Part shown: positions 1 to 64,000 of the stretch, in pieces
Layout: each line of letters begins with the position of its first letter
How positions within the stretch are numbered: position 1 is the stretch's first letter
From: Echinarachnius parma
Taxonomy: Eukaryota; Echinodermata; Echinoidea; Clypeasteroida; Echinarachniidae
Assembly: GCA_037951105.1 (NCBI GenBank)
Contig: JBAMJV010007123.1
Span: 1 to 64,000 of the forward strand
Direction of reading: 5' to 3'
Length of the DNA: 64,000 nt
Made by a program: the position numbers and the translations under genes
The notes under the pieces: model-generated
What the model saw: only the letters and a program-made list of their open reading frames with translations
Told to the model about the DNA's origin: nothing
Database searches by the model: none

Positions 1-224
1 TCTCAGATTCGAATTTTTTTCCTTGTTCGACAAAATTTCGAAACAAGCAAAGTGGAGATTGTAGAGCAAAATGTATTCGTTTCAAGCAATATCGAGCAGA
101 TTCGACGAAGATTGGCTTTCAATAGTGTTTAAAAGCTTCCCTATTGTCTTAAAAGGGCATAAACTGCCGTTTTAGCGCATATAAATCGATTTGGGGGCAT
201 ATTGTTGAGGGTCAAATTTTGTTT

Positions 225-1784
225 TCTCAGATTCGAATTTTTTTCCTTGTTCGACAAAATTGCGAAAAAGCAAAGTGGAGATTGTAGAGCAAAATGTATT
301 CGTTTCAAGCAATATCGAGCAGATTCGCCGAAAATTGGCTTTCGATAGTGTTTAAAAGCTTCCCTATTGTCTTAAAAGGGCATAAACGGCCGTTTTAGCG
401 CATATAAATCGATTTGGGGCATATTGTTGAGGGTCAAATTTTGTTTTCTCAGATTCGAATTCTTTTCCTTGTTCGACAAAATTTCGAAACAAGCAAAGTG
501 GAGATTGTAGAGCAAAATGTATTCGTTTCAAGCAATATCGAGCAGATTCGACGAAGATTGGCTTTCGATAGTGTTTAAAAGCTTCCCTATTGTCTTAAAA
601 GGGCATAAACTGCCGTTTTAGCGCATATAAATCGATTTGGGGGCATATTGTTGAGGGTCAAATTTTGTTTTCTCAGATTCGATTTTTTTCCTTGTTCGAC
701 AAAATTTCGAAACAGGCAAAGTGGAGATTGTAGAGCAAAATGTATTCGTTTCAAGCAATATCGAGCAGATTCGACGAAGATTGGCTTTCGATAGTGTTTA
801 AAAGCTTCCCTATTGTCTTAAAAGTGCATAAACGGCCGTTTTAGCGCATATAAATCGATTTGGGGGCATATTGTTGAAGGTCAAATTTTGTTTTCTCAGA
901 TTCGATTTTTTCCTTGTTCGACAAAATTTCGAAACAAGCAAAGTGGAGATTGTAGAGCAAAATGTATTCGTTTCAAGCAATATCGAGCAGATTCGACGAA
1001 GATTGGTTTTCGATAGTGTTTAAAAGCTTTCCTATTATCTTAAAAGTGCATAAACGGCCGTTTGAGCGCATATAAATCGATTTGGGGGCATACTGTTGAG
1101 GGTCAAATTTTGTTTTCTCAGATTCGAATTTTTTTCCTTGTTCGACAAAATTTCGAAACAAGCAAAGTGGAGATTGTAGAGCAAAATGTATTCGTTTCAA
1201 GCAATATCGAGCAGATTCGACGAAGATTGGCTTTCGATAGTGTTTAAAAGCTTCCCTATTGTCTTAAAAGTGCATAAACGGCCGTTTTAGCGCATATAAA
1301 TCGATTTGGGGGCATATTGTTGAGGGTCAAATTTTGTTTTCTCAGATTCGATTTTTTTCCTTGTTCGACAACATTTCGAAACAAGCAAAGTGGAGATTGT
1401 AGAGCAAAATGTATTCGTTTCAAGCAATATCGAGCAGATTCGACCAAGATTGGTTTTCGATAGTGTTTAAAAGCTTCCCTATTGTCTTAAAAGTGCATAA
1501 ACTGCCGTTTTAGCGCATATAAATCGATTTGGGGGCATATTGTTGAGGGTCAAATTTTGTTTTCTCAGATTCGATTTTTTTCCTTGTTCGACAAAATTGC
1601 GAAAAAGCAAAGTGGAGATTGTAGAGCAAAATGTATTCGTTTCAAGCAATATCGAGCAGATTCGACCAAGATTGGCTTTCGATAGTGTTTAAAAGCTTCC
1701 CTATTGTCTTAAAAGTGCATAAACTGCCGTTTTAGCGCATATAAATCGATTTGGGGGCATATTGTTGAGGGTCAAATTTTGTTT
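225..1784 (+). repeat. Satellite 1 higher-order repeat, copy 1 (7 monomers, 1,560 bp)
   Basis: Seven consecutive ~223-bp monomers whose private variants recur in the same order 1,560-1,561 bp further on. Markers are the AAACAGGCAAAG variant (monomers at 671 and 2231), the TTGAAGGTC variant (near 874 and 2435), the GACAACATTTCG variant (monomers at 1340 and 2901) and the TTGCGAAAAAGC variant (monomers at 225 and 1785). This order of variants defines a 7-mer higher-order unit rather than simple monomer homogenisation. Confidence 0.85.
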
Positions 1785-3835
1785 TCTCAGATTCGATTTT
1801 TTTCCTTGTTCGACAAAATTGCGAAAAAGCAAAGTGGAGATTGTAGAGCAAAATGTATTCGTTTCAAGCAATATCGAGCAGATTCGACGAAAATTGGCTT
1901 TCGATAGTGTTTAAAAGCTTCCCTATTGTCTTAAAAGGGCATAAACGGCCGTTTTAGCGCATATAAATCGATTTGGGGGCATATTGTTGATGGTCAAATT
2001 TTGTTTTCTCAGATTCGAATTTTTTTCCTTGTTCGACAAAATTTCGAAACAAGCAAAGTGGAGATTGTAGAGCAAAATGTATTCGTTTCAAGCAATATCG
2101 AGCAGATTCGACGAAGATTGGCTTTCGATAGTGTTTAAAAGCTTCCCTATTGTCTTAAAAGGGCATAAACTGCCGTTTTAGCGCATATAAATCGATTTGG
2201 GGGCATATTGTTGAGGGTCAAATTTTGTTTTCTCAGATTCGATTTTTTTCCTTGTTCGACAAAATTTCGAAACAGGCAAAGTGGAGATTGTAGAGCAAAA
2301 TGTATTCGTTTCAAGCAATATCGAGCAGATTCGACGAAGATTGGCTTTCGATAGTGTTTAAAAGCTTCCCTATTGTCTTAAAAGTGCATAAACGGCCGTT
2401 TTAGCGCATATAAATCGATTTGGGGGCATATTGTTGAAGGTCAAATTTTGTTTTCTCAGATTCGATTTTTTTCCTTGTTCGACAAAATTTCGAAACAAGC
2501 AAAGTGGAGATTGTAGAGCAAAATGTATTCGTTTCAAGCAATATCGAGCAGATTCGACGAAGATTGGTTTTCGATAGTGTTTAAAAGCTTTCCTATTGTC
2601 TTAAAAGTGCATAAACGGCCGTTTGAGCGCATATAAATCGATTTGGGGGCATACTGTTGAGGGTCAAATTTTGTTTTCTCAGATTCGAATTTTTTTCCTT
2701 GTTCGACAAAATTTCGAAACAAGCAAAGTGGAGATTGTAGAGCAAAATGTATTCGTTTCAAGCAATATCGAGCAGATTCGACGAAGATTGGCTTTCGATA
2801 GTGTTTAAAAGCTTCCCTATTGTCTTAAAAGTGCATAAACGGCCGTTTTAGCGCATATAAATCGATTTGGGGGCATATTGTTGAGGGTCAAATTTTGTTT
2901 TCTCAGATTCGATTTTTTTCCTTGTTCGACAACATTTCGAAACAAGCAAAGTGGAGATTGTAGAGCAAAATGTATTCGTTTCAAGCAATATCGAGCAGAT
3001 TCGACCAAGATTGGTTTTCGATAGTGTTTAAAAGCTTCCCTATTGTCTTAAAAGTGCATAAACTGCCGTTTTAGCGCATATAAATCGATTTGGGGGCATC
3101 TTGTTGAGGGTCAAATTTTGTTTTCTCAGATTCGATTTTTTTCCTTGTTCGACAAAATTGCGAAAAAGGCAAAGTGGAGATTGTAGAGCAAAATGTATTC
3201 GTTTCAAGCAATATCGAGCAGATTCGACGAAGATTGGCTTTCGATAGTGTTTAAAAGCTTCCCTATTGTCTTAAAAGTGCATAAACGGCCGTTTTAGCGC
3301 ATATAAATCGATTTGGGGGCATATTGTTGAAGGTCAAATTTTGTTTTCTCAGATTCGATTTTTTTCCTTGTTCGACAAAATTTCGAAACAAGCAAAGTGG
3401 AGATTGTAGAGCAAAATGTATTCGTTTCAAGCAATATCGAGCAGATTCGACGAAGATTGGTTTTTGATAGTGTTTAAAAGCTTTCCTATTGTCTTAAAAG
3501 TGCATAAACGGCCGTTTGAGCGCATATAAATCGATTTGGGGGCATACTGTTGAGGGTCAAATTTTGTTTTCTCAGATTCGAATTTTTTTCCTTGTTCGAC
3601 AAAATTTCGAAACAAGCAAAGTGGAGATTGTAGAGCAAAATGTATTCGTTTCAAGCAATATCGAGCAGATTCGACGAAGATTGGCTTTCGATAGTGTTTA
3701 AAAGCTTCCCTATTGTCTTAAAAGTGCATAAACGGCCGTTTTAGCGCATATAAATCGATTTGGGGGCATATTGTTGAGGGTCAAATTTTGTTTTCTCAGA
3801 TTCGATTTTTTTCCTTGTTCGAAAATTTTTCGAAA
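1785..3835 (+). repeat. Satellite 1 higher-order repeat, copy 2, rearranged after ~3160
   Basis: Monomers at 1785, 2007, 2231, 2454, 2677 and 2901 repeat the order of copy 1. The monomer at 3124 starts as the 1563-type (TTGCGAAAAA) but continues as the 671-type (GGCAAAGTGG). The following monomers at 3347 and 3570 match the 894- and 1116-types. The array has therefore skipped three monomers of the 7-mer. The last monomer (from 3794) is cut off at the boundary with satellite 2. Confidence 0.82.
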
Positions 3836-3850
3836 TACTAGAGGGATACA
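3820..3850. other. Junction of satellite 1 and satellite 2
   Basis: Satellite 1 is recognisable through TTCCTTGTTCGA and, in altered form, GAAAATTTTTCGAAA (about 3821-3835). The next bases, TACTAGAGGGATACATGATTC, are the standard monomer-boundary sequence of satellite 2. The change happens within a base or two with no target-site duplication or mobile element between the arrays. Both repeats are cut inside a monomer, as expected for a recombination or breakage junction. Confidence 0.85.
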
Positions 3851-3888
3851 TGATTCAAATAATATAATTTCAACCTCAAATTTCGATC

Positions 3889-3962
3889 GGTAAATATGGC
3901 AAGGCGCAATTCAAGTCCGCCTGAAGATCCTCTTAGTGAAGGTTCGAATCCCGTCAGGGGTA
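3889..3962 (+). other. tRNA-like module of type A monomer (representative; degenerate, Pol III B-box)
   Basis: The segment reads like a shrunken class-II (Ser/Leu-type) tRNA. TGGC-AAGGCGC resembles the A box/D arm with several D-loop bases lost. CTGAAGATCC resembles an anticodon-loop region, and CTCTTAGTGAA a variable arm. GGTTCGAATCC at 3941-3951 matches the RNA polymerase III B-box consensus GGTTCGANNCC perfectly. T5 and T7 runs at 3971-3983 lie 10-20 bp downstream, as in Pol III terminators. The T-stem pairs at only two positions and the acceptor ends are not complementary, so it is not a working tRNA gene. An equivalent module sits at the same place in every A monomer. Confidence 0.7.
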
Positions 3963-4431
3963 TGTATGTATTTTTCTTTTTTTACTTCCTTGTTAATTTT
4001 GTATTGATCTATTGCTCCATACATAATATGATCTGCAAACATTATACAACAACTAGATTTATGGATCCTCGCTACTTTCACTTTTTTTTTTTAATGGATA
4101 TAGACATTTGAAGTGTCTTTGTAGACTATTGTGACGTATTGGAAAATTGCGCGTTGCCATGATAGAGCTCGGGGAGCGAATCGCTATAAACAAATTGGCA
4201 AGGCTCGCAAAACGATCTTCGTTTTAAGATTTATTTCTCCGTGTTGCCAAGTGCAAAACAATTCATGACGATAATAGGCGATTGTCAATCCGAACGTGGA
4301 ATAGTGTGCGATTCATTCAAATGTCCTCTACATCATACATCTACATATTGATAGCTGGATATATGTTATTCACACACATACTAGATGGATACATGATTCA
4401 AATAATATAAATTCAACCTCAAATTTTGTTC

Positions 4432-4503
4432 GGTAAAAGTGGCAAGGCGCAAGTAATGTTGGACTCGAGATCCTCTTGGTAAGCGTTCGAATCCCAGCAG
4501 GGT
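4432..4503 (+). other. tRNA-like module of type B monomer (representative; degenerate)
   Basis: This is the B-type counterpart of the module at 3889. GGTAAAAGTGGCAAGGCGC is followed by TTGGACTCGAGATCC, which closely resembles the anticodon arm of a eukaryotic tRNA-Ser(CGA). Next come a short variable-arm-like stretch and CGTTCGAATCC (4484-4494), one mismatch from the B-box consensus. T-runs begin near 4509. The stems do not close, so I read it as a tRNA-derived relic (possibly via a SINE) carried by the satellite. The same module recurs in every B monomer in both orientations. Confidence 0.65.
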
Positions 4504-7500
4504 ATGTATTTTTCATTTTTTTTCCTCTTCCGTGTTTAATCTGTATTATTTATTCCTTTCTTACATAATATGATCTGCAAACACATTACTACAACTAAAT
4601 TCATGCATCCTTGCTCCTTTATATATTAAAAAGAATAACAACTTCATTTTATGGACTACAAACCACATGCAGTTCTGCATCAATATCGTTTAATACATGT
4701 ATTTATTTTTCTTTTTTTGATATAGTCATTTGGTGAGTCTTGGTAATTTTTTCGACGTCTTTGAAAATTGCGGGTTCCCATGATAGAGCTTGGGGAGCGA
4801 ATCGCAATAAACTTGCCAATAAACAAATCGGCTAGGCTCGCAAAACGTTTTTCGTTTAAAGATTTAATTATCCGTGTTGCCAAGTACAAACTAATTCGTA
4901 ACGATAACAGGCGATTGTCAATCGGAACCTTGAACAGTGATCGATTCATCCATGTAATATACTGCCCTCTACATCTTACATCTACATATTGATAGCTGGA
5001 TAAATGTAATTCGCACACACACACACATACTAGAGGGATACATGATTCAAATAATATAATTTCAACCTCAAATTTCGATCGGTAAATATGGCAAGGCGCA
5101 ACTCAAGTCCGTCTGAAGATCCTCTTAGTGAAGGTTCGAATCCCGGCAGGGTATGTATGTATTTTTCTTTTTTCACTTCCTTGTTTATTTTGTATTGATC
5201 TATTGCTCCATACATAATATGATCTGCAAAAATTATACAACAACTAGATTTATGCATCCTCGCTACTTTCACTTTTTTTTTTTAATGGATATAGACATTT
5301 GAAGTGTCTTTGTAGACTATTGTGACGTCTTGGAAAATTGCGCGTTGCTATGATAGAGCTCGGGGAGCGAATCGCAATAAACAAATTGGCAAGGCTCGCA
5401 AAACGATCTTCGTTTTAAGATTTATTTCTCCGTGTTGCCAAGTGCAAAACAATTCATGACGATAATAGGCGATTGTCAATCCGAACGTGGAATAGTGTGC
5501 GATTCATTCAAATGTCCTCTACATCATACATCTACATATTGATAGCTGGATATATGTTATTCACACACATACTAGATGGATACATGATTCAAATAATATA
5601 AATTCAACCTCAAATTTTGTTCGGTAAAAGTGGCAAGGCGCAACTAATGTTGGACTCGAGATCCTCTTGGTAAGCGTTCGAATCCCAGCAGGGTATGTAT
5701 TTTTCATTTTTTTTCCTCTTCCGTGTTTAATCTGTATTATTTATTCCTTTCTTACATAATATGATCTGCAAACACATTACTACAACTAAATTCATGCATC
5801 CTTGCTCCTTTATATATTAAAAAGAATAACAACTTCATTTTATGGACTACAAACCACATGCAGTTCTGCATCAATATCGTTTAATACATGTATTTATTTT
5901 TCTTTTTTTGATATAGTCATTTGGTGAGTCTTGGTAATTTTTTCGACGTCTTTGAAAATTGCGGGTTCCCATGATAGAGCTTGGGGAGCGAATCGCAATA
6001 AACTTGCCAATAAACAAATCGGCTAGGCTCGCAAAACGTTTTTCGTTTAAAGATTTAATTATCCGTATTGCCAAGTACAAACTAAGTCGTGACGATAACA
6101 GGCGATTGTCAATCGGAACCTTGAATAGTGATCGATTCACCCATGTAATATACTGCCCTCTACATCTTACATTTACATATTGATAGCTGGATAAATGTAA
6201 TTCGCACACTCACACATACTAGAGGGATACATGATTCAAATAATATAATTTCAACCTCAAATTTCGATCGGTAAATATGGCAAGGCGCAACTCAAGTCCG
6301 TCTGAAAAACCTCTTAGTGAAGGTTCGAATCCCGGCAGGGGTATGTATACATTTTTCTTTTTTCACTTCCTTGTTTATTTTGTATTGATCTATTGCTCCA
6401 TACATAATATGATCTGCAAAAATTATACAACAAGTAGATTTATGCATCCTCGCTACTTTTACCCTTTTTTTGGTATGGATATAGACATTTGAAGTGTCTT
6501 GTAGACTATTGTGACGTCTTGGAAAATTGCGCGTTGCAATGATAGAGCTCGGGGAGCGAATCGCAATAAACAAATCGGCAAGGCTCGCAAAACGTTCTTC
6601 GTTTTAAGATTTATTTCTCCGTGTTGCCAAGTGCAAAACAATTCGTGACGATAATAGGCGATTGTCAATCGGAACGTGGAATAGTGTTCGATTCATTCAA
6701 ATGTCCTCTACATCATACATCTACATATTGATAGCTGGATATGTGTTATTCACACACATACTAGATGGATACATGATTCAAATAATATAAATTCTACCTC
6801 AAATTTCGTTCGGTAAAAGTGGCAAGGCGCAACTAAGGTTAGACTCGAGATCCTCTTGGTAAGCGTTCGAATCCCAGCAGGGTATGTATTTTTCCATTTT
6901 TTACCTCTTCCGTGTTTAATCTGTATTATTTATTCCTTCCTTACATAATATGATCTGCAAACACATTACTACAACTATGTTCATGCATCCTTGCTCATTT
7001 ATATATCAAAAAGAATAAAAACGTTATTTTATGGACTACCAACCACATGCAGTTCTGCCTCAATATCGTTTAATACATGTATTTATTTTTCTTTTATTGA
7101 TATAGACATTTGGTGAGTCTTGGTAATTATTTCGACGTCTTGGAAAATTGCGCGTTCCCATGATAGAGCTTGGGGAGCGAATCGCAATAAACAAATCGGC
7201 TAGGCTCGCAAAACGTTTTTCGTTAACAGGCGATTGTCAATCGGAATCTTGAATAGTGATCGATTCATCCATGTAATATACTGCCCTCTATATCTTACAT
7301 CTACATATTGATAGCTGGATAAATGTAATTCGCACACACACACATACTAGAGGGATACATGATTCAAATAATATAATTTCAACCTCAAATTTCGATCGGT
7401 AAATATGGCAAGGCGCAACTCAAGTCCGTCTGAAGATCCTCTTAGTGAAGGTTCGAATCCCGGCAGGCCTGGGTATGTATGTATTTTTCTTTTTTCACTT

Positions 7501-7902
7501 CCTTGTTTATTTTGTATTGATCTATTGCTCCATACATAATATGATCTGCAAAAATTATACAACAACTAGATTTATGCATCCTCGCTACTTTCACTTTTTT
7601 TGTGTATGGATATAGACATTTGAAGTGTCTTGTAGACTATTGTGACGTCTTGGAAAATTGCGCGTTGCCATGATAGAGCTCGGGGAGCGAATCGCAATAA
7701 ACAAATCGGCAAGGCTCGCAAAACGTTCTTCGTTTTAAGATTCATTTCTCCGTGTTGCCAAGTGCAAAACAATTCGTGACGATAATAGGCGATTGTCAAT
7801 CGGAACGTGGAATAGTGTTCGATTCATTCAAATGTCCTCTACATCATAAATCTACATATTGATCGCTGGATATGTGTTATTCACACACATACTAGATGGA
7901 TA

Positions 7903-8522
7903 CATGATTCAAATAATATAAATTCAACCTCAAATTTCGTTAGGTAAAAGTGGCAAGGCGCAACTAAGGTTGCACTCGAGATCCTCTTGGTAAGCGTTCG
8001 AATCCCAGCAGGGTATGTATTTTTTATTTTTTTCCTCTTCCGTGTTTAATCTGTATTATTTATTCATTCCTTACATAATATGATCTGCAAACACATTACT
8101 ACAACTAAATTCATGCATCCTTGCTCCTTTATATATAAAAAAGAATAACAAGTTTATTTTATGGACTACAAACCACATGCAGTTCTGCCTCAATATCGTT
8201 TAATACATGTATTTATTTTTCTCTTATTGATATAGACATTTCGTGAGTCTTGGTAATTATTGTGACGTCTTGGAAAATTGCGCGTTGCCATGATAGAGCT
8301 TGGGGAGCGAATCGCAATAAACAAATCGGCAAGGCTCGCAAAACGTTCTTCGTTTTAAGATTTATTTCTCCGTGTTGCCAAGTGCAAAACAATTCATGAC
8401 GATAATAAGCGATTGTCAATCGGAACGTGGAATCGTGTTCGATTCATTCAAATGTCCTCTACATCATACATCTACATATTGATCGCTGGATATGTGTTAT
8501 TCACACACATACTAGATGGATA
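7903..8522 (+). repeat. Chimeric satellite 2 monomer (B head, A tail), 620 bp
   Basis: The first half has the B-type tRNA-like module and the B-only ~95-bp block. After the GATATAGACATTTCGTGAGTCTTGG region it switches to A-type sequence (TTCTTCGTTTTAAGATTTATTTCTCC, GTGCAAAACAATTC, ATGTCCTCTACATCATAC) and ends with the A-type boundary TACTAGATGG. The length lies between A and B. This is what unequal crossing-over or conversion between A and B would give. A near copy sits at 14500-15117. Confidence 0.8.
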
Positions 8523-10875
8523 CATGATTCAAATAATATAAATTCAACCTCAAATTTCGTTCGGTAAAAGTGGCAAGGCGCAACTAAAGTTAGATTCGAG
8601 ATCCTCTTGGTAAGCGTTCGAATCCCAGCAGGGTATGTATTTTTCCTTTTTTTTCCTCTTCCGTGTTTAATCTGTATTATTTATTCCTTCCTTACATAAT
8701 ATGATCTGCAAACACATTACTACAACTATGTTCATGCATCCTTGCTCATTTATATAGCAAAAAGAATAAAAACTTTATTTTATGGACTACCAACCACATG
8801 CAGTTCTGCCTCAATATCGTTTAATACATGTATTTATTTTTCTTTTATTGATATAGACATTTGGTAAGTCTTGGTAATTATTTCGACGTCTTGGAAAATT
8901 GCGCGTTCCCATGATAGAGCTTGGGGAGCGAATCGCAATAAACAAATCGGCTAGGCTCGCAAAACGTTTTTCGTTTAAAGATTTAATTATCCGTGTTGCC
9001 AAGTACAAACTAAGTCGTGACGATAACAGGCGATTGTCAATCGGAATCTTGAAAAGTGATCGATTCATCCATGTAATATACTGCCCTCTATATCTTACAT
9101 CTACATATTGATAGCTGGATAAATGTAATTCGCACACACACACATACTAGAGGGATACATGATTCAAATAATATAATTACAACCTCAAATTTCGATCGGT
9201 AAATATGGCAAGGCGCAACTCAAGTCCGTCTGAAGATCCTCTTAGTGAAGGTTCGAATCCCGGCAGGGGTATGTATGTATTTTTCTTTTTTCACTTCCTT
9301 GTTTATTTTGAATTGATCTATTGCTCCATACATAATATGATCTGCAAAAATTATACAACTAGATTTATGCATCCTCGCTACTTTCACTTTTTTTTTAATG
9401 GATATAGACATTTGAAGGGTCTTGTAGACTATTGTGACTTCTTGGAAAATTGCGCGTTGCTATGATAGAGCTCGGGGAGCGAATCGCAATAAACAAATCG
9501 GCAAGGCTCGCAAAACGATCTTCGTTTTAAGATTTATTTCTCCGTGTTGCCAAGTGCAAAACAATCCGTGACGATAATAGGCGATTGTCAATCGGAACGT
9601 GGAATAGTGTTCGATTCATTCAAATGTCCTCTACATCATACATCTACATATTGATCGCTGGATATGTGTTATTCACACACATACTAGATGGATACATACA
9701 TGATTCAAATAATATAAATTCAACCTCAAATTTCGATCGGTAAAAGTGGCAAGGCGCAACTAAGGTTGGACTCGAGATCCTCTTGGTAAGCGTTCGAATC
9801 CCAGCAGGGTATGTATTTTTCTTTTTTTCCCCTCTTCCGTGTTTAATCTGTATTATTTATTCCTTTCTTACATAATATGATCTGCAAACACATTACTACA
9901 ACTAAATTCATGCATCCTTGCTCCTTTATATATTAAAAAGAATAACAACTTCATTTTATGGACTACAAACCACATGCAGTTCTGCATCAATATCGTTTAA
10001 TACATGTATTTATTTTTCTTTTTTTGATATAGACATTTGGTGAGTCTTGGTAATTATTTCGACGTTTTGGAAAATTGCGCGTTCCCATGATAGAGCTTGG
10101 GGAGCGAATCGCAATAAACTTGCCAATAAACAAATCGGCTAGGCTCGCAAAACGTTTTTCGTTTAAAGATTTAATTATCCGTGTTGCCAAGTACAAACTA
10201 ATTCGTAACGATAACAGGCGATTGTCAATCGGAACCTTGAACAGTGATCGATTCATCCATGTAATATACTGCCCTCTACATCTTACATCTACACATTGAT
10301 AGCTGGATAAATGTAATTCGCACACACACACATACTAGAGGGATACATGATTCAAATAATATAATTTCAACCTCAAATTTCGATCGGTAAATATGGCAAG
10401 TCCGTCTGAAGATCCTCTTAGTGAAGGTTCGAATCCCGGCAGGGTATGTATGTATTTTTCTTTTTTCACTTCCTTGTTTATTTTGTATTGATCTATTGCT
10501 CCATACATAATATGATCTGCAAAAATTATACAACAACTAGATTTATGCATCCTCGCTAATTTCACTTTTTTTATGTATGGATATAGACATTTGAAGTGTC
10601 TTGTAGACTATTGTGACGTCTTGGAAAATTGCGCGTTGCTATGATAGAGCTCGGGGAGCGAATCGCAATAAACAAATCGGCAAGGCTCGCAAAACGATCT
10701 TCGTTTTAAGATTTATTTCTCCGTGTTGCCAAGTGCAAAACAATCCGTGACGATAATAGGCGATTGTCAATCGGAACGTGGAATAGTGTTCGATTCATTC
10801 AAATGTCCTCTACATCATACATCTACATATTGATCGCTGGATATGTGTTATTCACACACATACTAGATGGATACA
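7903..10875 (+). repeat. Segmental duplication inside satellite 2, left copy
   Basis: Monomer lengths 620-635-543-647-528 here match 618-634-542-647-528 at 14500-17468. Rare variants are shared in order, including the TTGCACTCGAG module, the GAATTGATCTATTG variant, the GGATACATACATGATTC insertion (near 9695 and 16288) and the shortened AAATATGGCAAGTCCG module (near 10392 and 16986). The offset is about 6.59 kb. This shows amplification in blocks larger than the A/B dimer. Confidence 0.85.
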
Positions 10876-11493
10876 TGATTCAAATAATATAAATTCAACC
10901 TCAAATTTCGTTCGGTAAAAGTGGCAAGGCGCAACTATGGTTAGACTCGAGATCCTCTTGGTAAGTGTTCGAATCCCAGCAGGGTATGTATTTTTCTTTT
11001 TTTCCTCTTCCGTGTTTAATCTGTATTATTTATTCCTTCCTTACATAATATGATCTGCAAACACATTACTACAACTAAATTCATGCATCCTTGCTCCTTT
11101 ATATATCAAAAAGAATAACAAGTTTATTTTATGGACTACCAACCACATGCAGTTCTGCCTCAATATCGTTTAATACATCTATTTATTTTTCTTTTATTGA
11201 TATAGACATTTGGTGAGTCTTGGTAATTATTTCGACGTCTTGGAAAATTGCGCGTTCCCATGATAGAGCTTGGGGAGCGAATCGCAATAAACAAATCGGC
11301 AAGGCTCGCAAAACGTTCTTCGTTTTAATATTTATTTCTCCGTGTTGCCAAGTGCAAAACAATTCGTGACGATAATAGGCGCTTGTCAATCGGAACGTGG
11401 AATCGTGTTCGATTCATTCAAATGTCCTCTACATCATACATCTACATATTGATCGCTGGATATGTGTTATTCACACACATACTAGATGGATAC
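10876..11493 (+). repeat. Chimeric satellite 2 monomer (B head, A tail), ~618 bp
   Basis: It begins with the B-type module and B-only block and ends with A-type middle and tail sequence (TTCTTCGTTTTAATATTTATTTC, GTGCAAAACAATTCGTGACG, TACTAGATGG). It is followed directly by another B-headed monomer, so two B heads are adjacent here. Confidence 0.75.
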
Positions 11494-14400
11494 ATGATTC
11501 AAATAATATATATTCAACCTCAAATTTCGTTCGGTAAAAGTGGCAAGGCGCAACTAAGGTTAGACTCGAGATCCTCTTGGTAAGTGTTCGAATCCCAGCA
11601 GGGTATGTATTTTTTTTTTCCTCTTCCGTGTTTTATCTGTATTATTTATTCCTTCCTTACATAATATGATCTGCAAACACATTACTACAACTAAATTCAT
11701 GCATCCTTGCTCCTTTATATATTAAAAAGAATAACAACTTCATTTTATGGACTACCAACCACATGCAGTTCTGCCTCAATATCGTTTAATACATGTATTT
11801 ATTTTTCCTTTTTTGATATAGTCATTTGGTGAGTCTTGGTAATTATTTCGACGTCTTGGAAAATTGCGCGTTCCCATGATAGAGCTTGGGGAGCGAATCG
11901 CAATAAACTTGCCAATAAACAAATCGGCTAGGCTCGCAAATCGTTTTTCGTTTAAAGATTTAATTATCCGTGTTGCCAAGTACAAACTAATTCGTAACGA
12001 TAACAGGCGATTGTCAATCGGAACCTTGAACAGTGATCGATTCATCCATGTAATATACTGCCCTCTACATCTTACATCTACATATTGATAGCTGGATAAA
12101 TGTAATTCGCACACACACACATACTAGAGGGATACATGATTCAAATAATATAAATTCAACCTCAAATTTAGTTCGGTAAAAGTGGCAAGGCGCAACTAAG
12201 GTTGGACTCGAGATCATCTTGGTAAGCGTTCGAATCCCAGCAGGGTATGTATTTTTCTTTTTTTCCTCTTCCGTGTTTTATCTGTATTATTTATTCCTTC
12301 CTTACATAATATGATCTGCAAACACATTACTACAACTAAATTCATGCATCCTTGCTCCTTTATATATTAAAAAGAATAACAACTTCATTTTATGGACTAC
12401 CAACCACATGCAGTTCTGCCTCAATATCGTTTAATACATGTATTTATTTTTCTTTTATTGATATAGACATTTGGTGAGTCTTGGTAATTATTTCGACGTC
12501 TTGGAAAATTGCGCGTTCCCATGATAGAGCTTGCGGAGCGAATCGCAATAAACAAATCGGCTAGGCTCGCAAAACGTTTTTCGTTTAAAGATTTAATTAT
12601 CCGTATTGCCAAGTACAAACTAAGTCGTGACGATAACAGGCGATTGTCAACCGGAACCTTGAATAGTGATCGATTCATCCAAGTAATATACTGCCCTCTA
12701 CATCTTACATCTACATATTGATAGCTGGATAAATGTAATTCGCACACTCACACATACTAGAGGGATACATGATTCAAATAATATAATTTCAACCTCAAAT
12801 TTCGATCGGTAAATATGGCAAGGCGCAACTCAAGTCCGTCTGAAGATCCTCTTAGTGCAGGTTCGAATCCCGGCAGGGGTATGTATGTATTTTTCTTTTT
12901 TCACTTCCTTGTTTATTTTGTATTGATCTATTGCTCCATACATAATATGATCTGCAAAAATTATACAACAACTAGATTTATGCATCCTCGCAACTTTCAC
13001 TTTTTTTAAAAATGGATATAGACATTTGAAGTGTCTTGTAGACTATTGTGACGTCTTGGAAAATTGCGCGTTGCCATGATAGAGCTCGGGGAGCGAATCG
13101 CAATAAACAAATCGGGAAGGCTCGCAAAACGTTCTTTGTTTTAAGATTTATTTCTCCGTGTTGCCAAGTGCAAAACAATTCGTGACGATAATAGGCGATT
13201 GTCAATCGGAACGTGGAATAGTGTTCGATTCATTCAAATGTTCTCTACATCATACATCTACATATTGATAGCTGGATATGTGTTATTCACACACATACTA
13301 GATGGATACATGATTCAAATAATATAAATTCAACCTCAAATTTCGTTCGGTAAAAGTGGCAAGGCGCAACTAAGGTTGGACTCGAGATCCTCTTGGTAAG
13401 CGTTCGAATCCCAGCAGGGTATGTATTTTTTATTTTTTTCCTCTTCCGTGTTTAATCTGTATTATTTATTCCTTTCTTACATAATATGATCTGCAAACAC
13501 ATTACTACAACTAAATTCATGCATCCTTGCTCCTTTATATATTAAAAAGAATAACAACTTCATTTTATGGACTACAAACCACATGCAGTTCTGCATCAAT
13601 ATCGTTTAATACATGTATTTATTTTTTCTTTTTTTGATATAGTCATTTGGTAAGTCTTGGTAATTATTTCGACGTCTTGGAAAATTGCGCGTTCCCATGA
13701 TAGAGCTTGGGGAGCGAATTGCAATAAACTTGCCAATAAACAAATCGGCTAGGCTCGCAAAACGTTTTTCGTTTAAAGATTTAATTATCCGTATTGCCAA
13801 GTACAAACTAAGTCGTGACGATAACAGGCGATTGTCAATCGGAACCTTGAATAGTGATCGATTCATCCAAGTAATATACTGCCCTCTACATCTTACATCT
13901 ACATATTGATAGCTGGATAAATGTAATTCGCACACTCACACATACTAGAGGGATACATGATTCAAATAATATAATTTCAACCTCAAATTTCGATCGGTAA
14001 ATATGGCAAGGCGCAACTCAAGTCCGTCTGAATATCCTCTTAGTGCAGGTTCGAATCCCGGCAGGGGTATGTATGTATTTTTCTTTTTTCACTTCCTTGT
14101 TTATTTTGTATTGATCTATTGCTCCATACATAATATGATCTGCAAAAATTATACAACAACTAGATTTATGCATCCTCGCTACTTTCACTTTTTTTAAAAA
14201 TGGATATAGACATTTGAAGTGTCTTGTAGACTATTGTGACGTATTGGAAAATTGCGCGTTGCCATGATAGAGCTCGGGGAGCGAATCGCAATAAACAAAT
14301 CGGCAAGGCTCGCAAAACGTTCTTCGTTTTAAGATTTATTTCTCCGTGTTGCCAAGTGCAAAACAATTCGTGACGATAATAGGCGATTGTCAATCGGAAC

Positions 14401-14499
14401 GTGGAATAGTGTTCGATTCATTCAAATGTCCTCTACATCATACATCTACATATTGATAGCTGGATATGTGTTATTCACACACATACTAGATGGATACAT

Positions 14500-15117
14500 G
14501 ATTCAAATAATATAAATTCTACCTCAAATTTCGTTAGGTAAAAGTGGCAAGGCGCAACTAAGGTTGCACTCGAGATCCTCTTGGTAAGCGTTCGAATCCC
14601 AGCAGGGTATGTATTTTTATTTTTTTCCTCTTCCGTGTTTAATCTGTATTATTCATTCATTCCTTACATAATATGATCTGCAAACACATTACTACAACTA
14701 AATTCATGCATCCTTGCTCCTTTATATATAAAAAAGAATAACAAGTTTATTTTATGGACTACAAACCACATGCAGTTCTGCCTCAATATCGTTTAATACA
14801 TGTATTTATTTTTCTCTTATTGATATAGACATTTCGTGAGTCTTGGTAATTATTGTGACGTCTTGGAAAATTGCGCGTTGCCATGATAGAGCTTGGGGAG
14901 CGAATCGCAATAAACAAATCGGCAAGGCTCGCAAAACGTTCTTCGTTTTAAGATTTATTTCTCCGTGTTGCCAAGTGCAAAACAATTCATGACGATAATA
15001 AGCGATTGTCAATCGGAACGTGGAATCGTGTTCGATTCATTCAAATGTCCTCTACATCATACATCTACATATTGATCGCTGGATATGTGTTATTCACACA
15101 CATACTAGATGGATACA
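14500..15117 (+). repeat. Chimeric satellite 2 monomer (B head, A tail), ~618 bp
   Basis: This is nearly the same as the chimera at 7903-8522, sharing its rare variants (TTGCACTCGAG in the tRNA-like module, TATAAAAAAGAATAACAAG, TTTCGTGAGTC and GATAATAAGCG). It belongs to the ~3-kb segment duplicated at 6.6 kb distance. Confidence 0.8.
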
Positions 15118-17468
15118 TGATTCAAATAATATAAATTCAACCTCAAATTTCGTTCGGTAAAAGTGGCAAGGCGCAACTAAGGTTGGACTCGAGATCCTCT
15201 TGGTAAGCGTTCGAATCCCAGCAGGGTATGTATTTTTTATTTTTTTCCTCTTCCGTGTTTAATCTGTATTATTTATTCCTTTCTTACATAATATGATCTG
15301 CAAACACATTACTACAACTACATTCATGCATCCTTGCTCCTTTATATATTAAAAAGAATAACAACTTCATTTTATGGACTACAAACCACATGCAGTTCTG
15401 CATCAATATCGTTTAATACATGTATTTATTTTTTCTTTTTTTGATATAGTCATTTGGTAAGTCTTGGTAATTATTTCGACGTCTTGGAAAATTGCGCGTT
15501 CCCATGATAGAGCTTGGGGAGCGAATCGCAATAAACAAATCGGCTAGGCTCGCAAAACGTTTTTCGTTTAAAGATTTAATTATCCGTGTTGCCAAGTACA
15601 AACTAAGTCGTGACGATAACAGGCGATTGTCAATCGGAATCTTGAAAAGTGATCGATTCATCCATGTAATATACTGCCCTCTATATCTTACATCTACATA
15701 TTGATAGCTGGATAAATGTAATTCGCACACACACACATACTAGAGGGATACATGATTCAAATAATATAATTACAACCTCAAATTTCGATCGGTAAATATG
15801 GCAAGGCGCAACTCAAGTCCGTCTGAAGATCCTCTTAGTGAAGGTTCGAATCCCGGCAGGGGTATGTATGTATTTTTCTTTTTTCACTTCCTTGTTTATT
15901 TTGAATTGATCTATTGCTCCATACATAATATGATCTGCAAAAATTATACAACTAGATTTATGCATCCTCGCTACTTTCACTTTTTTTTAAATGGATATAG
16001 ACATTTGAAGTGTCTTGTAGACTATTGTGACTTCTTGGAAAATTGCGCGTTGCTATGATAGAGCTCGGGGAGCGAATCGCAATAAACAAATCGGCAAGGC
16101 TCGCAAAACGATCTTCGTTTTAAGATTTATTTCTCCGTGTTGCCAAGTGCAAAACAATCCGTGACGATAATAGGCGATTGTCAATCGGAACGTGGAATAG
16201 TGTTCGATTCATTCAAATGTCCTCTACATCATACATCTACATATTGATCGCTGGATATGTGTTATTCACACACATACTAGATGGATACATACATGATTCA
16301 AATAATATAAATTCAACCTCAAATTTCGATCGGTAAAAGTGGCAAGGCGCAACTAAGGTTGGACTCGAGATCCTCTTGGTAAGCGTTCGAATCCCAGCAG
16401 GGTATGTATTTTTCTTTTTTTCCCCTCTTCCGTGTTTAATCTGTATTATTTATTCCTTTCTTACATAATATGATCTGCAAACACATTACTACAACTAAAT
16501 TCATGCATCCTTGCTCCTTTATATATCAAAAAGAATAAAAACTTTATTTTATGGTCTACCAACCACATGCAGTTCTGCATCAATATCGTTTAATACATGT
16601 ATTTATTTTTCTTTTTTTGATATAGACATTTGGTGAGTCTTGGTAATTATTTCGACGTCTTGGAAAATTGCGCGTTCCCATGATAGAGCTTGGGGAGCGA
16701 ATCGCAATAAACTTGCCAATAAACAAATCGGCTAGGCTCGACAAAAGGTTTTTCGTTTAAAGATTTAATTATCCGTGTTGCCAAGTACAAACTAATTCGT
16801 AACGATAACAGGCGATTGTCAATCGGAACCTTGAACAGTGATCGATTCATCCATGTAATATACTGCCCTCTACATCTTACATCTACACATTGATAGCTGG
16901 ATAAATGTAATTCGCACACACACACATACTAGAGGGATACATGATTCAAATAATATAATTTCAACCTCAAATTTCGATCGGTAAATATGGCAAGTCCGTC
17001 TGAAGATCCTCTTAGTGAAGGTTCGAATCCCGGCAGGGTATGTATTTATTTTTCTTTTTTCACTTCCTTGTTTATTTTGTATTGATCTATTGCTCCATAC
17101 ATAATATGATCTGCAAAAATTATACAACAACTAGATTTATGCATCCTCGCTACTTTCACTTTTTTTAAAAATGGATATAGACATTTGAAGTGTCTTGTAG
17201 ACTATTGTGACGTATTGGAAAATTGCGCGTTGCCATGATAGAGCTCGGGGAGCGAATCGCAATAAACAAATTGGCAAGGCTCGCAAAACGATCTTCGTTT
17301 TAAGATTTATTTCTCCGTGTTGCCAAGTGCAAAACAATCCGTGACGATAATAGGCGATTGTCAATCGGAACGTGGAATAGTGTTCGATTCATTCAAATGT
17401 CCTCTACACATACATCTACATATTGATAGCTGGATATGTGTTATTCACACACATACTAGATGGATACA
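14500..17468 (+). repeat. Segmental duplication inside satellite 2, right copy
   Basis: Partner of 7903-10875 at an offset of ~6.59 kb, with the same order of five monomers and the same private variants. Small differences, such as CTCGACAAAAGG near 16738, postdate the duplication. Confidence 0.85.
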
Positions 17469-17752
17469 TGATTCAAATAATATAAATTCAACCTCAAATT
17501 TCGTTCGGTAAAAGTGGCAAGGCGCAACTAAGGTTAGACTCGAGATCCTCTTGGTAAGTGTTCGAATCCCAGCAGGGTATGTATTTTTCTTTTTTTCCTC
17601 TTCCGTGTTTAATCTGTATTATTTATTCCTTCCTTACATAATATGATCTGCAAACACATTACTACAACTAAATTCATGCATCCTTGCTCCTTTATATATT
17701 AAAAAGAATAACAACTTCATTTTATGGACTACAAACCACATGCAGTTCTGCA

Positions 17753-20700
17753 TCAATATCGTTTAATACATGTATTTATTTTTCTCTTATTGATATAGAC
17801 ATTTCGTGAGTCTTGGTAATTATTGTGACGTCTTGGAAAATTGCGCGTTCCCATGATAGAGCTTGGGGAGCGAATCGCAATAAACAAATCGGCTAGGCTC
17901 GCAAAACGTTTTTCGTTTAAAGATGTAATTATCCGTATTGCCAAGTACAAACTAAGTCGTGACGATAACAGGCGATTGTCAATCGGAACCTTGAATAGTG
18001 ATCGATTCACCCATGTAATATACTGCCCTCTACATCTTACATCTGCATATTGATAGCTGGATAAATGTAATTCGCACACACACACATACTAGAGGGATAC
18101 ATGATTCAAATAATATAATTTGAACCTCAAATTTCGATCGGTAAATATGGCAAGGCGCAACTCAAGTCCGTCTGAAGATCCTCTTAGTGAAGGTTCGAAT
18201 CCCGGCAGGGGTATGTATGTATTTTTCTTTTTTCACTTCCTTGTTTATTTTGTATTGATCTATTGCTCCATACATAATATGATCTGAACAAATTATACAA
18301 CAAGTAGATTTATGCATCCTCGCTACTTTCCCTTTTTTTTTGTATGGACATAGACATTTGAAGTGTCTTGTAGACTATTGTGACGTCTTGGAAAATTGCG
18401 CGTTGCCATGATAGAGCTCGGGGAGCGAATCGCAATAAACAAATCGGGAAGGCTCGCAAAACGTTCTTCGTTTTAAGATTTATTTCTCCGTGTTGCCAAG
18501 TGCAAAACAATTCGTGACGATAATAGGCGATTGTCAATCGGAACGTGGAATAGTGTTCGATTCATTCAAATGTCCTCTACATCATACATCTACATATTGA
18601 TAGCTGGATATGTGTTATTCACACACATACTAGATGGATACATGATTCAAATAATATAAATTCAACCTCAAATTTCGTTCGGTAAAAGTGGCAAGGCGCA
18701 ACTAAGGTTGGACTCGAGATCCTCTTGGTAAGCGTTCGAATCCCAGCAGGGTATGTATTTTTTATTTTTTTCCTCTTCCGTGTTTAATCTGTATTATTTA
18801 TTCCTTCCTTACATAATATGATCTGCAAACACATTACTACAACTAAATTCATGCATCCTTGCTCCTTTATATATTAAAAAGAATAACAACTTCATTTTAT
18901 GGACTACAAACCACATGCAGTTCTGCATCAATATCGTTTAATACATGTATTTATTTTTTCTTTTTTTGATATAGTCATTTGGTAAGTCTTGGTAATTATT
19001 TCGACGTCTTGGAAAATTGCGCGTTCCCATGATAGAGCTTGGGGAGCGAATTGCAATAAACTTGCCAATAAACAAATCGGCTAGGCTCGCAAAACGTTTT
19101 TCGTTTAAAGATTTAATTATCCGTATTGCCAAGTACAAACTAAGTCGTGACGATAACAGGCGATTGTCAATCGGAACCTTGAATAGTGATCGATTCATCC
19201 AAGTAATATACTGCCCTCCACATCTTACATCTACATATTGATAGCTGGATAAATGTAATTCGCACACTCACACATACTAGAGGGATACATGATTCAAATA
19301 ATATAATTTCAACCTCAAATTTCGATCGGTAAATATGGCAAGGCGCAACTCAAGTCCGTCTGAAGATCCTCTTAGTGCAGGTTCGAATCCCGGCAGGGGT
19401 ATGTATGTATTTTTCTTTTTTCACTTCCTTGTTTATTTTGTATTGATCTATTGCTCCATACATAATATGATCTGTAAAAATTATACAACAACTAGATTTA
19501 TGCATCCTCGCTACTTTCACTTTTTTTTAAAATGGATATAGACATTTGAAGTGTCTTGTAGACTATTGTGACGTATTGGAAAATTGCGCGTTGCCATGAT
19601 AGAGCTCGGGGAGCGAATCGCAATAAACAAATTGGCAAGGCTCGCAAAACGATCTTCGTTTTAAGATTTATTTCTCCGTGTTGCCAAGTGCAAAACAATC
19701 CGTGACGATATTAGGCGATTGTCAATCGGAACGTGGAATAGTGTTCGATTCATTCAAATGTCCTCTACATATACATCTACATATTGATAGCTGGATATGT
19801 GTTATTCACACACATACTAGATGGATACATGATTAAAATAATATAAATTCAACCTCAAATTTCGTTCGGTAAAAGTGGCAAGGCGCAACTAAGGTTGCAC
19901 TCGAGATCCTCTTGGTAAGCGTTCGAATCCCAGCAGGGTATGTATTTTTATTTTTTTCCTCTTCCGTGTTTAATCTGTATTATTTATTCCTTCCTTACAT
20001 AATATGATCTGCAAACACATTACTACAACTGAATTCATGCATCCTTGCTCCTTTATATATTAAAAAGAATAACAACTTCATTTTATGGACTACAAACCAC
20101 ATGCAGTTCTGCATCAATATCGTTTAATACATGTATTTATTTTTCTCTTATTGATATAGACATTTCGTGAGTCTTGGTAATTATTGTGACGTCTTGGAAA
20201 ATTGCGCGTTCCCATGATAGAGCTTGGGGAGCGAATCGCAATAAACAAATCGGCTAGGCTCGCAAAACGTTTTTCGTTTAAAGATTTAATTATCCGTATT
20301 GCCAAGTACAAACTAAGTCGTGACGATAACAGGCGATTGTCAATCGGAACCTTGAATAGTGATCGATTCACCCATGTAATATACTGCCCTCTACATCTTA
20401 CATCTACATATTGATAGCTGGATAAATGTAATTCGCACACACACACATACTAGAGGGATACATGATTCAAATAATATAATTTGAACCTCAAATTTCGATC
20501 GGTAAATATGGCAAGGCGCAACTCAAGTCCGTCTGAAGATCCTCTTAGTGAAGGTTCGAATCCCGGCAGGGGTATGTATGTATTTTTCTTTTTTCACTTC
20601 CTTGTTTATTTTGTATTGATCTATTGCTCCATACATAATATGATCTGAACAAATTATACAACAAGTAGATTTATGCATCCTCGCTACTTTCCCTTTTTTT

Positions 20701-21080
20701 TTGTATGGACATAGACATTTGAAGTGTCTTGTAGACTATTGTGACGTCTTGGAAAATTGCGCGTTGCCATGATAGAGCTCGGGGAGCGAATCGCAATAAA
20801 CAAATCGGCAAGGCTCGCAAAACGTTCTTCATTTTAAGATTTATTTCTCCGTGTTGCCAAGTGCAAAACAATTCGTGACGATAATAGGCGATTGTCAATC
20901 GGAACGTGGAATAGTGTTCGGTTCATTCAAATGTCCTCTACATCATACATCTACATATTGATAGCTGGATATGTGTTATTCACACACATACTAGATGGAT
21001 ACATGATTCAAATAATATAAATTCAACCTCAAATTTCGTTCGGTAAAAGTGGCAAGGCGCAACTAAGGTTGGACTCGAGA
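17753..21080 (+). repeat. 2.36-kb tandem duplication inside satellite 2
   Basis: The stretch from about 17753 recurs from about 20114 at an offset of ~2,361 bp. Shared private variants include TAATTTGAACCTC, ATGATCTGAACAAATT, ACTTTCCCTTTTTTTTTGTATGGACATAG (split across several bases) and TCTCTTATTGATATAGACATTTCG. It is a second, smaller block amplification next to the 6.6-kb one. Confidence 0.75.
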
Positions 21081-21648
21081 TCCTCTTGGTAAGCGTTCGA
21101 AACCCAGCAGGGTATGTATTTTTATTTTTTTCCTCTTCCGTGTTTAATCTGTATTATTTATTCCTTTCTTACATAATATGATCTGCAAACACATTACTAC
21201 AACTAAATTCATGCATCCTTGCTCCTTTATATATTAAAAAGAATAACAACTTCATTTTATGGACTACAAACCACATGCAGTTCTGCATCAATATCGTTTA
21301 ATACATGTATTTATTTTTTCTTTTTTTGATATAGTCATTTGGTAAGTCTTGGTAATTATTTCGACGTCTTGGAAAATTGCGCGTTCCCATGATAGAGCTT
21401 GGGGAGCGAATCGCAATAAACTTGCCAATAAACAAATCGGCTAGGCTCGCAAATCATTTTTCGTTTAAAGATTTAATTATCCGTGTTGCCAAGTACAAAC
21501 TAATTCGTAACGATAACAGGCGATTGTCAATCGGAACCTTGAACAGTGATCGATTCATCCATGTAATATACTGCCCTCTACATCTTACATCTACATATTG
21601 ATAGCTGGATAAATGTAATTCGCACACACACACATACTAGAGGGATAC

Positions 21649-22267
21649 ATGATTCAAATAATATAAATTCAACCTCAAATTTCGTTCGGTAAAAGTGGCA
21701 AGGCGCAACTAAGGTTGGACTCGAGATCCTCTTGGTAAGCGTTCGAATCCCAGCAGGGTATGTATTTTTCCTTTTTTTTCCTCTTCCGTGTTTAATCTGT
21801 ATTATTTATTCCTTCCTTACATAATATGATCTGCAAACACATTACTACAACTAAATTCAGGCATCCTTGCTCCTTTATATATCAAAAAGAATAAAAACTT
21901 TATTTTATGGACTACCAACCACATGCAGTTCTGTCTCAATATCGTTTAATACATGTATTTATTTTTCTTTTATTGATATAGACATTTGGTGAGTCTTGGT
22001 AATTATTTCGACGTCTTGGAAAATTGCGCGTTCCCATGATAGAGCTTGGGGAGCGAATCGCAATAAACAAATTGGCAAGGCTCGCAAAACGATCTTCGTT
22101 TTAAGATTTATTTCTCCGTGTTGCCAAGTGCAAAACAATTCGTGACGATAATAGGCGATTGTCAATCGGAACGTGGAATAGTGTTCGATTCATTCAAATG
22201 TCCTCTACACATACATCTACATATTGATAGCTGGATATGTGTTATTCACACACATACTAGATGGATA
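21649..22267 (+). repeat. Chimeric satellite 2 monomer (B head, A tail), ~619 bp
   Basis: B-type head and B-only block are followed by A-type sequence from about 22070 (CAAATTGGCAAGGCTCGC, GATCTTCGTTTTAAG, GTGCAAAACAATTC) and the A-type boundary. It is the last complete monomer before the inversion junction. Confidence 0.75.
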
Positions 22268-22439
22268 CATGATTCAAATAATATAAATTCAACCTCAAAT
22301 TTCGTTCGGTAAAAGTGGCAAGGCGCAACTAAGGTTGGACTCGAGATCCTCTTGGTAAGCGTTCGAATCCCAGCAGGGTATGTATTTTTCTTTTTTTCCT
22401 CTTCCGTGTTTAATCTGTATTATTTATTCCTTTCTTACA

Positions 22440-22530
22440 TAATATGATCTGCAAACACATTACCACAACTAAATTCATGCAAGGAGCAAGGATGCGTGAA
22501 TTTAGTTGTAGTAATGTGTTTGCAGATCAT
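22440..22530. repeat. Inversion junction: palindrome joining forward and reverse satellite 2
   Basis: Forward satellite reads ACACATTACCACAACTAAATTCATGC up to ~22480. After the short spacer AAGGAGCAAGGAT it continues as the reverse complement, GCGTGAATTTAGTTGTAGTAATGTGTTTGCAGATCAT. The arms pair over more than 30 bp with two or three mismatches around a spacer of about 13 bp. Everything to the right is in reverse orientation. A ~13-bp deletion (GATCATATGAATAAAT) lies just inside the right arm. It could be a true foldback-type inversion or an assembly joint. Confidence 0.9.
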
Positions 22531-22702
22531 ATGAATAAATAATACAGATAAAACACGGAAGAGGAAAAAAAATACATACCCTGCTGGGATTTGAACGCTT
22601 ACCAAGAGGATCTTGAGTCCAAACTTAGTTGCGCCTTGCCACTTTTACCGAACGAAATTTGAGGTTGAATATATATTATTTGAATCATGTATCCCTCTAG
22701 TA

Positions 22703-22722
22703 TGTGTGTGTGTGTGTGTGTG
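22703..22722. repeat. (TG)10 microsatellite at a satellite 2 monomer boundary
   Basis: Ten TG units follow CCTCTAGTA at the monomer boundary. Other boundaries have only 3-5 TG units, often interrupted (GTGTGTATGTGTGTG or GTGTGAGTGTG). The long form recurs at 38896-38915, 44716-44735, 48818-48835, 52918-52935 and 57016-57035, always in the same higher-order position. Confidence 0.9.
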
Positions 22723-25700
22723 CGAATTACATTTATCCAGCTATCAATATGTAGATGTAAGATGTAGAGGGCAGTATATTACATGGATGAATCGATCACT
22801 GTTCAAGGTTCCGATTGACAATCGCCTGTTATCGTTACTAATTGTTTTGCACTTGGCAACACGGAGAAATAAATCTTAAAACGAAGAACGTTTTGCGAGC
22901 CTTGCCGATTTGTTTATTGCGATTCGCTCCCCGAGCTCTATCATGGCAACGCGCAATTTTCCAAGACGTCACAATAGTCTACAAGACACTTCAAATGTCT
23001 ATATCCATACCAAAAAAAAGGTAAAAGTAGCGAGGATGCATAAATCTACTTGTTGTATTATTTTTGCAGATCATATTATGTATGGAGCAATAGATCAATA
23101 CAAAATAAACAAGGAAGTGAAAAAAGAAAAATGTATACATACCCCTGCCGGGATTCGAACCTTCACTAAGAGGATTTTCAGACGGACTTGAGTTGCGCCT
23201 TGCCATATTTACCGATCGAAATTTGAGGTTGAAATTATATTATTTGAATCATGTATCCCTCTAGTATGTGTGAGTGTGCGAATTACATTTATCCAGCTAT
23301 CAATATGTAGATGTAAGATGTAGAGGGCAGTATATTACATGGGTGAATCGATCACTATTCAAGGTTCCGATTGACAATCGCCTGTTATCGTCACGACTTA
23401 GTTTGTACTTGGCAATACGGATAATTAAATCTTTAAACGAAAAACGTTTTGCGAGCCTAGCCGAGTTGTTTATTGCGATTCGCTCCCCAAGCTCTATCAT
23501 GGGAACGCGCAATTTTCCAAGACGTCGAAATAATTACCAAGACTCACCAAATGTCTATATCAATAAAAGAAAAAAAATACATGTATTAAACGATATTGAG
23601 GCAGAACTGCATGTGGTTGGAAGTCCATAAAATAAAGTTTTTATTCTTTTTGATATATAAAGGAGCAAGGATGCATGAATTTAGTTGTAGTAATGTGTTT
23701 GCAGATCATATTATGTAAGGAAGGAATAAATAATACAGATTAAACACGGAAGAGGAAAAAAAGAAAAATACATACCCTGCTGGGATTCGAACACTTACCA
23801 AGAGGATCTCGAGTCTAACCTTAGTTGCGCCTTGCCACTTTTACCGAACGAAATTTGAGGTTGAATTTATATTATTTGAATCATGTATCCATCTAGTATG
23901 TGTGTGAATAACACATATCCAGCGATCAATATGTAGATGTATGATGTAGAGGACATTTGAATGAATCGAACACTATTCCACGTTCCGATTGACAATCGCC
24001 TATTATCGTCACGGATTGTTTTGCACTTGGCAACACGGAGAAATAAATGTTAAAACGAAGAACGTTTTGCGAGTCTTGCCGATTTGTTTATTGCGATTCG
24101 CTCCCCGAGCTCTATCATGGCAACGCGCAATTTTCCAAGACGTCACAATAGTCTACAAGACACTTCAAATGTCTATATCCATACAAAAAAAAGGTAAAAG
24201 TAGCGAGGATGCATAAATCTACTTCTTGTATAATTTTTGCAGATCATATTATGTATGGAGCAATAGATCAATACAAAATAAACAAGGAAGTGAAAAAAGA
24301 AAAATATATACATACCCCTGCCGGGATTCGAACCTTCACTAAGAGGATTTTCAGACGGACTTGCCATATTTACCGATCGAAATTTGAGGTTGAAATTATA
24401 TTATTTGAATCATGTATCCCTCTAGTATGTGTGAGTGTGCGAATTACATTTATCCAGCTATCAATATGTAGATGTAAGATGTAGAGGGCAGTATATTACA
24501 TGGGTGAATCGATCACTATTCAAGGTTCCGATTGACAATCGCCTGTTATCGTCACGACTTAGTTTGTACTTGGCAATACTGATAATTAAATCTTTAAACG
24601 AAAAACGTTTTGCGAGCCTAGCCGAGTTGTTTATTGCGATTCGCTCCCCAAGCTCTATCATGGGAACGCGCAATTTTCCAAGACGTCGAAATAATTACCA
24701 AGACTCACCAAATGTCTATATCAATAAAAGAAAAAAAATACATGTATTAAACGATATTGAGGCAGAACTGCATGTGGTTGGAAGTCCATAAAATAAAGTT
24801 TTTATTCTTTTTGATATATAAAGGAGCAAGGATGCATGAATTTAGTTGTAGTAATGTGTTTGCAGATCATATTATGTAAGGAAGGAATAAATAATACAGA
24901 TTAAACACGGAAGAGGAAAAAAAGAAAAATACATACCCTGCTGGGATTCGAACACTTACCAAGAGGATCTCGAGTCTAACCTTAGTTGCGCCTTGCCACT
25001 TTTACCGAACGAAATTTGAGGTTGAATTTATATTATTTGAATCATGTATCCATCTAGTATGTGTGTGAATAACACATATCCAGCGATCAATATGTAGATG
25101 TATGATGTAGAGGACATTTGAATGAATCGAACACTATTCCACGTTCCGATTGACAATCGCCTATTATCGTCACGGATTGTTTTGCACTTGGCAACACGGA
25201 GAAATAAATCTTAAAACGAAGATCGTTTTGCGAGCCTTGCCGATTTGTTTATTGCGATTCGCTCCCCGAGCTCTATCATAGCAACGCGCAATTTTCCAAG
25301 ACGTCACAATAGTCTACAAGACACTTCAAATGTCTATATCCGTACATAAAAAAGTGAAAGTAGCGAGGATGCATAAATCTAGTTGTTGTATAATTTTTGC
25401 AGATCATATTATGTATGGAGCAATAGATCAATACAAAATAAACAAGGAATTGAAAAAAGAAAAATACATACATACCCTGCCGGGATTCGAACCTTCACTA
25501 AGAGGATCTTCAGACGGACTTGAGTTGCGCCTTGCCATATTTACCGATCGAAATTTGAGGTTGAAATTATATTATTTGAATCATGTATCCCTCTAGTATG
25601 TGTGTATGTGTGTGCGAATTACATTTATCCAGCTATCAATATGTAGATGTAAGATGTAGAGGGCAGTATATTACATGGATGAATCGATCACTGTTCAAGG

Positions 25701-26769
25701 TTCCGATTGACAATCGCCTGTTATCGTTACTAATTGTTTTGCACTTGGCAACACGGAGAAATAAATCTTAAAACGAAGAACGTTTTGCGAGCCTTGCCGA
25801 TTTGTTTATTGCGATTCGCTCCCCGAGCTCTATCATGGCAACGCGCAATTTTCCAAGACGTCACAATAGTCTACAAGACACTTCAAATGTCTATATCCAT
25901 ACAAAAAAAAAGGTAAAAGTAGCGAGGATGCATAAATCTACTTGTTGTATAATTTTTGCAGATCATATTATGTATGGAGCAATAGATCAATACAAAATAA
26001 ACAAGGAAGTGAAAAAAGAAAAATGTATACATACCCCTGCCGGGATTCGAACCTTCACTAAGAGGATTTTCAGACGGACTTGAGTTGCGCCTTGCCATAT
26101 CTACCGATCGAAATTTGAGGTTGAAATTATATTATTTGAATCATGTATCCCTCTAGTATGTGTGAGTGTGCGAATTACATTTATCCAGCTATCAATATGT
26201 AGATGTAAGATGTAGAGGGCAGTATATTACATGGGTGAATCGATCACTATTCAAGGTTCCGATTGACAATCGCCTGTTATCGTCACGACTTAGTTTGTAC
26301 TTGGCAATACGGATAATTAAATCTTTAAACGAAAAACGTTTTGCGAGCCTAGCCGAGTTGTTTATTGCTATTCGCTCCCCAAGCTCTATCATGGGAACGC
26401 GCAATTTTCCAAGACGTCGAAATAATTACCAAGACTCACCAAATGTCTATATCAATAAAAGAAAAAAAAATACATGTATTAAACGATATTGAGGCAGAAC
26501 TGCATGTGGTTTGTAGTCCATAAAATAAAGTTTTTATTCTTTTTAATATATAAAGGAGCAAGGATGCATGAATTTAGTTGTAGTAATGTGTTTGCAGATC
26601 ATATTATGTAAGGAAGGAATAAATAATACAGATTAAACACGGAAGAGGAAAAAAAGAAAAATACATACCCTGCTGGGATTCGAACACTTACCAAGAGGAT
26701 CTCGAGTCTAACCTTAGTTGCGCCTTGCCACTTTTACCGAACGAAATTTGAGGTTGAATTTATATTATT

Positions 26770-27074
26770 TGAATCATGGCAACGCGCAATTTTCCAAGAC
26801 GTCACAATAGTCTACAAGACACTTCAAATGTCTATATCCATACATAAAAAAGTGAAAGTAGCGAGGATGCATAAATCTAGTTGTTGTATAATGTTTGCAG
26901 ATCATATTATGTATGGAGCAATAGATCAATACAAAATAAACAAGGAAGTGAAAAAAGAAAAATACATACATACCCTGCCGGGATTCGAACCTTCACTAAG
27001 AGGATCTTCAGACGGACTTGAGTTGCGCCTTGCCATATTTACCGATCGAAATTTGAGGTTGAAATTATATTATT
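26770..27074 (-). repeat. Satellite 2 monomer with ~234-bp internal deletion
   Basis: The boundary sequence TTTGAATCATG is joined directly to GCAACGCGCAATTTTCC at 26778/26779, removing about 234 bp that the normal ~539-bp A monomer has between these points. In intact copies the two break sites read GAATCATGTATCC and CTATCATAGCAAC. The shared ATCAT suggests microhomology-mediated or slippage deletion. Confidence 0.85.
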
Positions 27075-27191
27075 TGAATCATGTATCCCTCTAGTATGTG
27101 TGTATGTGTGTGCGAATTACATTTATCCAGCTATCAATATGTAGATGTAAGATGTAGAGGGCAGTATATTACATGGATGAATCGATCACTG

Positions 27192-27234
27192 CGCTCTTTG
27201 ATCACGACGCGGTGCCCTGACTGATGACGTCACA
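27192..27234 (+). promoter_or_regulatory. LINE 5' leader with CRE-like palindrome
   Basis: Only 43 bp separate the satellite flank from the ORF1 start codon. They include TGACGTCA at 27225-27232, a perfect CRE/ATF-type palindrome two bases before the ATG. The leader is short for this group, so the copy may be slightly 5'-truncated. Full-length LINEs usually carry an internal promoter here, and whether this CRE is part of one is a guess. Confidence 0.4.
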
Positions 27235-28386
27235 ATGGCTAATGGGATCGAAAATCTCAAGGTCAAACAATTGAAAGCTGAGCTCCAGAAAAGAGGACTA
27301 GATAAAAAAGGAGTGAAAGAAGTGTTGATACTGAGACTGAAAAAAGCGATTGCCGAAGAAGATGAGAACAAAGCCGATGTGCCACTGAGAGAGAACAAAC
27401 CGGTGAATGACGGCGATGATACAAATGAGGATCTCCTCTTAAAGATCCTCCAAGAGGTATCGTGCGTCAGCAACAGATTGCGGACACTAGAGGAGACATT
27501 TAGTAACCAACTCTCTTTCTTATCAGACCACGTTACGTCACAAAACAGTGAAATTAGACATCTCAAAGATGACAAGAAGAGTTTGGAATCTATCTCGAAA
27601 GAACTATCGGGAAAGCTCACCGAGAAACTACAAGCGCAATTACCACAACAAGCAGAGACATATGTGGCTACCATTCCAACATCGAATCAATTTGATGTGT
27701 TGGAAGATAAGCAGAAGCTGCAAGCACCAGAGGCACCGGCAGATACCACATCAAAGTTGACGATTGACGAGCAGCTGTTGGAGTATCGGGAACGACGACG
27801 GGTAGATGTTGCACAGCAGAGCTCAAAGGTGCCTTATGATGCCGTTGTTGCAGGCGACTCGATGGTGAGGCACATTGATGGGAGAAGGCTGTCTCGCAGA
27901 AAAAGGGTCAGCTGCCTGGTGAATCCAGGGGCCAAGGCAGAGCATCTTTCAGCTACGGCGGTGTGCGGAGACCTAAAGAATGGTGGTGATGCGATCATTC
28001 ACGCTGGTACGAACAACAACGTGGAGAGTCCCCAAAGTGTCCGCATGAAGATCGAGTCCCTGGGAGACGCGATTTCGTCAAAAGGAAGGCGAGCCTGCCT
28101 GTCCAGTGTCATCCATCGGAGATGGGAAACGGAGTATGAACGGAGGAGGGTAGATAGCCTCAACCTAGCCCTGAAGACTACAGCAGAGGAACGAGGATGG
28201 GGGTACATCGACAATGCCAACGTAGGAGAGCGGCATCTAGCTGATGATGGTGTTCATCTCAATAGATCCGGGCAGTCGGTGTTTGCGGGGAATCTTTCCC
28301 GCTACGTGAATCGACATCAACGGTATCAGCGCAGTTTGCAGGACGACGGATCGACTAATCGACGCCAAGACGAATGGGCCAAGTAA
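27235..28386 (+). CDS. LINE ORF1 protein: SAP-like motif, coiled coil, SGNH esterase-like domain
   Basis: A 383-residue protein starting at the first ATG of the element. Residues ~8-42 (LKVKQLKAELQKRGL and following) look like a SAP DNA/RNA-binding helix-extended-helix motif. Residues ~67-137 are rich in heptad-like Leu/Ile/Glu/Lys and probably form a coiled coil for self-association. Residues ~203-350 resemble an SGNH/GDSL hydrolase: GDS with nucleophile Ser209, NPGAKAEHL, AGTNN with Gly258 and Asn260, and DDGVHL with Asp338 and His341. The full set of catalytic positions is present. Esterase domains are known in ORF1 of CR1-like LINEs, where the substrate is unknown. The expected role is binding and chaperoning the element RNA with ORF2. 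It overlaps ORF2 by 13 nt. Base composition is clearly more GC-rich than ORF2. The frame is intact. Confidence 0.92.
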   Translation: MANGIENLKVKQLKAELQKRGLDKKGVKEVLILRLKKAIAEEDENKADVPLRENKPVNDGDDTNEDLLLKILQEVSCVSNRLRTLEETFSNQLSFLSDHVTSQNSEIRHLKDDKKSLESISKELSGKLTEKLQAQLPQQAETYVATIPTSNQFDVLEDKQKLQAPEAPADTTSKLTIDEQLLEYRERRRVDVAQQSSKVPYDAVVAGDSMVRHIDGRRLSRRKRVSCLVNPGAKAEHLSATAVCGDLKNGGDAIIHAGTNNNVESPQSVRMKIESLGDAISSKGRRACLSSVIHRRWETEYERRRVDSLNLALKTTAEERGWGYIDNANVGERHLADDGVHLNRSGQSVFAGNLSRYVNRHQRYQRSLQDDGSTNRRQDEWAK

Positions 28387-30134
28387 CGCGGGGTGACTGC
28401 TTCAGCACAGCAAAGACGCTATTCAGATGTTGCTGCCGGCAGACAAGTTCTGGATTTCACCCAGGACCACAGAAACAGCATATCAAGGACAGATCCTATG
28501 CAATGGCACAAATATCTCCAGTTCGTGAGACGAGCGATGGGAAACCGCTGAATGAGACATCGAACAGTTCACAAGCAAGTACAAATGAAAATAAACCGGC
28601 AATAAGATATAAACAATTTCCATGCGGTTTATGCAATAACTCTGTAAAAAAGAATCAGAAGGGACTGCTTTGCACAGAATGCAAAAGATGGATTCACATT
28701 TACTGTGCAAGTGTACCTGTTGAGTCGTATAATAACATTTCAGAAAATTTCATTGATTGGAAATGTCCTGCATGCTTACTCAAAGAATTGCCATTTTACG
28801 AAGAGAACATTTTTGACTCACGTGAAAAAGCATCAAATCGAACTTTAAAATGTAAAAGACTTATCGATGGAGTGAAATTTGATATGCTGACTGACACAGG
28901 TTTAAAATGTGTTCAGTTAAATATTGTTAGTTTGATTAAAAATGTTGATGAACTAAAATGTATGCTGTTAGGAAATGATATTCATATTTGTGCTCTAAAT
29001 GAAACTAGACTTTGTACGAACATTACTGACAATGAAATTAATATACCAGGTTATTCAATCACACGCAAGGATAGAAACAGGAACGGCGGGGGAGTTGCTA
29101 TTTATGTGCATGATGATGTAAAATACAAGGTTTTAGAAGACATATCTTTGATTGATTTAGAAGCAGTTCTCATAATGATTGAAATTAAAAAGGCCCAGCC
29201 AGTCATATTCCTGAATTGGTACAGACCACCAAGTTCAAGAATAGATGTCTTGAACTCGTATGAAAATGTATTGACATTTATGAGTAGCTTAAATTGTCAT
29301 TCAATCATAATGGGGGACATTAACCTTGATATTTTAAAATCACCCTTTGAATTACAAACTAAGAAGTATGATCAATTTAATAAGATATATGGTCTATCTT
29401 ATGTAAATACTGATCACTGTACTAGAGTAACTAATGAGACTGCTACTCTCATTGATCATATATTAACAAACGATGTAGATATGGTTAAGTCATCTGGTGT
29501 TCTTGAAGTATGCTTAGGTGATCATTATATTAGTTACCTTATATGGAAATCACCCAAGTTGACTACTCAAAACCATAATTACATAACATTCAGAAAGTCT
29601 TGTGGTATTGACTGGAATGCATTACGTAATGATTTAAGAAGGTTTAACTGGAGTGAAATTGAGATAATTGATGACTTAAACGATGCGGTTAGGAAATGGG
29701 AAGAAAGGATCATATCGGTTATTAATAGACATATGCCTATCAAAACCAAACGCATGCGAAAGAAAATGTCTCCATGGATGAATGAAACAATATTTAATTT
29801 GATTAAGAAACGGGATGCAATGAAGAAGAAAGCAATTGATAAGAAGAATAATCAGTTATGGAAAAAATATACAAAAATGAGAAACAGTGTTACATCCATT
29901 ATTAGAAAAGAAAAGCAGAAAATTGCAAAGAAAAAATTGTCTGAATGTTCAAATAAAAATCAGACATGGAAAGTTCTTAAATCATTTCTTCCAAATAGTA
30001 ATAACGCAAGGTTGAATACTCCAATCACTGATGATTCTTACATTCAAGCATGTACATTCAATGATCATTTTGCAAGTGTTGCGAGTAAATTGTTGAATGA
30101 TCAGAATGATACAAATAGACCTTCCTATGTGTGA
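28374..30134 (+). CDS. LINE ORF2, 5' part: PHD zinc finger and AP-like endonuclease
   Basis: This is the first part of ORF2 (586 codons), starting in ATGGGCCAAGTAA where it overlaps the ORF1 stop by 13 nt. An in-frame ATG at 28501 is an alternative start. Residues 84-134 form a C4HC3 PHD-type finger (Cys84, 87, 100, 103, His108, Cys111, 131, 134). Residues ~180-390 are an exonuclease-endonuclease-phosphatase domain: Asn183 in LNIVS, Glu210 in NETRL, GGGVAIYV, YRPP, Asp315/Asn317 in GDINLD, Asp361 in IDHIL, and Asp383/His384 in GDH. In LINEs this enzyme nicks the target strand to prime reverse transcription. A basic linker follows, and the frame ends at 30134 just before the RT domain. The RT continues in another frame from within 30097-30134, so the copy carries one apparent frameshift (a natural mutation or sequencing error). 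Confidence 0.92.
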   Translation: MGQVTRGDCFSTAKTLFRCCCRQTSSGFHPGPQKQHIKDRSYAMAQISPVRETSDGKPLNETSNSSQASTNENKPAIRYKQFPCGLCNNSVKKNQKGLLCTECKRWIHIYCASVPVESYNNISENFIDWKCPACLLKELPFYEENIFDSREKASNRTLKCKRLIDGVKFDMLTDTGLKCVQLNIVSLIKNVDELKCMLLGNDIHICALNETRLCTNITDNEINIPGYSITRKDRNRNGGGVAIYVHDDVKYKVLEDISLIDLEAVLIMIEIKKAQPVIFLNWYRPPSSRIDVLNSYENVLTFMSSLNCHSIIMGDINLDILKSPFELQTKKYDQFNKIYGLSYVNTDHCTRVTNETATLIDHILTNDVDMVKSSGVLEVCLGDHYISYLIWKSPKLTTQNHNYITFRKSCGIDWNALRNDLRRFNWSEIEIIDDLNDAVRKWEERIISVINRHMPIKTKRMRKKMSPWMNETIFNLIKKRDAMKKKAIDKKNNQLWKKYTKMRNSVTSIIRKEKQKIAKKKLSECSNKNQTWKVLKSFLPNSNNARLNTPITDDSYIQACTFNDHFASVASKLLNDQNDTNRPSYV

Positions 30135-31698
30135 TAGGTCAGTACCATGTGATGATATACTACATTTTAATGTTGTATCTGAGGCTGATGTAATGATTGA
30201 AATACGGAAATTAAAGAATAAAAAGTCAGTTGGAGTTGATGGGATATGTATACTCATTCTCAAAACTTGTGCTGATATTTTGCTGAAATCTATAACGCAT
30301 TTGATAAATAAATCAATCGTGCATGGCAAAGTACCTAGAGCATGGAAAATTGCAAAGGTGATACCAATTCATAAAAAGGGTGACAAATCGAATCCGGATA
30401 ACTACAGACCAATTTCGTTATTGCCATGCATTACAAAAGTTCTCGAACGAGTTATACAATTACAATTGTTACATCACCTTCAGACATATAATATTTTTGT
30501 ACCTGTGCAGTCTGGATTTCGAGCAAAGCATTCTACTGTAACTGCTTTCGTTAAAGTAACCGATGAATGGTTAATGGCAATGGACAAAGGTGTGTATACG
30601 GGAACAATTTTTGTAGATTTACGTAAAGCTTTTGATATGGTTGATCACGCATTGCTCCTGAAGAAATTATCGAGTATTGGTGTAACAGGCACAGCCTTAA
30701 ATTGGTTCGAGAGTTACTTATCTGAGAGAAGAATAGTAACTGTAGTAAATAATGCTACCTCTAATGAAAGAAGTTTATCTCATGGTGTGCCACAGGGCTC
30801 AATTTTAGGTCCTTTATTGTTTACCATATTCATTAATGATCTACCTGATATATTCAAGCGATCTTCAGTTCACCTATATGCTGACGATACTGTTATATAT
30901 TTCTCCCATGGAGATGCTAAAGAGGTTCAGTCTGTTCTTAATAGTGAAATGCTAAAGTTAGATGATTGGATGCGTACAAATAATTTGTTTATAAATTACA
31001 CTAAAACTGTTTGTATGCTTTTTGGAACAAGATATATGTTATCAAAGTGTAATGAAATTGATATAAAAATTAGAGATAAATGCATTGAACAAGTTAAAAG
31101 CACAAAATATCTTGGAATTCACATCGATAGAGAGTTGAAGTGGGATATGCATATTGAAAATATGTGTCAGAAAATTGGTAGACTTGTAAGCTTTCTTGGT
31201 AGATTACGTTATACTATAAATGAATCTAACCTGAATATCATTTATAAATCGGTTATACTTCCTAATTTTGATTATGGAGACTTGGTTTGGCAATCTGCTT
31301 CAAAATCTTCTCTTTTGTTATTGCAAAAATTACAAAATAGAGCGGGTCGAATCATAATGAGAATTAATCCGTATTCTCATATATCTACACAACATGTTCA
31401 TGATACTCTGGTATGGGATTTTCTCGATAAACGTTATAAGAAACACTTGTACATAATGATGTATAAAGTGTTACAAAATTTAACTCCTAATTATATGCTC
31501 GATAATATTTCATTGAGAAGTACCAATTATGAATTACGTTCGAGTCAAGTTATGAATTTGCCTAAGCCTAGGTCAAACTGTTGTAAAAGAACGTTCTTCT
31601 ACAGAGGAATTTCAGTGTATAACCAATTACCAATTGCAATTCGTAATGCTACGAGCTTGAGATCATTTCAAACATTTTTAGATGAATATATTCCATAA
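30097..31698 (+). CDS. LINE ORF2, 3' part: reverse transcriptase domain
   Basis: 533 codons in the +1 frame relative to the 5' part of ORF2. Non-LTR reverse transcriptase motifs appear in order: KVIPIHKKGDKSNPDNYRPI, SGFRAKHST, VDLRKAFDMVDH with catalytic Asp174, GVPQGSILGPLLF, YADD with Asp263/Asp264, and TKYLGIHID. A C-terminal region typical of CR1/Jockey-like elements follows (LQNRAGRIIM, then a basic tail). No RNase H domain or Cys-His knuckle is visible after it. The enzyme would copy the element RNA onto nicked chromosomal DNA. The ATG at 30097 is simply the first Met in this frame and probably not a true start, since the domain belongs to ORF2. Apart from the frame change the domain is open throughout. 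Confidence 0.94.
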   Translation: MIRMIQIDLPMCDRSVPCDDILHFNVVSEADVMIEIRKLKNKKSVGVDGICILILKTCADILLKSITHLINKSIVHGKVPRAWKIAKVIPIHKKGDKSNPDNYRPISLLPCITKVLERVIQLQLLHHLQTYNIFVPVQSGFRAKHSTVTAFVKVTDEWLMAMDKGVYTGTIFVDLRKAFDMVDHALLLKKLSSIGVTGTALNWFESYLSERRIVTVVNNATSNERSLSHGVPQGSILGPLLFTIFINDLPDIFKRSSVHLYADDTVIYFSHGDAKEVQSVLNSEMLKLDDWMRTNNLFINYTKTVCMLFGTRYMLSKCNEIDIKIRDKCIEQVKSTKYLGIHIDRELKWDMHIENMCQKIGRLVSFLGRLRYTINESNLNIIYKSVILPNFDYGDLVWQSASKSSLLLLQKLQNRAGRIIMRINPYSHISTQHVHDTLVWDFLDKRYKKHLYIMMYKVLQNLTPNYMLDNISLRSTNYELRSSQVMNLPKPRSNCCKRTFFYRGISVYNQLPIAIRNATSLRSFQTFLDEYIP

Positions 31699-32006
31699 AA
31701 TTGTAAATATTTGCAGTTCCCTGTTTTACTCTTTTCTCTCTCTTTCCTTAACTCTTATGGAATTGTTCAAATGGCGTTGGAATTATTTGTTCTCAATTGG
31801 AAGTGTTTATATAATATTTGTCACCAATTTTAATTTAGTGTACATAATATGGAATAATTTAGGAAATTATAATTTCTCTATGTTGCAATCATTGTATATA
31901 GACGTTTAATTGTATATACTATATCTAATTGTGGGTCATCCCCCGTTGCACTTCATTGCTGTATTTATTGTTGTGATTTCGGAAATAAACAAACAAACAA
32001 ACAAAC
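31699..32006 (+). other. LINE 3' UTR and (AAAC)5 tail
   Basis: AT-rich non-coding sequence after the ORF2 stop. It contains a pyrimidine-rich stretch (31715-31755), an AATAAA at 31984-31989 and five AAAC units at 31987-32006. A simple-repeat tail rather than long poly(A) fits several CR1/L2-type LINEs. A 75-codon open frame here shows no recognisable domain and is not called. The last CAA is shared between the tail and the satellite flank, so the exact end is uncertain by 1-4 bases. Confidence 0.85.
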
Positions 32007-35000
32007 AAGGTTCCGATTGACAATCGCCTGTTATCGTTACGAATTGTTTTGCACTTGGCAACACGGAGAAATAAATCTTAAAACGAAGAACGTTTTGCGA
32101 GTCTTGCCGATTTGTTTATTGCGATTCGCTCCCCGAGCTCTATCATGGCAACGCGCAATTTTCCAAGACGTCACAATAGTCTACAAGACACTTCAAATGT
32201 CTATATCCATACAAAAAAAAAGGTAAAAGTAGCGAGGATGCATAAATCTACTTGTTGTATAATTTTTGCAGATCATATTATGTATGGAGCAATAGATCAA
32301 TACAAAATAAACAAGGAAGTGAAAAAAGAAAAATGTATACATACCCCTGCCGGGATTCGAACCTTCACTAAGAGGATTTTCAGACGGACTTGCCATATTT
32401 ACCGATCGAAATTTGAGGTTGAAATTATATTATTTGAATCATGTATCCCTCTAGTATGTGTGAGTGTGCGAATTACATTTATCCAGCTATCAATATGTAG
32501 ATGTAAGATGTAGAGGGCAGTATATTACATGGGTGAATCGATCACTATTCAAGGTTCCGATTGACAATCGCCTGTTATCGTCACGACTTAGTTTGTACTT
32601 GGCAATACGGATAATTAAATCTTTAAACGAAAAACGTTTTGCGAGCCTAGCCGAGTTGTTTATTGCGATTCGCTCCCCAAGCTCTATCATGGGAACGCGC
32701 AATTTTCCAAGACGTCGAAATAATTACCAAGACTCACCAAATGTCTATATCAATAAAAGAAAAAAAAATACATGTATTAAACGATATTGAGGCAGAACTG
32801 CATGTGGTTGGAAGTCCATAAAATAAAGTTTTTATTCTTTTTGATATATAAAGGAGCAAGGATGCATGAATTTAGTTGTAGTAATGTGTTTGCACATCAT
32901 ATTATGTAAGGAAGGAATAAATAATACAGATTAAACACGGAAGAGGAAAAAAGGAAAAATACATACCCTGCTGGGATTCGAACACTTACCAAGAGGATCT
33001 CGAGTCTAACCTTAGTTGCGCCTTGCCACTTTTACCGAACGAAATTTGAGGTTGAATTTATATTATTTGAATCATGTATCCATCTAGTATGTGTGTGAAT
33101 AACACATATCCAGCGATCAATATGTAGATGTATGATGTAGAGGACATTTGAATGAATCGAACACTATTCCACGTTCCGATTGACAACCGCCTATTATCGT
33201 CACGGATTGTTTTGCACTTGGCAACACGGAGAAATAAATCTTAAAACGAAGATCGTTTTGCGAGCCTTGCCGATTTGTTTATTGCGATTCGCTCCCCGAG
33301 CTCTATCATAGCAACGCGCAATTTTCCAAGACGTCACAATAGTCTACAAGACACTTCAAATGTCTATATCCATACATAAAAAAGTGAAAGTAGCGAGGAT
33401 GCATAAATCTAGTTGTATAATGTTTGCAGATCATATTATGTATGGAGCAATAGATCAATACAAAATAAACAAGGAAGTGAAAAAAGAAAAATACATACAT
33501 ACCCTGCCGGGATTCGAACCTTCACTAAGAGGATCTTCAGACGGACTTGAGTTGCGCCTTGCCATATTTACCGATCGAAATTTGAGGTTGAAATTATATT
33601 ATTTGAATCATGTATCCCTCTAGTATGTGTGTATGTGTGTGCGAATTACATTTATCCAGCTATCAATATGTAGATGTAAGATGTAGAGGGCAGTATATTA
33701 CATGGATGAATCGATCACTGTTCAAGGTTCCGATTGACAATCGCCTGTTATCGTCACGACTTAGTTTGTACTTGGCAATACGGATAATTAAATCTTTAAA
33801 CGAAAAACGTTTTGCGAGCCTAGCCGATTTGTTTATTGCGATTCGCTCCCCAAGCTCTATCATGGGAACGCGCAATTTTCCAAGACGTCGAAATAATTAC
33901 CAAGACTCACCAAATGACTCTATCAAAAAAAGAAAAATAAATACATGTATTAAACGATATTGATGCAGAACTACATGTGGTTTGAAGTCCATAAAATGAA
34001 GTTGTTATTCTTTTTGATATATAAAGGAGCAAGGATGCGTGAATTTAGTTGTAGTAATGTGTTTGCAGATCATATTATGTAAGGAAGGAATAAATAATAC
34101 AGATTAAACACGGAAGAGGAAAAAAAATACATACCCTGCTGGGATTTGAACGCTTACCAAGAGGATCTCGAGTCTAACCTTAGTTGCGCCTTGCCACTTT
34201 TACCGAACGAAATTTGAGGTTGAATTTATATTATTTGAATCATGTATCCATCTAGTATGTGTGTGAATAACACATATCCAGCGATCAATATGTAGATGTA
34301 TGATGTAGAGGACATTTGAATGAATCGAACACTATTCCACGTTCCGATTGACAATCGCCTATTATCGTCACGGATTGTTTTGCACTTGGCAACACGGAGA
34401 AATAAATCTTAAAACGAAGATCGTTTTGCGAGCCTTGCCGATTTGTTTATTGCGATTCGCTCCCCGAGCTCTATCATAGCAACGCACAATTTTCCAAGAC
34501 GTCACAATAGTCTACAAGACACTTCAAATGTCTATATCCGTACATAAAAAAGTGAAAGTAGCGAGGATGCATAAATCTAGTTGTTGTATAATTTTTGCAG
34601 ATCATATTATGTATGGAGCAATAGATCAATACAAAATAAACAAGGAAGTGAAAAAAGAAAAATACATACATACCCTGCCGGGATTGGAACCTTCACTAAG
34701 AGGATCTTCAGACGGACTTGAGTTGCGCCTTGCCATATTTACCGATCGAAATTTGAGGTTGAAATTATATTATTTGAATCATGTATCCCTCTAGTATGTG
34801 TGTAGTATGTGTGTGCGAATTACATTTATCCAGCTATCAATATGTAGATGTAAGATGTAGAGGGCAGTATATTACATGGATGAATCGATCACTGTTCAAG
34901 GTTCCGATTGACAATCGCCTGTTATCGTTACTAATTGTTTTGCACTTGGCAACACGGAGAAATAAATCTTAAAACGAAGAACGTTTTGCGAGCCTTGCCG

Positions 35001-36509
35001 ATTTGTTTATTGCGATTCGCTCCCCGAGCTCTATCATGGCAACGCGCAATTTTCCAAGACGTCACAATAGTCTACAAGACACTTCAAATGTCTATATCCA
35101 TACAAAAAAAAAGGTAAAAGTAGCGAGGATGCATAAATCTACTTGTTGTATTATTTTTGCAGATCATATTATGTATGGAGAAATAGATCAATACAAAATA
35201 AACAAGGAAGTGAAAAAAGAAAAATGTATACATACCCCTGCCGGGATTCGAACCTTCACTAAGAGGATTTTCAGACGGACTTGAGTTGCGCCTTGCCATA
35301 TTTACCGATCGAAATTTGAGGTTGAAATTATATTATTTGAATCATGTATCCCTCTAGTATGTGTGAGTGTGCGAATTACATTTATCCAGCTATCAATATG
35401 TAGATGTAAGATGTAGAGGGCAGTATATTACATGGGTGAATCGATCACTATTCAAGGTTCCGATTGACAATCGCCTGTTATCGTCACGACTTAGTTTGTA
35501 CTTGGCAATACGGATAATTAAATCTTTAAACGAAAAACGTTTTGCGAGCCTAGCTGATTTGTTTATTGCGATTCGCTCCCCAAGCTCTATCATGGGAACG
35601 CGCAATTTTCCAAGACGTCGAAATAATTACCAAGACTCACCAAATGTCTATATTAATAAAAGAAAAATAAATACATGTATTAAACGATATTGAGGCAGAA
35701 CTGCATGTGGTTGGTAGTCCATAAAATAAAGTTTGTATTCTTTTTGATATATAAAGGAGCAAGGATGCATGAATTTAGTTGTAGTAATGTGTTTGCAGAT
35801 CATATTATGTAAGGAAGGAATAAATAATACAGATTAAACACGGAAGAGGAAAAAAAGAAAAATACATACCCTGCTGGGATTCGAACACTTACCAAGAGGA
35901 TCTCGAGTCTAACCTTAGTTGCGCCTTGCCACTTTTACCGAACGAAATTTGAGGTTGAATTTATATTATTTGAATCATGTATCCATCTAGTATGTGTGTG
36001 AATAACACATATCCAGCGATCAATATGTAGATGTATGATGTAGAGGACATTTGAATGAATCGAACACTATTCCACGTTCCGATTGACAATCGCCTATTAT
36101 CGTCACGGATTGTTTTGCACTTGGCAACACGGAGAAATAAATCTTAAAACGAAGATCGTTTTGCGAGCCTTGCCGATTTGTTTATTGCGATTCGCTCCCC
36201 GAGCTCTATCATAGCAACGCGCAATTTTCCAAGACGTCACAATAGTCTACAAGACACTTCAAATGTCTATATCCATACATAAAAAAGTGAAAGTAGCGAG
36301 GATGCATAAATCTAGTTGTTGTATAATGTTTGCAGATCATATTATGTATGGAGCAATAGATCAATACAAAATAAACAAGGAAGTGAAAAAAGAAAAATAC
36401 ATACATACCCTGCCGGGATTCGAACCTTCACTAAGAGGATCTTCAGACGGACTTGAGTTGCGCCTTGCCATATTTACCGATCGAAATTTGAGGTTGAAAT
36501 TATATTATT
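32007..36509 (-). repeat. Satellite 2 array, reverse orientation, right of the LINE
   Basis: The monomer resumes right after the LINE. Anchors lie at 32435, 33068, 33604, 34236, 34775, 35338 and 35971, with spacings of 633, 536, 632, 539, 563, 633 and 539. The LINE-bearing monomer has the shortened module GACTTGCCATATTTACC also seen near 24360, 41112 and 63250. The block consists of the same monomer types as the 4.1-kb higher-order repeat, but not in that order. Confidence 0.93.
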
Positions 36510-39500
36510 TGAATCATGTATCCCTCTAGTATGTGTGTATGTGTGTGCGAATTACATTTATCCAGCTATCAATATGTAGATGTAAGATGTAGAGGGCAGT
36601 ATATTACATGGATGAATCGATCACTGTTCAAGGTTCCGATTGACAATCGCCTGTTATCGTTACGAATTGTTTTGCACTTGGCAACACGGAGAAATAAATC
36701 TTAAAACGAAGAACGTTTTGCGAGTCTTGCCGATTTGTTTATTGCGATTCGCTCCCCGAGCTCTACCATGGCAACGCGCAATTTTCCAAGACGTCACAAT
36801 AGTCTACAAGACACTTCAAATGTCTATATCCATACCAAAAAAAAGGTAAAAGTAGCGAGGATGCATAAATCTACTTGTTGTATAATTTTTGCAGATCATA
36901 TTATGTATGGAGCAATAGATCAATACAAAATAAACAAGGAAGTGAAAAAAGAAAAATGTATACATACCCCTGCCGGGATTCGAACCTTCACTAAGAGGAT
37001 TTTCAGACGGACTTGAGTTGCGCCTTGCCATATTTACCGATCGAAATTTGAGGTTGAAATTATATTATTTGAATCATGTATCCCTCTAGTATGTGTGAGT
37101 GTGCGAATTACATTTATCCAGCTATCAATATGTAGATGTAAGATGTAGAGGGCAGTATATTACATGGGTGAATCGATCACTATTCAAGGTTCCGATTGAC
37201 AATCGCCTGTTATCGTCACGACTTAGTTTGTACTTGGCAATACGGATAATTAAATCTTTAAACGAAAAACGTTTTGCGAGCCTAGCCGAGTTGTTTATTG
37301 CGATTCGCTCCCCAAGCTCTATCATGGGAACGCGCAATTTTCCAAGACGTCGAAATAATTACCAAGACTCACCAAATGTCTATATCAATAAAAGAAAAAT
37401 AAATACATGTATTAAACGATATTGAGGCAGAACTGCATGTGGTTGGTAGTCCATAAAATAAAGTTTTTATTCTTTTTGATATATAAAGGAGCAAGGATGC
37501 ATGAATTTAGTTGTAGTAATGTGTTTGCACATCATATTATGTAAGGAAGGAATAAATAATACAGATTAAACACGGAAGAGGAAAAAAAGAAAAATACATA
37601 CCCTGCTGGGATTCGAACACTTACCAAGAGGATCTCGAGTCTAACCTTAGTTGCGCCTTGCCACTTTTACCGAACGAAATTTGAGGTTGAATTTATATTA
37701 TTTGAATCATGTATCCATCTAGTATGTGTGTGAATAACACATATCCAGCGATCAATATGTAGATGTATGATGTAGAGGACATTTGAATGAATCGAACACT
37801 ATTCCACGTTCCGATTGACAATCGCCTATTATCGTCACGGATTGTTTTGCACTTGGCAACACGGAGAAATAAATCTTAAAACGAAGATCGTTTTGCGAGC
37901 CTTGCCGATTTGTTTATTGCGATTCACTCCCCGAGCTCTATCATAGCAACGCGCAATTTTCCAAGACGTCACAATAGTCTACAAGACACTTCAAATGTCT
38001 ATATCCATACATAAAAAAGTGAAAGTAGCGAGGATGCATAAATCTAGTTGTTGTATAATGTTTGCAGATCATATTATGTATGGAGCAATAGATCAATACA
38101 AAATAAACAAGGAAGTGAAAAAAGAAAAATACATACATACCCTGCCGGGATTCGAACCTTCACTAAGAGGATTTTCAGACGGACTTGAGTTGCGCCTTGC
38201 CATATTTACCGATCGAAATTTGAGGTTGAAATTATATTATTTGAATCATGTATCCCTCTAGTATGTGTGTATGTGTGTGCGAATTACATTTATCCAGCTA
38301 TCAATATGTAGATGTAAGATGTAGAGGGCAGTATATTACATGGGTGAATCGATCACTATTCAAGGTTCCGATTGACAATCGCCTGTTATCGTCACGACTT
38401 AGTTTGTACTTGGCAATACGGATAATTAAATCTTTAAACGAAAAACGTTTTGCGAGCCTAGCTGATTTGTTTATTGCGATTCGCTCCCCAAGCTCTATCA
38501 TGGGAACGCGCAATTTTCCAAGACGTCGAAATAATTACCAAGACTCACCAAATGTCTATATCAATAAAAGAAAAATAAATACATGTATTAAACGATATTG
38601 AGGCAGAACTGCATGTGGTTGGTAGTCCATAAAATAAAGTTTGTATTCTTTTTGATATATAAAGGAGCAAGGATGCGTGAATTTAGTTGTAGTAATGTGT
38701 TTGCAGATCATATTATGTAAGGAAGGAATAAATAATACAGATAAAACACGGAAGAGGAAAAAAAATACATACCCTGCTGGGATTTGAACGCTTACCAAGA
38801 GGATCTCGAGTCCAACCTTAGTTGCGCCTTGCCACTTTTACCGAGGGAAATTTGAGGTTGAATATATATTATTTGAATCATGTATCCCTCTAGTATGTGT
38901 GTGTGTGTGTGTGTGCAAATTACATTTATCCAGCTATCAATATGTAGATGTAAGATGTAGAGGGCAGTATATTACATGGATGAATCGATCACTGTTCAAG
39001 GTTCCGATTGACAATCGCCTGTTATCGTTACTAATTGTTTTGCACTTGGCAACACGGAGAAATAAATCTTAAAACGAAGAACGTTTTGCGAGCCTTGCCG
39101 ATTTGTTTATTGCGATTCGCTCCCCGAGCTCTATCATGGCAACGCGCAATTTTCCAAGACGTCACAATAGTCTACAAGACACTTCAAATGTCTATATCCA
39201 TACCAAAAAAAAGGTAAAAGTAGCGAGGATGCATAAATCTACTTGTTGTATTATTTTTGCAGATCATATTATGTATGGAGCAATAGATCAATACAAAATA
39301 AACAAGGAAGTGAAAAAAGAAAAATGTATACATACCCCTGCCGGGATTCGAACCTTCACTAAGAGGATTTTCAGACGGACTTGAGTTGCGCCTTGCCATA
39401 TTTACCGATCGAAATTTGAGGTTGAAATTATATTATTTGAATCATGTATCCCTCTAGTATGTGTGAGTGTGCGAATTACATTTATCCAGCTATCAATATG

Positions 39501-40609
39501 TAGATGTAAGATGTAGAGGGCAGTATATTACATGGGTGAATCGATCACTATTCAAGGTTCCGATTGACAATCGCCTGTTATCGTCACGACTTAGTTTGTA
39601 CTTGGCAATACGGATAATTAAATCTTTAAACGAAAAACGTTTTGCGAGCCTAGCTGATTTGTTTATTGCGATTCGCTCCCCAAGCTCTATCATGGGAACG
39701 CGCAATTTTCCAAGACGTCGAAATAATTACCAAGACTCACCAAATGTCTATATCAATAAAAGAAAAATAAATACATGTATTAAACGATATTGAGGCAGAA
39801 CTGCATGTGGTTGGTAGTCCATAAAATAAAGTTTGTATTCTTTTTGATATATAAAGCAGCAAGGATGCATGAATTTAGTTGTAGTAATGTGTTTGCAGAT
39901 CATATTATGTAAGGAAGGAATAAATAATACAGATTAAACACGGAAGAGGAAAAAAAGAAAAATACATACCCTGCTGGGATTCGAACACTTACCAAGAGGA
40001 TCTCGAGTCTAACCTTAGTTGCGCCTTGCCACTTTTACCGAACGAAATTTGAGGTTGAATTTATATTATTTGAATCATGTATCCATCTAGTATGTGTGTG
40101 AATAACACATATCCAGCGATCAATATGTAGATGTATGATGTAGAGGACATTTGAATGAATCGAACACTATTCCACGTTCCGATTGACAATCGCCTATTAT
40201 CGTCACGGATTGTTTTGCACTTGGCAACACGGAGAAATAAATCTTAAAACGAAGATCGTTTTGCGAGCCTTGCCGATTTGTTTATTGCGATTCGCTCCCC
40301 GAGCTCTATCATAGCAACGCGCAATTTTCCAAGACGTCACAATAGTCTACAAGACACTTCAAATGTCTATATCCATACATACAAAAGTGAAAGTAGCGAG
40401 GATGCATAAATCTAGTTGTTGTATAATGTTTGCAGATCATATTATGTATGGAGCAATAGATCAATACAAAATAAACAAGGAAGTGAAAAAAGAAAAATAC
40501 ATACATACCCTGCCGGGATTCGAACCTTCACTAAGAGGATCTTCAGACGGACTTGAGTTGCGCCTTGCCATATTTACCGATCGAAATTTGAGGTTGAAAT
40601 TATATTATT
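36510..40609 (-). repeat. Satellite 2 4.1-kb higher-order repeat (7 monomers)
   Basis: Seven reverse-strand monomers of 560, 633, 539, 632, 564, 633 and 539 bp, totalling 4,100 bp. The same order and lengths recur at 42330, 46431, 50531 and 54630. The 560/564-bp members are A-head/B-tail chimeras, and the 632-bp member carries a (TG)10 tract at 38896-38915. Confidence 0.9.
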
Positions 40610-42329
40610 TGAATCATGTATCCCTCTAGTATGTGTGTATGTGTGTGCGAATTACATTTATCCAGCTATCAATATGTAGATGTAAGATGTAGAGGGCAGT
40701 ATATTACATGGATGAATCGATCACTGTTCAAGGTTCCGATTGACAATCGCCTGTTATCGTTACGAATTGTTTTGCACTTGGCAACATGGAGAAATAAATC
40801 TTAAAACGAAGAACGTTTTGCGAGTCTTGCCGATTTGTTTATTGCGATTCGCTCCCCGAGCTCTATCATGGCAACGCGCAATTTTCCAAGACGTCACAAT
40901 AGTCTACAAGACACTTCAAATGTCTATATCCATACAAAAAAAAGGTAAAAGTAGCGAGGATGCATAAATCTACTTGTTGTATAATTTTTGCAGATCATAT
41001 TATGTATGGAGCAATAGATCAATACAAAATAAACAAGGAAGTGAAAAAAGAAAAATATATACATACCCCTGCCGGGATTCGAACCTTCACTAAGAGGATT
41101 TTCAGACGGACTTGCCATATTTACCGATCGAAATTTGAGGTTGAAATTATATTATTTGAATCATGTATCCCTCTAGTATGTGTGAGTGTGCAAATTACAT
41201 TTATCCAGCTATCAATATGTAGATGTAAGATGTAGAGGGCAGTATATTACATGGGTGAATCGATCACTATTCAAGGTTCCGATTGACAATCGCCTGTTAT
41301 CGTCACGACTTAGTTTGTACTTGGCAATACGGATAATTAAATCTTTAAACGAAAAACGTTTTGCGAGCCTAGCCGAGTTGTTTATTGCGATTCGCTCCCC
41401 AAGCTCTATCATGGGAACGCGCAATTTTCCAAGACGTCGAAATAATTACCAAGACTCACCAAATGTCTATATCAATAAAAGAAAAAAAAAATACATGTAT
41501 TAAACGATATTGAGGCAGAACTGCATGTGGTTGGAAGTCCATAAAATAAAGTTTTTATTCTTTTTGATATATAAAGGAGCAAGGATGCATGAATTTAGTT
41601 GTAGTAATGTGTTTGCACATCATATTATGTAAGGAAGGAATAAATAATACAGATTAAACACGGAAGAGGAAAAAAAGAAAAATACATACCCTGCTGGGAT
41701 TCGAACACTTACCAAGAGGATCTCGAGTCTAACCTTAGTTGCGCCTTACCACTTTTACCGAACGAAATTTAAGGTTGAATTTATATTATTTGAATCATGT
41801 ATCCATCTAGTATGTGTGTGAATAACACATATCCAGCGATCAATATGTAGATGTATGATGTAGAGGACATTTGAATGAATCGAACACTATTCCACGTTCC
41901 GATTGACAATCGCCTATTATCGTCACGGATTGTTTTGCACTTGGCAACACGGAGAAATAAATCTTAAAACGAAGATCGTTTTGCGAGCCTTGCCGATTTG
42001 TTTATTGCGATTCGCTCCCCGAGCTCTATCATAGCAACGCACAATTTTCCAAGACGTCACAATAGTCTACAAGACACTTCAAATGTCTATATCCGTACAT
42101 AAAAAAGTGAAAGTAGCGAGGATGCATAAATCTAGTTGTTGTATAATTTTTGCAGATCATATTATGTATGGAGCAATAGATCAATACAAAATAAACAAGG
42201 AAGTGAAAAAAGAAAAATACATACATACCCTGCCGGGATTCGAACCTTCACTAAGAGGATCTTCAGACGGACTTGAGTTGCGCCTTGCCATATTTACCGA
42301 TCGAAATTTGAGGTTGAAATTATATTATT
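40610..42329 (-). repeat. Satellite 2 three-monomer spacer block between higher-order repeats
   Basis: Monomers of 547, 634 and 539 bp separate two 4.1-kb units. The 547-bp monomer (40610-41156) is the closest visible match to the monomer that received the LINE. Its uninterrupted CACTGTTCAAGG at 40722-40733 shows the LINE's empty target. Confidence 0.85.
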
Positions 42330-45300
42330 TGAATCATGTATCCCTCTAGTATGTGTGTATGTGTGTGCGAATTACATTTATCCAGCTATCAATATGTAGA
42401 TGTAAGATGTAGAGGGCAGTATATTACATGGATGAATCGATCACTGTTCAAGGTTCCGATTGACAATCGCCTGTTATCGTTACTAATTGTTTTGCACTTG
42501 GCAACACGGAGAAATAAATCTTAAAACGAAGAACGTTTTGCGAGCCTTGCCGATTTGTTTATTGCGATTCGCTCCCCGAGCTCTATCATGGCAACGCGCA
42601 ATTTTCCAAGACGTCACAATAGTCTACAAGACACTTCAAATGTCTATATCCATACCAAAAAAAAGGTAAAAGTAGCGAGGATGCATAAATCTACTTGTTG
42701 TATAATTTTTGCAGATCATATTATGTATGGAGCAATAGATCAATACAAAATAAACAAGGAAGTGAAAAAAGAAAAATGTATACATACCCCTGCCGGGATT
42801 CGAACCTTCACTAAGAGGATTTTCAGACGGACTTGAGTTGCGCCTTGCCATATTTACCGATCGAAATTTGAGGTTGAAATTATATTATTTGAATCATGTA
42901 TCCCTCTAGTATGTGTGAGTGTGCGAATTACATTTATCCAGCTATCAATATGTAGATGTAAGATGTAGAGGGCAGTATATTACATGGGTGAATCGATCAC
43001 TATTCAAGGTTCCGATTGACAATCGCCTGTTATCGTCACGACTTAGTTTGTACTTGGCAATACGGATAATTAAATCTTTAAACGAAAAACGTTTTGCGAG
43101 CCTAGCCGAGTTGTTTATTGCAATTCGCTCCCCAAGCTCTATCATGGGAACGCGCAATTTTCCAAGACGTCGAAATAATTACCAAGACTTACCAAATGTC
43201 TATATCAATAAAAGAAAAATAAATACATGTATTAAACGATATTGAGGCAGAACTGCATGTGGTTGGTAGTCCATAAAATAAAGTTTTTATTCTTTTTGAT
43301 ATATAAAGGAGCAAGGATGCATGAATTTAGTTGCAGTAATGTGTTTGCAGATCATATTATGTAAGGAAGGAATAAATAATACAGATTAAACACGGAAGAG
43401 GAAAAAAAGAAAAATACATACCCTGCTGGGATTCGAACACTTACCAAGAGGATCTCGAGTCTAACCTTAGTTGCGCCTTGCCACTTTTACCGAACGAAAT
43501 TTGAGGTTGAATTTATATTATTTGAATCATGTATCCATCTAGTATGTGTGTGAATAACACATATCCAGCGATCAATATGTAGATGTATGATGTAGAGGAC
43601 ATTTGAATGAATCGAACACTATTCCACGTTCCGATTGACAATCGCCTATTATCGTCACGGATTGTTTTGCACTTGGCAACACGGAGAAATAAATCTTAAA
43701 ACGAAGATCGTTTTGCGAGCCTTGCCGATTTGTTTATTGCGATTCGCTCCCCGAGCTCTATCATAGCAACGCGCAATTTTCCAAGACGTCACAATAGTCT
43801 ACAAGACACTTCAAATGTCTATATCCATACATAAAAAAGTGAAAGTAGCGAGGATGCATAAATCTAGTTGTTGTATAATGTTTGCAGATCATATTATGTA
43901 TGGAGCAATAGATCAATACAAAATAAACAAGGAAGTGAAAAAAGAAAAATACATACATACCCTGCCGGGATTCGAACCTTCACTAAGAGGATCTTCAGAC
44001 GGACTTGAGTTGCGCCTTGCCATATTTACCGATCGAAATTTGAGGTTGAAATTATATTATTTGAATCATGTATCCCTCTAGTATGTGTGTATGTGTGTGC
44101 GAATTACATTTATCCAGCTATCAATATGTAGATGTAAGATGTAGAGGGCAGTATATTACATGGGTGAATCGATCACTATTCAAGGTTCCGATTGACAATC
44201 GCCTGTTATCGTCACGACTTAGTTTGTACTTGGCAATACGGATAATTAAATCTTTAAACGAAAAACGTTTTGCGAGCCTAGCTGATTTGTTTATTGCGAT
44301 TCGCTCCCCAAGCTCTATCATGGGAACGCGCAATTTTCCAAGACGTCGAAATAATTACCAAGACTCACCAAATGTCTATATCAATAAAAGAAAAATAAAT
44401 ACATGTATTACACGATATTGAGGCAGAACTGCATGTGGTTGGTAGTCCATAAAATAAAGTTTGTATTCTTTTTGATATATAAAGGAGCAAGGATGCGTGA
44501 ATTTAGTTGTAGTAATGTGTTTGCAGATCATATTATGTAAGGAAGGAATAAATAATACAGATAAAACACGGAAGAGGAAAAAAAATACATACCCTGCTGG
44601 GATTTGAACGCTTACCAAGAGGATCTCGAGTCCAACCTTAGTTGCGCCTTGCCACTTTTACCGAGGGAAATTTGAGGTTGAATATATATTATTTGAATCA
44701 TGTATCCCTCTAGTATGTGTGTGTGTGTGTGTGTGCAAATTACATTTATCCAGCTATCAATATGTAGATGTAAGATGTAGAGGGCAGTATATTACATGGA
44801 TGAATCGATCACTGTTCAAGGTTCCGATTGACAATCGCCTGTTATCGTTACTAATTGTTTTGCACTTGGCAACACGGAGAAATAAATCTTAAAACGAAGA
44901 ACGTTTTGCGAGCCTTGCCGATTTGTTTATTGCGATTCGCTCCCCGAGCTCTATCATGGCAACGCGCAATTTTCCAAGACGTCACAATAGTCTACAAGAC
45001 ACTTCAAATGTCTATATCCATACAAAAAAAAAGGTAAAAGTAGCGAGGATGCATAAATCTACTTGTTGTATTATTTTTGCAGATCATATTATGTATGGAG
45101 CAATAGATCAATACAAAATAAACAAGGAAGTGAAAAAAGAAAAATGTATACATACCCCTGCCGGGATTCGAACCTTCACTAAGAGGATTTTCAGACGGAC
45201 TTGAGTTGCGCCTTGCCATATTTACCGATTGAAATTTGAGGTTGAAATTATATTATTTGAATCATGTATCCCTCTAGTATGTGTGAGTGTGCGAATTACA

Positions 45301-46430
45301 TTTATCCAGCTATCAATATGTAGATGTAAGATGTAGAGGGCAGTATATTACATGGGTGAATCGATCACTATTCAAGGTTCCGATTGACAATCGCCTGTTA
45401 TCGTCACGACTTAGTTTGTACTTGGCAATACGGATAATTAAATCTTTAAACGAAAAACGTTTTGCGAGCCTAGCTGATTTGTTTATTGCGATTCGCTCCC
45501 CAAGCTCTATCATGGGAACGCGCAATTTTCCAAGACGTCGAAATAATTACCAAGACTCACCAAATGTCTATATCAATAAAAGAAAAAAAAATACATGTAT
45601 TAAACGATATTGAGGCAGAACTGCATGTGGTTGGAAGTCCATAAAATAAAGTTTTTATTCTTTTTGATATATAAAGGAGCAAGGATGCATGAATTTAGTT
45701 GTAGTAATGTGTTTGCACATCATATTATGTAAGGAAGGAATAAATAATACAGATTAAACACGGAAGAGGAAAAAAAAGAAAAATACATACCCTGCTGGGA
45801 TTCGAACACTTACCAAGAGGATCTCGAGTCTAACCTTAGTTGCGCCTTACCACTTTTACCGAACGAAATTTAAGGTTGAATTTATATTATTTGAATCATG
45901 TATCCATCTAGTATGTGTGTGAATAACACATATCCAGCGATCAATATGTAGATGTATGATGTAGAGGACATTTGAATGAATCGAACACTATTCCACGTTC
46001 CGATTGACAATCGCCTATTATCGTCACGGATTGTTTTGCACTTGGCAACACGGAGAAATAAATCTTAAAACGAAGATCGTTTTGCGAGCCTTGCCGATTT
46101 GTTTATTGCGATTCGCTCCCCGAGCTCTATCATAGCAACGCACAATTTTCCAAGACGTCACAATAGTCTACAAGACACTTCAAATGTCTATATCCGTACA
46201 TAAAAAAGTGAAAGTAGCGAGGATGCATAAATCTAGTTGTTGTATAATTTTTGCAGATCATATTATGTATGGAGCAATAGATCAATACAAAATAAACAAG
46301 GAAGTGAAAAAAGAAAAATACATACATACCCTGCCGGGATTCGAACCTTCACTAAGAGGATCTTCAGACGGACTTGAGTTGCGCCTTGCCATATTTACCG
46401 ATCGAAATTTGAGGTTGAAATTATATTATT
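42330..46430 (-). repeat. Satellite 2 4.1-kb higher-order repeat, tandem copy 1
   Basis: This is the first of four consecutive units. It is 4,101 bp with the 560-633-539-632-564-634-539 order. The (TG)10 tract lies at 44716-44735. By eye it differs from its neighbours at only a handful of positions, such as the G/A before CATCATATTATG and run lengths. Confidence 0.9.
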
Positions 46431-49400
46431 TGAATCATGTATCCCTCTAGTATGTGTGTATGTGTGTGCGAATTACATTTATCCAGCTATCAATATGTAG
46501 ATGTAAGATGTAGAGGGCAGTATATTACATGGATGAATCGATCACTGTTCAAGGTTCCGATTGACAATCGCCTGTTATCGTTACTAATTGTTTTGCACTT
46601 GGCAACACGGAGAAATAAATCTTAAAACGAAGAACGTTTTGCGAGCCTTGCCGATTTGTTTATTGCGATTCGCTCCCCGAGCTCTATCATGGCAACGCGC
46701 AATTTTCCAAGACGTCACAATAGTCTACAAGACACTTCAAATGTCTATATCCATACAAAAAAAAAAGGTAAAAGTAGCGAGGATGCATAAATCTACTTGT
46801 TGTATAATTTTTGCAGATCATATTATGTATGGAGCAATAGATCAATACAAAATAAACAAGGAAGTGAAAAAAGAAAAATGTATACATACCCCTGCCGGGA
46901 TTCGAACCTTCACTAAGAGGATTTTCAGACGGACTTGAGTTGCGCCTTGCCATATTTACCGATCGAAATTTGAGGTTGAAATTATATTATTTGAATCATG
47001 TATCCCTCTAGTATGTGTGAGTGTGCGAATTACATTTATCCAGCTATCAATATGTAGATGTAAGATGTAGAGGGCAGTATATTACATGGGTGAATCGATC
47101 ACTATTCAAGGTTCCGATTGACAATCGCCTGTTATCGTCACGACTTAGTTTGTACTTGGCAATACGGATAATTAAATCTTTAAACGAAAAACGTTTTGCG
47201 AGCCTAGCCGAGTTGTTTATTGCGATTCGCTCCCCAAGCTCTATCATGGGAACGCGCAATTTTCCAAGACGTCGAAATAATTACCAAGACTCACCAAATG
47301 TCTATATCAATAAAAGAAAAATAAATACATGTATTAAACGATATTGAGGCAGAACTGCATGTGGTTGGTAGTCCATAAAATAAAGTTTTTATTCTTTTTG
47401 ATATATAAAGGAGCAAGGATGCATGAATTTAGTTGCAGTAATGTGTTTGCAGATCATATTATGTAAGGAAGGAATAAATAATACAGATTAAACACGGAAG
47501 AGGAAAAAAAGAAAAATACATACCCTGCTGGGATTCAAACACTTACCAAGAGGATCTCGAGTCTAACCTTAGTTGCGCCTTGCCACTTTTACCGAACGAA
47601 ATTTGAGGTTGAATTTATATTATTTGAATCATGTATCCATCTAGTATGTGTGTGAATAACACATATCCAGCGATCAATATGTAGATGTATGATGTAGAGG
47701 ACATTTGAATGAATCGAACACTATTCCACGTTCCGATTGACAATCGCCTATTATCGTCACGGATTGTTTTGCACTTGGCAACACGGAGAAATAAATCTTA
47801 AAACGAAGATCGTTTTGCGAGCCTTGCCGATTTGTTTATTGCGATTCGCTCCCCGAGCTCTATCATAGCAACGCGCAATTTTCCAAGACGTCACAATAGT
47901 CTACAAGACACTTCAAATGTCTATATCCATACATAAAAAAGTGAAAGTAGCGAGGATGCATAAATCTAGTTGTTGTATAATGTTTGCAGATCATATTATG
48001 TATGGAGCAATAGATCAATACAAAATAAACAAGGAAGTGAAAAAAGAAAAATACATACATACCCTGCCGGGATTCGAACCTTCACTAAGAGGATCTTCAG
48101 ACGGACTTGAGTTGCGCCTTGCCATATTTACCGATCGAAATTTGAGGTTGAAATTATATTATTTGAATCATGTATCCCTCTAGTATGTGTGTATGTGTGT
48201 GCGAATTACATTTATCCAGCTATCAATATGTAGATGTAAGATGTAGAGGGCAGTATATTACATGGGTGAATCGATCACTATTCAAGGTTCCGATTGACAA
48301 TCGCCTGTTATCGTCACGACTTAGTTTGTACTTGGCAATACGGATAATTAAATCTTTAAACGAAAAACGTTTTGCGAGCCTAGCTGATTTGTTTATTGCG
48401 ATTCGCTCCCCAAGCTCTATCATGGGAACGCGCAATTTTCCAAGACGTCGAAATAATTACCAAGACTCACCAAATGTCTATATCAATAAAAGAAAAATAA
48501 ATACATGTATTAAACGATATTGAGGCAGAACTGCATGTGGTTGGTAGTCCATAAAATAAAGTTTGTATTCTTTTTGATATATAAAGGAGCAAGGATGCGT
48601 GAATTTAGTTGTAGTAATGTGTTTGCAGATCATATTATGTAAGGAAGGAATAAATAATACAGATAAAACACGGAAGAGGAAAAAAAATACATACCCTGCT
48701 GGGATTTGAACGCTTACCAAGAGGATCTCGAGTCCAACCTTAGTTGCGCCTTGCCACTTTTACCGAGGGAAATTTGAGGTTGAATATATATTATTTGAAT
48801 CATGTATCCCTCTAGTATGTGTGTGTGTGTGTGTGCAAATTACATTTATCCAGCTATCAATATGTAGATGTAAGATGTAGAGGGCAGTATATTACATGGA
48901 TGAATCGATCACTGTTCAAGGTTCCGATTGACAATCGCCTGTTATCGTTACTAATTGTTTTGCACTTGGCAACACGGAGAAATAAATCTTAAAACGAAGA
49001 ACGTTTTGCGAGCCTTGCCGATTTGTTTATTGCGATTCGCTCCCCGAGCTCTATCATGGCAACGCGCAATTTTCCAAGACGTCACAATAGTCTACAAGAC
49101 ACTTCAAATGTCTATATCCATACAAAAAAAAAGGTAAAAGTAGCGAGGATGCATAAATCTACTTGTTGTATTATTTTTGCAGATCATATTATGTATGGAG
49201 CAATAGATCAATACAAAATAAACAAGGAAGTGAAAAAAGAAAAATGTATACATACCCCTGCCGGGATTCGAACCTTCACTAAGAGGATTTTCAGACGGAC
49301 TTGAGTTGCGCCTTGCCATATTTACCGATCGAAATTTGAGGTTGAAATTATATTATTTGAATCATGTATCCCTCTAGTATGTGTGAGTGTGCGAATTACA

Positions 49401-50530
49401 TTTATCCAGCTATCAATATGTAGATGTAAGATGTAGAGGGCAGTATATTACATGGGTGAATCGATCACTATTCAAGGTTCCGATTGACAATCGCCTGTTA
49501 TCGTCACGACTTAGTTTGTACTTGGCAATACGGATAATTAAATCTTTAAACGAAAAACGTTTTGCGAGCCTAGCTGATTTGTTTATTGCGATTCGCTCCC
49601 CAAGCTCTATCATGGGAACGCGCAATTTTCCAAGACGTCGAAATAATTACCAAGACTCACCAAATGTCTATATCAATAAAAGAAAAAAAAAATACATGTA
49701 TTAAACGATATTGAGGCAGAACTGCATGTGGTTGGAAGTCCATAAAATAAAGTTTTTATTCTTTTTGATATATAAAGGAGCAAGGATGCATGAATTTAGT
49801 TGTAGTAATGTGTTTGCACATCATATTATGTAAGGAAGGAATAAATAATACAGATTAAACACGGAAGAGGAAAAAAAGAAAAATACATACCCTGCTGGGA
49901 TTCGAACACTTACCAAGAGGATCTCGAGTCTAACCTTAGTTGCGCCTTACCACTTTTACCGAACGAAATTTAAGGTTGAATTTATATTATTTGAATCATG
50001 TATCCATCTAGTATGTGTGTGAATAACACATATCCAGCGATCAATATGTAGATGTATGATGTAGAGGACATTTGAATGAATCGAACACTATTCCACGTTC
50101 CGATTGACAATCGCCTATTATCGTCACGGATTGTTTTGCACTTGGCAACACGGAGAAATAAATCTTAAAACGAAGATCGTTTTGCGAGCCTTGCCGATTT
50201 GTTTATTGCGATTCGCTCCCCGAGCTCTATCATAGCAACGCACAATTTTCCAAGACGTCACAATAGTCTACAAGACACTTCAAATGTCTATATCCGTACA
50301 TAAAAAAGTGAAAGTAGCGAGGATGCATAAATCTAGTTGTTGTATAATTTTTGCAGATCATATTATGTATGGAGCAATAGATCAATACAAAATAAACAAG
50401 GAAGTGAAAAAAGAAAAATACATACATACCCTGCCGGGATTCGAACCTTCACTAAGAGGATCTTCAGACGGACTTGAGTTGCGCCTTGCCATATTTACCG
50501 ATCGAAATTTGAGGTTGAAATTATATTATT
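46431..50530 (-). repeat. Satellite 2 4.1-kb higher-order repeat, tandem copy 2
   Basis: 4,100 bp. It shares a longer A-run (ATACAAAAAAAAAAGG near 46755) and a shorter (TG)9 tract (48818-48835) with the next copy. These two are therefore probably sister duplicates. Confidence 0.9.
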
Positions 50531-53500
50531 TGAATCATGTATCCCTCTAGTATGTGTGTATGTGTGTGCGAATTACATTTATCCAGCTATCAATATGTAG
50601 ATGTAAGATGTAGAGGGCAGTATATTACATGGATGAATCGATCACTGTTCAAGGTTCCGATTGACAATCGCCTGTTATCGTTACTAATTGTTTTGCACTT
50701 GGCAACACGGAGAAATAAATCTTAAAACGAAGAACGTTTTGCGAGCCTTGCCGATTTGTTTATTGCGATTCGCTCCCCGAGCTCTATCATGGCAACGCGC
50801 AATTTTCCAAGACGTCACAATAGTCTACAAGACACTTCAAATGTCTATATCCATACAAAAAAAAAAGGTAAAAGTAGCGAGGATGCATAAATCTACTTGT
50901 TGTATAATTTTTGCAGATCATATTATGTATGGAGCAATAGATCAATACAAAATAAACAAGGAAGTGAAAAAAGAAAAATGTATACATACCCCTGCCGGGA
51001 TTCGAACCTTCACTAAGAGGATTTTCAGACGGACTTGAGTTGCGCCTTGCCATATTTACCGATCGAAATTTGAGGTTGAAATTATATTATTTGAATCATG
51101 TATCCCTCTAGTATGTGTGAGTGTGCGAATTACATTTATCCAGCTATCAATATGTAGATGTAAGATGTAGAGGGCAGTATATTACATGGGTGAATCGATC
51201 ACTATTCAAGGTTCCGATTGACAATCGCCTGTTATCGTCACGACTTAGTTTGTACTTGGCAATACGGATAATTAAATCTTTAAACGAAAAACGTTTTGCG
51301 AGCCTAGCCGAGTTGTTTATTGCGATTCGCTCCCCAAGCTCTATCATGGGAACGCGCAATTTTCCAAGACGTCGAAATAATTACCAAGACTCACCAAATG
51401 TCTATATCAATAAAAGAAAAATAAATACATGTATTAAACGATATTGAGGCAGAACTGCATGTGGTTGGTAGTCCATAAAATAAAGTTTTTATTCTTTTTG
51501 ATATATAAAGGAGCAAGGATGCATGAATTTAGTTGCAGTAATGTGTTTGCAGATCATATTATGTAAGGAAGGAATAAATAATACAGATTAAACACGGAAG
51601 AGGAAAAAAAGAAAAATACATACCCTGCTGGGATTCGAACACTTACCAAGAGGATCTCGAGTCTAACCTTAGTTGCGCCTTGCCACTTTTACCGAACGAA
51701 ATTTGAGGTTGAATTTATATTATTTGAATCATGTATCCATCTAGTATGTGTGTGAATAACACATATCCAGCGATCAATATGTAGATGTATGATGTAGAGG
51801 ACATTTGAATGAATCGAACACTATTCCACGTTCCGATTGACAATCGCCTATTATCGTCACGGATTGTTTTGCACTTGGCAACACGGAGAAATAAATCTTA
51901 AAACGAAGATCGTTTTGCGAGCCTTGCCGATTTGTTTATTGCGATTCGCTCCCCGAGCTCTATCATAGCAACGCGCAATTTTCCAAGACGTCACAATAGT
52001 CTACAAGACACTTCAAATGTCTATATCCATACATAAAAAAGTGAAAGTAGCGAGGATGCATAAATCTAGTTGTTGTATAATGTTTGCAGATCATATTATG
52101 TATGGAGCAATAGATCAATACAAAATAAACAAGGAAGTGAAAAAAGAAAAATACATACATACCCTGCCGGGATTCGAACCTTCACTAAGAGGATCTTCAG
52201 ACGGACTTGAGTTGCGCCTTGCCATATTTACCGATCGAAATTTGAGGTTGAAATTATATTATTTGAATCATGTATCCCTCTAGTATGTGTGTATGTGTGT
52301 GCGAATTACATTTATCCAGCTATCAATATGTAGATGTAAGATGTAGAGGGCAGTATATTACATGGGTGAATCGATCACTATTCAAGGTTCCGATTGACAA
52401 TCGCCTGTTATCGTCACGACTTAGTTTGTACTTGGCAATACGGATAATTAAATCTTTAAACGAAAAACGTTTTGCGAGCCTAGCTGATTTGTTTATTGCG
52501 ATTCGCTCCCCAAGCTCTATCATGGGAACGCGCAATTTTCCAAGACGTCGAAATAATTACCAAGACTCACCAAATGTCTATATCAATAAAAGAAAAATAA
52601 ATACATGTATTAAACGATATTGAGGCAGAACTGCATGTGGTTGGTAGTCCATAAAATAAAGTTTGTATTCTTTTTGATATATAAAGGAGCAAGGATGCGT
52701 GAATTTAGTTGTAGTAATGTGTTTGCAGATCATATTATGTAAGGAAGGAATAAATAATACAGATAAAACACGGAAGAGGAAAAAAAATACATACCCTGCT
52801 GGGATTTGAACGCTTACCAAGAGGATCTCGAGTCCAACCTTAGTTGCGCCTTGCCACTTTTACCGAGGGAAATTTGAGGTTGAATATATATTATTTGAAT
52901 CATGTATCCCTCTAGTATGTGTGTGTGTGTGTGTGCAAATTACATTTATCCAGCTATCAATATGTAGATGTAAGATGTAGAGGGCAGTATATTACATGGA
53001 TGAATCGATCACTGTTCAAGGTTCCGATTGACAATCGCCTGTTATCGTTACTAATTGTTTTGCACTTGGCAACACGGAGAAATAAATCTTAAAACGAAGA
53101 ACGTTTTGCGAGCCTTGCCGATTTGTTTATTGCGATTCGCTCCCCGAGCTCTATCATGGCAACGCGCAATTTTCCAAGACGTCACAATAGTCTACAAGAC
53201 ACTTCAAATGTCTATATCCATACAAAAAAAAAGGTAAAAGTAGCGAGGATGCATAAATCTACTTGTTGTATTATTTTTGCAGATCATATTATGTATGGAG
53301 CAATAGATCAATACAAAATAAACAAGGAAGTGAAAAAAGAAAAATGTATACATACCCCTGCCGGGATTCGAACCTTCACTAAGAGGATTTTCAGACGGAC
53401 TTGAGTTGCGCCTTGCCATATTTACCGATCGAAATTTGAGGTTGAAATTATATTATTTGAATCATGTATCCCTCTAGTATGTGTGAGTGTGCGAATTACA

Positions 53501-54629
53501 TTTATCCAGCTATCAATATGTAGATGTAAGATGTAGAGGGCAGTATATTACATGGGTGAATCGATCACTATTCAAGGTTCCGATTGACAATCGCCTGTTA
53601 TCGTCACGACTTAGTTTGTACTTGGCAATACGGATAATTAAATCTTTAAACGAAAAACGTTTTGCGAGCCTAGCTGATTTGTTTATTGCGATTCGCTCCC
53701 CAAGCTCTATCATGGGAACGCGCAATTTTCCAAGACGTCGAAATAATTACCAAGACTCACCAAATGTCTATATAAATAAAAGAAAAAAAAAATACATGTA
53801 TTAAACGATATTGAGGCAGAACTGCATGTGGTTGGAAGTCCATAAAATAAAGTTTTTATTCTTTTTGATATATAAAGGAGCAAGGATGCATGAATTTAGT
53901 TGTAGTAATGTGTTTGCACATCATATTATGTAAGGAAGGAATAAATAATACAGATTAAACACGGAAGAGGAAAAAAAGAAAAATACATACCCTGCTGGGA
54001 TTCGAACACTTACCAAGAGGATCTCGAGTCTAACCTTAGTTGCGCCTTACCACTTTTACCGAACGAAATTTAAGGTTGAATTTATATTATTTGAATCATG
54101 TATCCATCTAGTATGTGTGTGAATAACACATATCCAGCGATCAATATGTAGATGTATGATGTAGAGGACATTTGAATGAATCGAACACTATTCCACGTTC
54201 CGATTGACAATCGCCTATTATCGTCACGGATTGTTTTGCACTTGGCAACACGGAGAAATAAATCTTAAAACGAAGATCGTTTTGCGAGCCTTGCCGATTT
54301 GTTTATTGCGATTCGCTCCCCGAGCTCTATCATAGCAACGCACAATTTTCCAAGACGTCACAATAGTCTACAAGACACTTCAAATGTCTATATCCGTACA
54401 TAAAAAAGTGAAAGTAGCGAGGATGCATAAATCTAGTTGTTGTATAATTTTTGCAGATCATATTATGTATGGAGCAATAGATCAATACAAAATAAACAAG
54501 GAAGTGAAAAAAGAAAAATACATACATACCCTGCCGGGATTCGAACCTTCACTAAGAGGATCTTCAGACGGACTTGAGTTGCGCCTTGCCATATTTACCG
54601 ATCGAAATTTGAGGTTGAAATTATATATT
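50531..54629 (-). repeat. Satellite 2 4.1-kb higher-order repeat, tandem copy 3
   Basis: 4,099 bp, nearly identical to copy 2, including the longer A-run near 50855 and (TG)9 at 52918-52935. A private 2-bp loss (TTATATATTTGAATC) marks its right end near 54625. Confidence 0.9.
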
Positions 54630-57600
54630 TGAATCATGTATCCCTCTAGTATGTGTGTATGTGTGTGCGAATTACATTTATCCAGCTATCAATATGTAGA
54701 TGTAAGATGTAGAGGGCAGTATATTACATGGATGAATCGATCACTGTTCAAGGTTCCGATTGACAATCGCCTGTTATCGTTACTAATTGTTTTGCACTTG
54801 GCAACACGGAGAAATAAATCTTAAAACGAAGAACGTTTTGCGAGCCTTGCCGATTTGTTTATTGCGATTCGCTCCCCGAGCTCTATCATGGCAACGCGCA
54901 ATTTTCCAAGACGTCACAATAGTCTACAAGACACTTCAAATGTCTATATCCATACAAAAAAAAAGGTAAAAGTAGCGAGGATGCATAAATCTACTTGTTG
55001 TATAATTTTTGCAGATCATATTATGTATGGAGCAATAGATCAATACAAAATAAACAAGGAAGTGAAAAAAGAAAAATGTATACATACCCCTGCCGGGATT
55101 CGAACCTTCACTAAGAGGATTTTCAGACGGACTTGAGTTGCGCCTTGCCATATTTACCGATCGAAATTTGAGGTTGAAATTATATTATTTGAATCATGTA
55201 TCCCTCTAGTATGTGTGAGTGTGCGAATTACATTTATCCAGCTATCAATATGTAGATGTAAGATGTAGAGGGCAGTATATTACATGGGTGAATCGATCAC
55301 TATTCAAGGTTCCGATTGACAATCGCCTGTTATCGTCACGACTTAGTTTGTACTTGGCAATACGGATAATTAAATCTTTAAACGAAAAACGTTTTGCGAG
55401 CCTAGCCGAGTTGTTTATTGCGATTCGCTCCCCAAGCTCTATCATGGGAACGCGCAATTTTCCAAGACGTCGAAATAATTACCAAGACTCACCAAATGTC
55501 TATATCAATAAAAGAAAAATAAATACATGTATTAAACGATATTGAGGCAGAACTGCATGTGGTTGGTAGTCCATAAAATAAAGTTTTTATTCTTTTTGAT
55601 ATATAAAGGAGCAAGGATGCATGAATTTAGTTGTAGTAATGTGTTTGCAGATCATATTATGTAAGGAAGGAATAAATAATACAGATTAAACACGGAAGAG
55701 GAAAAAAAGAAAAATACATACCCTGCTGGGATTCGAACACTTACCAAGAGGATCTCGAGTCTAACCTTAGTTGCGCCTTGCCACTTTTACCGAACGAAAT
55801 TTGAGGTTGAATTTATATTATTTGAATCATGTATCCATCTAGTATGTGTGTGAATAACACATATCCAGCGATCAATATGTAGATGTATGATGTAGAGGAC
55901 ATTTGAATGAATCGAACACTATTCCACGTTCCGATTGACAATCGCCTATTATCGTCACGGATTGTTTTGCACTTGGCAACACGGAGAAATAAATCTTAAA
56001 ACGAAGATCGTTTTGCGAGCCTTGCCGATTTGTTTATTGCGATTCGCTCCCCGAGCTCTATCATAGCAACGCGCAATTTTCCAAGACGTCACAATAGTCT
56101 ACAAGACACTTCAAATGTCTATATCCATACATAAAAAAGTGAAAGTAGCGAGGATGCATAAATCTAGTTGTTGTATAATGTTTGCAGATCATATTATGTA
56201 TGGAGCAATAGATCAATACAAAATAAACAAGGAAGTGAAAAAAGAAAAATACATACATACCCTGCCGGGATTCGAACCTTCACTAAGAGGATCTTCAGAC
56301 GGACTTGAGTTGCGCCTTGCCATATTTACCGATCGAAATTTGAGGTTGAAATTATATTATTTGAATCATGTATCCCTCTAGTATGTGTGTATGTGTGTGC
56401 GAATTACATTTATCCAGCTATCAATATGTAGATGTAAGATGTAGAGGGCAGTATATTACATGGGTGAATCGATCACTATTCAAGGTTCCGATTGACAATC
56501 GCCTGTTATCGTCACGAATTAGTTTGTACTTGGCAATACGGATAATTAAATCTTTAAACGAAAAACGTTTTGCGAGCCTAGCTGATTTGTTTATTGCGAT
56601 TCGCTCCCCAAGCTCTATCATGGGAACGCGCAATTTTCCAAGACGTCGAAATAATTACCAAGACTCACCAAATGTCTATATCAATAAAAGAAAAATAAAT
56701 ACATGTATTAAACGATATTGAGGCAGAACTGCATGTGGTTGGTAGTCCATAAAATAAAGTTTTTATTCTTTTTGATATATAAAGGAGCAAGGATGCGTGA
56801 ATTTAGTTGTAGTAATGTGTTTGCAGATCATATTATGTAAGGAAGGAATAAATAATACAGATAAAACACGGAAGAGGAAAAAAAATACATACCCTGCTGG
56901 GATTTGAACGCTTACCAAGAGGATCTCGAGTCCAACCTTAGTTGCGCCTTGCCACTTTTACCGAGGGAAATTTGAGGTTGAATATATATTATTTGAATCA
57001 TGTATCCCTCTAGTATGTGTGTGTGTGTGTGTGTGCAAATTACATTTATCCAGCTATCAATATGTAGATGTAAGATGTAGAGGGCAGTATATTACATGGA
57101 TGAATCGATCACTGTTCAAGGTTCCGATTGACAATCGCCTGTTATCGTTACTAATTGTTTTGCACTTGGCAACACGGAGAAATAAATCTTAAAACGAAGA
57201 ACGTTTTGCGAGCCTTGCCGATTTGTTTATTGCGATTCGCTCCCCGAGCTCTATCATGGCAACGCGCAATTTTCCAAGACGTCACAATAGTCTACAAGAC
57301 ACTTCAAATGTCTATATCCATACAAAAAAAAAGGTAAAAGTAGCGAGGATGCATAAATCTACTTGTTGTATTATTTTTGCAGATCATATTATGTATGGAG
57401 CAATAGATCAATACAAAATAAACAAGGAAGTGAAAAAAGAAAATTGTATACATACCCCTGCCGGGATTCGAACCTTCACTAAGAGGATTTTCAGACGGAC
57501 TTGAGTTGCGCCTTGCCATATTTACCGATCGAAATTTGAGGTTGAAATTATATTATTTGAATCATGTATCCCTCTAGTATGTGTGAGTGTGCGAATTACA

Positions 57601-58729
57601 TTTATCCAGCTATCAATATGTAGATGTAAGATGTAGAGGGCAGTATATTACATGGGTGAATCGATCACTATTCAAGGTTCCGATTGACAATCGCCTGTTA
57701 TCGTCACGACTTAGTTTGTACTTGGCAATACGGATAATTAAATCTTTAAACGAAAAACGTTTTGCGAGCCTAGCCGATTTGTTTATTGCGATTCGCTCCC
57801 CAAGCTCTATCATGGGAACGCGCAATTTTCCAAGACGTCGAAATAATTACCAAGACTCACCAAATGTCTATATCAATAAAAGAAAAATAAATACATGTAT
57901 TAAACGATATTGAGGCAGAACTGCATGTGGTTGGTAGTCCATAAAATAAAGTTTTTATTCTTTTTGATATATAAAGGAGCAAGGATGCATGAATTTAGTT
58001 GTAGTAATGTGTTTGCAGATCATATTATGTAAGGAAGGAATAAATAATACAGATTAAACACGGAAGAGGAAAAAAAGAAAAATACATACCCTGCTGGGAT
58101 TCGAACACTTACCAAGAGGATCTCGAGTCTAACCTTAGTTGCGCCTTGCCACTTTTACCGAACGAAATTTGAGGTTGAATTTATATTATTTGAATCATGT
58201 ATCCATCTAGTATGTGTGTGAATAACACATATCCAGCGATCAATATGTAGATGTATGATGTAGAGGACATTTGAATGAATCGAACACTATTCCACGTTCC
58301 CATTGACAATCGCCTATTATCGTCACGGATTGTTTTGCACTTGGCAACACGGAGAAATAAATCTTAAAACGAAGATCGTTTTGCGAGCCTTGCCGATTTG
58401 TTTATTGCGATTCGCTCCCCGAGCTCTATCATAGCAACGCACAATTTTCCAAGACGTCACAATAGTCTACAAGACACTTCAAATGTCTATATCCATAAAT
58501 AAAAAAGTGAAAGTAGCGAGGATGCATAAATCTAGTTGTTGTATAATTTTTGCAGATCATATTATGTATGGAGCAATAGATCAATACAAAAAAAACAAGG
58601 AAGTGAAAAAAGAAAAATACATACATACCCTGCCGGGATTCGAACCTTCACTAAGAGGATCTTCAGACGGACTTGAGTTGCGCCTTGCCATATTTACCGA
58701 TCGAAATTTGAGGTTGAAATTATATTATT
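54630..58729 (-). repeat. Satellite 2 4.1-kb higher-order repeat, tandem copy 4
   Basis: 4,100 bp with the same seven-monomer order. (TG)10 lies at 57016-57035. It carries private changes such as CACGAATTAGTTTG near 56514 and GAAAATTGTATAC near 57440. Confidence 0.9.
58627..58698 (-). other. tRNA-like module of type A monomer in the inverted array (representative)
   Basis: Reverse-strand version of the module described at 3889. GGATTCGAACC at 58636-58646 is the complement of a perfect B box, GCGCCTTGCCA is the A-box-like end, and the A-runs of GAAAAAAGAAAAATAC just to the left are the T-run terminator on the minus strand. Comparable modules occur in each reverse-orientation monomer, some shortened by ~10 bp (GACTTGCCATATTT). 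Confidence 0.65.
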
Positions 58730-61700
58730 TGAATCATGTATCCCTCTAGTATGTGTGTATGTGTGTGCGAATTACATTTATCCAGCTATCAATATGTAGA
58801 TGTAAGATGTAGAGGGCAGTATATTACATGGATGAATCGATCACTGTTCAAGGTTCCGATTGACAATCGCCTGTTATCGTTACTAATTGTTTTGCACTTG
58901 GCAACACGGAGAAATAAATCTTAAAACGAAGAACGTTTTGCGAGCCTTGCCGATTTGTTTATTGCGATTCGCTCCCCGAGCTCTATCATGGCAACGCGCA
59001 ATTTTCCAAGACGTCACAATAGTCTACAAGACACTTCAAATGTCTATATCCATACAAAAAAAAAGGTAAAAGTAGCGAGGATGCATAAATCTACTTGTTG
59101 TATAATTTTTGCAGATCATATTATGTATGGAGCAATAGATCAATACAAAATAAACAAGGAAGTGAAAAAAGAAAAATGTATACATACCCCTGCCGGGATT
59201 CGAACCTTCACTAAGAGGATTTTCAGACGGACTTGAGTTGCGCCTTGCCATATTTACCGATCGAAATTTGAGGTTGAAATTATATTATTTGAATCATGTA
59301 TCCCTCTAGTATGTGTGAGTGTGCGAATTACATTTATCCAGCTATCAATATGTAGATGTAAGATGTAGAGGGCAGTATATTACATGGGTGAATCGATCAC
59401 TATTCAAGGTTCCGATTGACAATCGCCTGTTATCGTCACGACTTAGTTTGTACTTGGCAATACGGATAATTAAATCTTTAAACGAAAAACGTTTTGCGAG
59501 CCTAGCCGATTTGTTTATTGCGATTCGCTCCCCAAGCTCTATCATGGGAACGCGCAATTTTCCAAGACGTCGAAATAATTACCAAGACTCACCAAATGTT
59601 TATATCAATAAAAGAAAAATAAATACATGTATTAAACGATATTGAGGCAGAACTGCATGTGGTTGGTAGTCCATAAAATAAAGTTTTTATTCTTTTTGAT
59701 ATATAAAGGAGCAAGGATGCATGAATTTAGTTGTAGTAATGTGTTTGCAGATCATATTATGTAAGGAAGGAATACATAATACAGATTAAACACGGAAGAG
59801 GAAAAAAAGAAAAATACATACCCTGCTGGGATTCGAACACTTACCAAGAGGATCTCGAGTCTAACCTTAGTTGCGCCTTGCCACTTTTACCGAACGAAAT
59901 TTGAGGTTGAATTTATATTATTTGAATCATGTATCCATCTAGTATGTGTGTGAATAACACATATCCAGCGATCAATATGTAGATGTATGATGTAGAGGAC
60001 ATTTGAATGAATCGAACACTATTCCACGTTCCGATTGACAATCGCCTATTATCGTCACGGATTGTTTTGCACTTGGCAACACGGAGAAATAAATCTTAAA
60101 ACGAAGATCGTTTTGCGAGCCTTGCCGATTTGTTTATTGCGATTCGCTCCCCGAGCTCTATCATAGCAACGCACAATTTTCCAAGACAATAGTCTACAAG
60201 ACACTTCAAATGTCTATATCCATACATAAAAAAGTGAAAGTAGCGAGGATGCATAAATCTAGTTGTTGTATAATTTTTGCAGATCATATTATGTATGGAG
60301 CAATAGATCAATACAAAATAAACAAGGAAGTGAAAAAAGAAAAATACATACATACCCTGCCGGGATTCGAACCTTCACTAAGAGGATCTTCAGACGGACT
60401 TGAGTTGCGCCTTGCCATATTTACCGATCGAAATTTGAGGTTGAAATTATATTATTTGAATCATGTATCCCTCTAGTATGTGTGTATGTGTGTGCGAATT
60501 ACATTTATCCAGCTATCAATATGTAGATGTAAGATGTAGAGGGCAGTATATTACATGGATGAATCGATCACTGTTCAAGGTTCCGATTGACAATCGCCTG
60601 TTATCGTTACTAATTGTTTTGCACTTGGCAACACGGAGAAATAAATCTTAAAACGAAGAACGTTTTGCGAGCCTTGCCGATTTGTTTATTGCGATTCGCT
60701 CCCCGAGCTCTATCATGGCAACGCGCAATTTTCCAAGACGTCACTATAGTCTACAAGACACTTCAAATGTCTATATCCATACAAAAAAAAAGGTAAAAGT
60801 AGCGAGGATGCATAAATCTACTTGTTGTATAATTTTTGCAGATCATATTATGTATGGAGCAATAGATCAATACAAAATAAACAAGGAAGTGAAAAAAGAA
60901 AAATGTATACATACCCCTGCCGGGATTCGAACCTTCACTAAGAGGATTTTCAGACGGACTTGAGTTGCGCCTTGCCATATTTACCGATCGAAATTTGAGG
61001 TTGAAATTATATTATTTGAATCATGTATCCCTCTAGTATGTGTGAGTGTGCGAATTACATTTATCCAGCTATCAATATGTAGATGTAAGATGTAGAGGGC
61101 AGTATATTACATGGGTGAATCGATCACTATTCAAGGTTCCGATTGACAATCGCCTGTTATCGTCACGACTTAGTTTGTACTTGGCAATACGGATAATTAA
61201 ATCTTTAAACGAAAAACGTTTTGCGAGCCTAGCCGATTTTTTTATTGCGATTCGCTCCCCAAGCTCTATCATGGGAACGCGCAATTTTCCAAGACGTCGA
61301 AATAATTACCAAGACTCACCAAATGTCTATATCAATAAAAGAAAAATAAATACATGTATTAAACGATATTGAGGCAGAACTGCATGTGGTTGGTAGTCCA
61401 TAAAATAAAGTTTTTATTCTTTTTGATATATAAAGGAGCAAGGATGCATGAATTTAGTTGTAGTAATGTGTTTGCAGATCATATTATGTAAGGAAGGAAT
61501 AAATAATACAGATTAAACACGGAAGAGGAAAAAAAGAAAAATACATACCCTGCTGGGATTCGAACACTTACCAAGAGGATCTCGAGTCTAACCTTAGTTG
61601 CGCCTTGCCACTTTTACCGAACGAAATTTGAGGTTGAATTTATATTATTTGAATCATGTATCCATCTAGTATGTGTGTGAATAACACATATCCAGCGATC

Positions 61701-64000
61701 AATATGTAGATGTATGATGTAGAGGACATTTGAATGAATCGAACACTATTCCACGTTCCGATTGACAATCGCCTATTATCGTCACGGATTGTTTTGCACT
61801 TGGCAACACGGAGAAATAAATCTTAAAACGAAGATCGTTTTGCGAGCCTTGCCGATTTGTTTATTGCGATTCGCTCCCCGAGCTCTATCATAGCAACGCA
61901 CAATTTTCCAAGACGTCACAATAGTCTACAAGACACTTCAAATGTCTATATCCATACATAAAAAAGTGAAAGTAGCGAGGATGCATAAATCTAGTTGTTG
62001 TATAATTTTTGCAGATCATATTATGTATGGAGCAATAGATCAATACAAAATAAACAAGGAAGTGAAAAAAGAAAAATACATACATACCCTGCCGGGATTC
62101 GAACCTTCACTAAGAGGATCTTCAGACGGACTTGAGTTGCGCCTTGCCATATTTACCGATCGAAATTTGAGGTTGAAATTATATTATTTGAATCATGTAT
62201 CCCTCTAGTATGTGTGTATGTGTGTGCGAATTACATTTATCCAGCTATCAATATGTAGATGTAAGATGTAGAGGGCAGTATATTACATGGATGAATCGAT
62301 CACTGTTCAAGGTTCCGATTGACAATCGCCTGTTATCGTTACTAATTGTTTTGCACTTGGCAACACGGAGAAATAAATCTTAAAACGAAGAACGTTTTGC
62401 GAGCCTTGCCGATTTGTTTATTGCGATTCGCTCCCCGAGCTCTATCATGGCAACGCGCAATTTTCCAAGACGTCACAATAGTCTACAAGACACTTCAAAT
62501 GTCTATATCCATACAAAAAAAAAAGTAAAAGTAGCGAGGATGCATAAATCTACTTGTTGTATAATTTTTGCAGATCATATTATGTATGGCGCAATAGATC
62601 AATACAAAATAAACAAGGAAGTGAAAAAAGAAAAATACATACATACCCCTGCCGGGATTCGAAACTTCACTAAGAGGATTTTCAGACGGACTTGAGTTGC
62701 GCCTTGCCATATTTACCGATCGAAATTTGAGGTTGAAATTATATTATTTGAATCATGTATCCCTCTAGTATGTGTGTATGTGTGTGCGAATTACATTTAT
62801 CCAGCTATCAATATGTAGATGTAAGATGTAGAGGGCAGTATATTACATGGATGAATCGATCACTGTTCAAGGTTCCGATTGACAATCGCCTGTTATCGTT
62901 ACGAATTGTTTTGCACTTGGCAACACGGAGAAATAAATCTTAAAACGAAGAACGTTTTGCGAGTCTTGCCGATTTGTTTATTGCGATTCGCTCCCCGAGC
63001 TCTATCATGGCAACGCGCAATTTTCCAAGACGTCACAATAGTCTACAAGACACTTCAAATGTCTATATCCATACAAAAAAAAGGTAAAAGTAGCGAGGAT
63101 GCATAAATCTACTTGTTGTATAATTTTTGCAGATCATATTATGTATGGAGCAATAGATCAATACAAAATAAACAAGGAAGTGAAAAAAGAAAAATATATA
63201 CATACCCCTGCCGGGATTCGAACCTTCACTAAGAGGATTTTCAGACGGACTTGCCATATTTACCGATCGAAATTTGAGGTTGAAATTATATTATTTGAAT
63301 CATGTATCCCTCTAGTATGTGTGAGTGTGCGAATTACATTTATCCAGCTATCAATATGTAGATGTAAGATGTAGAGGGCAGTATATTACATGGGTGAATC
63401 GATCACTATTCAAGGTTCCGATTGACAATCGCCTGTTATCGTCACGACTTAGTTTGTACTTGGCAATACGGATAATTAAATCTTTAAACGAAAAACGTTT
63501 TGCGAGCCTAGCCGATTTGTTTATTGCGATTCGCTCCCCAAGCTCTATCATGGGAACGCGCAATTTTCCAAGACGTCGAAATAATTACCAAGACTCACCA
63601 AATGTCTATATCAATAAAAGAAAAATAAATACATGTATTAAACGATATTGAGGCAGAACTGCATGTGGTTGGTAGTCCATAAAATAAAGTTTTTATTCTT
63701 TTTGATATATAAAGGAGCAAGGATGCATGAATTTAGTTGTAGTAATGTGTTTGCAGATCATATTATGTAAGGAAGGAATAAATAATACAGATTAAACACG
63801 GAAGAGGAAAAAAAGAAAAATACATACCCTGCAGGGATTCGAACACTTACCAAGAGGATCTCGAGTCTAACCTTAGTTGCGCCTTGCCACTTTTACCGAA
63901 CGAAATTTGAGGTTGAATTTATATTATTTGAATCATGTATCCATCTAGTATGTGTGTGAATAACACATATCCAGCGATCAATATGTAGATGTATGATGTA
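58730..64000 (-). repeat. Satellite 2 array, reverse orientation, right end of window
   Basis: Here the 7-mer gives way to a repeated three-monomer unit (560-633-~539, ~1.73 kb) with anchors at 58730, 59290, 59923, 60457, 61017, 61650, 62189, 62749, 63298 and 63931. A 5-bp loss (CCAAGACAATAG) near 60187 is private to one monomer. The monomer 62749-63297 is another close match to the LINE-bearing one and has an uninterrupted target at 62861-62870. The array runs off the window. Confidence 0.92.

Follow-up and report, generated by a model that had tools for sequence, protein, structure and literature searches.

Do the many B boxes of a tandem satellite mark promoters kept by selection, or are they copies of a motif inherited with the repeat unit? 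We addressed this question in a 64,000-nucleotide stretch of an Echinarachnius parma contig (the window), most of which is an array of satellite 2 (S2). In an array that has been homogenised, a single motif can hitch-hike into dozens of perfect B boxes, and their number must be read with that caution.

Layout of the satellites and occurrence of the B box

S2 is arranged head to tail, with monomers mostly 527-564 and 619-651 bp long in C7114, the contig that holds the window. Module copies number 95 in the window and 103 in the fetched rest of C7114. The array switches orientation near 22,485, and its inverted part contains a LINE-type element encoding SAP, weak GDSL-like, PHD, endonuclease and RT domains. 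The features are as follows:

1..3835, forward strand: satellite 1 (S1), 223-bp unit, 17.2 copies (Tandem Repeats Finder), without a tRNA-like module
3836..22480, forward strand: S2 array in which each A or B monomer has one tRNA-like module
5036..5057, forward strand: example of a 22-mer, GGATACATGATTCAAATAATAT (conservation test and separate-anchor count)
5049-5057, forward strand: TATA-like AAATAATAT, the 3' end of the example 22-mer
5081..5155, forward strand: A-type example of the tRNA-like module, from its sequence and alignments to tRNAs (the tRNA model scores its B box only)
From 5089, forward strand: box-A-like TGGCAAGGCGC in the A-type example module
5133..5143, forward strand: perfect B box GGTTCGAATCC of the A-type example (motif scan, tRNA model)
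5162..5166, forward strand: T5 run, terminator-like, 18 bases past the end of the B box
5675..5685, forward strand: B-type B box CGTTCGAATCC, one mismatch
22485..64000, reverse strand: S2 array, inverted and LINE-interrupted, running on beyond the window in the same contig
27190..32010 (approximate ends), forward strand: LINE-type retrotransposon within the S2 array, foreign to the satellite

Relatives of S1 are found in many contigs (379 matches in a search of the genome's contigs), a scatter that led us to abandon the notion of S1 and S2 as a single mobile unit. Kinship of S2 with a 291-bp tRNA-bearing repeat was also rejected, the best matches being 11-18 bases long.

At up to one mismatch, the B-box motif occurs 87 times in the window (31 on the forward strand and 56 on the reverse) against 0.76 expected, with a maximum of 4 in 100 shuffles. 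The box falls once per S2 unit; 49 of the 87 are perfect, 21 read TGTTCGAATCC, 15 read CGTTCGAATCC and 2 are other variants. A profile search of the window found 95 modules, comprising 49 perfect, 37 one-mismatch and 9 two-mismatch boxes, a single-mismatch tally one below that of the motif scan. In all 87 copies a T5 run starts 14-25 bp downstream of the box, against a background in which T5 starts within 25 bp at 12.6% of array positions; since the copies are homologous, this spacing represents a few independent facts and not 87. Among the copies listed, 12 bp of the box-A region are absent in 6 of 54. The motifs described in the earlier note are thus all present: a perfect A-type B box in S2 monomers, a T-run near it, and a module found in both monomer types and, with the inversion of the array, in both orientations.

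tRNA resemblance in the window and in sister arrays

Default ARAGORN reported 0 tRNA genes in the window, Rfam at gathering scores gave no match there, and RF00005 went unreported at E up to 10 in the whole window and in window 5028-5800. The 26 snoTBR5 matches returned by Rfam at E up to 10 are attributed to chance (at most 24.5 bits against a cut-off of 44). A Ser/Leu tRNA model built from tRNAs of this genome reached a best score of 5.9 bits in window 5000-7400, which corresponds to the B box alone. For the part of the module upstream of the box (8 tRNAs, 1000 shuffles), the A type beats 79% of shuffles (p=0.21), the B type 98.5% (p=0.015) and the type found in the C1720 and C6142 contigs 99.6% (p=0.004). 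The A type matches the 3' end of the genome's tRNA-Arg(TCT) at 20 of 22 bases; past the box, 10 of 11 agree. On inspection, the window modules have lost the T-stem.

C1720 is a diverged sister S2 array, and some of its modules, with a better T-arm, score tRNA-like. Over the full length of the Ser/Leu model two C1720 modules reach 18.7 and 18.6 bits (E ~0.0006 in 20 kb, filters off); with filters, two score 15.8 and 14.6 bits (E 0.023 and 0.052 in 101 kb). Several further C1720 modules retain a 4-bp T-stem (UGGGUUCGAAUCCCA, 11.1 bits). The top C1720 alignments to the model break many stem pairs. Two other modules, that of C6142 and the one at 197 kb in C1720, reach only 6.3 bits, with the Rfam tRNA family unreported for both at E up to 10.

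With ARAGORN at a 90% threshold, 4 S2 modules were called in 20 kb of C1720 and 0 in 154 kb of C7114, while a 205-kb random control gave 1 call. Because 4 of the 8 calls at this threshold lie off S2 modules (2 in C1720, 2 in C8568), the background in real sequence exceeds that of the random control. At 85%, the 20 kb of C1720 gave 14 calls, 9 of them S2 modules, compared with 5 in C7114, 13 in C8568 and 11 in the 205-kb control. Thresholds of 80% and 75% were left unused because calls in the control rise to 76 and 292, respectively.

Labels of Ser, Leu, Pro or Arg vary with copy, method and threshold, so we no longer file the module as Ser/Leu; its source tRNA may be of any of these types. The Ser/Leu label proposed for the window modules drew no call from Rfam, default ARAGORN or the Ser/Leu model. 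The broader proposal of tRNA ancestry is probable: its evidence lies in tRNA-like C1720 modules, beyond the window, and varies from copy to copy, while in the window tRNA similarity past the box is weak. A SINE intermediate, also suggested in the earlier note, is without support, as genome searches of low sensitivity produced no dispersed parent. One search gave 55 matches, all in C7114, C1720 and C8568 (6 of 243 candidates scored), a second gave 9, all in C1720 (1 of 178 candidates scored), and a third gave 177, of which the 100 listed are all in C1720 or C6142. The fourth returned 82 matches, consisting of S2 contigs, tRNA-Arg-type ends and one other tRNA-like 3' end (C10901). These searches skip common words and score few candidates, so a parent SINE could be missed.

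Conservation of the B box and of an upstream 22-mer

The B box had been thought better kept than its surroundings, possibly through selection for TFIIIC binding. Comparison of changes per column with expectation across 109 distinct module copies shows neither: the box has 16 changes against 17.0 expected, a background rate (ratio 0.94, 95% range 0.54-1.53), and its rank of 0.54 among all 11-column windows is near the median. By lineage, there are 14 changes against 12.9 expected in C7114 and 1 against 3.2 in C1720/C6142. The 9-base core of the box has 8 changes against 13.9 expected (ratio 0.57, range 0.25-1.13, not significant) and, in 15 distinct C1720/C6142 copies, 0 against 2.6; a milder constraint may act on this core.

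The best-kept segment of the monomer is the 22-mer, which lies 25-46 bp before the tRNA-equivalent part begins, with 7 changes against 34.0 expected in the 109 distinct copies. It is exact in 199 of 213 copies gathered via a separate anchor, and its conservation rank is 0.032 in C7114 and 0.161 in C1720/C6142. The terminal AAATAATAT lies 33-25 bp before the first base of the tRNA-equivalent part. In a first conservation test (box 12 changes, rank 0.67) the anchor for picking copies was the 22-mer itself, and its zero changes there are therefore an ascertainment artefact. A second test kept 219 of 238 profile hits, 113 of them distinct (box 24 changes, rank 0.53), and its profile seeds took in non-homologous stretches of C8568; the test relied on here is this second set minus 4 of the 113, C8568 rows with at least 3 box mismatches.

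S2 might consist of tandem promoters of Pol III type that are constrained in the upstream 22-bp element, its TATA-like end at TFIIIB spacing, and not in the B box, and that recruit TFIIIB/TFIIIC or another DNA-binding protein. We regard this as a slim chance. If true, such recruitment would help organise the satellite chromatin that adjoins S1, the major satellite, and if a protein binds the 22-mer, the S2 family would offer a compact system for testing what maintains satellites.

Origin of the module and comparison with known satellites

The module is best read as descended from a tRNA and since decayed, an origin that is likely although not proven. The S2 monomer probably holds a degenerate tRNA-like pseudogene of ~65-75 bp that was amplified with the unit and is decaying in the lineage of the window. 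The pseudogene would already have been in the unit when amplification began; array growth and homogenisation, by unequal exchange or similar turnover as established satellite biology suggests, would have followed, and every unit would therefore have inherited the module. In the window lineage the T-stem and box-A region would have decayed while the B box persisted passively at about the background rate, with at most residual Pol III activity. The module looks like an inherited fossil and not a piece kept by selection. Counted against decay, the T5 run holds its distance from the B box.

It is unlikely, in our judgement, that the modules serve as type-2 Pol III promoters or as binding sites of TFIIIC in an array that is TFIIIC-bound or transcribed. 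The perfect boxes in 49 window copies and the regularly placed T5 runs are consistent with such a role, as is the position of AAATAATAT at the end of the best-kept segment: the pol III genes 4.5SH and 4.5SI are reported to need TATA-like boxes at -31/-24 (PMC10137851). However, the B box changes no more slowly than its surroundings, B-type boxes are without the first G, and 9 window copies have two mismatches; the box-A region is off the consensus and partly deleted in some copies, and by inspection the T-stem is gone in the window. Extra-TFIIIC (ETC) sites, which are defined by occupancy, are B boxes away from tRNA genes; S2 is like them in having B boxes that could bind TFIIIC.

A chance B-box resemblance in an unrelated satellite, spread by amplification only, would let one ancestral event account for all copies. 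It agrees with the missing calls on window modules, with A-type upstream similarity no better than shuffles and with the 6.3 bits of the C1720 and C6142 relatives, yet other C1720 modules score tRNA-like, the C1720/C6142-type upstream similarity stands at p=0.004, and the A-type match to tRNA-Arg(TCT) continues beyond the box; we consider it quite improbable. The strongest match being to a tRNA 3' end would also suit a fossil LTR-retroelement primer-binding site, derived from that end only and lying on the opposite strand. By inspection, however, no TGG (the complement of CCA) adjoins the match, and the C1720/C6142 type also matches an anticodon-arm part, GTTGGACTCAAGATCC, making this origin very improbable indeed.

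Tandem repeats with tRNA-like parts are known from newt, Xenopus, frogs and squamates (PMC10702118). PolIII/TAN (formerly Hirt) of the newt Cynops pyrrhogaster is, like S2, a tandem repeat with a tRNA-like segment and no similar SINE identified as parent, with a unit of ~360 nt compared with the longer S2 monomers (PMC10702118). OAX/satellite I of Xenopus resembles S2 by description in its long tandem unit, in a central segment of tRNA origin (a probable origin in S2) and in that a SINE origin is unconfirmed (PMC10702118). PolIII/TAN is reported to be transcribable in vitro (PMC10702118) and, per the title of its original report, arose by retroposition of tRNA-Glu; OAX is transcribed in oocytes, again per the title of the original, whereas in S2 any transcription would be putative and the source tRNA may be of several types. 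Squamate SINE-derived satellites (sSats) are similar in that the snake unit spans the 3' tRNA-related head part including box B, but they derive from known dispersed SINEs, while S2 has no parent in our low-sensitivity genome searches (PMC10702118). Among the papers listed in literature searches, none deals with tRNA-like satellites in echinoderms, judged by title and start of abstract, and tandem repeats are unmentioned in the available part of PMC8580430. S2 probably adds an echinoderm case to the short list of satellites with tRNA-like Pol III promoter remnants, and it has in C1720 a sister array with a better-kept tRNA part.

The B-box module of satellite 2

The genome searched comprises 1.2 Gb in 14,790 contigs, and the window opens a contig of 217 kb (C7114). 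In a mitochondrial COX1 segment from the assembly, TGA stands at Trp positions, and conserved motifs are best matched when ATA is translated as Ile (18 codons), AAA as Asn (1 codon) and AGA as Ser (3 codons). This agrees with the mitochondrial code of echinoderms, shared in large part by flatworms; the protein, too, looks echinoderm-like, and the host is thus probably an echinoderm. The features needed here are as follows.

1-3835: satellite 1 (S1), unit of 223 bp, from tandem repeat detection
3836 onward: satellite 2 (S2), built of A-type and B-type units
5036-5057: 22-mer GGATACATGATTCAAATAATAT, lying 25-46 bp upstream of the module's first tRNA-equivalent base, and at the corresponding position in other S2 units
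About 27,190-32,010: LINE-type retrotransposon interrupting S2, from domain matches

Relatives of S1 (379 matches in the genome search) are spread over many contigs. The S2 units of C7114 are mostly 527-564 and 619-651 bp long, and their orientation inverts near 22,485 (22480-22490); match strands place further switches near 116.8 kb and 142.3 kb of the contig. The LINE has SAP and weak GDSL-like matches in frame 1, PHD and endonuclease in frame 2 and RT in frame 3, and its tail consists of CAAA units.

S2 relatives also form arrays in contigs C1720 (22-mer matches at 180-253 kb; pieces about 75-86% identical to window units) and C6142 (22-mer matches starting at 13.6 kb and reaching at least 86 kb), and C8568 holds a few copies. 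The C1720 and C6142 arrays have opposite orientations. Because the two modules compared, one from each contig, are near-identical, these arrays may be two haplotypes of a single locus.

Each S2 unit contains one module of ~65-75 bp, and its description in the earlier note as a Pol III B box with a nearby T run is borne out by the counts. The 11-base box GGTTCGAATCC, at up to one mismatch, has 87 matches in the window (31 forward, 56 reverse; 49 of them perfect) vs 0.76 expected from shuffles. A profile search of the window recovered 95 modules, with no box mismatch in 49, one in 37 and two in nine. A T5 starts 14-25 bp downstream of the box in 87/87 matches, against a background of 12.6% of array positions with a T5 starting within 25 bp. 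Because the copies share their descent from a single unit, the 87 spacings count as a few independent facts.

Rates of change in the box and upstream of it

Changes were counted by parsimony on 109 distinct copies of the module, of which C7114 contributed 93, C1720 14, and C8568 and C6142 one each. Expected numbers were taken from the average column, and segments were ranked among windows of columns (11 columns for the box). The earlier note had suggested that selection keeps the box better than its surroundings; at the power of this test, the box varies as freely as its flanks, with 16 changes vs 17.0 expected (ratio 0.94, 0.54-1.53; rank 0.54), an outcome that the note had listed as refuting its reading. 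The box ranked similarly, at 0.67 and 0.53, in two preliminary runs that had flaws. It has 14 changes vs 12.9 expected in C7114 alone and one vs 3.2 among the 15 distinct copies from C1720 and C6142, and the whole 74-column module has 122 vs 114.5. Weak constraint is possible on the nine-base core TTCGAATCC (8 changes vs 13.9 expected; ratio 0.57, 0.25-1.13; rank 0.32).

The best-kept part within the monomer region examined is the upstream 22-mer, with 7 changes vs 34.0 expected across the 109 copies (ratio 0.21, 0.08-0.42; rank 0.003), a figure qualified by the seeding of the module profile with copies found through GGATACATGATTCAAATAATAT itself. Ranks by lineage are 0.032 in C7114 and 0.161 in C1720/C6142. 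Among copies found via an anchor elsewhere in the unit, 199/213 carry it exactly. Genome-wide, at up to two mismatches, there are 645 matches vs one for the reversed pattern, and those listed lie in C1720 and C6142. The 22-mer ends in the nine-base, TATA-like AAATAATAT, which sits 33-25 bp upstream of the first tRNA-equivalent base. Given this spacing, and the TATA-like boxes at -31/-24 that two rodent pol III RNA genes reportedly require (PMC10137851), AAATAATAT would suit a TFIIIB/TBP site. The 22-mer could equally be the site of another DNA-binding protein.

Evidence on a probable tRNA ancestry

The Ser/Leu-like tRNA proposed in the earlier note is hardly visible within the window, where ARAGORN called no tRNA and the Rfam tRNA family gave no match at E up to 10. 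A Ser/Leu-type model built from seven tRNA sequences of the E. parma genome reached at most 5.9 bits on 5000-7400, from the B box alone. T-stem pairing is lost by inspection, and in 6/54 S2 copies listed the box-A region is shorter by 12 bp. At its 3' end, the A-type module shares 20/22 bases with the end of the same genome's tRNA-Arg(TCT).

Aligned along the full Ser/Leu-type model, two C1720 modules reached 18.7 and 18.6 bits (E roughly 0.0006 for 20 kb), with many stem pairs broken; in a filtered search of 101 kb they reached 15.8 and 14.6 bits (E 0.023 and 0.052). Several others matched by the T-arm alone (11.1 bits). A module at 197 kb of C1720 and one from C6142 scored 6.3 bits each, and Rfam found no tRNA in either. 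ARAGORN at 90% of threshold, run on fetched stretches of S2 contigs, made eight calls, of which four fall on S2 modules within a 20-kb part of C1720, two on other C1720 sequence and two in C8568. It made none in 154 kb of C7114 and one in a random 205-kb control. Upstream of the box, similarity to eight tRNAs of the same genome exceeded 99.6% of 1000 dinucleotide shuffles for the C1720/C6142 type, 98.5% for the B type and 79% for the A type. Based on the window and C1720 scores, the ARAGORN calls, the shuffle test and the tRNA-Arg(TCT) match, tRNA ancestry of the module is likely, with no source tRNA singled out, and these comparisons indicate that the window lineage is more decayed than that of C1720.

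Origin of the module and other tRNA-bearing sequences

No dispersed SINE parent of the module was seen in four genome searches, which skip very common words, so that such a parent could be missed. An A-monomer query gave 55 matches, in C7114, C8568 and C1720 (6/243 first-look candidates scored), and a C1720-monomer query gave nine, in C1720 (1/178 scored). A 34-base module pattern had 177 matches, and each of the 100 listed lies in C1720 or C6142. A 22-base pattern (box plus 3' end) had 82 matches, which fall in S2 contigs, at tRNA-Arg-type ends (belonging to tRNA-Arg genes wherever the locus was fetched) and at one further tRNA-like 3' end, in C10901.

In the most likely account, a unit that went on to amplify as a satellite had captured a tRNA-like pseudogene, and exchange between units would have carried the B box along. 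The sequences themselves show the shared position of the modules, the T-stem and 12-bp box-A losses and the background-rate change of the box. Any transcription or binding of the module is putative. PMC10702118 reports SINE-derived satellites in squamates. It also treats newt PolIII/TAN, Xenopus OAX/satellite I, Rana/polIII and Hy/polIII as tandem repeats containing tRNA-like parts (questionable in Hy/polIII), and judges the SINE link of these four inconclusive. S2 matches this kind of repeat in structure, with a tRNA part that is demonstrated only in some copies.

Another repeat, with units of ~291 bp, occurs in 1-4 copies per 3-kb locus, often in tandem, on many contigs (30 loci retrieved, L029-L058; e.g., L029:1116-1928), and its start and end differ between loci. 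Its tRNA-like sequence is near-intact, exceeding the RF00005 cut-off in 61 matches with a top score of 54.4 bits, and has a T4-T5 run within a few bases after it. On sequence grounds, S2 is the weaker Pol III candidate of the two. Genes for tRNA-Arg(TCT) are clustered in C4134, C9811 and C11418 (L070, L071 and L072), with spacing down to about 165 bp and some altered or truncated copies interspersed. A tRNA at C10057:11182-11263 (L082) closely resembles the L081 gene for tRNA-Ser(TGA), yet its anticodon is CAA, and ARAGORN labels it Leu(CAA).
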